A DNA stretch of 64,000 nucleotides from Tetradesmus obliquus (taxonomy: Eukaryota; Chlorophyta; Chlorophyceae; Sphaeropleales; Scenedesmaceae): positions 4,452,501-4,516,500 of the forward strand of contig CP126199.1 in assembly GCA_030272155.1 (NCBI GenBank), read 5' to 3'. Of this stretch, positions 1-64,000 are shown piece by piece; the stretch's first letter is position 1, and every line of letters starts with the position of its first letter. Below the pieces are notes generated by a model. The model saw nothing but the letters and a program-made list of their open reading frames with translations, searched no databases and was not told the DNA's origin. A program made the translations under genes and the position numbers.

Positions 1-39
1 CGCCGCAAACCAACCAAACAGCAGCTGCTGGCACTGCAG

Positions 40-1673
40 CTAGGAGACTGCTGTGAGTGCATTGTTGATCTCGCCCAGCACGTTCACGCGGCGCCCCGCA
101 AACTGCTTCGCCAGCGACGCCTCAACTGCCTTCTTCACGCTACGCGTCTGCGACACGATCTCAGCCAGCTGCACAAGGCACAGCAGCAGCAGCGGCGGCG
201 GCATGAGTTGTAAGATACAGAAGCATTGTTTCCAGCATGCATGCCTTTGCATACATATCGTTGCATGCTGCACAACGATGCCTGCGTGCAGAAGCTGCGC
301 AATCATTGTGAGCTTGCCAATGATGCGGGTCCCAAGCGCCCAGCAGCACAGATATTGGAGCCAGTGATGCCCAGCACAGCAAGCGAGGTGTGAAAGGGAA
401 GGCGTGCATACTGTGAAAGATGCCCTGCGCACATAAACAAACCTAAACCCATCAGCACCCACACTCACCTTTGGCTGCAGCCCCACCAGCGTGGCGCGGC
501 TCTCCTGTTTGCGCGCCTGCGTCTCAGCTGCTGCAGCCAGCATGCGCGCCTCCTGGCCAGCCTTACGCTGCAGGCTGCCCTGCAGCCGCTCCATGTACCT
601 GGAAATGACAAGATCAAGAGGCGCAGCACAGCAACACAGTTGACGTGTGCCACTGCCCCCAAGAACTGGACGCAGACACACCAGAAAATTCATGCATAAG
701 CACAGAGCACCTGCAGACTGCCCTGCAGCTGCCTCCAAGCAGTTCGCAACGCAACAGACAGGCAGCAGCACAGCTTTGGGTGCTACAGTCGGGGGTGGCA
801 GTACAGGACAAGAACTGGCCCTCCTTGCGCTGCAATCTGCCCTGCAGCCGCTCCATGATACCTAGCGGTAGAGACGATTGCAACATGACAAAAAGGGAGC
901 AGTGCAGCTCACGCGTTCTGTGCGCGCTGAAAGTACAGTACAAAAGAAAAACTGGATGGAGCACGCCAGAAGCAGCGACACACCAGCATACAACCGACTC
1001 TTCGTGTGTACGGCCGCATCCTACACTGCTACCCAGCACCAGCGCAGGCGTGTTTGCACCGCACCTGCTGCTGCTGCTGATCATGAGCAGCTGCCGCAGC
1101 TTCTCATCGTTCAGCGCCGCCAGCAGCGCCTCAACACAGGCCAGCATGCGCCCCACATCACCAGCGTCAGTGGATGCCACCACATCTGGCGCCAGTGCCC
1201 GCAGCAGGTCACTGCTGCTGCTGCTGCCGCTCAGACCAGCTTTGCGAGACAGCAGGAATGCACGCAGCTCCTGCAGATCATCGATCAGCTGGCTGCGGTA
1301 CTCGCTGTCATGCTGCAGGCGGTCTGCTGCTGCATCTCCGCTGGATTCTGCTGCTGCTGCTGCACTTGCAGCAGCTGCTGCCGATCCACCACCACCAGCA
1401 GCAGCAGCAGCGTCAGTGCCAGCAGCGCCGAGGTCTATACCCCAATCAATGCCTGGTGCTGCTGCAGACACTGTTGAGTCTCCGGCACTCTCCACACCTA
1501 TGCCTGACATGTCAATGTCCCAGTCTAGGCTTGGACCTGCTGCTGCTGCTGCTGGCTCTTCTACTGCCACATCCCAGCTGATACCACCACCATCAGCAGC
1601 AGCACCTGCATCGCTGCCAGCTGCAGCAGCAGACAGGTCCCCTAGGTCCCAGCTGATGCCACCAGCGGCATCC

Positions 1674-1711
<38 letters not shown>

Positions 1712-2161
1712 ATCGCCGACACCCCAATCTACACCCCCTGCGCTGCCCGCTGACAGCTCCAAACCCCAGTCCACGCTGATGCCGGCAGCATCCCCTGCTG
1801 TTGCTGCTGCTGCTGCTGCGTTGTTTGCTGCATCAGCGCCACCCTCAGGCAAGTATGCTGCAGTGCGCCGCTCCCGTACCTCCGAAAGCACATGCAGCAC
1901 CTCCGGCAGCTCCTGCTGCTCACTGCTGTTACTAACAACAGCCGCTGCTGCTGCCTGCTTGCCTGCCTCGCTGCCGTGTGCGTACTGCGTGAAGTGCCGG
2001 TAGTAAGAAACTGCTGCGTCCAGCTGCTTTTCGCTGCGCAGCTGCTGCACCAGGTCTCCAAACAGGCCAGGTAGCTTGTCGCTGAGCTGGCGCAGCTGCT
2101 GGCCCACTGGGCCTGTGCCGCTGATGCCCAGCTTCTCACACTCCTGCAGGCAGTGCACACG

Positions 2162-2192
<31 letters not shown>

Positions 2193-3802
2193 CAGCAGCT
2201 AATTGTAAACTCGCCCTGTCTCTCTACTGCAAGCATCTCTTGCTGTGCCACTGATGCGCAGCTTCTCACACTCCTGCAGGAGGTTTGTGAAGCAGGCATT
2301 CAGGCAGCCAGGCAGCCAGGCAGTCAGACAAAGAGTGACCGACGACATATTGAACGGTGGCAGACTACATCTTGTGTTCAGGTCACGGCGCCGACAGGGC
2401 CTGTGCCGCTGATGCCCAGCTTCTCACACTCCTGCAGGCAGTGCACACACAGGCAGGCAGGCAGGCAGGCAGCAGCAGCTGATTGTAAACTCGCGCTGTC
2501 TCCCAATTGCAAGCATTTCTTGCTGTGCCGCTGATGCCCAGCTCCTCACACTCTTGCAGGCAAAAGTGGAAGGACAGGCCCCATGCAGGCAGTTGTACAG
2601 TTGTGAACTTGCGGAAGTAGCCAGGCTTGCACAAGTAGCCAGGCACTTGCACATAAGGCACGCAGTTGGGCAAACAGGCAGGCAGGAAGTTTAGGACATG
2701 CCAAGGCCACCTCTGTGCATGCTGCTCGCCTGCGCGCTGTTTCCTGCTCGCTGTTTCCTGCAAGCATTTGGGCAGTCACATGAGTGGCAGGCCTATCATG
2801 ACGTGCTCACCTTCTTGTAGTTGTTAGCGCAGGTGACAGCGCTGCGGCTGTACTCTGCGTGCCGCCTGTCTGCGTCTGCCATCTGCTGGTTGCACTTGGC
2901 CATCTGCTTGCGCAGGTAGGGAATCTCATAGTCGACGTTCTGGATCATCGTCTGCGCAGCCTCGCCAACAAACACGCCTGCAGGAACAGCAGCAGCGTGG
3001 CATGACACACGGCGATCGTAAGAGGTATGAAGCAGCTTGATGCAGCAGTGTTGTGAGGCAGCCGCAAGCTGCGGCAGAAGATGCACCAGTTTGAACAAAC
3101 ATCTGCACCAAAGGTGCTCGCAAGCAGTGAATGTTGCCGCATCTGCTGGCATTCGCATCACGATCATCATGCTGTATGCCACCAACGCCGCTGATGGTGT
3201 CACCAAACACATCGAAGGCTGCTGCTGCTGCTCACCTCCGTTCTCATATGCCTTCACAATCTTGTCCCAGATGCCTGCCTGGCCAGAGAGGCCGCCAAAA
3301 AGTGTGCGCTCGCCACTCTCCGCAAGCTTGTCGCGGATCTGTAGTGACCTGAAATAGTCAACAGTTGCATCTGCAGGACCAGGCAGCTGGCTCAGCAGCC
3401 CTGGTGGCAGCTCCTTCTCTGCCTCACTAATCTTTGACTTGATGGCCTCCAGGCGCTTGTGCCAGTCTGCTGGCAGCTTTTGGCGGGAGACCTGCGGGAG
3501 GTTTGCAGGACAGCAGTATGGTAGGTGCAGTAGCGGTTGCTACTGTTGGCAGTTCACTGCACCAAGCAGGCAGCTTGCGGGTCTGCCCCAATCAGACATG
3601 ACATATCGGCTGCCAAAAACACTGCTAACAGCACGGAGAGTGCTTGAACAGTGTGCGCTTGCAAGGATGATGACGCACTCACCAGCCATTCAGGCAGTTT
3701 CTGGTAGTTGATGTCAATGGGTAGCTCCTGATCTGCGTTTGGCTTGTCATAGCCCTCCCCTGTTTTCCTAGCAATTCTGGGGTCCGAAGAGGCAGCAGCC
3801 AT
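40..3802 (-). CDS. CDK5RAP3: CDK5RAP3 / C53 / LZAP homologue
   Basis: Six exons on the minus strand: 3802-3683, 3491-3236, 2977-2811, 2143-1065, 598-469 and 168-40, about 626 aa. All phases close and the stop is at 40-42. The family works with the UFM1 ligase at the ER and acts as an ER-phagy receptor. The N-terminus carries the family PIDI..KL.EWLV block (about residues 26-41). Next come NVDYEIPYLRKQMAKC, CEKLGISG, and a disordered middle with six Trp motifs (VDWG twice, IDWG, SWD twice, DWD) between Ala runs. The C-terminus RRVNVLGEINNAL matches the human ending. The start at 3802 is preferred because it lies just before PIDI; an in-frame ATG at 3913 is possible. Exon 4 is enlarged by Ala/Ser tracts. 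Pieces resembling the starts of exons 4 and 5 recur in the preceding introns. Human CDK5RAP3 is about 506 aa. Confidence 0.93.
823..866 (-). repeat. Pseudo-exon: copy of CDK5RAP3 exon 5 start
   Basis: On the minus strand this repeats the first part of exon 5 (598 downward), including the MERLQG..LQRK coding stretch, inside the intron before exon 5. A one-base insertion after the would-be acceptor breaks the exact junction. A weaker third relic is visible near 703-737. Confidence 0.8.
2101..2570 (-). repeat. Four-copy repeat of CDK5RAP3 exon 4 acceptor region
   Basis: Four copies of the exon 4 start (sense: CTGCAG, then GAGTGTGAGAAGCTGGGCAT or close variants) lie near 2113-2150, 2236-2285, 2400-2440 and 2527-2566. 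Each has an AG acceptor. Two are followed by an AGGC microsatellite and a shared block containing TTGTAAACTCG. Only the 2143 acceptor continues into the full exon and joins exon 3 in phase. The other three sit in the intron. Confidence 0.85.
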
Positions 3803-4221
3803 CCCTGGTACAGGCACACGCTTGCTGCTGATTTCGTGAAGGGCACAATGGACAGCAGCAGCAGCACGACAGAAGCGTGCACTGGGTTCAAGATAGCTGG
3901 AAGTCGCACGCAATTAATCTTGGAGTATATATAAGAAGCGAACGTTTACGTTTGAATTATTGCAGGAGATGATCAAAGGCCTTTCTGGGTGCAAGGTTGC
4001 GTACCGCTTGTCAGGTTGTCATTGATAGACCGAAACCAAGGCAGAAGACACGATTTTTGCTGCACAACCACTTGACAGAGACGATAGCAACGTATCACGA
4101 ACTGTTTAGCCCAGTCACACTCGAGTGACTGTCCTCAGGTGCTGCTACTGCTGCACTCACCCACCCCCGGCCTAACCTTCTTCACCGGGGCTGTGATGCG
4201 CATACATAAGCTGCTGAACTG
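3803..4221. promoter_or_regulatory. Candidate divergent promoter, CDK5RAP3 / poly(A) polymerase
   Basis: The two genes start head to head about 420 bases apart. The interval is less repeat-rich than its flanks and contains TATA-like AT-rich sequence near 3922-3935 (TATATATAAG). Promoter function is inferred from gene orientation only. Confidence 0.4.
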
Positions 4222-6843
4222 ATGCAGCTTCGGGCTGGGGCTGCTGCCCCTCACGTGCTCAAGCTGCTGCTGATCAGCAGCAGCACCTGCTGCAGCACAG
4301 GCACCAGGCCAGCAGTGCGGCACCAGCAAAGACACAACAGCAGCAGCACACCAGGCAAGCCAGCTGCTGCAGTTTGCTATGAAGATGACCAGCACCCAAT
4401 TACAGCAGCATCAATCCCGAGCGCGGTGTGGGAGTGCCTGCATACGCTGCGAGCAGCAGGTGAGTGTGGCTCGTGAGACGCTGCTCAACGGTGGTGTTCT
4501 GTTATAAAGCCAACTTGTAATGTTGCAGCAGCAACACCTTGCAGGAAGGATTTGGCAGCCAAAAAACTTGAATCACATGCACCAATGCAGCTGCAGCAGT
4601 ACAGCAATTCAACACAGAGCAAGCCTCCATGTTGCCATGCCGTCAGTAGCGTAAGGGAGTGGCTTGGCGCACTGAACACAGCAGCACTAATTACAGTTTT
4701 AGCGAAACCGCGCACGTGTTGGTCCCGTGCTGCCTGTCCTGCGGACCAGGAGGTGCTGCTGGTGCGCAGTGCTGTGCGCAGCCCGCTGCTGCAGCTCTGG
4801 TGCTGGACTGCTTGTTCCGCAACACGCGCATGTTTGCTGCCTGTCCTGCAAGCCATGAGGTGCTGTTGTGCGCGGCCTGCTGCCGCACGCCTGTTGCTGA
4901 ACTGCCTGTGTGCCGCATGTTTGCTGCCTGTCCTGCAGGCCATGAGGTGCTGCTGGTGGGTGGTGCAGTGCGCGACCTGCTGCTGCAGCGGGGCGAGCCC
5001 AAGGACTACGACATCCTTACTAGCGCACAGCTCAAGCAGGTGTGATATTCGTGCAACATTGCAAACACATTGCAAACATAAATCTAATATCTCGTACAGT
5101 GCTTGTACAGTGCTTGTACAGTGCTTGTACAGTGCTTGTACAGTGCTTGCTCAGCACTGACCAGCAGCAGACACATCACATGAAGTGATGCTGAGCAGTG
5201 ATCAGCCAGTTGAGACACAGCCTCCTCAGGAAACGCGCGCAGCTGCAGCAGGGGCGCCCTGTACGCCTGGCTTGCTGCCTGCTGCCGCAGCAGCAGTTTT
5301 CCAATGGCTGCACTCTGCTGCTGCGCAGGTGAAGGCGCTGTCCGCAATGCGCGCATCATCGGCCAAAACTTCCCCATCTGCCAGCTGGAGCTGCCAGGGC
5401 TCACACTCACATGCATTCTGCAGCCTGCTGGCCCCTGTTATGGCGTGCTGCGCTCTGCTGCTGCTGCTGCTGCTGCTGCTGCTACTGCTATGTTGCGGGC
5501 CGCTGACCTGTGCTGCTGCTTGCTGAGTCCTGCTTCTGCTTGCTGCCCTCTGCTGCCGCCCTGATCCTGCTGCTGCTGCCTGTTGCCGCAGGTGAAGGCG
5601 CTGTTCCGCAATGCGCGCATCATTGGCCAGAACTTCCCCATCTGCCAGCTGGAGCTGCCAGGGCTCAAACTGGAGCTCAGCAGCATGCACACACGCCCGC
5701 CACGCGCCTGGCAGCCTGCTGCTGCTGCTGGCGGCGGCGGCAGTGCGGGTGTGCCTGCAGATGTTGCCGAGCACTGCTTAGGGGCTGGTGCAGCGGTGAG
5801 TGCGGCTGCAGCGCTGCAGCACTGCAGCACTGCAGTATGCATATGTATCGAGTGCGTGATGGATTATGCGCATGGCTGCTCGGGGGCTGGCGCTGCAATG
5901 AGTCTAGTTGCTGACAGCTGCAGCAGTAGTGTAAGAGGTCTGTGAGGGCATGTGGGGTTTAGCATTTGCTTGACTGCTGGGCAGGACGCATCTGCCTGTA
6001 CTTCCAAGCCCCTACTCAACTGTCAGGCTCCAAGTGCTGCTGTGATGTCATGTGTGTTTGAGTGCCACTGTGATGTGACAGTCAGCAGACACGCCGTGGG
6101 CTGTACAGTAGCATCTGCAGCTGTCTGCAAGCTCTACGTTTCCCACTGGCGACACTATTGGTCAGTAAGGACTGTATCACATACGCTGCCCATGCCTACC
6201 TCATGCTGATGTGCTTCACTGCCGCATCTCATTCTGCTGTTCCTTGTTGCAGCCCGGCCGCGGCAGGCGCAGCAGTGTGCTGCCGCACATGCAGCAGCAG
6301 CAGCAGCAGCAGCAGCAGTCCTGGGCTGCCGCGCGCCGTGCAAACGCAGCAGCGCGAGACTTCACAGTCAATGCGCTGCTGTATGATCCCTTCCAGGCAG
6401 TGCTGTTTGACTATGTTGGAGGTGTGGCGGATGCCAGGCAGCAGCTGCTGCGTTGCGTGGGGGACCCTGCGGCGAGGTTTGCAGCAGACCCTGCACGCTT
6501 GCTGCGTGCTGTGCGGTGTGCAGCCAGAGCAGGTGAGGTGCTGGCATGGTTCTTCTTTGCTGTGTGTATGTGTGCTTGGGGGTGTGTTTGCGTGTCTGTG
6601 CAGGCGATCGTGTGTGCACGTACAGGGCAAGTTGTGTGGTATGCAGCAGGTGAAAGTGCAGGCGAACGCTGTGTGCGTCAGCTGAAAGGTTGCTTTTAGA
6701 AGCCCTAAGGGAGGGACGCTGACTGCAAGCACAGCGCGTGTTTGGTGTGCAGAGGAGATACGGCATGCCAGAGATGCCAGAGCCAGAAGCTACCCACAGC
6801 AGCAGCCTGTAACTGACATGCTCCTGTTGCTGCTGCTGCAACG

Positions 6844-6884
<41 letters not shown>

Positions 6885-8782
6885 AGGCCTTCAGCTGGAG
6901 CCTGCTACTGCTGCTGCCCTCCAAAGCCATGCACACCTGGCAACCACCCTCAACTCAACGCGCCTGACAGCCGAACTCATGGCAATGCTGGCCTTTGGTG
7001 CAGCAGCACCTTCCCTGGCACTGCTGCAGCAGACGCAGCTCATTCGCCACCTCCTGCCACTGCACCATGCGTACCTCACAAGCTGGCAGGATACGCAGCA
7101 ATATGGCAGCAGCAGCAGCGCCGGCGCCGGCGCCAGCTGCAGCAGCCAGCAGCAGAGCAGCAGTCACAAACCAATGCATATACAACAGTCACCTGCCGCG
7201 GGTGATGATATTCCTGCAGGATCACAGCTGGGACAGCTGCTGGAAACGTGTCAGCCCAGTCAAACGCAGCAGCAGCCAAACAAAGTAGCATGGCAGCAGT
7301 CAGGATGGCAGCAGCAGCAGAGCTTGCTGCTGAGGATAGCAGAGGCGCTAGACCATCACACCAGTGTGAAGCTTCCGGCAGCAGCAGAGGTGGTGCTGGC
7401 CTGCCTCACTGCACCTCTGGCAGTTGAGGTGATGAGGGAGGCAGTGCAGCAGCTGCAACAGCATCTACAGCTGCAGCAGCAGCAGCAGCAGCAGCAGCAG
7501 CACCAACAGCAGCATCCACAGCAGCAGCAGCAGCAGCAGGTGCCAGACCCAGGCGGGGTGTTTGCTTCACAGCTGCTGCTGCAGCAGCAGGTGCAGCAAG
7601 CGCAGCAGCAGCAGCACCAATCGTTAGCGGACTTGCCTTTGCACAGCATGCACAGCAGTTCCACTGCATGTCAGCGGCAGGGGCAGCTGGCACGTGCATT
7701 CAGCAGCAGCAGCAGCAGTACCAGCAGCAGCAGTGGCATCAGTTTGCAGGGTCCAGCGCTTCAGCTGTTTCAGGGTGAGGCATTTGAGGAGGTGCTGCGA
7801 GAGCAGGCGGCGCTCCTGGCCGCACAGGTGAGCTTGCGGCTCAGTCAAAAGCTGTGCATAGTGGTGTTGCACTTGCACCGCACATTGAACATCTGCACAA
7901 TGGACTTTTATGCTTGCGTGGCAACTGCAGTGCACATGGCTGACATTACGGCCTTGGCAGATGTTCTGTGCGGTTACCAACAGTCCGTTTCTTATATGGT
8001 TTTGGTATATCATTGCCCTCCTGTCCGTGCTCAACCTTGTGGTGCCCGTGTGCTATGTGTTGCAGGTGTGCACAGTCCAGCAGGCCTCAGACTTTGACAG
8101 TGCTTTGTTTGGGGCCCACACGCCGCAGACAGCAGCCGGCCTGTTGGTCTCCCATGTGAGGCAGTGCAGGAGGCGGCAGCACAAGCAGCAGCACAAGCAG
8201 CACCACCACCATGCAGGGCTCAGCAGGCCACACAGTCATCTGCAGCAGCAGGAGCAGCAGCAGCAGGGACGTGGCACGGCAAGCCACGGTCCTGTTGTGC
8301 AGCAGCCAAACAATGCAGGTGCAACCAGGAGCAGCAGCAGCAGCAGCAGTGGCTGGCAGCAGCCCGAGCATGACTGCCAGGACGACTGGCTGAGCCATAT
8401 GCCCCCACCTCGCACGAACAAGCAGTACAAGCGCTTCATGCAGCAGCAGCAGCAGCAGGCTGCTGCAGCACAGGCTGCGGCAGCTGGCACTGTCGGCCAC
8501 ATACCTTCTCCGAATGCAATGCTGCTGGCAGCAGCACTGGCAAGCAGCGAAGGCAGGGAGGCAGACATGGATGGCTTTGCAGGAGCAGCAGGAGCAGCAG
8601 GGTGGTCGCAGGACAGCAGGGGCGTACACAAGCACAGTGAAGCTGCTTTTGGGCGCAGCAGCGGGCTGATGAGCCAGCAGTATATAGTGCACCTTGTGCT
8701 GCGAGCTGCTGGTGCTGGGTTGGACGTGCTGGAGCAGGCGGCTTCTGCTCCGCAGCAGCGTCAGCGCGCTGGCACGTCATGA
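4222..8782 (+). CDS. Poly(A) polymerase / tRNA nucleotidyltransferase family, organellar type
   Basis: Six exons: 4222-4459, 4939-5039, 5592-5795, 6253-6532, 6887-7827 and 8066-8782, about 826 aa, with all phases closing. The nucleotidyltransferase head is clear: VGGAVRDLLL (about residues 86-95), PKDYDIL with the metal-binding D-x-D, then LFRNARIIGQNF, close to the PcnB-type signature. Exon 4 holds ARDFTVNALLYDP, DYVGGVADA and GDPAARFAADPARLLRAVR, the neck and RNA-binding block. The first 60 residues are Arg/Ser/Ala-rich and could be a chloroplast or mitochondrial transit peptide. The C-terminal half is Gln/Ser-rich with little conserved sequence. The LFRN..IIG block favours poly(A) polymerase over CCA-adding activity, but sequence alone does not decide it. 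Starts of exons 2 and 3 are duplicated upstream in the introns. Confidence 0.86.
4731..4899 (+). repeat. Two pseudo-exon copies of poly(A) polymerase exon 2 start
   Basis: Stretches at about 4731-4796 and 4831-4887 repeat the acceptor and first codons of exon 2 (real copy 4916-4995: TGCCTGTCCTGCAG, then GCCATGAGGTGCTGCTGGTG). The first copy lost the acceptor AG (GCGG) and the second reads GCAAG. Only the third copy splices in phase and completes the VGGAVRD motif. Confidence 0.85.
5094..5149. repeat. 11-bp tandem repeat
   Basis: About five head-to-tail copies of the 11-base unit CAGTGCTTGTA lie in intron 2 of the poly(A) polymerase gene. It is a simple minisatellite with no visible function. 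Confidence 0.9.
5325..5412 (+). repeat. Pseudo-exon: copy of poly(A) polymerase exon 3 start
   Basis: About 85 bases repeat the acceptor and first 80 bases of exon 3 (real copy from 5585) almost exactly, but one T is missing (CTGTCCGC versus CTGTTCCGC). Splicing into it would shift the frame within five codons. It has an intact CAG acceptor, so it competes with the real site 264 bases downstream. Confidence 0.88.
6845..6886 (+). repeat. (CTG)13 tract forming a 3' splice site
   Basis: Thirteen CTG triplets run directly into CAG, the acceptor of poly(A) polymerase exon 5. The tract stands where a polypyrimidine tract is expected. Confidence 0.9.
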
Positions 8783-9124
8783 CGCTGCGTCATGTGCCAG
8801 CTACACCCTGAACCACTTTGCAAACACTAGGATGCAAATGTGTTGGCTGTGGGGCGAGTGCCTTGGCCTGCTGTATTATAAACTTGTAACAACGACGCCT
8901 TGTACGTCCTACGTGGGTCCCTGTGGTCAACATCGTTTCAACCTCCAACCCTGCTTACACCAGCTGCAGTACGTGAAGTGCTATAGTTCCTGCTTGTCCT
9001 GATTCACAGCTCGTCGAACCTGCCGAAGAGTAGTGCAAATTTCTGTGTAGTACAGAGCCATCGCGAGTTTGCGCACCCTACCTGTTGACATGCGAAGTGC
9101 CTGAAGCACCAGCAGGAGGGGACA
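8783..9124. other. Poly(A) polymerase 3' UTR and upstream region of the profilin-like gene
   Basis: No coding sequence is supported here. It contains the TGTAA word at 8885 and the spacer to the next start codon at 9125. Confidence 0.6.
8885..8889 (+). terminator. Polyadenylation signal TGTAA
   Basis: TGTAA lies about 100 bases after the poly(A) polymerase stop codon. It is the usual green-algal polyadenylation word, and the distance is typical. Confidence 0.6.
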
Positions 9125-10164
9125 ATGACAAGCGATCTGAGCAGCATCGCCAAGGACACGCTTAGGGACTGCGCCAAATACGTTCTATTTGACAAGTCTG
9201 GCGCGATTCTAGCAGCAAACTACCAGGTACTGCACCTGCTGCTGTCTGTGGCCTTTTGCTCTGCCTGCCCTGCTCTGTGCATGCATAGCCAAGCTGATGC
9301 TGGTGCATCCGTCTTGTGTGCTGCAGCCACAACCAGCAGAGCTACAGGCACTATCAAAGGTGCTGGATGACAGAGACAGCGCTATCAAGAATGGCATGAC
9401 AATAGATGGGCAGAGATACGAGGTGCGGTGCAGCACCAGCAGCAGCAGGAGCAGTGGCCAGTTCGGGGTTTGCCTTTCACGCACCTTTGGCCACAGACGA
9501 ACTTGCAATGCAAATGCTATGCCCTGCAGCTTTCAGCTGTAATCTCTTTGCACACCCATTGCAGCCTGGCCATGAAATAGCCATGTGCACGCAGCTGCTG
9601 TCAGTGCAGCTTCATGGCATGCCAGCTGCAGCAGCAGCAGCAGTGACATGCCACGTGCATCAGCGTTGCCACGGCGGGGGTTGCAAACGCATCTGTCTTG
9701 CTGCTACAGGTGCACAGGTTCCACCCACCGCTGGCGTATGGCCGCACCATGGGCTGTGCGCCAGAGGCCAGCGTGGGTGCAGCGCTGTGCATGGTGCAGC
9801 AGGGCTTAAGCGGGCAGCTCTGCTTTGGCGTCATCACGTACAAGTGAGTCAAGGTGCAGCATTTAGCAGCTCACAGTGGTTGACTTGCACGCCTGCTGCT
9901 GAGTGCAATGGTACAGTCAGGAGCTGCATCTTGACACTGTTGATGGTGCCAGCGTTGATTATGAAACGATCCTGTGAGGGTACCTAAACGTGATATGTCG
10001 ATATCACCTTGCGATTTATTGCACTGACCTTGCATCAGCATGGTGTCCTGCGCATTGCTGAGCCTCCGCCCGTCTGCGTGCTTGCCTGCAGCATGCCCAA
10101 CCTGTCAGCACGCATGGTGCCCATCCTGCAGCAGCTGTGCGAGCAGCATTTAAAAGCCAAGTGA
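9125..10164 (+). CDS. Profilin-like small protein
   Basis: Four exons: 9125-9226, 9327-9422, 9710-9843 and 10092-10164, 134 aa, with all phases closing. The length and order of features fit the profilin fold: an N-terminal helix, then YVLFDKSGAILAANY (profilins: a strand with GxDGxVWA), a helical PAELQALSKVL segment, GMTIDGQRYEV (profilins: GLxLxGxKYxV), a late strand FGVITY, and a C-terminal helix SARMVPILQQLCEQHL. The N-terminal Trp-Tyr pair that helps bind poly-proline in canonical profilins is not present, and an extra HRFHPPLAYGR segment follows the GQRY strand. It may therefore be a divergent profilin with altered ligand binding, or another small alpha/beta protein such as a roadblock or longin domain. 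Actin binding is not shown. Confidence 0.55.
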
Positions 10165-11042
10165 TGCCTGGGAGCGGCTGGCAGTGATGTAGTGCAGCAG
10201 CGACAAGCAGCAACAGTAGCAGGAGCAACAGCTGTCCTACAACAGCTGTGCTTGGCAGGCTCTGCAGCTGCTGGCCGGCCCACAGCGCGGCAGGCTGTGA
10301 GAGCCGCACGAGAAAGATGGTTTCAGTGGCAGTGTGCATGCATATGCACGCACGATTAAAATATCCTATGCTTGATGACTGCAGCATGATGCATATGGTT
10401 GTTGGGGCGATAATTGTGGCAAGCAGGTGCCACCTGGCTGAGCGTGAAGGTCTGGGCTGGGGTGTTTTTAAAACAAGGCAGGTGCTGCAAGGCTGCCGCT
10501 GGGTTGACGAAGCTGTCAGCGAAGTTACGTGTCACATTGACTCCTTGTGTTATGTCATCCAGTGCTTGGTGTGCGTCACCCTTTGGCTCAGCACGTTCGT
10601 CATTGTCGCCATGCTGCCCTGAACCGCATGGTGACGCCAGCTGGGCAGCTGGGGTGCCAGGCCTGGAGCGCTTCTTACCAGTGGGTGGTTGGTAATATGA
10701 CTGGCTGGCTGTGTCTCTTGTTGCAGCACACTGTTGATGCGTTGAAGGCCCATACGACCGGCTAGCACTGCAGCAGTGCACTTGCTGCTGTCCTTCTGCT
10801 ACTTGCGAAGAGCAGCTGCGATGCGTTACTGTTGACCGATAAACCAATATTAACCATGATGATGCGTTAGCTCAAGGCCGAAACCATCAGCATACGCAAG
10901 GCAGACTTCACGCGCCATGAGTTTGGTTTTGTTTGCTGCGCTTACACATCCACAACAGCTTCAAGAAACCTTTTGATCTCGTTTGATTCGGGCCTGACTC
11001 GGATGTGCAGCGAAAAGTGGTAGGCAACTTCAAACTGCTGAC
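10165..11042. other. Intergenic stretch, no gene seen
   Basis: About 880 bases between the profilin-like stop and the STIL-like start. Open frames here are short, share no family motif and lack consistent splice junctions. It probably holds the 3' UTR of one gene and the promoter of the next. Confidence 0.5.
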
Positions 11043-14000
11043 ATGATGCACGACAGCTCCAATAGGTCCGCGTTCTTCAAGCCTCAGCAGCTTCCGAAGA
11101 CTGCTGAAGAACCATCGGGAGGGGCTCTGCTGCTGCCAGCTGCCAGCCAAGTCAGTAGCAGCGGGCCAGGCGCGCTGCACAGCAGTAGTACAGCATCAGC
11201 TGTGCACAGTGGCATGCAAGGCCCAAGAGGACTGCGCTTCCCTTCCAGCAGGAGGTACCTGTGGGACAGGACACCTGCAGGAGCTCAAGTGCTGATCAAC
11301 ACACAAGTGAGGCACCCTGCACGCCTTGTGCTATACGCCTTGAGCTGGAAGGTGCTGTGTGCTGTTCGCTGAATAGCATATGGTGTTCTCGCGCAGCGTG
11401 CCTTGCACAGTGGCATGTGCACAGTGTGGCAACTTAGGCAGCAGCACTTGATTGATTTGCAACAGTCTTGGCTCAAACTCTAGCTGATGTTGCATCAGCC
11501 CAACCTAGTAGCGCTCTGTTGCCGTCGCAGGATCATGTGCCTCAGGTGCAAGTGGCAGCATCAGCCTTTGGAGCGATTACAAGAGCAGCAGAGCGCCAGA
11601 CAGGCACAGTGCCATTGCAGCTGGGTATCTCAGTAACGCCGACCAATCAGGTCACTGCACTGGTGCAAGAGCTTGACCCGCTGGGTGAGTGCGCTGCTGT
11701 GCACAGACTTGCTGTTGTAAGCAGTTGCGGCAGCATGTTTTGAGCGACATGTGCACCCTCAGCAGCTCAGAACCACCTCAGCACTGCTGATGGCTTTGTA
11801 GACGTCATGTTTAACGTGCACATCTGCACAGTTGCACACAGCAGTGTCACGCCAACGCAGCAGTACCACGACAAACTCACAAAGCCAAAAATTCTCCCTG
11901 CTGTGCAGTCTGCAAGGCTGGCGCCTACTTGCAGCTGAGCTGCCCTGTGTTGAAGCATGCCCAGCAGCAGGTGAGCACGTCTTTTCAACAGAGTTGCTGG
12001 TTGTACACCAGTATGCTTGCACACCAGCAGCACCTGTCCCAGCTACCTGCTCTGGTGTGCACTCCTCTGCAGCAACTGTGTGGCATAGCAACAACCTGCT
12101 TATAGTTGCAGTGCCTCCTACAGTCTATGTTGGGCACTGCCTGCCGGTGCGGCATTGCCTCTGCGGAGCATACCATCAGCATTCTGCGTGTGTCATGGGC
12201 TGCAGGATGCTCCTGCTCCCAACCTGAGAGCAGCACTGCAGGCTCAGCTGGACCAGCGGAGCAGCGCGCGCGTACAGGAGGTGAGTCGACATTGCTCACT
12301 CTGCCTTGCAGTTGCCAGCGCAGCAGAGCGGATACAACTCGCTGCAACACCTGCATGCTGGTTTCCGAGCAGCCCGTAGCTAGCACTGCGCTAGCATGCA
12401 CCAGCTGTTTCAGGGGGCGCTGTAGCAGCATTTGCGCCCTGCATGGCCGCGACATATGTGCTTGCCACACACGTGGTCAAGTGACAACAGTAAAAACAAA
12501 GCTCTGCTGCCGGCTGTTCTGCTGCTACTGCAGCTGTACGCGCTGTCATCCAGTGCAGTGCCTGCAGCGGCGCCCGGCGAGCGGGTCTGCCTGCAGCTGC
12601 TGCTGCAGATGCCCTCCTGCAGCATGCTGGCCACGCCGCTGTACACCAAGCGGCTGTGCCACGTGCCGCTGGCAGAGGCGCTGCTGAAGCCAGGGGGCAT
12701 GGCGGCCTGGCAGGTGGGCATGGGTTTGGCCGTGTATGTGTGTGTGCATAACATATGCCTGTGCACGACACAATGATCGTTCGCATGTACATATGTGTTG
12801 ACATGCGCTGCTTCACGCTGCAACTGTTGAAATCATCCAGCTTGTAGTGTCAGACATTTGCAGCCACTGAACTGGCCTCAGAGCGGCCATGGCGTTTCCT
12901 GCACTTCAACCTGACAAAGAGTGTGTTGGCAGTGGCAAGACATGAATACACCCGGCACCTGTGTGGTGATTACATCGCTGCATTGCTGTGCCTGTCGCGC
13001 TGCAGAGCGGTTTCCTGAGCATGGACCAAGCCAGGAGCCTTTTGCCGCTGGAGGCAACAGACGTCAATGTGAGCTGGCCGTGCATGGGTGTGATACCCTG
13101 CACAGAAGGACAGCTTGGAGGACTACGCCTGCTGTGATGTCTGCAGTGCGCAGCAGTTGCACGTGTCATGCTGTGCAGATGTGGGCAAGCATGAACGCGT
13201 GTCAAGTGGCGTGGCGCACACACCTGCACTACAGTGCATGCTGCCGTCATTGCGCAAATGGTCCATCCCCCCTGCCGAACAAGTACCCACTTGCTGCTGT
13301 TGCTGCTGCTGCTGCGCAGGTGTACAGCATGCCGCTGGTGGGCGTGTGGGTGAAGGGCCCCAGCTCGCCGCTGCACCCGCTGGTGGCTGCGGCCTGCCTG
13401 CGCTTCGCCTTCAGCAGCCTGCTGGCTGACCGCGCAGTGAATGCAGACACTGGCGCATTCCTGCTGCTGCTGTGCCCTGAGGGTGAGCTGGGAAGGAAGG
13501 GTACCAGCTTACATATATTCAAAACCTATACTACTAAAGTAGCAGCTTGATGCAGTCTTCCGCATCACAGCTCTAACCGCCCAATGCTGTGCTGCAAAGG
13601 GAACTGGAGGTCGCACAGTTTGTCTGTATGAGACAGCTAGCTGGTGGCGTCCATGCAGCCAACTGTACAAGGTGACAACCTTTGTGCTCTGCGTGCTGCT
13701 GCAGGCGACCCAGTCAGCAAGTGCTACGAGGTGTGCCCCTCAGACAGCAGCCGGCTGCAGCTCAGCAGCTACCAGCTCACTGCCAGAATCAGCCCAGGCA
13801 CAGCACTCGCGCAGCAGTGCCCTGGCGGCATGCTCAAGGCAGACTGGCAGCTCAGCAGCTGCCAGCCGCAGCCCCTGCAAGGCCGGCGGGGCGCCCCAGG
13901 CGCTTCTGCAGCAGCTGGCGGCAGCGGCAGCAGCAGCACTGCCCTGCTGACAGCGCCGCCAGCAGTGACTCCAGCCCGCAGAGAGCTGTATCTGCCGCAG

Positions 14001-17000
14001 CCGGTAGCGGCAGCAGAGAGCCCAGTGCTGCTGCTGGCTCACAAGCAGCAGCAAGGGTACAGCAGCAGCAAGCTTGGCGGGCTGCTGCCGGCGGCGCGCA
14101 GTAGCGCTCCAAGTGCTGCGGGCAGGTTTGACGGCTTTGCAGCACAGCAGCATGCAGCAGCTGCTGCAGCGCGCCGCTCGCTGCCGTTGCAGGCGGGTTA
14201 TATGGGGCTGCTGCCGCTAAGCAGTGATAGGGATACTGCTGGTGCTGCTGCGGATCATGCTGCCTATGCAGTTGCAGGGCTGGCTGCTGGAGCAGTACTG
14301 CAGCAGGGCAGCAGCACCAGCCGCAATTTTGCTGCTGGGAGTGACGATGCTGATGGGGTGTGGCCGCAGCCCCGCAGCAGCATGCCTGCACGGCCATACG
14401 GCAGCCCTCAGCCAAGGCAGTGGCAGCTGCCACAGCAGCAGCAGCAGCAGGATGGCAGCAGCGCAGGAGAGTTCAGCCAGCAAGGATTAGTGCAGCTGGG
14501 CGAGCAGCTGCTGCGCAACGCTTCGATGGCAGGAGAAGCCACACTAACAACGATGCCTTGCGGCGCAGCAGCACAGCAGCGTGCAACAGCTGCTGGTGAT
14601 GCCGGTATTAGCTGTGACAGCACCTCTGTGTCACAATTGCAGCAGCATCATCAGCAGCAGCAGAACTGGGCTGCAGCTGGTGCCAGCAACAGCAGGCCGG
14701 GTAGTGGCGTGAGCTGGTCTGAGCGGCAGCAGCACCAGCTGCGCAGCTCCCTTGATGCTGCTGCTACCTCACTCAGTGCAGCCAGGGCTGGCCTTGATGC
14801 CTCGATCGAGGCTGCCAGCAGGTCTAGCAGCCCCAACAAAGCTAGTGCTGCAGCTGGCAGCACTACGCAGAACAGCTTGGTAGGCGCCGAGCAGCAGCAG
14901 CAGCAGCAGCATTGGGCAGCAGGGCTGCGGCTGGGCACGGCTGGTGAGACAGACTGCGCGCCCCGCTTGGGGTCTCCTGTGAGGCCTTACAGGCAGCAGG
15001 GACCTACAGGTGTGGGGCCTGCAGAGGATGCTACAGCAGAGGCAGCTGCCGGAGGTCTATACAGCAGTGATGGCAGAGGCAGCAGCGGAGGCAGCTGGCA
15101 GGTGCATGAGGTGGGCCCTGTGTCTCCCTCCACACGAGCTGGCGTTGCCCTCAGCAACTTGTCGCTGCTGCAGAAGCTGTCGACCGGACAGCTGCAGGCT
15201 GCACTGGAAGAGGCGAGCTCCCCCAACAGGGCGCAGCAGCTGCAGCAGCAACAACAGTTGCAGCAGCAGCGCCAGCAGAACTGGCAGCAGGAGCTACAGC
15301 AAGAGGAGCGCTGGCAGCAGCAGCAGCAACAAGTGCAGCACTGGCAGCAAATGCAGCAGCAGCAGCAGGAGGTCAGCGTGCAGAATCCTGCTGCCACCAG
15401 CGCTGGCTACAGCATCAGCAGTGACCCCTGGCCAGGTGCAGCAGCAGCAGCAGCAGCAGCCAGCCAGCGCTTTGCTGACAAGCCTCCGACACCTGATACC
15501 CCACATTCAGCAGCAGCAGCAGCAGCAGAAGCTGCTGCCGGCCCCTTGCGCAGCTCCATGGAGGCAAGCAGCACTGCAGCAGCAGCGCTGCAGGCTGCCA
15601 CAGCAGCAGTGCACCGCATCCCACCCAGCCCGTACGGCCGCAGCCTTGGCGTGCAGCGCTATGCAGCAAATGCAGCCGCGCTGGGCACCAGCAACAGCAG
15701 CCAGGAGTTTGGGGTGCTCGTGGCTGGGGCCTGGGGTGGCAGCGCTGGACAGAATGCAGCAGCAGCATCAGCAGCAGGTCACAGCCCTACTAGATGGTAT
15801 ACAGGCTCAGCCAGCCCTGGCAGCTCTTACCCTGGGCCAGACACTGGCCCCTGTACACAATACAAAACAGGCTGGCCAGCACAAGGCAGCAATGATGCAG
15901 CGCAGCAGCAGCTGCAAGGCACGCTGTCAGCGTCGGCTGCAGCAGCCGTCAGCACAGCCGCCGCGCTGTATGCTGCTGGGGAGATGCTCCAGCCATGCAA
16001 CTCACCATCTGCTGCGCTGGCGCATCAGCAGGCTCTGGTGCAGCAGCAGCAGCAGGGGGTGCTGCCGCTGGGACCTGTGTTGGACCCAGTGGCTCAGGCA
16101 CTGCAGGGCGAGGTGCAGCAGCTGAGGCAGGAGGTGAGCGAGAAGCGTACACCTTGTTTTTGTTGAGCTGCAGCCTTACCTGTCGGCGTGCTATGGCCAG
16201 GTTGACTGTTTGCTTAGGAAGCTTGATCTCGTCATGCTGAACGCATGCTGTTGCACTGACCAGGTGCAATGAACGCGCGCATGCAAATCACGTGCAGACT
16301 AGAAGCAGGTGCGCACATTGAAGCTCAACAAAATGTGCTTTTGTGTATGCTTTGCAGCTGATGAGACTGCAGCATCAGCTACGGACGGCTGTCATGCCGG
16401 ACCCAGCAGGTCTTGCCCTGCCGGCACTAGCAGCAGCTTTGCCGCAGGTGCCACGGGGCTGGCAGCAGCCACAGCATCAGCCACAGCAGGTGCAGCCACA
16501 CCAGCTTGGGTATGAACGAGAAACAGATGCTGGCCTTGCGCAGCACCAGCAGCAGCAGCAGCAGTATGCGCAGCAGCAGTTTGCGCAACAGTTGGTTCAG
16601 CAAGGTGGTTGCGCTGGCAACGGCAGCAGCAGAAGCCAACCAGAAGCTCAACCAGCTGAGTGTGCAGCAGCTACTGCTGAGGCTGTGTTGGCACCTGAGG
16701 CTGAGCTGTCTTTGATCCAGAGACCGGCTGCAGCCGAGTGCAGCAGTAGCAGCACTGGCGGTGACGTGGCAGCAGCTTCAGTGGCTGGCACAGCACGCAG
16801 CAAGCAGCAGATGCCAGCAGAGCATGGACCTGCTGCTGCAGCTGCTGACGGTCACAAGCAGCGTAGCACGGCATCAAGTGATGTGCAAGCAGCAGGAATT
16901 GTTGGTGATACCAACCTGGCATGCGGCAGCTTACGCATGCAAGGCGCTGCGTCGTCGTATGCATCTGCTGGCAAAGCTGAAGCAGGCAGGCAGCCACAAG

Positions 17001-17035
17001 CGCAGCAGCAGCGAGCACAGCAGCAAGATGTGCCT

Positions 17036-17066
<31 letters not shown>

Positions 17067-17686
17067 GTTACGACGAGCCACGGCTGCCAGTGCTGGCATG
17101 CAGGGCCATGTCTCCTACGCTTGCAAGGCGCAGCCCGTTTGCAGAGAGCAGCAGCAGCAGTAGCAGTAGTGCTGACAACACTGGCAGGGACAGTGGTGCT
17201 GCAGGAGATGGGGAAGCAAGCAGCAGCAGCAGCAGCAGCAACGAGGGTGCTGCGGCAACTTGGCAGCGTGCGCATCCTGCAGGCAGCTCAGGCAAGGCGC
17301 AGCAAGGTCTAGCTGTAGCTGCTGCAAGCAGCAGCAGGAGCGTGCCAGCACGTCCACCGCAATGCTCCCCGCTGCGCGCACCTGCTGCAGCTGCATCGCC
17401 CGTGCGCAGGCAAGCCCCACACTCCCCACCACCAGCAGCAGCAGCAGCAGCAGCTGATACTCAGCATCATCTCCAGCATGTACGCAGCAGCGGCGGCAGC
17501 TTGCGCGGCTCCAAGCAGCAGCACACTGGTCAGCTGCGCAGCTCGCAGCAGCAGCATCTTGATGTGCTGCCGCTGGTGGAGGTGGTGCGCACCAAGTACT
17601 GCCAGGCCTCCGATGACAGCGATGACAGCGACAGAGAGTTTGAGGAGCGGCTGATGGCCAAGTATGGCCTGAAGCAGCACGGCTGA
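11043..17686 (+). CDS. STIL: STIL / Ana2 / SAS-5-like centriole duplication protein
   Basis: Probable exons: 11043-11306, 11397-11423 (weak), 11531-11684, 11908-11969, 12206-12280, 12534-12713, 12854-12922, 13006-13068, 13320-13482, 13705-16133 and 16358-17686, about 1604 aa. STIL binds PLK4, CPAP and SAS-6 to start centriole assembly. Matches to animal STIL: LRFPSSRRYLWDRTPAG near residue 65; LSMDQARSLLPLEATDVN then YSMPLVGVWVKG and AACLRFAFSS (the STIL N-terminal domain); a short heptad segment ALQGEVQQLRQELMRLQHQL (about 1147-1172) where STIL has its PLK4-binding coiled coil; and a C-terminal RTKYC..EERLMAKYGL resembling the STAN-end KKYMKRYGL. The middle is a long Gln/Ser/Ala-rich disordered region from CAG triplets. 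Junctions between 11307 and 11530 are the least certain. Confidence 0.8.
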
Positions 17687-17800
17687 GGCGCTGCAGGGGC
17701 TGTTGATCAGTCACATGACCAAGCAGCAGCAGCAGCAGCAGCAGCACCCGCTGCACTAACAAGCAGGTCTTTTACAGTACCTGTGGTGGTGCAGCAACAG

Positions 17801-17861
17801 GGAGTTTGAGGAGCGGCTGATGGCCAAGTGTGGTCTGAAGCAGCACGGCTGAGGCGCTGCA
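17801..17861 (+). repeat. Copy of the 3' end of the STIL-like coding region
   Basis: About 60 bases repeat the last coding bases, stop codon and first 3' UTR bases of the STIL-like gene (real copy about 17635-17695), 166 bases downstream. The copy would encode EFEERLMAKCGLKQHG and stop, with Tyr replaced by Cys. It lies after the real stop, so it is expected to be untranslated. Confidence 0.9.
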
Positions 17862-19685
17862 TGGGCTTTGTTGAAGGGTGGGGATGCAGCACGTGTGTGA
17901 GTGATCCGGTCGTAGGCAGCGAGTGTTGTGTGTCAGTGCAGCAATGGCGCGGCGATGGGTGGGAGGCAGATGATCAGTCAGGGACAGTTGTGAGCAGGCG
18001 TGCAGCAGCGCAGCTGGCCGGCCGAGGCGCGCAGTTTTGTTGAACGCTTGCAGCTTGCTGCAGCTGTTGCCACATGTCAGCCGTTCCTGAAAGAGCTTGC
18101 CAGGGACCCCTTGGAAGTGTGTGTTGCTGAAACTTAACCCAGGGATGGGGGGTGCGGAATACTTGGGCTGACATGTTGTTGCACTGCCAAACGCACGAGT
18201 GTGGCAACTGTTGTGAACCAAATGTGAAGAAGCATGCACAACAGGCAGTTGTGGTGGTGCACTGTGCGGCAGTAGCAGGCTGGTGTTGGGTGTTACTTCC
18301 TGGTGACTGTTGCACTTGCTCACTTATGTGGACTGCTTCAAGGCTGCAGCTGGTGCGGCTTGCACATCCATCAGGCAGTACTGCTTTCGCATCATTGCTA
18401 TTGACTTGAAGTCATAGGTAGCATGGTTGTCCCTATTTCGAAGTAGAATAGGAGGAAGTGCAGATTGCGGTATTGCAATGTAATCACATATACATGCACT
18501 CTGTCGGTGGCAGTGTGCGGCAATATATCTGTTACCTTGTGGCTCCAGATGACCACACGATTTGCTGACACAAAAGCCCGGCAAGATAGCTCGCATTATC
18601 AAGCCCACAATGAAGGCTATGTTTGTATTTCGTCAGCACCGTGTATAGCCTGGCCCTTGACTCCTCACAACGAAAGTTTAAGGGCACAAGCAAACCAGCA
18701 CAAGCCAAAGTCACTCAAATTCAGCCGACAGGCAGAGCCCAGGAAAGCCCGCTAGCACCGGAAGTCATGCAAACACACGCAGAATCACAACAACCTGACA
18801 CATGCAGATGCAACACGGTGGTAAGCACTCATACAATGATGAGTATCGTCACAATGTTACCCATCAAGCCATAGCAGCATGTCTGCATTTGTACTGACAC
18901 AACGCCAGTCACCAAGCACCATGTGAACAGGTGAGACACACTCACAAGCGCTCAACTGTACCTCAGATGCAACGGCTGTAGGCACAGAGCAGGGCAGGTG
19001 TACTGCAGAACGTTTTGCAACCCTCAAGCAGCACACAGCAACAGCAGGGTGCTGCTGATGACTGACTTTGACTGGCCCTGAGCTGGTTGTTATGTAGCAT
19101 CAGCAACACAGCACCTGTAAGCACGTAACCACACTGCGACAAAATGTTGATTGGTCTTTGTGGACAGACCAACATAGGTCGCTGCCTTCAAGATCCACAT
19201 ACCATCACCTCCAACTGCAACCGTTATTTACTCATATTCACCATAACACTGAAATGTGCACGAAGCGCTACTATTAGACAGTAGTGTCTCAGGTTGGCTC
19301 ATCAGGCAGAATGCATAACCTCATCATGTCAAGGGCACCCCAGCCTACATGCACATGCAGTCGTACTACTGGTAGTAGTTTTCACTGTGCAAAACAGTAT
19401 GAAGTCTGCTCAGCTTTTGTAGCCATGCTCTTTCCCTCTCCCAAAAAGAAAGGAAGAAAGGAGGCACATGCATACCAGCAAAACTTCATGATGCACACAT
19501 GAAACCGGCACGTTAAACCAACACAACAGCCATCGACATACACAAAAAGGAAACATGCCAGATTCACATTGAACAGAGGCGCGCAGGCGCCGCACAGCGG
19601 CCATGACAACCCAAGCCCAAGCTAAGCTCTTCACATGTCACCAAACCACACATCAAAACCCGACCGCAACACCCCCAATCACTGA

Positions 19686-19778
19686 TTTTACTGCTTCTGC
19701 TGAGCGGTATGCTGCGTTTCTGGTAAAGCTTCAAGCTTTACCAGAAACGCAGCATACTGCTCAGCAGAAGCAGTAAAA
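19686..19778. repeat. Near-perfect 46-bp inverted repeat (hairpin)
   Basis: Two 46-base arms (19686-19731 and 19733-19778) are reverse complements with one mismatch (the C of GAGCGG against the T of TACTGC) around a one-base loop. A transcript from either strand would fold into one long stem. It lies inside the gene-poor interval. Confidence 0.9.
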
Positions 19779-20498
19779 AAGAAGATTGTGATCGCACACA
19801 TGCGTGTAGGGGTGGGTGTATGAGGACTGTATCTTTTGTTGTTCTCCCACAAATCGGCTGAAGGACTCATGAAAAGGACACGCCTCAAGCAGATCGTCTA
19901 ATGCCAGCGCTCAACAGTGTTATACTGTGAGCATGCTGGCAATGCCAGGCAGAAAGCAGGGTGTGTGTTGCTGCAGGGTTCAGTCAACCCCAATGCAGCA
20001 CAAAGTGGCTGCGACAGCCGCACCACCCTGCAGATGGCTGACCAGACATAACAACATCGGACGCCGCACACAGGTGCAGACAATCATGTATCATGGAAGA
20101 GGCAAGGTGTGATGCCGTGAATCACCAGGGGGTTGGGCCCATTGCTGCTGAGGCTAGATGCTGCTGATGCAGCGTGCAGCCCAGCAAGCATGGCTGCGGG
20201 CGCTCAGCAACAAAAACTCGCCTGCACCCCAAGGCGCTGTCAAGAGCTTGCGCCAGCGTTCCAAGGCGGCAGCAGGGCGGCTGGCGCGGAACAAATTGCA
20301 ACAAATTCAACAAATTATCTAGTGTGCGTTGCAGATGCATGGCTGCCATGCGGCGCAGCGCCAGCGCATGCCGCTGCTGTCTCTCTGCCTACCCTGCTAC
20401 GCGTGTAGCAGCGACCGAATGCGCTGCAAGATGGCGTGCAAAGCGAGAAGCATGGCGGCTGCACTGCTGCTCTTGAGTCATAGCAGAGCCTGAATGCG

Positions 20499-20582
20499 CT
20501 GCACATGCGCTGTACATGTGCTGCACATTGTCAACGTGTGCTGCACATGCGCTGTACATGTGCTGCACCTTGACAACATGTG
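20499..20582. repeat. 42-bp direct repeat, two copies
   Basis: The unit beginning CTGCACATGCGCTGTACATG starts at 20499 and again at 20541 with few changes. It is rich in TGCACATG/CATGTGCT self-complementary words. Confidence 0.75.
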
Positions 20583-21410
20583 CTGTATAGCTGGTAACCT
20601 GCCACATGTTCGTTTGCGCAAAGTATGCCGATGCATGCCTGCAACCGTGTGGCATGACGCAGCACCACGAGGACAACATACTGACGCAGCGGGCCTGCCT
20701 GCAGCATGTCACATGCGTTTGTAGCGTGTGAGTGCGTATCATGTGCAGCAGATGTGAGGCACGCACCGCCTCATGCAGCACCTCACGCAGCCTGCTGCCT
20801 CAGTGCAGCCATGCACATGCGGCGTGCTTGATAAGCATGCAGAGACACAAAAAGCGTGGATTTGACTACATCATGGCAGGGTGTCCAGATGCGGCACCGC
20901 AGGCGGGACCAAGCGCTTTAACCGGATCAAGAACCAGGAGGGTATGCCCGACTGCGCAGTACTGACTTGTTGGGGGGTACTGAGCAGCCCCCAATTTTGA
21001 GGCTCCAGATGTAATGTAACACATGTGCTAGCGACGTTGCCATCTGGGGCTATCCAGCCACACCCAAGTGTGTAGAGACCAACATAGCAGCCCATTGCCA
21101 CCATCACTGATAGGCTGCCAATCAGCTTCATTTGCTCTGCGCGCAAGGAGCACATTGCAGCACCTCGTACTCAATGTACCAAATCCACCAATCACTTCCG
21201 AAAAGCCACCACCCAACCACCAGATTATCAACACAGGGCGACTGCCAGTTGCTGCGTTACTGGGAGCACCAGCACCACCCTAAACCCATGCCTTGTAGTA
21301 CACCCGGTTACAAACCGAAAGGTCGTGCACAGCACGTCAGCTGTATTTGGATGCGGCCAGCCTGTACATAGCAGCGATGCATGATCACGAAAAGAGAGAA
21401 AAAAATGGCT

Positions 21411-24400
21411 TTACTGCGCTTCACCACACAGCCCGACATCTTCTGCCACAGCAGCATACACCCATATGTGGTTGGGGGTGGCAGCAGACAGGCTGGAAAG
21501 GCCTCCAAAGCCAGCAAAGCGCAGCCTGAAGCTGCTGCCTTCTATGCCTGCACACAGCTCAGGATGCTTCTCGTTCACAACATGTATCACCTCAAACGCC
21601 AATTCAGCTGCAGCATAAAACGCATCATGCAGATCTGGGACCTCTTCGCCCCTCTGCGCAACCGTGCTGGTGGTCATGCCTAGAACATTGGACTGAGCCA
21701 CACGGAGCTTGCGCACTGCACCCTCTGGAACACGCAGGCAGCTTGGCAGCGGCAGCAGGCTAGCATAATGCCTGACCAGTGCTGCCTTCAATTCCTTGGC
21801 TGATACCCTGGGCCCGCCCTTGTACATGGAAGATGTGAATACTGCAGTGCTGCCGTGCTCTGGCCACAGCTGTGGCAGCAAGTCCCTTGCCATGATCACA
21901 GCAGCATCTTGCGGCAAGTCGAGCCTCTCAAGGAACTCTGGCGGCGCAAGCAGCGACGCATTGCTCATCGTCAGCAGCGCACCAGACAAGCACGCAGCCA
22001 CGTCTGTTGCGTCGCGCCCCTCCCATGTGGTCCTGAGCACCTCCATCGGCAGGACAGTAGCTGGCTTGCCGTTGATCCTGAGGGTGGGTCTGATGTGCGT
22101 GGGCACCAGAGTGAGTTGCTGCTCCTGCTGCATCACCAGATTTTGAGCCTGAGTGCCTGCTTCAGCTCCAGAACCTGAGTTGCCCCACTGCAGTGTACTG
22201 GTTGCAACTAGCATCTCCACATCATCTGCAAATTCAGGCGCTGCAGGGTAGCTTGCATTGCCTGCATTTGTTGCGCGCAGGCGCCGACCTGCAGCAGCGT
22301 GAATCGCACAGCGCGGGTACTGCTCAAATGGTGCATCAAATCATGCTGCACCTGGCGTATGCAGACTGGCTGGCTGGCTGCATGCCTGCGTAGGTGCGTA
22401 AGCACATCACCAGTCTTTGACAAGGCGGCCTAAACTTCAAGTAACACACTGCTGAACCAACAAGCACAGGATGCGTCAGTGTGGCGATCGCGCCGGTGGG
22501 AAACATAATATAGGTGTCGCGGCAAGCCAGTGTGGCGCTTCCAACACACCATGGCATTGACCTATTGCTCTACACCCGAGCTTAGCTCTGAGCCTTCCAT
22601 AGAGGCTGCACACGTAAGACCACGCTACATGCAGATCTGCATGTCGTCTAGACATGTGCACTGCACATCTGAGATGCTTGCGAGGTGCATGCTGCATGCA
22701 CCCTGGACTATGAACTGGAAGGTGTTGCCATGAGGCACCGCTTCAATGCTTACCTTGTGCTCCGCTTGGTGGTGAGCAGCTGCAGTAGGCTCGCAAACCA
22801 TCGCGCTGAGTTACGCACTGGTAGTTGGGGTAGACAGCGACGCCGGATGGCACACCAGGGCCTGGAACCATCTTTGCACACTTGCAGGCCGTCTTTGCAC
22901 CGTTGGCCTGGATTTGGTAACGGAAAAGAAGCTCGACGTTGAAGTCTCGAACGCATAAGATGCAGGAGCTTGCTGCAGCACCGCTGACGCGGCTGTGTGG
23001 GCACCCTGAGCAAGCCAGGTCGCCCGCCCTTGCGTATGTGCCTGCTGCACATTCTTCGCACACCAGGTTGCCGCTTTGTGAAGATGTGCCTGCCTTGGGT
23101 GCGTAGCCATCTTTGCAGATGCAGCCGTCCTTGGTGGCCACAGCCACAGCGTTTGGGGTGGTAATGCTGCACTGCCGGCAAGTAGTGTCACTAGGCAGTG
23201 TGTAATCATCCGCGCCGGTGCACACACCAATATCCGCATTCGCTGTTCAGGCAGATGAGGAGAACAACAGCAGCAGGTAAGCGCATCAGGTGATGCTGAA
23301 TCATATTGTGCCAGATGGCGTGTTCAGCGGCATCAAGACACAGCCATCACACTCTTGCATTTGTGCAGTGCTGGGATAAGGACCATAGTCTACCTGACAT
23401 CTGCTGCTTATGCACACAACTGTACTGATAAATGGCACTGCAATCCAGGGTGCACCGTGTGCAGTGCAGCAAAGCGACATACGATGAGTCTGATCAGCTG
23501 CACTACCCACCGGCGCATTTCAGAGTGACGATTGCGGCCCAATCGCCAGTCTGCTTGTAGCCAGCCTTGCACTGGCAGATGGATCCAGTGCCTTGAACAC
23601 CCGGCCCTTCAATGCTAAAGTCGTCTATGTCTGTTATGGGAAGTGAAAGAGTTTTCACTGCAGGCGGCAGATAAGCACCAGGCAAACGAATCGGAACGTA
23701 TGCAGTGCAGGTGGTGCATGCACCATATGGTAACATATGGCAATGCATTGCAGTGGTACACTTGTACAATGACACAGGAGACACCAAGCTGCTCTCATAA
23801 GCTGATTTAGCTGATGCTGCAGCTGTCTAGTCCATCGCGACTTTGTGATCTTCTATATGTTGAATGCGCAGCTAAAGCTCTCGCTTCAAGAGGTTCATGC
23901 CCCATCACCATATGGCCTACTGATAGGTGGCATTTGTCGAGCTATGATAGATGGTCTGTGTATAGATGATTGATGCTGTTGAGTGTCTGTGATGGATGGT
24001 CTATGCATAGATAACGGAAGCTGTCGGGCACGGCACGTCTACGCTGCCAAATCCAGTGCAAAAGAGACGGAGCTCCAACTTGAACGTCAATGGCAGCGCT
24101 GCTAGCATGCTGGCAGTTGTGGCCGATATGTGTTCTACTGCCACCCTTGAAGCACTACCAGATGCTTTTTTGTGTACACAGCCGCTTGCCAGCCGCCAAT
24201 CACTGCAGCTGGGGTGGGTCACGGTTCAGTCGCGTGTAGTGCATGCAGTGCTACATAACTTGCGGCTCGGAGCCACCCTCAAGGCCTGCTTGCCTACCTG
24301 GACACGTACAAACCAAGGATTGCCCTTGGCCAGCAGTGGTGCAGTCCTTGTTGCACCTGCAGCCCGTGTGCTGATCATTTGCATAGCTGTCTTGGGGGCC

Positions 24401-24881
24401 TGCGTCACAGAAACAGTCACAACAGACATACAGTGCACAGACGATGTTGCAGGGTACCATTGCTGTATAAGCAGACACGACTGTGAGCCTGCGCTACCTC
24501 AACCGCATGCCTGGATGCAGATTGCATTGGACACCGTGTCACAGGCCGTGAGTGGACCCTGCTGCTTCATCGGGCGCATGTGCTTGCCGCACCATACCAG
24601 CACTGCCCGACTCAGGCAGGATTGACCTCAGAGGTCAGCAGCACACTGTTGTTGGCTGATGAAGGCAGCAGTAAGCTGTTTATGACTCACAGGTGGCGCA
24701 CGCGGCTGCTCCTGCTGTGCTGTACTCGTAGTAGCCCCTGCAGGGCAGGCACTGGAGGCCACCAGCAGCTGCAGCGTAACCTGCAGAGGTATAGTAAAAA
24801 GAGCAGCGTGACTGTCCTAGGTTTGATTTACATGTAGACACGCAGCCATTCCCTTGGTAGGCGGTGCTTTGGAGAGGCACT
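21411..24881 (-). CDS. Cysteine-rich extracellular-type protein (5' end unresolved)
   Basis: Minus-strand exons in phase: about 24881-24691, 24462-24298, 23816-23511, 23242-22754 and 22240-21411 (stop). Exons 1 to 4 encode closely spaced cysteines with Gly and aromatic residues, for example CLPCRGYYEYSTAGAAACATC, CRCNKDC, CQCKAGYKQTG, CRQC, CICKDGYAPKAG and CEECAAGTYA. That pattern is typical of ephrin-receptor-like/TNFR/EGF-type modules, common in green-algal surface or secreted proteins. The last exon (about 277 aa) has almost no cysteine, contains ERLDLPQDAAVIMARDLLPQLWPEHG, and matches no family I recognise. No signal peptide or start codon could be assigned; at least one exon lies upstream of 24881. 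The function is unknown; a cell-surface or matrix role is inferred from composition only. Confidence 0.6.
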
Positions 24882-26993
24882 CTGGGGGTCATTGCCAGGT
24901 ATCTGGCGTATGCGAGTGTTCAGGGTGTGCGGCAGGTGTGCAGCAAGACTGTGCTCTGCTGAGTTACCCGCAGGGCGCAACCCAAGGTTTCCCTTGAAGA
25001 AGCACGCAGCTTGCATGCTGTCTCTGCCGTACCTCACAGCCGCCACGCCTTGACGCATGAACACAAGCCGCTTTCATCAAATGCGCACAATTCACCAGCG
25101 ATGTTACCCTACTGGTGCGGCTTCCCAGGTAACCCAGACTGTGCTGGAAGCCTCGGTGGCGATGCCTGGTGTTTGTGTGTGATACCAGCCCACTGGGCGC
25201 ATGGCATGCGGCACTGCATGCAAGATTTACTTGTCAAATTAATGAGCGTGTACATGCATAAGCACCATTTTGTTGCGTGGTCAGCAGCTGCAGCTGCAGC
25301 TGCAGCTGCTTGCTGTTGCTTGCTGCTCACCAGGAGGACAGCCCTCGCAGCTCAGGGTGCCTCGTTCCCACGAAGTGTCTAGCTGAGGAGATCGCCCAGC
25401 TAGGCATCTGCAGGCGCTCTTGTCGGGTGTCGGCTCAGTCGTGGCTGGGCACGGCTTGCACGCGTCAGTTGCCAGCCCAGGCAGGGCGTATTCGTTGGCA
25501 GCACATGCTGCAGAGCACTATGTAGCAGTAGCAGTAGCAGTAGCAGTAGCAGTAGCAGTAGCAGTAGCACATGCTGTTGATTTTTGAAGGTCCAGCCTAG
25601 GCATACCCGCTGTGACTGTACACCTTGGCATGCCTGCAGCCGGCCCCTTCTTGATCGTTTCATGCATGCAGCAAGGGGAAGGTTTTGCACGTAAAAACAA
25701 AGGTTGACCCAAATATATGTTGAGCCTTGGTTTACCTTGGGTATAATGTAAAGGCTGCATGGTTGTATTCATGAAACATTACGTTATGTGTAGGGCTTAT
25801 AATGACTTCTGCATGTTGAGGCTTTGGTGCAAAAACGTACATCAAATCAAGCTACTCTTTGACGACAGCTGTCACCCAGGGAGATCGCGCGCACCTGTGC
25901 AAACCAGCTGCGCTCCAAACCCGCTGACTTGTTGAAACCCAGCCCTGCATCGGCATGCTCCACCAGGCACTGCTTCAGTCTTGAGCTTCATGAGCGGGTC
26001 GTTGAGGGGGCATAAGTCTGCAGTGCCTGTCTGAACATCTCCCTGCCGGCGTAGATAGACTTGAAATTAATCGATCAGTGCATTTAATAATATGTCAGAC
26101 AATTTGGGCAACTACAAGGCCGTTGACAGCAGGCCGCCTTTAGCATGACGGTTTTACATTGGATTCGATGCCTCGCATGCATGCACGCCCTGATGCACAA
26201 TCACAGGTGCTTCATGCATGCTTTATGTATCGAAATCATTTATACATGCTCTCGATTGCCGTGCATGGGTCGAAATTCATCGCACAGGGATGCCGGCCCG
26301 TGTGGGCGTGCATGCCTGCACGCCTTGCTGCAAGATCCGACAAGTGCCATGGCTTCATGCTGTTTTACAACCTTTGCTGTTGCCGCTCCAAGGTTGCGGC
26401 AGTGCTCCGATTGATAGCGCATTTCTACCGGGCCGGGGCTATGGATAAGTCACCAAAGTCTCAACTTGCAAAGATCCCCACTTGTTCGGGGGAAGTGCAT
26501 GATCGGCGCCCGAGCCAACTTGAAGCCAACTTGAGGCCTTACAGTGCTTCAAGCACTGTTATCGACAGTGACAGTACTGCTGCGCTGACTCAGCGCGGTT
26601 GTGACAACTGAGTGCCCCGGGCGAAAATCTCCACGCGTACAACAGCTGGCCAGGAGCAGCGCATAGTATCAGGGCTTACCGCGTGCATAGCACGTACCAT
26701 GTGTTAATTCTACATGTGCTGTGTGCCACACGACAACCCCAGCCGCTAACCTGCCAACTGACTGGCAGGGCCATAGTCTGGGGCCTGCAGCTGGGCTAGC
26801 GGTGCCTCAAGCGGTGCTGTGCTTGGCTCCTTCGCTGCGAGCATTGTGTGGTGCCCAGATAGCTGTGGCAGCCCATATCTGGAGCCATTCAGTCAGAGGC
26901 ACATAATGGATCGCAATCCACGTTGAATGCCGTCACCGGAAGACCTGTTCCTATGATGCGTCACTTGCAGAATCTGTTGCACCTAGGCAATAC
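24882..26993. other. Interval with no supported gene
   Basis: About 2.1 kb. The first few hundred bases may hold the missing 5' exon(s) of the Cys-rich gene. The rest includes the TAGCAG microsatellite at 25523-25568 and AT-richer sequence near 25.7-26.1 kb. A 150-codon plus-strand frame at 26159-26611 has no recognisable domain and was not accepted. Confidence 0.5.
25523..25568. repeat. (TAGCAG)n microsatellite
   Basis: About 7.5 perfect copies of TAGCAG. This hexamer differs from the pure CAG/CTG tracts seen elsewhere in the window. Confidence 0.95.
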
Positions 26994-29900
26994 CTACGAC
27001 TGTGCAGCCGGCTTCAGCCGCGGCAGAGTTGTCGCTGTTCCATTGCTGGATGCCTGCCCTACGTCAGTTTCAGCTGCTGCTGCTATTGCTGCTGCCGCTG
27101 CTGCTTCACCCGTTGCTGCTACACCTGCAGCTGCAGCAGCGGCTTCAGCTGCTTGTTGCATTGCATTTGCCGCTGGCAGCTGTACTGGGCTGCGGCTGCG
27201 CTGCTCCTGCTGCATGCTCTGCCACTTCCTCCTGCCAGGCATCTTCTGCGGCAGCCCCATGCGCTCATACTTTGCGCTGTAGCGCTCCAGCAGCAGCTGC
27301 TCCACAACTTGGCTCGGCAGCGGCCTGTCTGCAGCATCTGCGGCTGCATCATCACCTGCCGCGGGGCCGCCTGGGCTGGCTACACCTGCTGCTGCTGCTG
27401 CTGACATGTCATCTGGGCTTGCTGCTGCCAGCAGGCCTGAGGCTGCTGCTGCTGCCACAGCCGGCTCCGACAGCTGCACAGGCTCAGGCTTGCGGCAGAT
27501 GCGGCGGTGGCGCAGCTGCAACAACAACACAGGTGCTGGTTTCAGAGCCCATGTGCAGGTTGTCCAATGTCTGAGCGAAATCTATATGTGCGGCATTGGG
27601 AGGATAGCCAGGTGTGGTGCTCACAAGTACAAGCAGGACCATCATGACAATGCACAGCTGTATCTGCTGCCCACATGCTTAGCTCCACAACCACTGCTGC
27701 CAGAAGCTGTCCGCTGCATGCAACATCAACTGGCACCAAATGCACCAGACACTCCTGCCTGCACCCCTCCAGCTCACCTCCTGCAAGCGGCTGCCGCACT
27801 CGCTGCTGCTGCTCTCCCAGGCAGCGCCCAGCATAGCCCCAAAGCCTTCATCCCCAGCCACACCCCACTCCTCAGGCAGCGCCTGCCCAGTAGCAGCGGC
27901 AGCAGCAGCAGCCATGCGCCGCCGCAGGCGCTGGCCCATGCAGGCCTGCTCGCTGACCTTCTGCCAAGGTGGCGTGACAGCGCGGAACTTGATGCTTGCC
28001 ACGTCATCAAGTTCTATGTCTGACCAGCCTGAGTCGCTGTCACTGCCAGGCCAGCCTTCTGCAGCATATGGGTAACTGCAGGCAGAGAAGCACAACACAC
28101 ATGCGCAGAGCGGGTGTGGGCATGCACGGCAGGCATGGGCCCAGGGTAGGAGCAGAATATGCAAAGTGTATGACAACACATGTGAGCTGCAAGCGCCACT
28201 ACAGCAGCACCTGCAGCTGCATGCCCAGCCGTCATGACCCTTGCAGGAGTAATGTGCGCCACGCAAGCAAGCAGAATGCAGCTCTACCGGCTGCAGATTC
28301 ACAATAGCTGTAGGAGCGCCTCACCTGCCAGGCGCCTTGCCTGAGCAGGGCCTGTTCTTGCCGCCCACAGCAGCACTCATTACTCTGCTGCCAGGCATCC
28401 TGCGAGCTGACACAACCCTGGACCCAGCGACTGATACAGCAGCAGTAGGCGGCGCTGCTGCTGCCGCTGCCTCACTAGGAAGGCCACCTTCATTGCCCGA
28501 CGCTGCTGCCGCAACTGCCGCTGCTGTTGCTTGCGCCTGCTGCTTGGCCCTGCGTGCCTGCAGCTTCTGCTGCAGCTCCTGCAGCCGCTGCTGGTGCAGC
28601 TGCTCTGCCTGCAGCCGCGCCTTTTGCTCTTCCACATATGCCAGCCTGCCCTCCTTGTCTGCCCAGCGCTTGCGCACCTGGTAGCCTCGCCAACGTGCCT
28701 GAAGAAGTTTGGCAAATTGCAGTGGCAGCAGACACAGCAAACTGAGGCAAGTGCGCCAAGGATAGCAGGCGCCGCATGCCACACAGGCAGGCACAGCAAG
28801 CAGAGACAGAACGCGCCTGCAAAATCCTGACAGACCGGTTGCTGCATAGTCGAGTGTGCTGACACCACACTGCTTGGCTGCGCTCTGCCACTCTTGGCCG
28901 GCATGCATGCTCTGCGATGCGCCACATGACTGGGTGATGTGACTCCAAGACAACTGCTGCTGATATTGCAGGTGATGTTTACAGCATGTCCAAAGAGGGT
29001 GCCACAGGTACAGCCCTTACTAACAGCTGGCCTGGTGCAGCGCTACGCACACCTGGATGACGCTGGCAAGGTAGTGCTTCAGCAGCGTCTTGCTCATCCA
29101 GTCATCCTGTGAGCCGTACTGTGCCATGGCAGTGGTCACGCGCCCTGGCTTCGGCTTGGCGGGTTTCGCCCTGCAGTGCAACAACAAGATTGTTACGTGG
29201 CAAAGCTCCCGGAAGAAGATTCCTCTACTGTCAACATCTACTCAAAGCGAGTCCACCAATGCTGGAGTGCTGCCATAGGTCACTCAAGCAACCCTTCCTT
29301 GCTGCAGTGCGGCAACCTTCTAGAGCAACCATATACCAACCGCCTGCTGCACTCCGACACTATGCACACCGAAAAGAAACACGCTGCCTGCTCTCACTTG
29401 CGAGGTGTCTTGCGCCCCCAATGGCTCGTCGCCCTGCTGTACTTGCTGCCACACGACGTATATGTCGCCTCGCTGTGCTGCGTGCGGCCGCTGCCGGTGC
29501 TCAGCGAGCTGCTGACATGCTTCAGCCTGCTGCGGTCTGTGACGCAGCTGCCGGCAAAGCTGCTGACGCCGCTGCGGCCGCTGGCCTGGTGGCGCATCTT
29601 GCGGCTGCTGACGCTGAGCTGGCTGGCCTCCGCGCCAATGTAGCCTGCAGGACGGAATCGGACACTGCAGATGCTTCAGCAGATGGCAACGTGGTGAAAC
29701 GTTGATGCAAGGAAGGATGCAGCAACTGCTCACGGGGGTATGAAGGCATTGAATATCATGCACTACTGTGCGGGTCTTTCTCTGGGTTCTCAGGACTTGA
29801 ATCTGAACCCAGCAGCTGGTGCCAAAGGCGATTGCTGGCGGCTGCCACGGCAATAGAGGAAGCAAAGCAGTACCCCTGCTTTCCAGTAAACCCACGTCCT

Positions 29901-31254
29901 CAACCACAGACACTTGGACCCCACCTGAGGCCTCCGGGCTGATGTCACCCTCCCTGCCAGCCACTGAGGGGCTGCCCGCCCTGCTTCCTGCAAAGCTGGT
30001 GAAGGTGCTGTTGAGGCCGCGCTCCGCTGCTGCTGCTGAGGCGCCATCGCCAAGGCAAGATCCAGCGTCGCTAGCAGCTGCAACCGCAGCTGCAGTAGGG
30101 GCTGGAGTGAAAGCAGCCAGGGCAGCACAGCATCAGCAAAGTAAGCAGGTGGCGATGCAAGTGGGGCAGCTTTGCAATACGCTGCAGGCTCTCCTGTCTC
30201 TGCGGCAGCATGCTGCTGTGCTGGTGCCATTGAATCACATGCGCGCTGCTGCTGTGCCTGCCTGCCCAACTGCTGCTGCTGCTGCCTCACCGTGGCTGCT
30301 CTTGCCGCTGCGGTGCGTGTTGGGCCGCGAGGCGTGCTGCGAGGCCTGCTTGATGGCGCCCAGCACCAACACGTTGCGGCGTGCTGCCTGGTAGCGGTCC
30401 AGCAGCACCTGCACGGCACAAACCACAAAGAACACAGCACAGTTTGTGAGCTGGTTTGTGCAGCTGCCAGTCCTCTGCAGTTTGATGTGTGAAAGTTCGG
30501 CTGACAAGAGTTTCAGGCATCATGCCACTTTTCAAAACGCTGTGCATGACAGCTGCAGGTTGACTTTTCAGGCTGTGCGCACATGTGGGGAATTGTTGGG
30601 TCCCATAGACGTGCCTAGTTGCTGTCTGCAGCTGCACAAAGCTGGCTCAGCCACTGCTGCTGCTGCTGCTGCTGGCAGCAGCACCGTTTGTGACTCACTG
30701 CATCAACTTTTGGCAGCCGCTGCCTGGGCAGGTGCTGGTCGCCAAATGCCGCCTCATGCTGGCTGATCCTGCAGTGTGGCAGGGTACAAAAGGCATTCAA
30801 TTGGTTGAGGCCATGCTTTGCTGCTGGATCTCTGTGCTGGGTTTTGATGACAGTGGTTCAAAACACGTGTCATGGCAAGCACATGCCGCTGCTTGTTCGC
30901 CTGGTACTGGTGTAGTTGCTGATGCAAGCTGCCGGCATGTGTCACGGAAGCTGGCTGTGCCCTGATGCTGTTTGCCAATGACTGCCAACAGTTGCGCAGC
31001 AGCAGGTTGCTGCCAGCAGCCGCTGCATGCGTGCTGGCTTCTGTTACACTGGCCGCTGCAGCAACAGATGACCAGACAGGTGCAGTTGCTCACTTGCCCA
31101 AGATGCGCGAGCTCAGCTCCTCCTGCTTGTACTTGTTGTCATGGCTGTTCTCTGTGAATGTTGACTCTATCTGCTTCAGAATGTCGCTTGTTGACTGCAC
31201 CTTCTTCTGGCTGCTGCTTGCCAAGTTGACAGATGTCACGTTGCCGCCCGTCAT
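26994..31254 (-). CDS. IQ-motif (calmodulin-binding) protein
   Basis: Nine minus-strand exons: 31254-31094, 30768-30699, 30408-30291, 30101-29925, 29644-29398, 29170-29053, 28698-28325, 28075-27778 and 27515-26994, about 694 aa. Every junction closes in phase. A single clear IQ motif spans an intron: VIQ at the end of exon 6 joins ARWRGYQVRKRW at the start of exon 7 (about residue 330). A charged, probably coiled-coil stretch follows (EEQKARLQAEQLHQQRLQEL). The N-terminus starts MTGGNVTSVNLASSSQ. Further on are an acidic DSDSGWSDIELDDVASIKF segment and a basic C-terminal ERYSAKYERMGLPQKMPGRR. IQ motifs bind calmodulin or myosin-light-chain-type partners. I do not recognise the whole protein; a flagellar or cytoskeletal role is only a guess from such architectures in algae. 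Confidence 0.75.
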
Positions 31255-31882
31255 CCTTGCTGCCGCAGCTGTGCTAGCTGCTCAATAGCTCTATGCTGCT
31301 ACTTGCTGCCTGCAGGAGCTGTGCTGTTGGCTGCTGTCGTGTGCTGCCAGCTTCTGGCGAGGCTGGTGTGGCTCTGTCAAGCAGCATGACTTATGTGCAG
31401 AACTTTGTCCAGCTGCGGGACCTGGAGTGAGTACTGTACTGTGGCTAAGCTACACCGCCTGTCAGTGAGCAGCGACAGCCAGCACGCTCGGTAAAGTCAT
31501 ATAATCACATTGCATAGTTTCGTAGTGCTTATTGTCGCAGTGGGCAAGCTTGCTGTGTGGAACTCATAGACAGACAAACCTTGCTGTCATGAGGAGCATC
31601 ACACCTGGTCCCTGGACATTGACCAAATTGGTGAAAAATGCAAGTGAGTGAAAGTGGCTGACAAAGAGTCAGCGTTCTGACCCAGCAAAGGTTTAGCAAA
31701 CAAAGGACAGTGTTGAGTGCCTACATAGCTTCTTACTTGGTGGACATCCGTGACCACGGACGAACGACCTGCGCTGTACTTGTCAACTATAACTTTGCAC
31801 TCACAGTTGCAACATCTGAGTCTTTGGTGGCGCGAGTAGCCTCTCTTAATCAGCACACTCTTGTACAGCGTTCCTTGCCACC
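31255..31882. promoter_or_regulatory. Candidate divergent promoter, IQ protein / NOSIP
   Basis: 628 bases separate two start codons in head-to-head orientation. The part from 31.45 to 31.85 kb lacks the CAG/CTG background. Function is inferred from layout only. Confidence 0.4.
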
Positions 31883-34237
31883 ATGGGACGAGGCTCAAGG
31901 CATAGCAAAAATGCCGGAACTATGGGCTCTGAGGGCCTGACATACCATGAGCGCAAAGCTCTGGGTTTCGGCACTGTGAAGGAGAGGGTGGGCAAGGTAG
32001 GTGGGCCAGCTGCTGCCATGCCCTTGCTAGCAGCTTTGCATGGCCGCAGCTCACCTCGCTCGACATACTTTCGATCCGCAAGAGTCATGTAATATGTTCA
32101 GCTCCTGCATGCCCTGCCAACGGTCTGCTGTGTGCCTGCAGGACTCGCAAGGCAACTACTATGACTGCTGCTTGACGCTGCAGCCAGCAGTGGTAAGCAT
32201 GCACAGCCCAACTGCGCTGCATATTTGCAGTTGCTTAGCCATGAGTCATGTGCACATGTGTTGAGCTGCAGTGTGCGCGCATGTCTTGCAAGCACACATC
32301 GCAGTTGCGTTCCTGACTGCGCTGTCGCCCTGCACATATGTACAGCAACTCGAGCAAGCATAGCTCTCTTCCACGATGTATGCCATTACATCTGCTTGCA
32401 GGATCCAGTGGTGACGCCTGATGGCTACCTGTACAGCAGAGAAGCAATCCTGGAGAACCTGCTGCAGCAAAAGAAGGCCATCAAACGCAAGCTCGCAGCA
32501 TACGAGGCGCAGCAAGCAGAGGAGCAGCAAAAGGTGTGAGGGAAACAGCAACGACAGCAAACGTTGACAGATTGCTGGCACTTTCTTGTTCCCTTATCAT
32601 CACTGTGTTCATCACAGCAGCAGCAGCAGCAGCATCAGTGTTTTCATCAACAGCAGCAGCAACAGCAGGAGCAGCAGCAGCAGCAGCAGCACCACCACCA
32701 CTACCACCACTGGGGGTCCACCAGCAGCACCAGCAGCAGCAGCAGCAAAAGCACGCTTCTACTGCTCTTGCTGCGCTTTTGGCTGTTGCAACGGTTTGCT
32801 ATCAGTCATCAACACCTTGCTGTTGTGTTGCATGTGCAGGCAGCTGAGCAGGCGCAGGTGGCGCATGAAGCCAAGCTGATTGCGTTTGACAGGCAGAACC
32901 ACATGGGCATTAGCGGCAAGACAGTAAAGCGTATCGAGGATGCGATCGCAGCAGAGGCAGCCACCATGCACGACGCCAAGGGCGTCAAGGCAGCAGTGAA
33001 CATCAAGGAGAACGAGGAGAAGATGAAGCAGCTGCGGGTGAGCTGCTGCAAGGTCAAGGTGTCATGTGACATGCCTTGCAACAGTGCTTTGCACAAGCAG
33101 CTGCTGTGCTGCAGCTGGTGTGTGCTGCTGTTGCATGCATAGATACAGCAGGAGTCACTGTTGCTGCCTGCAGCAGCGGCTCACCTGTGAGGTGTGTGCT
33201 GCATCTGGTGCAGATGAGTACGTTGCATGCATGGTGGTAAGATGCAGCATCAGCATCAGCAGCAATGGCAGGGATGTGCACAGCATCCTCACCAGCAGCT
33301 CTCCTGCATCGAGAGATCCTTCAGCCATCCTTGCCAGCTACTCACCAGACAGCACAGGCATCGCTCCCACCTGCAATGCTGCCTGTGCTGCCTCAGGCAT
33401 GTCAGGCTGCATATGCTCGCGATTACCCCTGGCAGTGTGTGCTGTACTTTATGTCACTGCTGTATGTGCGCGTCTTGCACTGCAGGCGTTCTGGGTGCCT
33501 AGCCAAGCGCCAGAGGCGAAGGACCTGCTGGCCAAGCCAGACAGCGCCACCTACTGTCCTGCAAGCAGTAAGAAGCTGCGACTGAAGGACTGCGTGGCTG
33601 CGAAGTTTACGCCGGTGAGGCAGGAAATGTGAATGCGTGCTTTCTTTGCTTGCATGAAAGCAGTGTTTGACCGTGTCAGCTGTGCGTATCCCCTGCATGT
33701 GTGTCCTGCAATGTTAAGTCAAAATTGCCGGAAGATCGAGCTGGCTCTCCAGCTCCTGCACTTTGCAGAACAGCATCAGGCGCTAGCCTGCACAATGTAT
33801 CCCAGCCTACACTATCCGCATGCGCTCTTCTTCATCACTCTATACACAGTTCTTTTTGACATTGCAGTTCTGCTGTAACGTTGCACTGTCGCCTCCTGCA
33901 GGTGCCTGAGGGCGAGTCGGGCCGCTTCATGGACCCAATCACCAAAGACACCTTTACCAACACTAGCAGGCTAGTCGTCATCGCGCCAACAGGCGACGTG
34001 CTGCTAGAGGAGACCTACAAAAAGTGCATAAAGCCGGACGGCCACTTTAAGGGCAAGAAAGTGGGCGAGAAAGATGTGATAAAGCTGCAGGGAGGCGGCA
34101 CGGGCTTTGCAGGACGGGACGGAGACAGGGCGCAGGTGAAGAAGCACTTCCACCTGGGGCCTGGCAGCGGGCGCGCAGACCTGCGTGGGCAGCACCAGGG
34201 GCCGCAGAGCCACTTTGGGCTGCGGTTCTACAACTAG
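31883..34237 (+). CDS. NOSIP: Nitric oxide synthase-interacting protein homologue (U-box-like E3)
   Basis: Six exons: 31883-31996, 32142-32192, 32402-32533, 32840-33037, 33486-33614 and 33902-34237, 319 aa, all in phase. The start is in good context (CCACCATGG). NOSIP is a nuclear/cytoplasmic E3 ubiquitin ligase with a split U-box/RING-like fold, also found with spliceosomes. Signatures: HSKNAG and TYHERK at the N-terminus; YDCCLTLQPAVDPVVTPDG and YLYSREAILENLLQQKK (first half of the U-box); FWVPSQAPEAK; and the C-terminal half with MDPITKDTF, DVLLEETYKK and DVIKLQGGGTGFAG. The protein is close to human NOSIP in length (301 aa) and is nearly free of the homopolymer runs seen in its neighbours. 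The non-coding CAG/CTG load sits in intron 3. Confidence 0.96.
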
Positions 34238-35197
34238 GGTTTGGGGGCTGTGTGGTATGTTTGTTGTGGTGGGTGGGTGGCTTGACAGGTTGGTGCGGTT
34301 GAGTGGAAGCAGGCCACGTAGGTAGAAGGACTCGACTACTGGGTTTGTGTTGTAGGTGCAGGCAGGGGTATTGCGGCTGGCTCAAGTTGGTGTGGCATGT
34401 GTTTTGTCGCTGCAGCCGGCGGCGCTGCGCCGTTTGTTTTTTCAATGTACAGTATGTTTGGCCGGTTGTCGTCTGTGTGATCTCGTTGTTACAGGTTTTG
34501 TGCTGAGGGTGTCGACCATCATTCGTCTGCTGTGCCCTCTGACTGTGTTGACTGGCATTGCTGATAGTCCTCAACACCGCACATGTGGCTTGCCATGCTG
34601 TCACAGCACAGTGTGCTGTCAGTCGGATGCTTATCATCTGACACTGTGCGTGACAGCTCTGCTCTGGTGTGCTGCATTGTGGCGGAACGCTTTGATCATT
34701 GCTTGGCGTTGGGTGACAAGTCAAGTTGATGTTGCGAACCCCTGTGGCGCGATATCGGCACGACGCAGCGAGCAGTACACTCCTGCTCATGTGCACTGAA
34801 CAGGCTGTGTAACATTGACTGCTACCCTGATGTGCTCAGCTTGTGCAGACTCCCAGAGCCGAATACATCAGGGTGAAAATAAACATCGTGAGGTGGTTGT
34901 GTTGCACACATTGTGGAGCTGCCCAGCAGCTCCTCTGCACTGCAGTGCAGGCAGTAGCTGCCCTTGGCAGTAGCACCTGGGTGGTGACATGTAACACAGC
35001 AGCATGGTTACGGAGATACTGGACGCAATTAGTACTCTTGAGGTTGTATTCTTCCCATATTTGATTTGTTTAATGACCAAAACAGAAGCACGAAGCAGTA
35101 CTATTACTCGCGCCAAAAGCACTTCTTTGTCTGTTCGTGATACTATTGCTTATCATCGAACGCTTTCAGCAGCACGTAGCCTAGACCAATATAAAGC
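34238..35197. other. NOSIP 3' region and spacer to the EF-hand gene
   Basis: 960 bases without a supported gene. A TGTAA word at 34808-34812 could end the NOSIP transcript, which would give a long 3' UTR of about 570 bases. Thr/Gln-rich minus-strand frames here are not supported by motifs. Confidence 0.5.
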
Positions 35198-36249
35198 ATG
35201 AGTCCAGCAGCAGCCATGCCCGCACAGCAAGCAGCGGTGACTTATGAGTCCGCCATGTTCAGGCTCAAGAAGGTCGTCTACAAGAACCGCATCAGGCAAG
35301 CCTTCAAGACGTAACTGCTCAGCTAATAACTGTCGCGAACGGCGGCATGCAGCTTTCACATGCAGCTGGCCCACTGTACTACTGGCACTTGTGTCAGCTG
35401 CGCAGCTCAGCAGCATGCTGCTCTATGCTGCATGCTCCACACCTGGCATTCACAGCAGTTCAGCAACTGACCAACTTCACTGCATGTAGGCTCAGGGAGT
35501 TCCTTTGCGACTTTGACAAGCTGCGCAAAGGCGAGATTCTGCCCAGTCATTTCACGCGAGGCATGGTGGGTACAGCTGCTGCAGCAGCAGAGGTTGTCAT
35601 GAGGCAGCAGCAGAGCATGCAGCCGTGGCTGCTCAACAGCACTGCATAGTGCTGAATGCATCAACAGAAAGGTGTATCCTGTACATCTCATCCTGCGCAG
35701 CGTATCCTTGCAGCTGGCTTTGCAGCAGCCGTATCTGAACGCATCAACTAGTGTAGACTTGAAAGGCAATGAGCATGCCTGCTCACCACACAGCGTTCAC
35801 TGGCTCATGCCGCTACTGCAGCTACTCCATATCACAACTACTACAGTTACTGAACAAAAACATATCGGCCGCTGCTGCACTGTTGGTGTTTGCTTCCTGC
35901 AGGCCATGGCTGGCGTGGACAAGTTCCTGAGCCCTGCCGAGCTGGCAGCCATCGGGCAGCACTACACGGTGCCCAAGACCGCCTCCATGGAGGTCATGAT
36001 GTACACGCAGTTCCTGGCTGACGTGGACGCCATCTTCACCAAAAACGTGAGTCGCACATGGATGCAACCTGTGGTGCAGTGCGTACATGCGGCTGTGCCA
36101 ACCTGCGTAGGTATGCTGGTGTGCTGGCCAATTGCAGCTATTACAGCATGCCAGCTTCCTGCAGGATGCCACAAGCAGCCCATCGTTGTGCCTGCGAAAT
36201 ACATATTGGATCATGCACATGCCACCGCAGTAGCGGTCAGCCATCACAC

Positions 36250-36288
<39 letters not shown>

Positions 36289-37373
36289 CCGCCGCCTCAA
36301 CAGGACCTTGAGCGCAGCCCTCTGGAGCAGGTGCCTGCTGAGCCGTCAGAGCTGCTGGACCGCAACCGCTACCAGCGCAGCAGCAGGGACCTGGTGAGGC
36401 GGCTGGCTGCCGCAGAATGTCTAAGCGGTTGTGTATGGCGACAGCACCGTTCCTGAGCAGCAACAGCTTGATCAGCAACTGCAAGCATTAGCGGGATGCT
36501 GTACCTCAGCAGCACTCCAGCAGCACATGCTGTCAGCACATGATGCTACCAGCAAAGCTGTCACAACCTGGTCCTCACATCACTCTCATCAGCTACATCT
36601 GCTGCTTGTCTCTGCAGGGCCCTGAGAAGGAGGCGTGCCTGGCAGAGCTGACAGCACGCATTGCAGGTGAGGGACAGCGCCCCAGCAAGAAGGCGCACAA
36701 CAGCGCTCTGTCAGCACCCGCATGTTTCAGATTGCAATTTGCAAGGCGGGATGCTGTGCTTGACATGACTGTGAAAGCCATTGTGGCATGCCCAGCTGTC
36801 GAGCCTCTGCCTCTGCGCGTGGCAGCAATTTGACATGTGCGTCGCCTGCCTGTTGACTGGATCTCACTCCTTCTGCACTGTATCTACCTCTCTACGCAAC
36901 CGCGCCACCTACTGCTGCCTGCAGACATCTGCGGCAAGCGCGGCATCATGATCAAGCCCTTCTTCGACGACGCAGCGCAGGACGACCACAGCACCAAGCT
37001 GTACGGCCACGTCACACACACGCAGTTCAAGCAGTGCCTCAGCGTCAAGGTGGGTGGGCTGCTATGGTTCAGGCAGGAGCAGGACTCATCAACTGTACCT
37101 GCTATCACTTTTCAGCAAAGAGCCTGCTCGACCTTTTGCATCCTGGCACACTGGTGTGTGCCTTTGCCTGGGGCATTATCGCTGACATCGTGGTGTCGCT
37201 GCTGTTGTGCCGTGGCCGTTGCCTGCCGCCAGGTGAACATCCGCATCACGCCTGACGAGGCTGCGCTGCTGATTGAGAAGTACACGCACGAGGACTTCCC
37301 CGAGCTGGTCAACTACGTGGCCTTCAGCCACACAGTGGACCCACCCCTGGAGCGCTTCGAGACCTACATCTGA
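35198..37373 (+). CDS. EF-hand-like conserved protein
   Basis: Seven exons: 35198-35295, 35490-35565, 35903-36046, 36304-36393, 36618-36666, 36925-37049 and 37233-37373, 240 aa, all in phase. Intron 1 uses a GC donor (ATCAG/GCAAGC). The protein looks like paired EF-hand helices with imperfect loops: LREFLCDFDKLRKGEILPSH (loop Asp-Phe-Asp-Lys-Leu-Arg-Lys-Gly), MAGVDKFLSPAELAAIGQHY, KRGIMIKPFFDDAAQDDH, and ITPDEAALLIEKYTHED then ELVNYVAFSHTVD. Most loops lack the full set of calcium-coordinating acids, so calcium binding may be weak or limited to one site. Similar proteins occur in ciliated protists and algae, but I cannot name this one. A signalling or ciliary role is inference. Confidence 0.72.
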
Positions 37374-38605
37374 TGCTGCCTGCCAAGGGATGTGTGACCA
37401 TTTTGGACGGGCTGGCTATGAGCTTGCGTCAGAGAAAATGCATAGCGCAGCTTCATGTGTGTTGAAGGCTGGAAATGTCATGGAGGTATTGCATGGTGGG
37501 CAATGGAAACAGCATCACCCTTAGGCATACAGCTTGCTGTGGACCGCCCACAGTGGCTCTCTCATGCATACCACAGTGTGCAGCGATGCCACATCTATGT
37601 ATTGCAGTCCTGCAAACGAGCAAGTGCACTTGCCTGGCACAGCTCAGTAGTGCTGCAGACGCTCAGTTTTTCATTTAGGAATGTCAGCACCTGCCGCGGC
37701 GGATCTTGGCTGCCAGCAGCTGCGAAGGCGGTCTTGTCACTGCTTCAGACCTTGTCATTCATGGAAACGTGTGACGCTGTAGAGTCTGTGGCTAACAGTA
37801 GACTCAGGGAGGCTGTATTGCATGCGAAAAGATGTCAAGGGCCCCCAGTGAAACAGCCATGCAATGTGACAGATCAAAGATTGCTGACGAGTGCACAATC
37901 AAGTGGAATATACTGGAAGAGAATAAGCATGCGAGGAAAGAAATTGCTTTGGGTCTGCTGCTATTCCTTCACGTCACAAAACAACGCATCCTGGCTCTGT
38001 CCGTGCCAGCTCGTCCGTGCTATCCGTGCCCTGCAGCTTGCCTGCTTGCGTGCTGCTCTGCAGTCTAGTAGTGGACCGGAAGCCCTGTAACGGGGTTTGG
38101 TTGAAGCTCAAGGCGATCTAGGCGCAATGCTTGGGCTGTACAAGCCCCGTCAGCTGTGCAGCAGCAGCAGCTGCAGCAGCACCAGCAACAGCTGTGCCAC
38201 TTTTGGGAGCAGGTGTCATGGCTTCCGGCCAGCACGGGTGATACTACCGCGAGTAGTATGTGGTAAGCTCCAAATGGCACTACGCAAGGCAGATGATGCC
38301 TGAGAGCTGGAGCATGCGGCACAAGAAACGCGCAGTGTTGCAAGCCACTCAATTGTTGACGCAAGAGTAGCCCAATGGGCATATGACATGCAACCATGGC
38401 AGCAGCATATGAGGTTGTGCGCTGCTTTTGACGCAGCTCTAACTACGGTGCAGGTGCTGCATGACACAAGTGACAGCTTGCCATTAGCAGCTAGATGAGA
38501 GCAAGCTGGAACACCAGCGATGCTGTCAGCTGCCGCAGCCAGTTTCCCTTGCACAGCATTCAAGCTTCCGCTTGCACTGTTTGATGTTGGCGCTCGTGCC
38601 TTATT
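37374..38605. other. Interval with no supported gene
   Basis: About 1.2 kb between the EF-hand stop and the first accepted codon of the helical-repeat gene. It may contain 5' exons of that gene (an Ala-rich start at 38520 could be a transit peptide), but no in-phase donor was found. Confidence 0.45.
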
Positions 38606-40556
38606 ATGCCTGCTTGGTTTGTTGCAGCTGCAGGCAAGAGTCGTAGCAGTGCAGGCACCTCAAGGGACAGGGATGACGCAACATCCAAGCCACACCGCAC
38701 CAAGCAGCCACGGTATGTTGGGCTCTCAGACCAAGACATGCAGGCTTCAAGCAAGCAGGTGCGCATACACCAGCATCCGCGGTCATCACAGATGATAGGG
38801 ACGTGGAAGCATGCGCAGAGTTAGAGCGGGGTCAGGCGGTGCATCTGATGCATTACACTACATTACATTACATGCTCCACTCAACGAGGAGTGGGAACCC
38901 CAGTCAGGAGCCAACGAGAGGCTCATAGGGGGAGGAACATTGAAGAACAGCTCATTATCGTGCAGCTCTGATATTTGGCCATGCTGCAAAACCGCCCTTG
39001 GACGTGTTTGGGGTATGAGGGCCTTGAACAACAGCTCCATGATCTCAACTCACTGAAAACATCATCACCAGCCCAATCACCTGCCTTGCCATCTTGCAGG
39101 GCTCTGCACTTGAAGTGGCTGTGACAAGGAGCATCAAAGCCATTGACACTGAACAGCCCGCAGGACCGCAGCAGCTGCAAGACGTTGTGGATCAGTGGGG
39201 CAGCAGCTTCAACTTCATTCACGCATCAGCAGCCTTTGCCAAGGCAGCAAAGCTCTGTTACCTGGAGCCAATGTCAGCCGCAGGAAGGGCCTTGCTACAG
39301 AGCTTGGCAGGCACTTGGACGCGTGTACTGCCTGAGTCAGATTTACAGGGCATGGCAAACGTGTTGTGGGCTAGCAGCAAACTGCAGTACGCTGATGAGC
39401 AGCTGTGGAGCAGTACGCTGGCTGCGTTTGTGGAGCAGCTGCAGCAGGGGCGGCAGGAAGATAGTAGCTGTCAAGAAGTCTCAAACGTGATGTATGCTCT
39501 AGCCAGTGCAGCTGCAGCAAACCGCGGACAGGTACCAGGCGTACCCAGGCCAGAGGTGGAGGCGGTTATGAGCCAGCTGCTGGCTCGCATGCGGGTGTTT
39601 GTCACGCACCCGCGCTTGGAGGGTTTGGAGCCGCAACAGATCTCAAACGCGCTGTGGGGGTGCGCGAAGCTGCGTATCACCACAGACGATGCAGCAGTCA
39701 ACAGCCTGCTGCAGGCAATGGCCAGGCCTCAAATGCTGGAAGCAGCCGCTCCACAGGCGATCTCAAATACGCTGTGGGCAGTGATGGAGCTGCAGCAGCA
39801 CTGCGGTTGGCAGCCTCGAGTCGAGCTGCGTGTGTGGCAGCGGCTGCTGGGAGAGCAGCAGCTAGGCAGGGTTGCAGACAGAGACACACCCCAAGGGATT
39901 TCAAATGCCCTGTTGGCTTTAGCATGGCTGGCGACACCAGCAGCATCAACAAAAGCAGCAGCTCTCAGTCTGGAGTTTGCTCAGGATTGTGCACAGCCAC
40001 TGCTGCAGGGACAGGTTGCAGCACGGCTTGAGCGCTGGATGCCACGTCAGGTGGCCAACGCAATGTGGGCTTGTGCAAAGGTTGGGGTGCTTGACATGCC
40101 TTTTTTGGACAAGGCAGCTGCAAGCGCATCCCAATGGCTGCCATTTGCCAATGCCGGCGATGTGAGGCAAGTGGCGATTGCCTGCAAGATGCTGCGATTC
40201 AAGCGTCACGCGGACGTCATGGCACAGGCAGTGCTGCGCAGCGATGGGCTGCTGCATCAGCACAGCAGGGGCAACTTGTCTGCTAGAAACATCGCAGACA
40301 ACGTCGGGTTGGTGGCTGTGGTCAGCCACGCTGTTGCTGCGCTGGACATGCAGCACCTGGCAGGAAACGTGAGAGCCCTTGTTGCCAGCTGCCAGGTGGC
40401 TGGTGATGCCAGCTGCAGCCCTGGGAATCTGGGTATGTTGCACGAGGTGCACAGCTGGATGGTGCAGCAGCAGCTGTTGGATGGTCGGGGGTTGAAAGGG
40501 CTGCTGAGCGAGCAGCAGCTGGCAGTGGGGCAGGCAGCGTCTGAAGCATTCCAAGC

Positions 40557-40607
<51 letters not shown>

Positions 40608-40638
40608 GCTGCGGCAGCAGGGCCAGCAGGCAACATAG
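38606..40638 (+). CDS. Helical-repeat organellar RNA-binding-type protein (HPR/OPR-like)
   Basis: Two exons: 38606-38758 and 39100-40638, about 563 aa, joining in phase. The large exon carries at least six degenerate helical repeats with the core (I/V)(S/A)N-x-(L/M)WA-x-A-x-L: GMANVLWASSKL, EVSNVMYALASA, QISNALWGCAKL, AISNTLWAVMEL, GISNALLALAWL and QVANAMWACAKV, spaced about 40 to 60 residues apart. This pattern is typical of green-algal nucleus-encoded factors (TBC2/FASTK/OPR-like) that act on specific chloroplast or mitochondrial RNAs. The short first exon is basic and Ser-rich, compatible with a transit peptide, but the true start could lie upstream. The tail is a Gln run (16 CAG). No RAP domain is seen. 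The RNA target cannot be inferred. Confidence 0.75.
40558..40605 (+). repeat. (CAG)16 tract coding poly-Gln
   Basis: Sixteen perfect CAG triplets, in frame as Gln, near the C-terminus of the helical-repeat protein. One of the longest pure coding tracts in the window. Confidence 0.95.
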
Positions 40639-41491
40639 TTGCATACACTGATCAAACTTACGAACGTCACTGTCACATTTTGACTGCCAGTTTGCTGATT
40701 TGTCATCTAGGTCTATCCAGATCTGAGCACGTGCCACTGGCACGCGTGGCATGCATGATTTGTTCTGTTAGTGCTTGATAGCCCATCGAAAATCCCATCT
40801 AGCATCGGGTGCAGCTTGCTATTGAAGCGAGTTGCATCTGTGCCACCGGTTGTCACAGAATAGCACATAAAGAGAGTGTCAGATTGTTGACGGCAAGGCA
40901 TACAGACTGTATGTCTCTTGCTCCATCCTGTTACCCCAAGAAAGACACGCCTGAAGCTGACCTCATGAAAGTACCAGACGGAGACAGGACATTCCATTGC
41001 ATGCATGACAGGAAGCCGCACTGCATACATCCACATTGCGTGCTGCTTGAAGCACTTGCAGCCTGCGTAATATATATGCACCACACTTGCACGTATGCAT
41101 GCATGCAGCATACAAAACAAGGTGTGAGGCATCATGTGCCAAGATGGCCACCCAAATGCACATCCTGTGCCAGCATGCTGGCGCTGTATACCCAGCCAAG
41201 CGTCCAATGTCCCCGTACATGCATAGTACAGTTTGGTGTGTGGCAACTCTGTCACATGTAACAATGACGACAGGCATGCAAAACAGCATGCAACTTGCGC
41301 TACTGTCAACCCCACATTGAGGTCATAATGCGCATTAACCAGGCGTATGCACCAACAGCTAGAGGCTGATTGGATGACTCTGGCGCAGCGATGCTGTGCG
41401 CAAGCGTGTGGTGATCTTCAGCCTGTCGATCATGACAGGTACACTCCGTACATGCTGTCAGCTGACAGCCATGCTGCAAGTGCTGTGAAGT
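40639..41491. other. Convergent intergenic region
   Basis: 853 bases between two convergent genes. No coding sequence is supported. It should contain both 3' UTRs. Repeated TGCATGCATG-type palindromic words occur around 41.1 kb. Confidence 0.5.
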
Positions 41492-43880
41492 TCACAAGGA
41501 GCTGGTCAAGCCCAGGTAGGACTTCAGCGCGTCATATACGGTGAACCCAATCGCAGTGCTGGGCACAACCTTCATGTAGTTTATGCTCAGACCCCTGAAC
41601 AGCGCACGCACTCCCCCGTCTGCTACTAAGCTGCGTGTAATCGCAACCATAGACGGCTCCGGGTGCAGCACGCTGTGTGCGCTATGCATGCTATGCACAC
41701 CTGGCATGGAGACGCGCTGTGCTGCATGCGACAGCTGCCGGCCGGCGCCAGATGCAGCTGCACTGCTGCGGCTAGCCGCACCAGGCCAACTGCTACTACT
41801 GCTGCTGCTGCTGCCTGCTGCTGCTTGTGGCACTCCTGGTCCAGGAGCTGCTGCTAGCACAGTCGCCGGCCGCTGCCAGCTGCTGCTGCTGCTGCTGCTA
41901 CTGCAGCCGTCATGTGTTCTGCTAGCGCTAGTGCTGCTGTGGCTGTTGGCACCTGCTGCTGTTACAGGGCGGCTTGCGCTGCTGCTGCTGCCGCTGCTAC
42001 TGCTGCCGTTGTTGTCGTTGCCCAGCTGCAGCTTCAGCTCCTTCATGCTTGCTGACCTGTTGAGGTGTGCCACCTGCAGCTGCCGTCGTATGACATCCTG
42101 CAGCGTGGTGCACAGCAACCGCCGCAAGGGAGCAGCATTGTCAGTCAATCACGTCATAACGGATGGTCCAAACCGCCAAAACAGCAGTGTCTTGTGTCAC
42201 ACCATCTGCACTGACATAATGGCTGTCCAAAGACAAGAAGCCAACACCTCTGCTGCTACATCCTGGTGCTATCATTGCTGCCTCCTTGCATAGTTCGCCG
42301 CATGTCAGCTCGATCACCATCAATTTCAGAGCTGCAGGTCTCTGGCCCTGTCAGCACCGCAGTCTACAGCACATCACAGGCGCGCCACACAGCAAAAAGA
42401 TGCATAAGCTTCACCGCAGCGAATATGCTTTTGTGCTGCGCGTTTGAAGCTCACCAGCGGGTATGTTACTGTCTGAGCAACCAGCCCTGCCAAGCCCCCA
42501 AACACAAGTGTGGCAGATACTGGAAGCTTTTGGGGCTGCTGCTGCTGCTGGTCCTCTAACACTTGCTGCTGCTGTTGCGCTGCATGCTGCTGCTGCTGCT
42601 GCTGCTGCTGTGTGCTGCTGTCGCTGCCCAGCAGCGTGTTTGCTGCTGTCAGAGCAAGCGAGCAGTCGGCTGCCTCCGCCACTACTACGTTGCTGCTGCC
42701 TATGCGTTCGCAATTGTGTGCCGCAGGCACAGGTTGCCGCTGCTGCTGCTGCTGCTGCTGCGGCGGCGGCTGCGCCAGTTGGACAGCAGGCTGGTCTATG
42801 CTGCTGCTGCTGCTGCTGCTGCTGGTTGCCCTGTAGTGGTTCTTCAGTGCCTGGTACACGTAGAACTTGAGCCCAGCATATGGCAAAATCCCTAGCAAAG
42901 TTGGCAGCACACCCCTGCAGCAGAAACAGCAACAGGAGCAGCAGCGAAATCAGGCTCAAGCCATTGAGCTGTGGATGCGCCTGTCAGCTCGGCAGGTGCT
43001 TGCAGCTCAGCTGCGGCTGCCAGCCACAACAGGCAGTACATATATACCGCACAATCAAGGCCCCACGGGTGCCCTACCGGACCCTCGGGTACTGTAGGGA
43101 TGGCAGGAGGCGTGGAGGCGCATGGGGCATTCTCATCGCCACACACGTCCCCTTCCTTAACATACGCGGGTGTTGGGTGTGAACACACCACGCGTAGCTC
43201 ATTCATTCATTCCGCACAATCATCCAGTACAGTGTGTACTGCCACATGCATCACCCACCTGTACAGCCCAAGCAGCCCCTCATCCTTGGCAGTTGTCGCC
43301 AGCAGAGAAAATATGCCAGGGTGGCGGTGCCGCAAGCGCCCAGGCCCTGATTGCTGTGTTGCTGGTGGCGGCGTTTCAGTGGCGTACGCGAGGCGTGTCC
43401 GGACTAGGTCCAGTGGGTAGGTGGCCAGCACCGCTGAGGCGCCTGCAGGCAACATAACATCATCATGCAGGCATACTTGAACTGGATGGTTGTGCTTTCC
43501 AGTGGGTGGTTCGCAAGATGATATCAGGTGCCAGTTAATACATGCAAACACGGATCTAGCTTACATCAAACCTGTGCAACAGCTTGAAGATGCAGCAGCA
43601 GAGCGCAAGCCAACAAGGCGCCAGTAAGCTTGCATATGTGCTGCTATTACTGCTGCTGCTGTTGCTGCTGTCCCCTCCGCCGGCTCTGCTGAATCTGCTG
43701 CTGCTGCAAATGCTGCTGCTGCCAGGCTCACCTGATGCCGAGCCTGCCAGCAGGTCCCACAGCGGGATGCCGGTCATGTTGAAAGCATGCATTTCCGCTG
43801 CTGCTGCTGCTGCTGCTGCCAGGCTCACCTGATGCCGAGCCTGCCAGCAGGTCCCACAGCGGGATGCCGGTTATGCATTT

Positions 43881-43912
<32 letters not shown>

Positions 43913-43977
43913 CTCACCTGATGCCGAGCCTGCCAGCAGGTCCCACAGCGGGATGCCGGTCATGTTGAAAGCATGCA

Positions 43978-44027
<50 letters not shown>

Positions 44028-44093
44028 CTCACCTGATGCCGAGCCTGCCAGCAGGTCCCACAGCGGGATGCTGGTTATGCTGCAAGCATGCAT

Positions 44094-44162
<69 letters not shown>

Positions 44163-45616
44163 ACTCCTCACCTGATGCCGAGCCTGCCAGCAGGTCCCAC
44201 AGGGGTATGCCCTGCTCCTTGCTGCCAGGCTTGCTGTGGGGCAGCGCCAGCTGCACAATGGCGCGCCTGTAGTACTCGTACAGGCCTGCGGCAGCAGCCA
44301 CACCAGAGTAGCACACAAGTGTTAGGCACGGTGAGATGCTGCGTAATGTGACTGTCGTCAGGATGTTGTTGCAGCAGATGCGCTGCAGTGACCACAGATG
44401 TGAAAACAGGGAGGCAGGGTTTGCTGGCCTGGCTGCAAGAGGGTCAAGTGCACCATCAGCATTCACAGACAGCTTCTGAAAGTGAACATGAGGCCCCAGC
44501 AGCTGACGCGCCACTCATGCACTGAGCCTAGCTACTGCACAGGATGCACTGCTGTTACTAGGTCTGGTGCTCATCTGCTGCTGGCTGCAGCTGCTGCACT
44601 GTACAGCGTATGCTGTAGTTGCGCCTCTCACCAAAGTGGATGGCTGCATATGGCACAATGCGCAGCACGCTGGCAGTGTTGCCCCTGCAGCAGACAAAAG
44701 CAATATACCTTATAAGGCCTGCTGACAGCTTGCACTACGCGGCAGGCAGCAGCACCCTTATTGCTGTGGCTACGCCGTGCTCTGCAGCCTGCATTCATCC
44801 ATATGCTTGCAACCCCATCTCCTGCACTGCAGAGCATGCATGCGCATGTGCTGCTTTTGCTGTTGTGCTGGCTGCTGCTCACTTGAACAGTCCTGCAAAG
44901 CCCTCATGCTGCCAGATGTACTGCAGCACACCCTGCACAGTCAGCTGGCCACCACGCGTCTGCACAGCAGCAGCAGCAGCAGCAGCAGCGAGAGCAAGCG
45001 ATGAATGTACACCACAGACGCAGTGTAATTGATCTGATGGAATGCGCCATGTCCGGACCAATGCACCTGCTGTGCCAGCATGTTCATGCACGCTCACAGC
45101 ATGTGCAGCCACATCCGACACACTTGATGCTGCATCTGTTGCCAGCCTGCTGCAATGCAATCGCCAGAGGCGAGTGTGTGAGAATACCAGTTTTATTATG
45201 TACAGAATGCTGGCAAGCAGGTAGCAGCAGCTGCGACATGTCCTGCAAGCTGGCGCCCTGAGCAACACTACAGTGCAGCAATGCCCTGCCTGAAAGATGA
45301 TCTTGGTGCGCTCCAGTGGTGCTACTGCTGTCTTAGCGAGGCCCCCAGCCAATCCTCCTGCTATGAGTTCCTGAAAACATGCAGCGCCAGATGAACGCAA
45401 GTCAGCCAGCAGTGGAGCTGAAACTGCTACTACTAGTAAGTTGCTGTGCAGGTTGCAGCCAGGCATTGAATGCATGGAAGCCAGCAGCTGAAAGAAAGCT
45501 GCAGGGCTCACCCTTGCGAATGTGGGAAGGCTTCGCAGCCTTCTTTGCAGGTCGGTGGCCGCGTCTGCCGCGTCCGAGCTGCTGCTTCTGCTGCTGTCAT
45601 GCTGCTGCTGCTTCAT
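41492..45616 (-). CDS. Mitochondrial carrier, coenzyme A carrier-like (SLC25A42/CoAc type)
   Basis: Eight minus-strand exons: 45616-45512, 45370-45290, 44959-44883, 44684-44632, 44285-44172, 43442-43259, 42914-42455 and 42097-41492, about 559 aa, all in phase. Intron 2 uses a GC donor (TTTCAG/GCAGGG). Three carrier repeats are present with Px(D/E)xx(K/R) signatures: [23 protein letters not shown], and YPL split by an intron from DVIRRQLQV. Other plant CoA-carrier matches are [55 protein letters not shown] and [21 protein letters not shown]. It should be a six-helix inner-membrane transporter importing CoA (or a related adenine nucleotide such as PAP). It exceeds the usual 300-350 aa because of Ser/Gln insertions in the loops of repeats 2 and 3. 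Confidence 0.93.
43721..44095 (-). repeat. Four extra copies of the carrier exon 5 3' edge with CTG/CAG tracts
   Basis: Copies near 43721-43796, 43819-43880, 43906-43980 and 44021-44095 repeat about 45 bases of exon 5 ending at the donor (sense: ...GGGACCTGCTGGCAGG...GCATCAG/GTGAG), each preceded in sense by a CAG run and a GAAATGCATGC word. They sit in intron 5. The unit is about 75 to 117 bases because the CAG run varies in length. Confidence 0.92.
44096..44161 (-). repeat. (CTG)22 tract (CAG in the gene sense)
   Basis: Twenty-two perfect triplets immediately after the donor of carrier exon 5. The longest pure triplet run in the window. Confidence 0.95.
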
Positions 45617-46314
45617 GTGCCCTGCTTGCACTGCTATGCACAGCCCAGCCGTTCGTTCCTACACGCTCTAGCAGGTGGAATGTTTAAGGTCATCTGGTAC
45701 ATCTCCGCCAGCAAGATCCCGCCTGCCTAGGTACGTCGAAGCACGTTCACGTGAAGCTGCGTCCCGCCATGCATTAATGAGTTCAGTTGCAATCAAATGA
45801 ACATGTGCTGTTACAGACGTATTGAAGGCAGCAGCATTTACCAGCGTCAGCAGTTGTCCAGGCAGCAGCAGGCTTCCCTGCTCACGGTGAGCATAATCCT
45901 GCCAAGCCTGATTTCAATCTGTTCGGCCCGTGAAACCAGGTGTGTCTCTACATAGTGTTCAAAGCAAGCGGAACAAGGTGTGAACACTGTTCATATAAAC
46001 TCCTGTCTGGTTCTGTTGCATGACAGCTGTTATGCAAAAAATTTGACCTCATTTGAAGACCCACACGATATGAAGATATGCAACCAGCCCAATTGAGCTA
46101 GCCCACCTCTACAAATGCCCATGTCAACCACCTGCAAGCTCCAACACCAGCTGGAAAGGCTGCCACCCCGCCAAAAACAACCAAAACCATAACATATGAC
46201 CAAAAAGCACTCCCGTGCACGCCTGAAGCACTGCACTTATGCTTCAACCACACAAGCAGCCCTGGCCAGCCGCAGCAAGACCAACAACGATGCTCTGCTG
46301 CCACCAAAGCCCCA
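45617..46314. other. Spacer upstream of the carrier, 3' region of VMP1
   Basis: About 700 bases between tandem minus-strand genes. No coding region is supported. It should hold the carrier promoter and the VMP1 3' UTR. Confidence 0.5.
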
Positions 46315-49050
46315 CTACTGCTGCTTGGGCTTGCTCTCCGCGCCTTCTGCCTGCTGCTGCCGCTGCTGCAGCTGCTGCTGCTCGTTCAGCCACACCTTGT
46401 AGCTCTGCGCCAGTGTGTTGATGCAGGACACCGCAAACATCGTCATCAGCACAAAGATGACCCAGCCCCACACCTCCGCCACTGTGTCCGGTACCTGCGT
46501 GTATGCCCACGCCTGAAACGCCTCCTTGCTCCTGCAGGCAGTAGCAGCAGCCACGTAGACAGCAAAGTCAGAACACCACGATGATCAGTATGCCGATGCG
46601 TGATACAAGCAGCAACAGAATGACAAGCACCAGCACGCCGGGAATAGCAAGGTTGTACAGCTCATTTTTTTGCATGCGCGGGTTTAACATAGCAACCCTT
46701 GGTGCACTTATACTGCAGCAGTCAGCACTGTGCCCGCGCCATGCGTGTGCCATTAAACGTTCACAGCATCATATCTCGCCTTGCACAGCACTGCACCCAC
46801 CTGAAGTTGGCCGAAAAGGTGTCCAGCCGCCGCTGCCACCACCAGCGCGTCTCAGCGCGGTGCTCCGCAGCCTTAGCACTCACACGGACCTGGAACTTAC
46901 TGATCTGGCTGTCCACAAAGCCAGTCAGCAGCACTGCAGGCGCAGGGCTGCCAGGCTTGCTGAGGCCGAATGGCAGAGATGATGGCAGCAGCTTGCTGAG
47001 CAGCGCAAGGATGGCAGTGCGGCTGGCTTGCCTGCAAGGGAACGAGCAGCAGCAGCAGCAGCAGCACAGTGAGAGCGTGCGCGATGCACAGGCAGGGCAA
47101 CCAGCGGCAGGAAACTGCCAGCAGGACAGAACTGCGCCCAACTGGCGCATTTTCCAGCAGCAGCGGAGTGGCGAAACATACTCTCAAGTACAAGCTTTGA
47201 ATCGGCAGTCATCCCATAGCAGGAAAGGCAGCCTCATATGCCAGCCGCACCTGAACAGCGCCACAAAGAACATGGCCTGCCCCGACACCTTGATCACGCC
47301 CTTGCCGATCAGCGTGGCCCCAAAGAACTGCCAGAAGGGCATCAGGAAGGCCCCGCAGCAGATGCCGCACAGGTCAAAGGCTGCATTAGGCCATGATGCC
47401 AGCAGCAGGATACCCATGAAGCCATGCTGCTGGATGATGCGCATCATCCAGGCCTGCATGGCTGCTGCGATATGTGTCATGAACCCCGCCTGCTTGGCTG
47501 CGGGTCGTGGGCAGGACAGTGGCGGCAGCAGAGGCGGCAGCGCCGTGGTGAGTTGCTGCTGCTAGGCCTATGCCCGCGAGTGTCCAACACATGCAAAAGC
47601 TGAATGATTTGTTTACAAACATCAGCAGCATGGCGCATTAGTGGGCGGGCAGCTCCATGCCAGCGTCGTCTGTCCACAATCCGCACACTTTCAGCGCTCA
47701 GCTGTGGACCACGGCCCAGCCGTACCTGTGCTGCTGCTGCTCAGCGTCTCCTGTAGGCCCTCGTACATCTCGTTGCGCCGCCCCGCCGAGGCCGCCTTGT
47801 AGCTGAGGAAGTAAGGCGGCACCTCGCCCACAGCTGTACCGCAGCCCCACAGCATGGCCGTCAATGCAACCTGCAGGCGCATGACAGCAGCAGCATGAAC
47901 ACGACACAGTCGTTTCAATCTGCGCCAAATAAAGCTGCACGCGAGGGAGCGTGAAGCGCTGCACAGCAATACTTAAACAGTTTTGCACATGGACGTTGCG
48001 CCAGCAGCAGACACACTGCAAGTGCTGCGTGGGCGCATGTCAAGGAAACCAACAGGCAGCTGACGTGCCTGCACGCTGCTGCATTGCAAGCCAAGCACAC
48101 CTTTTGGAAGATCTGCCAGTATGTGACGTGGCCTGGCGGCACGTCCCCACAATGGAACGGCTCTGAGCTGTACCACACATCCCCGCGAGTGTTGAAGTCC
48201 ACATGGCCGCATGTCTCAGCAGCCAGGCACACCTGGATGTGTGAAAAGCAGCAGGGACGAGCACACAGGCAGACTAGTGAACCAGGCTGGGCGTCATCTG
48301 CTGTTGGGCAAGAACGCAATGTGATGCTGCAGCATGTAGGATAGACAACCTGGCATAAAGCAGTTCCATCTGCCGCTGCTGCTGCCCTTCCCTTCTTTGC
48401 CTACCAGAAGACGTTTTGCAGCCAAGCGATCAAGCAACTTGGTGCCCATGCTGCGGCATGTGCCCTGCTGCTGCTGCTGCTGCTGCCGCACCTTGAGCAT
48501 GTGTGGGAAGAGAAACAGCAGTCCAGAGTGCATGCCTGTGCCCAGGCCTATGGATGACAGCACACCCAAGCCCAGCCACCATGTGACGTACAGCATCCAC
48601 TCCTGCAAGCAGCAACGCCACAAGGTCAGCATGCTGTGTCCCACCAACTGGTAGGATGTTGCATGGCATTGCTACCATGCTGTGATGGGGGGTTTCCACC
48701 AGCAGCAGCAGCTGCTACTGCTGCTGTCTTACAAGCGTAAGCTGGTGTAGCTGAAGTCAGTTTATTGTGTCCGGCATCCTTTGCCGCATGGAAAAGCTGT
48801 TGCTGTTTGCATGCAAGCACACCTCGATGAGTGCTGTGGTGTCCTCTGAATAGCCCAGGCCTTTTGCGGCGCTGTAGAAAGCCAGCAGCGGCAGCGCCAG
48901 CCCCAGAGTGATGGGGTGCGTGGCTACAAAGTGTGCTGCTGATGCTGTGCCTGAGGCCACGCTGCATGAGAAGTAGTACAGGGTCCGCAGCGGTGACCTT
49001 GCCAGCGTGAGGCTGGCAATATCTGGAGACTCCCACATCCCTGCAGGCAT
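46315..49050 (-). CDS. VMP1: Vacuole membrane protein 1 homologue
   Basis: Seven minus-strand exons: 49050-48823, 48602-48492, 48232-48101, 47870-47726, 47497-47251, 47031-46801 and 46531-46315, about 436 aa, all in phase. VMP1 is an ER multi-spanning phospholipid scramblase needed for autophagosome formation and ER contact-site turnover. Matches in order: SPLRTLYYF; a membrane segment then LGLGVLSSIGLGTGMHSGLLFLFPH; CGDVPPGHVTYWQIFQK; AMLWGCGTAVGEVPPYFLSY; the VTT/DedA core FMGILLLASWPNAAFDLCGI, MPFWQFFGATLIGKGVIK; and C-terminal INTLAQSYKVWL. The length is near human VMP1 (406 aa). The same frame stays open upstream to 49314, so a longer N-terminus is possible; the ATG at 49050 is the simplest choice. 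Confidence 0.93.
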
Positions 49051-49807
49051 CCCTGTGCTGCTGCTGCTGTGGCTGCTGCTGTTAGTGCTGTGCCGTGGTG
49101 CTTGTAGTTGTTGAAAGGTCCTGCAGGCAGCAGGAGATGTAGCGGATGAGGTGAAGATTGGCACGGCTGCCAGACTGCAACTTGCTTCCTTGCTAGCAGC
49201 TTGACAGCAGCTGGTTGGACACCGCGTTGTGATTCGCAGACAGCACCAATGACATGCCAGCATAGCAAGGTGAGCAAGCTGCCCTAGGCATGTGGTCACA
49301 GGCAACTGCCACAACCCACCTCAGCTGCTGCTGACAGCAGATGTGCTGGCGTGGATCAGCCGTTCACCAGCACCAAGTAGATCGATGCTAGCGGTTAACA
49401 TGCAATTCTTGGTGAGTTGCTCCGTGCGATGCAGGCGCGAACTGAGTATGCGCACCCAGAACTGCTGGTAGGGCACGTGAAAGCAAGCTCAGGGCAAATG
49501 AAATCAGCAGTTCACATTCTTGTCAACCACCAAAGTATGCGATACTAAGACAAGATTCCTTTTTGCAGGAGGATGTTCTTTTGCTACAGCAGGTCTTTGG
49601 ATGGCGATTTCGTCGAGCTACTACCATCTCGGAAGCCCAAACAGACCGTTTTCCAATTCGTTTGCAGACAATTGCAATTAACAGCTTTCATCTGCAATGC
49701 AGCCTTCCCAGGTCTGACAGCGACTTTCGTGTGCAAATGTTGAGCTCAACGTTAATCGGAACTAGACGATTGCGGATAGCAGCACAACAGGGACGAGAAG
49801 AACAGAG
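49051..49807. promoter_or_regulatory. Candidate divergent promoter, VMP1 / GTPBP1-like
   Basis: 757 bases between the start codons of head-to-head genes. The part from 49.4 to 49.8 kb is free of CAG/CTG runs. Function is inferred from layout. Confidence 0.4.
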
Positions 49808-52800
49808 ATGTTTGACTTTGATATGCCAGAGCTCGACCTGGGGTCAAGAAGGCGCCAGGCTGAGTGGGTCTCTGTTGACAGCAGCAGGCCATGTCAGAAG
49901 CTGCACAAGCAGAGGTGCGTGGCTAGATCCAAGCCATGTCCGCACATCAGACACAGCTGATGTGTTGTTATCATGCTGTTTCGGCTCTCTTGCCTCGTTT
50001 GCCATGGATTTCTCCATGCCTGGCTGGTTTCTTGCCATGCGCGGCACTGCTGCACTTGCGTTGCAACCCTAGTTCGTGCATGCTGCATCATGTGCTGTGC
50101 AGGCGCAGGCACAGGCAGCGAGAGAAGAAAGCAGCACAAGCAGCAGCGGCAGCGGCAGGGCAACCGGCGAGCAGTGCGGTGGCAGCAGCTCAGCCAATGT
50201 CGGCGGCAACAGCAACGCCTGCGCAAGCAAAGCACAACAAGGAGTACAGGGACTCCAATGTGGTGTGCCTGTCCACTGAAATAGAAAATGGCAATGTGGA
50301 GTACAAGTACTGCCTTTCCGGCTGCATCAGCAACCCCAACAGGCGGCACCAGCTTGTGAGTTGCTCTGCCTGCTTGCCTCACCTTTCCTGCATGCATTGT
50401 GTGCAGCTGCAGCTATGTGTCATGTGACACAGAGCATACGGAGACAGCGCATCAGGGCTACTCTTGCAGCGCATGTTGTTGAAGCATTGCACGCAGCAGC
50501 GTGAACTCATTCATCACAACTCCTGCAAGCAAACGCACACATGACCTGGCTTCTAGCAGAGCGTCACCCTAGACCTGCTTCACAAGGTTGGACCCTGGGC
50601 ACAGTCAGCCATGCACACATATGATCAATGCTTGTGTATGAACGATGGAACATGGCTGGTTTGCCCTGTGCAGGTAACCCAGATGAAGTACAGGCTGTCT
50701 GAGGGCAGCGGGGAATGCTTCTACTACATAGGTGCGCCAGCAGCTGCAGGGCTGTGCATGGTGCTGCTCTGCACGTATGGCTTTCATGTGCCTGCTTGTT
50801 GGCTGGTGTGGTTCACCCAACCTGCCTGACAGGGCAGCTGTGCAGCTGCAGCACCTGGATGTCATGCAGCAGCTCGTTGGCATGTGTTGATGCTTGCTGG
50901 ACATGGTAGTATCTGCCAGCTCCAGCAGCGCTGACTCCTGCCCTCCTGGGTATGTGCATCAGCAGGCAAGGTACTTAACAGTAGTGTGCTAGCTGCCTAG
51001 CTGGCAGCGGTATGCCTTCACCTTGTGTTGTTTGGGCTTGAAAAGCGCTGAACCATCTTGATGCTTTCCAGCTTGACAAAGGACACGTTGCACACCAACT
51101 TGGTGCTTGAACTGACACTGCTCCTCTACTCTGCCGTATTGGTATCATTCTATGACCTCTGGTGTGTTCTGTGGCAGGTGTGGAGGATGACGGCTACCAA
51201 TGGGGCCTTGACAGTAAGGAGCTGGCGGCCTCCATGGGCTTCATCGCCAGCATGGCCGCCAGCCTGGCAACACACATGCATTCACTTTACACATTAGGCC
51301 TCTGAGAAGCCCAAACCTTCCCCTCTCAGCTTCTTGCTGATGCTGGCTGCGCGCAAAAACTGGTGCACATCGTGCTGCGACGCGTTTGGCTGTTTGTTTG
51401 TTTGTGTGTTATGTGCCAGGTGTGGAGGATGACGGTTACCCGCGTGGCCTTGTGACACCTTGACAGCAAGGAGCTGGTAGCCTCCATGGGCATCATCGCC
51501 AGCATGGCGGCCAGCCTGGCAGCCATGCGCACCCCCCCCCCTCATCTTTTGGATTTCACCTACACAAAGCAGAGGTCGCACGTCTTGTTGCGCTGACACT
51601 GCGTGTTTTCCGCCGTATTCTGTACACTCTGTTCTGTGCTTCTTTTGCTAGGCGTGGAGGATGACGGCTACCCCCGCGGCCTAGACAGCAAGGAGCTGGC
51701 GGCCTCCATGGGCATCGTCCCCAGGATGGCAGTCACACGCACCATATCCCAAATATCTTTTTTGGGTCACATACACAAAGCAAACGACGCACATGTTGTT
51801 GATGCGCTGACGCCACGTGTGGTTCTGCCATATTCTGTGCACTCTGTTTCGTGTTTCTGTTATCAGGTGTGGAGGGTGACGGCTACCCACGCGGCCTAGA
51901 CAGCAAGGAGCTGGCGGGCTTCATGGGCATCATCGCCAGCATGGCCGCCACGGGCACCCCCTCTCAAATATCCTTTCTTGGGTCCACATACCGAAAGCAA
52001 ATGGAGCACATGTTGTTGATGCGCTGACACCGCGTGTTTTTCGCCGTGTTCTGTGATCTCTGGTGTTTCTTCTGCCAGGCGTGGAGGATGACGGCTACCC
52101 CCGCGGCCTAGACAGCAAGGAGCTGGCGGCCTCCATGGGCATCATCGCCAGCATGGCCGCCAGCCTGGCAGCCACGGCGCGCCTGGTGGAGTACGTGCGC
52201 GGCGGCTTCGGGCGGCGCGCGGCGCTGATGCACATCAAGGCGGACGCGGAGGAGGGCATGGCGGCAACAGACCTGCGCGTGGCTGGTGAGTGACACCACA
52301 GCTGCCAGACTTGTGGGATTCGCTGATGATTAGGCTGCTGAGGAGGGTGGTGATGGGTCAGGTGCGGAGGAGGGCATGGCGGCTACTGACCTGCGCGTGG
52401 CTGGTGAGGAATACGACAAATGCGACTTCCATGCAATGCCTGATGATTAGGCTGCCAGGGAGGGTGGTGAGGCGTTTGGCAGCGGGGGAGGACATGGCGG
52501 CGACAGACCTGCGCATGGCTAGTGAGAATGTGGCAGGATGGGGTTGAAGCGTCATGCTGCTGCACATCACAGCAATAAGACATATTGGTGGCTGAGAACT
52601 GCAGTGCTGATGCTCGCTGCTGCTGCCCCTGCACCTGCAGTGGCCGGCAGCATGGACAGCGGCAAGAGCACGCTGGTGGCTGTGCTCACGCACGGCAGTG
52701 ACGGCCGGCCGCTGCTGGACAACTGCCGCGGCTCCGCGCGCATGGCTGTGTTCAGGCACAAGCACGAGATCGAGTCGGGCCGCACCAGCAGCATCAGCCA

Positions 52801-55527
52801 GCAGGTGAGAGCGTTGGCTATGGTGGCTGCAGTGGCTGCGCAGCACCAGCAGCATCAGCCAGCAGGTGAGGTGGTGATTCCTGGTTGCAGTGGCAGCGCA
52901 GCACCAGCATGTCTGGCAGTGCAAGCAGCATCAGCCAGCGGGTGGGGCTGTCGGTTGCGCTGGGGCAGCTGTGTGTGTAGCTGTGCGGTGCTTGAAGTGG
53001 CGGCGACGCCACTTGCAGTGTTGCACAGCATATGAACAAGCACCAGCAGCATCAGCCAGCGGCTGTTGAGCAAGGTGGTTGCAGTCGGGAGTGACCCCAT
53101 GCGCTGTACTGCACAGCAAGCGCGGCCCAGCACACTGTACATTTGAGTACAGCTGCATTTGCATGGCTGCCAGTGCTGGGCTTCTACCAGGGAGGCCCAC
53201 CTACCCCGACACATCGCAAACCACAACTGACACGTGTGTTACACGCCACTTGCACTGCTGCAGGTGCTGGGCTATGACGGCGAGGGCCGCGTGCTCAACT
53301 ATGTGGGCGTGTCAGCGCCCACGCCCGCCGACATCACTGGCGCTGCTGCGCGCGTGCTGACCTTCATCGACATGGGCGGCCACGAGAAGTACCTGAAGAC
53401 TGTGCTGTACGGCATGACCTGCACGCTGCCAGGTGCGTGGTTGTCATGTTTATAAAGCACCTGTTTGTTATGATATGAATGCGGCACCTGTTGTTATGTT
53501 ATGATCTTCATAGACCTGGAAAAGACCACATTGTACGCATGACCTGCACCCTGCCAGGTGCGCGGTTCTAGCACCTGTTTTTCGTTGTGCAAGGCGGCAC
53601 CTGTTATGTTATGTTGTGATGTTTGTTATTGTGGAAGGGCGCGCTGTACGGCGTGACCTGCGCGCTGCCAGGTGTGCCCAAGGTTGAGCTGTGCAGCAAG
53701 CACAGAGCACAGCTGCGACATTGTGACAGGTATCCTTGTAGCCGTGTGGGTGTCCGCTGCGGCAGTTTACTGTACTACTGCTATGCCGGCAGGTTCAGTG
53801 CCGTTGGTGCCATTGCCTGAGTGCTTGCCATTGCTATGGCCGCAGATCTGACGTCATCCCACTACTGCACCCAGCCTTTGTCTTGCGCTATGTCTGCTCT
53901 GTTGCCATACTGAGGCTGCCGCATCGCCTTCTGCCTGCATCACACTTGCAGACTATGTGCTGCTGTGTGTTGATGCGCTGTGTGGGGTCACACGCATCAC
54001 CCGCGAGCACCTGGCAGTGGCAGTGGCCCTGGAGGTGCCCACAGCACTCGTCGTCACCAAGGCAGACGCAGTCGACGCGCGGCAGCTGCAGCTGCTGCTG
54101 CAGCAGCTGCGGCAGCTACTTGCCCCGCTGCTGGGCAGCCCTCAGCAGCAGCAGCAGCTGTCAACTAGCCAATCAGCTGAAGCTATGACCGAGACAGCAG
54201 CAGCAACAGCAGCAGAGCCAGCAGGGGCTGGGGATTCAGCAGGCTGTCCTGATGGCGTGCCTGTGGTCCTGACGGAGCCTCAGGCTGCCAGGCTGGCTGA
54301 CACACTGTCTGAGCTGCACAGCTGCACTGCAGCAGCACTTGATGCGAGCTTCCGGCAGGTCACATTTCCAGTGTTCACGGTGTCGTGCGTGTCTGGCGCG
54401 GGGCTGTCGCTGCTGCATGCATTCCTCAGCAGGCTGCAGCCAGTCAGCACCAGCCGGAGCAGCAGGCAGTGCGGCGCAGCTGCAGCGCCTGTTGGTAGCC
54501 ACAGCTCAGGGGTCCAGCCGAGTTGCGCTGCTGGCAGTGCAGCTGCTGTGGAGCCTCAAATGCAGCAGCAGCAGCCAGCGAGCAGCAGCAGTAGGCCCTG
54601 GCAGGAAGCAGCTGCTGCTGGTGGTATCTGTGCTGCAACAGTGGCTGGAGATGTCGGGGACGTGCAGCGGCAGCGGCTGGAGATGGAAGGCAGCAGCAGC
54701 CTGTGGGTGACACAGCAGCTGGCAGCCACTGCAGCTGCAGCAGCTGCGCTGGATGCAGGCAGCAGCAGAGTCGCTGCTGCTGCTGGTGCCAGTGATGGTG
54801 CTGGCTTCGATGCTGACACAGCAGCAGCAGCAGCAGCTGTATCTGACGCTGATGCAGCAGCAGCTGTTGCTGCTGGCCACTTCCAAGTGGTGCACACCTA
54901 TGATGTCGAGGGCGTGGGCTGGGTGGTGTCTGGCATTGCGGTGTCAGGTGAGCGCTGCAAAGGCCATGTGCACTCGCCCAAGCTTGTCTCACTGTGCCAC
55001 CATGAGCAGTTGCAGAATAGATGTGTTGTTTGTCCAGACCGTTGCTGCCACTGTTGCACGACTGACTTGCCAAACCCTAGCCGTTGTGGCTGTTATTTAC
55101 TGCTGCCTGTCTGCTTATATGTATGTTTGGACATGATGGCATCCTAAAAACCCAATCATGGTGCTGCCATTACTGCCTCCATCCTTGCTGCAGGCACCAT
55201 TGAGGTGGGCCAGTCTCTGCTGTGGGGCCCCACCTCAGATGGAGGCTTCAGCCCTGTGCTGGTCTCATGCATCCAGCGCAGCCACGTGCCAGTGAAGCAG
55301 GTGCAGCCAGGCCAGACTGCCACACTGGCACTGCAGCAGGCAGGCCCGGGCACTGTGCCCATCACCAGCAAGCAGGCCCTGCTGTCAGCTGCGGCGGCTG
55401 CGCAGGCGGCGGCTGAAGCTGCAGCAGCGCGCGAGGCTGCGGCTGCTGTAGAGGCGGCTCCGAACTCCATGTACGGCAAGTCGCAGGTGCAGCATAGTCC
55501 TGTGCGTGTCAGCTGTGGTGTGCGGCC

Positions 55528-55575
<48 letters not shown>

Positions 55576-56310
55576 TGATGCAGGGGGTGCCAGCTGCTGC
55601 TTGGATGATGACGCCAGGTTTGACATGCTGGCTGATGACCTGGCAGCTGACCTGGCACTGGATGACGATGATGATGACAATGACAATGACGTTGACGAGG
55701 CTGACATAACATGCAGCGGCAGCGAGTTTGCTTTGGGGAGCTTCGGCTGCCTTGATGACGATGCCGCTGCCAGCAGCAGCATCAGCCACAGTGCCAGTTT
55801 CAGCAGCACAGCTGGCAGCAGCCACAGAGCAGCAGCAGCAGCAGCAGCAGCAGAAGGCAAGCGGATGATGCAGAAGTCTAGGTTTGGAGCAGCAGCAGAC
55901 ACAGCACGCAGCACAAGCCAGCTAGGGCTGCATGTGGCTGCTGGCTTGGGTAGCAGCAGCGGCAGCACCAGCAGCAGCTGCACAAGCCTGGACTTCAGTT
56001 GGGACCTTGGCGCCACTGATGAACCTGCTGTGCACACTGCAGCAGCAACAGCTGCAGCTGCAGGAGCAGAACACAGTGCTGTTGCTGCTCAGAATGCGGC
56101 CGCTTGCAGCAGAGGGTGGCGGGCAGAGCCTTCGCTGGGCAGCAGCAGCTCGCTTGGTGTTGTTGTTGGCCTGCCACAATCAAGGTCTGCTGCAAGCTGC
56201 AGCAGTGTTTCTCTGGGCAGCAGCACGCAGGACACTGCAAGTGTGTCACTGCCTGCTGCTGCAGACGCACCATCTACAGCAGACAAGCGCGGTTGGCCGA
56301 TTCCTGCTGT

Positions 56311-56342
<32 letters not shown>

Positions 56343-57154
56343 GTGGTGTTCCTGGAAGTCAGCGGGCAGCAGGGCCAGGCAGCTGTGCATTAGGCTGCTC
56401 CCCTTCAAGTTGGCGCAGCAAGGGCGCTGTGCTGCTGGGAACAGCTGCTGCCGCAAAGACGTACTGGGAGTTTGAGGCCCAGCTGGTGCTGCTGGGGGGA
56501 CACTGGCCTGCCAGGGGGCTTCTGTCGGGCTGCTGGCCCCCTGAGGAGGGAGCAGCAGCTGCTGGCAGCACCCAGCTGCAGTGTGGGCCAGATGATCATA
56601 AAACAGCAGCAGCAGGTGAGAAGGTGCAGCGGCGGCCTGGGAAGCAGCAGCGTTCCAAGCGGTACGACTATGCGTATGTCATTCACTGCAATAGCATCCG
56701 GCAGATTGCGCGTGTGGTGCACATGCGCGAGCTGCGGGAAGAACAGGAGCAGCAGCAGGAGCAGCAGCAGCTGCAGCAGCAGCAGCGGCCAGCGCAGCTG
56801 CCGCATTCTGCTGGGCTGTCTGCCAGCATCCAGGCAGCAGCAGCATTGCTGCAGGGGCAGCTGCAGTCAGATGGCAGCTCTGGCTGCGGGGCTGAGAGCG
56901 GCAGCAGCAGCGGTGACAGGGCTAGGGCTGCAAGCAGCAGCAGCGGCAGGCATGGCAGGGGCAGGGGCAGGCTAGCGCCGGGTGACCTGGGGACTGTGGT
57001 TGCTGTTCGTTTTAGGTTCACACACCGGCCTGAATGGATGCAGGTTGGAGCACGGATGATTGTACGGGACAGGTCAGACGGGCATGTGGCGGCTGCAGGG
57101 TTTGTGACTGCGCTGCTGGAGCCCCACAAGCAGCAGCAGCAGCAGCAGCAGTAG
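49808..57154 (+). CDS. GTPBP1: GTPBP1/GTPBP2-type translational GTPase
   Basis: Eight exons: 49808-49914, 50103-50355, 50674-50731, 52079-52285, 52641-52804, 53264-53432, 53952-54947 and 55194-57154, about 1304 aa, all in phase. The family is eEF1A-like and works in ribosome rescue and mRNA turnover. Motifs: YKYCLSG and [16 protein letters not shown] (family N-terminal domain); G1 GSMDSGKST (about residue 211); switch segment [17 protein letters not shown]3 [24 protein letters not shown]4 TKAD; G5-like SCVSG; then [29 protein letters not shown] and GQTATLAL (domain II); and C-terminal [22 protein letters not shown]. It is about twice the length of human GTPBP1 (669 aa) because Ala/Ser/Gln-rich inserts follow G5 and domain II. 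Edges of exons 4, 5 and 6 are repeatedly copied in the flanking introns. Confidence 0.94.
51176..51952 (+). repeat. Four copies of GTPBP1-like exon 4 5' edge
   Basis: Stretches at about 51176-51270, 51418-51521, 51651-51732 and 51866-51952 repeat the acceptor and the first 65 to 80 bases of exon 4 (GTGGAGGATGACGGCTAC... to the ASMG codons), with about 215 to 240 bases between copies. The flanking sequence is repeated too (GCGCTGACACxxxGTGT..., CTCTG). The real exon at 52079 is the fifth and only full-length copy. Confidence 0.93.
52363..52530 (+). repeat. Two copies of GTPBP1-like exon 4 3' edge
   Basis: Near 52363-52410 and 52483-52530 the last 35 to 45 bases of exon 4 and its donor recur (GGCATGGCGGC..ACAGACCTGCGC..GGCTGGTGAG). 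The first keeps a GT donor; the second reads GCTAGTGAG. Confidence 0.9.
52841..53066 (+). repeat. Three copies of GTPBP1-like exon 5 3' edge
   Basis: The word AGCAGCATCAGCCAGCAG plus donor, which ends exon 5 at 52804, recurs at about 52841-52870, 52925-52950 and 53041-53066 with decreasing identity (CAGCAGGTGAGG, CAGCGGGTGGGG, CAGCGGCTG). Confidence 0.85.
53533..53674 (+). repeat. Two copies of GTPBP1-like exon 6 3' edge
   Basis: The last 25 to 30 bases of exon 6 with donor (ATGACCTGCACGCTGCCAGG then TG) recur at about 53533-53566 and 53638-53674, the latter including CTGTACGGCGTGACCTGC. The sequence between them is also repeated (CACCTGTT..GTTATG). Confidence 0.87.
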
Positions 57155-59208
57155 CAGCAGCACATGTAGGGTGCTGCACTCTGGACAGCAGCACATGCAG
57201 CAGGAGGTGTAGGCAAGCGAGCCGCTGGCTAGCGCTGTGATATTTAAAGAGAGCGTCGTGCTGATACTGCAGCAGCTGCCGCCTTGTCATGGCAGACCCC
57301 AAGCTGTTATGCAGGCAATTGGCAGGTGGCAGCCGGGCGTGATGATGCATGCGGTAAGGCGCCAGTCGACCTCCAATCTTGTTTGCTGCTTACTGCACTG
57401 TTCATGCTTTATGCCTCGTGTTCTTGTGCAGGAGGTTTGATCATTGTATTGGACTGTGTGTCAAACTTGCAGTGCAGGTACACTATTACTACACTGTGGC
57501 AGCATTATGTGATGTGTATATGTAGTCTTTGCTTGATTTAGGGGCGTTTATTGGAGAAGCATCAGCATGCAGGCTGAACTGCGTATACCTTAGTTTTGGC
57601 TCTTTTACTGGAGCAGTTGATGCTGACTTGGTCGGACTGGGCAGTAAGGTTGGTTGGTGGGTGTACTTTGCAGTGCTGGCAGCCCCTGCTGATGCAGCAG
57701 CGATGACAAGTGTAGAGGTACACAGATGTATGTTCAGAGGCAACTGGAGACTAGTTTTGGACGTCGATGCCATGTTACTGTTACAATGATTTTGGACGTG
57801 CATTGTCTACGCGCATGGTTGAATGACCTACTTGCAGTTCAGACCTGCTTGCTGCCTTGCGCATGCCTTGGATCAGGGTTGCTGCAGATGCGCAGCAGTG
57901 CGCTCAGGCATTGCAGCTGCTGTTTAGTACTCGCTGTGCGCAATCATCCTGCACGCCGAGTGAAGGTGGCTTTGATCAAAGGCTGCTGCAGCTCATCCCC
58001 AACATGGTGCATCATACGTGATGTTCAAACGCCTTCTGGCGTTGTGTGACTAGCTTGTTACGTACAGCATGTTTTTGGGACGAGCAGGTTGGGCATGTGT
58101 ATAGCAGAGTTGCATGCGTGCCTTGCTAGCTTTGCATCAGCATAATGTTTTGCCTTGGTGGTGTCTCTCTAGGCACAGCCAGGTTCAGGCAGATCTTCAG
58201 AGTGAGCTCATCATAGTTATGTCCCTGGTGGGCTGCACAGGACAGGTCCGCTGGTGGTGCATAAGTCGACTTGCACACGTGTTGCGCCGAGGTCAACACT
58301 CTGCTAGCTTCCCTGTCATTGAAATCGTGGTGCTGGACAGCCGTGCTTGCGTGCACAGCCCACTTGGAGCGTCGGGGGACCTTGGGCGGGGGGTCTCCTG
58401 GCCAAGCCTTGCTTGAAGGTGTGCAGCTTTTGCAGCAACAGCTTTGCTTTTTCATGCTAGACTGTCCATCTTTTCATGAGCCACAAGGCAAGGGGCGTTC
58501 GTCCAGGGCTTGTGGCTGGCTGGCCTCGTGCTGCAGATCTGATGTGCTGCTGTCTGTTTTCATCCAACACGCGCCATGGTGTGGTGCTTGTGGTTTTTCG
58601 GGTGCGTGTGCTTCTGCATGTTGAAGCACTGCTAGCACCTGCGGCAGGTGCGTGGTGACGTAGCAGCGCTAGCCTGATCACTATGCCATGATGGCAACCG
58701 CCGCTTTCATGGAGTGATTTTGACAGCAAGGTCTGTACGCGCTGCTAGATGTTTAAAAGCGTATACAACTGAGAATATCGCTTTCAGATGATCATGCAGC
58801 TTGCTTTCTTTGTGAATGTGGGCCAGCAGCACTGGAAGTGCATGTCCAAGGCAAGGTGTCGTAGCCTATGCAGCTACCAGTGGCAGGCTACAAGGTGTTG
58901 AACAACTAATAAATACTTTGTAAAACTAGACTGGCACATCAGTGCGTGCCTGCTCGGGGCAGGGTGAAGCCCTTCACACTGCACAAGCAGCGTCATGGCG
59001 CTTCAGTGCTTACTTGAACATACCGATGACATCACCGCTTCAAAAGAGACCGACAGGCTTGTATGAGCAGTGCAAAGAGAAAAGCGTCCCGCAGCAGTCT
59101 CCAGGCCCTAAACCCACAGCCCACCAATTGCTGCTGTGTGATAGCTCGGTGCTCCGCTCTGCTCTGCCTCTTTTGCGGGAAGGAGGTGTGCGGCACCTTC
59201 GTAGAACC
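57155..59208. other. Interval with no supported gene
   Basis: About 2 kb between the GTPBP1-like stop and the eS8 start. Open frames are short and without motifs. Triplet-repeat density is low. It should include one 3' UTR and the eS8 promoter. Confidence 0.5.
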
Positions 59209-60144
59209 ATGGGTGCGTGTCAAGCAAGGCAGCCGCAGCCCGTCTTTGGCTGCTTGCATCGATCCAGGGCATGCAGGCGTCTGCAGGCTCTCTTAAGCAC
59301 AGATAATGACCAGAAACATTGAACGGATTGCGCCCTTGCAGGTATCTCCCGTGATTCACTCCACAAACGCCGGGCAACCGGTGGTCGCAAGAAGCACTGG
59401 CGCAAGAAGAAGAAGTAAGCTGTCTGAGATCGTTTTGAATATAGTTTAGCTTCTCGGGCGCGCTGTAGGGCAGGCACGGCGTCTCCCAGGCTCGAGCAGC
59501 AGCTGATTTTGGGGGATCCTGCTGCAGGTATGAGCTGGGTCGCCAGCCAGCCAACACCAAGCTGTCCTCTCACGTGGCTGTGAGGAAGGTTCGTGTGCGT
59601 GGAGGCAACTCCAAGTTCAGGGCCCTGCGGCTGGACCATGGCAACTACTCCTGGGGCTCTGAGGTGAGCAGCAGCGGCAGCAGCAGCCTGGCTGTAGCAG
59701 CGGCGACATCCTGGGATAGCAGCAGGCAGCAAGGCGTTTGCTACAGCAACAGCGTGTGCAGAGGAGCTTGCAAAGCCTGCTGCAGCAACGACAGACAGGG
59801 CAGAAGCAGCAGGACTAGTCGACCGGCGTACCTGCCGGCAGGCATGCCGGCTGCCGGCGCTGCAGCGCGGCTGCGCTGTCTTTGAAGGGACTGCTTGCCG
59901 TCCTGCGGTCGAATCATCAGATGCACTAGCAACTGCAGCAAAAGCGGCTCAGCAGCAGCGACTGCAGCGCTCGGAAGCACTGAGCGCTGCATGCGGACGG
60001 TGCCTCCCTGCAGCTGCACAGCAGTGAGTTGCAGCGGGAAGCAGCACAAGCACTGCTCACCGCATGCAATGGTAGGCCTCTCCTACATGCTGCCTTCTTG
60101 TCTGTTAGGCTCTGTCTGATGCTGCTGCCGGCTGCGTCATAACC

Positions 60145-60188
<44 letters not shown>

Positions 60189-62289
60189 AGGCCATCACCA
60201 GGAAGACTCGCATCCTGGATGTGAACTACAACGCATCCAACAACGAGCTGGTGAGCAGCAGCAGCAGCAGCAGCAGCCAATGACCAGCTGGAGCACAGCA
60301 GCAGCAGCACACAACAGTGCAGTACACAGCTGAGGGCAACAGCTGGCAGACATGGCCTTTGCACGCTGATGTCAGCTGCAGCATGGGAGGGCTGCAGCAG
60401 CAGTAGCAGCAGCTGCGGAAGTAGCAAAGCCTCAGCAGCATAGCTGGACAAGCGTGCTGGCAGTTGAGCTTGGCAGAGACTGCATGAGAATGGCTGATGC
60501 AGCAGCGCTCATGGGTTGGCGGCAGCAGTTGATTACATTATGCAGCACGTAACTGGTGTTGTGAAGCGCAGCCTTCCTCTGCTTGTGTTTCATAGCCAGT
60601 CACCAACTTCTGTGCGCACGGCAGTGTGCAGCAGGCAGCAACATGCTCGGCTTTTGTTTGGCAGTCAACAAACTTTGCCGGGGATGCAGCACGCACCTGC
60701 AGACGGATGGTGTGCATGCCGCAACATCGCACCTTCACACGTGACAGCCGCGCAGCATCACAGACGAGGACAGCACAAACTAGCGGTGCTGCTGGCTGTT
60801 CTGGACACGTCATGGCAGCCTGCACGTGTCTGCCAGCTACGCTCTCAACTCTCTCACTTAACTGCCTCTTTCCGCGTCTGCCCGTCTTGCATCGCTGCTC
60901 GCTTATGCCCCCAGGTGCGCACGCAGACGCTGGTGAAGAACTGCATCGTGCAGATCGACGCCGCTCCCTTCAGGCAGTGGTACCAGCAGCACTACGGCGT
61001 GGAGCTGGGCCAGAAGAAGGGCGCCGCTGCCGCTGCCCCTGCAGAGGAGAAGGCAGAGGAGAGCAAGGTGGGTGCGAGCATGTAGCCTGACTCTTGGCAC
61101 TGTGTAGTAACAATAAATAGTGCGTCAAAGTGCGGACTACGCCCAGGCTGCAGTGCAGCAGCTGCTGTGCTGATGTTGGAAGCATTCCACGGAGATGCTG
61201 GCGTCTTGTGTGCTGCTGTCTTTGATGAGGTTGTCATGATGCTCGATGGTGTGCAGTTGGTGGCAGCATGTTGAACTGGTTAGTTGGCTGTGCAGCTCAG
61301 TCTTAAACAAAGCATGAACATGTGGCTGAGCAGACATACACCAGCAAAGGTGCAGGCCACCAGTTCAACAGGCAATGTTGGCGGCAGTTTCGCTGCGCGC
61401 TCTTACGGCAGCGGCGGCACAGAATTGCAGTGCTGTACTGTCGACCCTGTGAGCAGCAAACTTGCAGTGCGCTTGTGCAGCTGTGGTGCAGTCTTCGCAA
61501 TGTTGCAGTAGGCAGATGGCATTGTTGCGCTGCTGATGTGCAGTTTGCAGCAGCTGGTGTTGGCAGGCTGGGCAGCAGGTGTTCAGTTGTGGCAGGCATG
61601 TGCTCATATATGTGTTTGGCAGCATGCACAGCAGTTTTGTTGGGGTGCAGCAGCATTTTTAGTGCTTTGCACGTTGGATTAGGTTTTTTCACAGCCATGT
61701 GACGAGCATCAAAACTTCCATGACTCTGAGCTTGGCCTGACAGGGCCTGGGCTTGAGGAAACATAGACCACTTTTCTCTGATGGCTGCTGTTGCTGCATT
61801 TGACACGCGTTTCTCAGCTGCTGGCTGTGTTGTTTGGACGTGCTTGGACGTGTCGGAGATTTTTGGCTTCCTTTGAGCTATCTTGCAATTAGTTGCAGTT
61901 TTCTGCTGCCACCACCAGCATGTCCGTCATTCTATTCACATAACAGCACACAGCGGACCCTTTCAACTTCCAGCAGCAGCTGCCAGCGTGCACGTAGTGT
62001 GTGCAGCTTACTTGCAAACTGCTATCGCACTGCCAACGCCACCACCTATCATCCTGATGTCCCATTGCAGGGCTCCAACCACGTGCAGCGCAAGATGAAG
62101 GAGCGCGCGCGCGGCCACAAGAAGGTCGACCAGGCGCTGGCCGACCAGTTCAGCGTGGGCCGCCTGTTTGCGTGCGTGTCCAGCCGCCCCGGGCAGTGCG
62201 GGCGCTGCGACGGCTACATCCTGGAGGGCCGCGAGCTGGAGTTCTACCTGCGCAAGATGCAGAAGAAGAAGTCCAAGGCCGCAGCCTAA
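59209..62289 (+). CDS. RPS8: 40S ribosomal protein eS8
   Basis: Six coding exons: 59209-59212, 59342-59414, 59528-59663, 60191-60250, 60915-61067 and 62071-62289, 214 aa, all in phase. The first coding exon is only ATGG. The protein is eS8 of the small ribosomal subunit. It matches along its whole length: [89 protein letters not shown], and the C-terminal [20 protein letters not shown] then [15 protein letters not shown]. It has no homopolymer insertions apart from a short Ala stretch near the variable [14 protein letters not shown] loop. The introns, in contrast, carry long CTG tracts. TGTAA lies 160 bases after the stop. Confidence 0.98.
60146..60190 (+). repeat. (CTG)14 tract forming an eS8 3' splice site
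   Basis: Fourteen CTG triplets followed directly by CAG, the acceptor of eS8 exon 4. Confidence 0.95.
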
Positions 62290-62447
62290 GCAGCACAGCT
62301 GGTTTCCTGCAAGCTGCTGACGCAGCGTTGTGGTGTGCAGCAGTGCGGCAGGGCAGCTGGTTGCGCGTGCTGCGGGCACGAGCAGAGCTGTGCTGCCGGC
62401 CGTTGGTTGCCGCGTCCACTTTAGGCCATCGTTTAGAGCTTTCCACG

Positions 62448-62452
62448 TGTAA
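62448..62452 (+). terminator. RPS8: Polyadenylation signal TGTAA of eS8
   Basis: TGTAA in TCCACGTGTAAGCGAGCGG, about 160 bases after the stop codon. The same block recurs with its TGTAA at 63009-63013 downstream of the partial eS8 copy. Confidence 0.65.
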
Positions 62453-62738
62453 GCGAGCGGCTTCCTGAGATTGCCTGTTGCACCGAGTCCCGACGATCAG
62501 CAAAGCGTAAAACTGATCTGCGATCTGAGGTTTTAAGCAGCCATGGTAGCGGGGGCAAAATTGCTAGAAATTCTAGCAAATGTGAGTGCGCAATATGTTG
62601 CATGTCTTTTTGCAAAGTGTATTACCTGCAACTCTAATGCAGCAAGCGTTCTAAACTGATCTGAAACCGATGGCTTGAGAACCTGCGGTCTCTTTAGAAC
62701 CGACCGTCTGAGCGCAGCGTTGCGCTGGTGCACAAGTG

Positions 62739-62852
62739 GTGTCCAGCCGCCCCGGGCAGTGCGGGCGCTGCGACGGCTACATCCTGGAGGGCCGCGAGCT
62801 GGAGTTCTACCTGCGCAAGATGCAGAAGACGAAGTCCAAGGCAGCAGCCTAA
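62739..62852 (+). pseudogene. RPS8: Partial duplicate of the eS8 last exon
   Basis: About 114 bases repeat the 3' half of the last eS8 exon (62176-62289), from the codons for [11 protein letters not shown] to the stop, with few changes (one Lys codon is now Thr). The upstream half of the exon, its acceptor and a start codon are missing, so it is a coding fragment. The eS8 3' UTR block at about 62400-62470 also recurs at about 62960-63030, so the duplicated unit includes the 3' end with its TGTAA, spaced about 560 bases. Confidence 0.9.
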
Positions 62853-63030
62853 ACCCCTGGGTTGCAGCTGAGCAGGGCAGTTGCGGCACGGGCGTTTTCC
62901 TGCAGCAGCGGGGTGTGCAGCAGCTGCGTGTTGCTGGCATGAGCAGTGCTGTGCTGCCGGCCGTTGGTTGCCGCGTCCACTTTAGGCCATCATTTAGAGC
63001 TTTCCACGTGTAAGCGAGCGGCTTCCTGAT

Positions 63031-64000
63031 ATCCTGATTGCGCAAGCTTGTCAATACGTATGTTAAATGGACACAGCTGCGGGTGCACACATGCCAGGAG
63101 ACTTGGCTCTCAGAGAGAGTGTTATGTTGCATTGTGCTTTGGCAAAGTGTGCAAAGTGTGCAACGTCCTACACTTGCAATTGGCAGTACAACACGAGGCT
63201 GGTGCCACGAGGCAGAGCCTGATGCAACAGCAGCTGTCAGGTGCCAGCCGCCAGTTACTGCCTTCAAACGCAGAGGTCTGTCGGACTTCAACTACGTAAA
63301 CGACGTTGATGCCCGAGTCGTCAGCAGCATCGTGTATCACCGGTGGTTTCAAATCACCCGCCTTCTGGTCATGATCGCGTTCCGCCGATTCGCAATGCGC
63401 TTGCGTTCTTGGCGAGGTACAACTGAAAGCAAAGCACACACCGTGTACAAACAGTTTGCTCATTAGTACTTACTACAGACGACCGTATGACGGCTTTTCC
63501 GGATGCCGATGCTGGGCAACTGTGGCTAGATCTCCCTGAGATCACAGCATCGCATGAGGCATACGGGCAGCCGCGTGCCTGTTCAGAAGCGCAAGACACG
63601 CCTGTTCACAGAGAGTTTGCATATAGCATGAAAGCATGGAAGTATCCTCAGCACGTTTCAGTCGAGAAGCGCGTCGAAAGCATTCATAATATCGCGACGT
63701 GAACTGGTAAAAGGTTTACGGGCCGCTGGGGTTGGATACCCTGTATCAGCCACCTTTAGCACATATTGCTGACTTCTCTCAGGCTGATGAATCAGCAGCC
63801 CCAACAGAGTGATAGCTGCAGTCTACCTACAGTCAGTGCAACCCTTGAAAGGTGCCCCCGGGGCACACACCCCGCACAGCTGACTCTGCAAGATAAGCAC
63901 CACTGCATGCACTGCACGATACCTGAATACCCTGACTGCTCAGTGAATCGCCAAGGTGTAGATGCTCCGAGTTACACAGCAGATCAAGGGCCAGCATGCC
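63031..64000. other. Window end, no supported gene
   Basis: About 1 kb with lower triplet-repeat density. A 71-codon plus-strand frame at 63487-63702 has no recognisable domain; it might be an exon of a gene continuing outside the window. Confidence 0.4.

Follow-up and report, generated by a model that had tools for sequence, protein, structure and literature searches.

The question raised by this locus is why the edges of coding exons recur beside themselves. In a 64-kb stretch of Tetradesmus obliquus DNA (the window, analysed over its whole length), the preliminary description reported short pieces covering an exon boundary or gene end repeated next to the original in six genes. By self-alignment and sequence reading, each of the six was found to carry at least one such copy. 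CDK5RAP3 is identified by PDB and Pfam matches, poly(A) polymerase by PolyA_pol, the STIL-like gene by STIL_N (PF15253), the mitochondrial carrier by Mito_carr, the GTPBP1-like gene by a match to GTP-binding protein 1, and eS8 by Ribosomal_S8e (PF01201). The features are listed below; alignment and reading underlie each entry unless other evidence is given.

469–598, minus strand: CDK5RAP3 exon, its 5' edge (acceptor 598/599) the source of copies (HMM model, PDB/Pfam, sequence reading)
711–774, minus strand: weak intronic copy of the 598/599 edge (self-alignment 73%, sequence reading)
815–863, minus strand: intronic copy of the 598/599 edge, AG retained, 88% identical
1065–2143, minus strand: CDK5RAP3 exon, its 5' edge (2143/2144) the source (HMM model; a single alignment of human CDK5RAP3 here)
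2243–2592, minus strand: CDK5RAP3 intron with three more copies of the 2143/2144 edge, at about 2243–2323, 2390–2473 and 2523–2592
4728–4868, plus strand: poly(A) polymerase, two copies of the 5' edge of exon 4939–5039, upstream of it
5324–5407, plus strand: poly(A) polymerase, copy of the 5' edge of exon 5592–5795, 95% identical, 263 bp upstream
17626–17701, plus strand: 3' end of the STIL_N gene, stop codon in uninterrupted frame (alignment, reading, PF15253)
17792–17867, plus strand: copy of the STIL_N gene end, 93% identical, past the stop if the uninterrupted reading frame is followed; the gene finder spliced into it and took it as the last exon
44172–44285, minus strand: mitochondrial carrier exon, its 3' edge GGCATCAG/GTGAG the source (Mito_carr, sequence)
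43700–44125, minus strand: that 3' edge copied four times downstream, GTGAG in each copy, in an array with CAG tracts and periods of 89–115 bp
51147–52078, plus strand: GTPBP1-like gene, array of a 215-bp unit that repeats the 5' edge of exon 52079–52285 upstream of it (alignments; last 79 bases read)
52362–52526, plus strand: GTPBP1-like gene, 3' edge of exon 52079–52285 repeated twice downstream, unit 118 bp
52840–53065, plus strand: GTPBP1-like gene, copies of the 3' edge of exon 52641–52804
53532–53677, plus strand: GTPBP1-like gene, 3' edge of exon 53264–53432 copied twice, unit about 126 bp
62071–62289, plus strand: eS8 last exon and stop codon (PF01201, reading)
62739–63032, plus strand: eS8 gene end copied together with its 3' flank, the coding part with 2 differences in 114 bp

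The analysis also covered a 200-kb block of another contig (C1), giving 264 kb in total. In both stretches exons and their edges were ab initio predictions of an HMM gene finder, independent of RNA. Duplications were sought by self-alignment, and direct repeats with an offset below 1 kb and a score of at least 20 were counted as local. The gene finder itself predicts some of the copies as small exons.

Local direct pairs numbered 43 in the window and 244 in the block, against backgrounds of about 0.4 and 0.9 pairs per kb of offset taken from same-strand pairs 10–30 kb apart. Inverted pairs under 1 kb numbered 1 and 2. Self-alignment of the window gave 12 non-simple local duplication clusters, and 11 of these straddle a coding edge: 9 by an automatic count on masked sequence, and two (CDK5RAP3 2102–2592 and carrier 43700–44211) added from unmasked alignments and sequence reading. 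The edges concerned are two in CDK5RAP3, two in poly(A) polymerase, the STIL_N gene end, one in the carrier, four in the GTPBP1-like gene and the eS8 end. Ten of the 11 clusters were read base by base, while the 215-bp array at 51147–52078 is known from alignments. The twelfth cluster (39829/40486) lies inside a single predicted exon. For the STIL-like gene, the gene-end copy proposed earlier is the only one to appear in the masked census; the other match (14132/14561) falls within one predicted exon.

When clusters were shifted at random within the window alone, the 9 edge-touching cases compared with 5.6 expected for all exons (P 0.035), 4.6 for exons of at least 60 bp (P 0.005) and 3.8 for exons of at least 100 bp (0/400). 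In the census of both stretches, edge clusters were those combining an exon of at least 100 bp with sequence outside it. Among 116 clusters, 96 were of this kind, 15 involved no such exon and 5 were exon-only. The edge share of edge plus interior clusters was 0.86 (96/111), against 0.29–0.34 for random placement at equal unit length; in a low-divergence subset it was 0.75 (24/32), against 0.28–0.32. The placement null was set first by alignment length and later by unit length, and the excess at edges was present under both. Duplication next to coding edges thus exceeds random local placement in two stretches, and edge copies are commoner than copies elsewhere in the self-alignment of the 264 kb, as the preliminary description supposed. 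This points to recurrent short duplication at gene-part boundaries.

Copies were borne by 86 of 468 edges, comprising 9 of 126 in the window (7%) and 77 of 342 in the block (23%). Acceptors (41/216), donors (42/219) and stops (3/15) were affected across the 264 kb, and starts were not (0/18). Copy load varies strongly from gene to gene as well as between the stretches; at the gene level no link with GC3 was found (rho 0.24, p 0.28).

The geometry of the copies is regular. The smallest offset was 95–155 bp in 73 of the 116 clusters, copies mostly lying at this spacing or multiples of it, and row offsets had further peaks at 200–290 and about 360 bp. The copies are direct and adjacent, and in arrays they share a common period. 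In 104 rows the source reached the near exon edge in 91, both edges in 1, the far edge alone in 0 and neither in 12 (for exons up to 200 bp: 55, 1, 0 and 8). A source that takes in the near edge and never the far one fits contiguous tandem duplication, not free pasting. These features, together with an exon part that in arrays has half the divergence of the intron part, bear out the earlier suggestion of repeated tandem duplication beside exon edges. The graded decay described at the outset was likewise recovered, as best-pair identity ranges from 0.63 to 1.00 (median 0.86) over the 116 clusters. A frame-preserving extension of the exon through the copy site was rejected, since offsets, in a list read by eye, looked unbiased modulo 3. 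Another gene copy as donor was also rejected: three single-query searches of the species' own genome turned up the edge stretches nowhere else. For one query 40 of 96 candidates were scored, many weak matches sitting in its repetitive later part, and for another the best match elsewhere in the genome was 37% identical.

The explanation we favour, by a modest measure the probable one, is that short tandem duplications keep arising across coding edges and that selection sets the side of the copy. Stretches mostly of 95–155 bp across an acceptor, a donor or a stop codon would be duplicated in tandem, repeatedly. The copy adjoining the exon body would remain in use, and the outer one, now part of the intron or of the 3' flank, would for the most part drift. 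Selection on the protein would decide the side of the visible copy, so that the intron-side position of the copies needs no special process. We infer that the events were tandem duplications at the DNA level. Our leading guess for their concentration at edges is that mutation favours these places, for example where transcription or chromatin changes, and that copies with a usable splice site are to some extent retained. The uneven load between genes and stretches counts against this explanation, as does the scarcity of interior duplications, which are fewer than uniform duplication followed by survival would leave.

The state of the copies bears on an unlikely alternative, in which they are functional decoys: an extra splice site in its exon setting would be useful, for instance in unproductive or alternative splicing, and both would hence be kept while the surrounding intron diverges. 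The splice dinucleotide is indeed retained in 68 of 74 copies, but this is little above the approximately 63 of 74 that we estimate from divergence. Identity, about 0.92 across the exon part, falls to about 0.6 in the intron from +5 on, which is also as decoys would have it; so are gap rates per kb of 2.1 (exon part) and 19.8 (intron part). However, the ten exon-part gaps counted were all of 1, 2 or 4 bases, and in array rows with an alignable intron part (n = 38) the mismatch of 7.8% in the exon part and 15.8% in the intron part is the two-fold ratio of drifting copies. The differences are more synonymous than the drifting-copy maximum of about 0.41: the share was 0.51 in 61 rows outside predicted exons, 0.60 in 42 rows overlapping predicted small exons and 0.51 between copies. 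This excess favours decoys and counts against the drifting outer copies of our own reading. Changes confined to a single copy were 0.43 synonymous, near the neutral bound, against 0.72 in the real exon. Over all rows changes were more conservative (z 3.3) and stops fewer (2 vs 10.5 expected) than neutral, and the same held outside predicted exons (z 2.1; 2 vs 6.4), again in favour of decoys and against our own reading. Against them, copies past stop codons would have no splice role, and just 54 of 89 copies (18/35 and 36/54) reach the 10th percentile of real splice-site strength. Nor was a matching second splice site enriched at the inner end (26/54 vs a null of 0.46; 7/35 vs 0.31). Both sites were present in 17 of 89 copies, most being half-exons with one, and with the second site not above null, complete mini-exons or mutually exclusive exon copies found no support.

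In 46 rows homology ends within 25 bp of the edge; for acceptors it fades at −4 and for donors at about +5. Residual intron homology (p < 0.05) was detected in only 16 of these rows, although the simulated power was 0.41–0.90. Some copies look bounded at the splice site, a feature that counts against plain tandem duplication and that template switching or templated end joining would give if short splice-motif matches (CAG, CAGGTG) let an exon edge be pasted into the intron. The pair 19096/19241 of the C1 block is a clean case, with exon identity of 98% and no flank match. This mechanism is nevertheless rather improbable: far edges of short exons were never copied (0/104 rows), stop edges are copied despite having no splice motif, and the 16 bounded rows above do retain some flank homology. 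Flank homology was scored by local alignment with power simulation, an anchored test overlooking flanks with indels. The proposed link to CAG/CTG tracts was not seen, which speaks against template switching as well: 13 of 83 copy-bearing and 67 of 352 copy-free edges had a tract of at least 5 units within 250 bp (Fisher p 0.53). Purely neutral tandem duplication everywhere, with exon-derived sequence surviving and decaying more slowly and no edge preference, is very improbable. Selection accounts for the side, exon copies stay recognisable for longer and array divergence is consistent with drift, but the edge share exceeds that of random placement at equal unit length, in the low-divergence subset as well. 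An artefact of assembly or gene finder would have the ab initio exons, the copies called as small exons and the use of assembly sequence alone in its favour; it is hardly credible, since the copies are diverged, unlike products of misassembly, and several window edges lie within stretches matching known families.

Tandem exon duplication with mutually exclusive exons also leaves copied coding sequence nearby in introns; here most copies are instead pieces of an exon edge with a single splice site, and one row in 104 spans both exon edges. The view that no named process matches the pattern goes too far for the single event, because in one potato gene a stretch spanning an intron-exon boundary was duplicated in tandem, by which an extra, new intron formed (PMC4974935). 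In contrast to that event, 86 edges in 264 kb are involved here, among them donors, acceptors and stops, and the copies usually stay inside a single longer intron. Novel Drosophila introns arose through tandem duplication of coding sequence (PMC2891723), and as here exonic sequence was duplicated and one copy became intron; the Drosophila piece is coding with a proto-splice site, whereas the present unit includes a splice site already in place and, in arrays, intron sequence too. Introner elements resemble the copies as repeated sequence with splice signals in introns, but form families shared among genes (PMC9860276), whereas these copies match their own edge and distant pairs are at background level. 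A search of the 264 kb for an introner-like family (same-strand pairs 10–30 kb apart, score at least 25) gave 0 pairs in the window and 1 in the block. The wider pattern was not found in the literature searched, which took in few subscription journals and gave single-gene precedents only.

More broadly, though this is less likely than not, duplication may be aimed at, or selectively kept at, the boundaries of coding blocks, whether acceptors, donors or stop codons. A sizeable share of edges would then have spare copies diverging under partial constraint, and edges would be a recurrent and measurable unit of genome change. In such genomes ab initio gene finders are liable to call edge copies small exons. 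If edge duplication runs at the observed rate, it would provide many independent, dated events for testing intron growth and splice-site competition, and a steady source of alternative splice sites, of longer introns and of sequence that could become new exons.

After masking of low-complexity sequence, 43 direct repeats with a score of at least 20 and a spacing below 1 kb were counted in the window; the block, a second stretch of 200 kb from contig C1, had 244. From same-strand pairs 10-30 kb apart, only about 0.4 (window) and 0.9 (block) would be expected per kb of offset, and inverted repeats within 1 kb numbered 1 and 2. The local direct repeats group into 12 clusters in the window and 104 in the block.

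The sample comprises two contigs and 264 kb. The assembly (G000) has 104.66 Mb in 17 contigs, and the window (C9:4452501-4516500) has a G+C content of about 57%. Exons were predicted ab initio with a purpose-built two-strand hidden Markov gene finder trained on the window and the 200 kb of C1, which reached a sharp splice consensus (donor CAG/GTGAG, acceptor GCAG/G, the slash marking the boundary). All statistics refer to predicted exons, mostly of at least 100 bp. By homology, the window contains CDK5RAP3, GTP-binding protein 1, a mitochondrial carrier and eS8, with further matches to a poly(A) polymerase head, a NOSIP zinc finger, STIL_N and a VTT domain. Together with the splice consensus, the genes present (Clp protease, eS8) point to a green alga as the probable source.

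The preliminary description held that exon edges of six window genes were copied into adjacent introns, and this copying was borne out. The automatic count placed 9 of the 12 window clusters on a predicted edge (exon boundary or gene end), and reading of the unmasked sequence added two, which raises the number straddling a coding edge to 11 of 12; ten of these were read in sequence, and a 215-bp array is known from alignments. For example, four near-identical copies lie downstream of the carrier exon end GGCATCAG/GTGAG, and upstream of the CDK5RAP3 exon start GAGTGTGAG there are three; the human CDK5RAP3 protein, by contrast, aligns a single time. The eS8 3' flank copy (window 62290-63032) is a mosaic: its coding part and last ~85 bp (with TGTAA) are nearly identical, but the CAG-rich middle aligns poorly. 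The suggested link to CAG/CTG tracts did not hold, the association being absent in a tract comparison. CAG tracts are very common: overlapping (CAG)6 matches number 134,639 and 137,421 on the two strands, together ~272,000 across the 104.66 Mb, whereas the reversed-pattern control gave 7.

For the anatomy of the copies, the analysis was confined to 104 alignment pairs (rows): one copy had to share at least 20 bases with an exon of at least 100 bp, the other fewer than 5, and remaining pairs were left out. The rows mark 86 of 468 distinct edges: 41/216 acceptors, 42/219 donors, 3/15 stops and 0/18 starts (predicted starts are unreliable). Summed from the per-gene list, the window has 9/126 and the block 77/342, and the window is therefore the poorer example. 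Load varies strongly between genes (chi-square 65.1, 22 df). The exon part of copies has a median of 51 bp (5-95% range 25-109). Of the 116 clusters, 73 have a smallest offset of 95-155 bp and 12 a shorter one, and row offsets show further peaks at 200-290 and ~360. Two window minisatellites (5094-5149 and 20494-20585) lie outside predicted exons and differ from these units in their shorter periods, 11 and 42 bp. Among copies with an exon part of at least 25 bp and identity of at least 0.84, the splice dinucleotide is retained in 68 of the 74 whose real edge has one. The densest example seen is a Clp protease gene (Pfam; C1:1020806-1022995, L010-L012), where one exon stretch occurs five times, the real one counted, and the next in several overlapping occurrences, two with a stop.

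The edge bias exceeds chance. When the gene map was displaced relative to the repeats (400 shifts), exons of at least 100 bp gave 63 edge-touching clusters in the block against 29.0 expected and 9 in the window against 3.8, and none of the 400 shifts reached the observed count in either stretch. For the full set of predicted exons the values were 72 against 42.3 in the block and 9 against 5.6 in the window (P 0.035 for the window). Because true units may exceed the still-alignable part, placement was tested again with unit length, taken as the smallest offset (maximum 400 bp). Exon plus outside sequence was found in 96 clusters, no exon of at least 100 bp in 15 and exon alone in 5. The edge share is 0.86 (96/111), against 0.29 for placement anywhere and 0.34 inside genes; interior clusters may contain edges of smaller exons, and one and the same map served observed and expected values. 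In a low-divergence subset (identity cut 0.86 for interior pairs, looser because both interior copies drift, and 0.93 for others) the share is 24/32 against 0.28-0.32. Slower decay and survival alone are therefore insufficient to explain the bias.

In 91 of the 104 rows the duplicated stretch extends to the near edge of the exon, in 1 to both edges and in 12 to neither; the far edge alone is reached in 0, an absence that argues for contiguous duplication. In 38 array rows, those with an alignable intron part, mismatch is 15.8% there and 7.8% in the exon part, the twofold difference to be expected from drift of the outer copy alongside a conserved exon. Homology ends within 25 bp of the edge in another 46 rows, where it fades at acceptor position -4 and donor position +5; across rows with an exon part of at least 25 bp and identity of at least 0.84, identity drops from ~0.92 to ~0.6 at +5. 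Residual intron homology in these 46 has p<0.05 in 16 and p>=0.5 in 17, the simulated power being 0.90 if decay is mild and 0.41 if it is harsh. The rows may be a mixture of decayed tandem units and copies possibly bounded near the splice site. A second gene copy as possible donor was not found in the organism's own genome with three queries, among the candidates scored.

Mismatch by codon position is 5.5, 6.1 and 16.6%. Of the differences between real edge and copy, a share of 0.56 is synonymous, and between copies 0.51; the 61 rows that lie outside all predicted exons give 0.51 and the 42 that overlap predicted small exons 0.60. A drifting copy compared with an exon changing only synonymously would give at most ~0.41. 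This excess is uneven: individually, 2 of the 61 rows are significant, and 68930 (9 to 0) and 123233 (10 to 2) stand out; below 0.84 identity the share is 0.38. At edges with at least three copies, the synonymous share is 0.43 (120/278) among changes confined to a single copy and 0.72 (31/43) among those confined to the real exon. Conservative changes exceed the random expectation (z 3.3, or 2.1 for rows outside predicted exons), and copies contain 2 stops against 10.5 expected (6.4 expected outside predicted exons). Counting against coding use, no enrichment of a second splice site was found in the copies, their own splice site reaches the 10th percentile of real sites in 54/89, and all 10 exon-part gaps are frame-shifting. 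Some copies may be in use, or some differences may be older than the copying. At L015 (C1:1068578-1069046), the 5' edge of an 828-bp exon has two upstream copies, the nearer with nine synonymous codon-site differences and none of another kind.

Earlier work describes a tandem duplication across an intron-exon boundary in one potato gene (PMC4974935) and tandem duplication of coding sequence as the origin of novel Drosophila introns (PMC2891723); no report of the wider pattern was found in the literature searched. The events are most likely recurrent short tandem duplications across coding edges. A short duplication would repeatedly straddle an edge, and selection would then keep the inner copy in use. 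Copies also occur at stop codons, so splicing is not required. The edge bias may come from a mutational preference or from the retention of useful copies.
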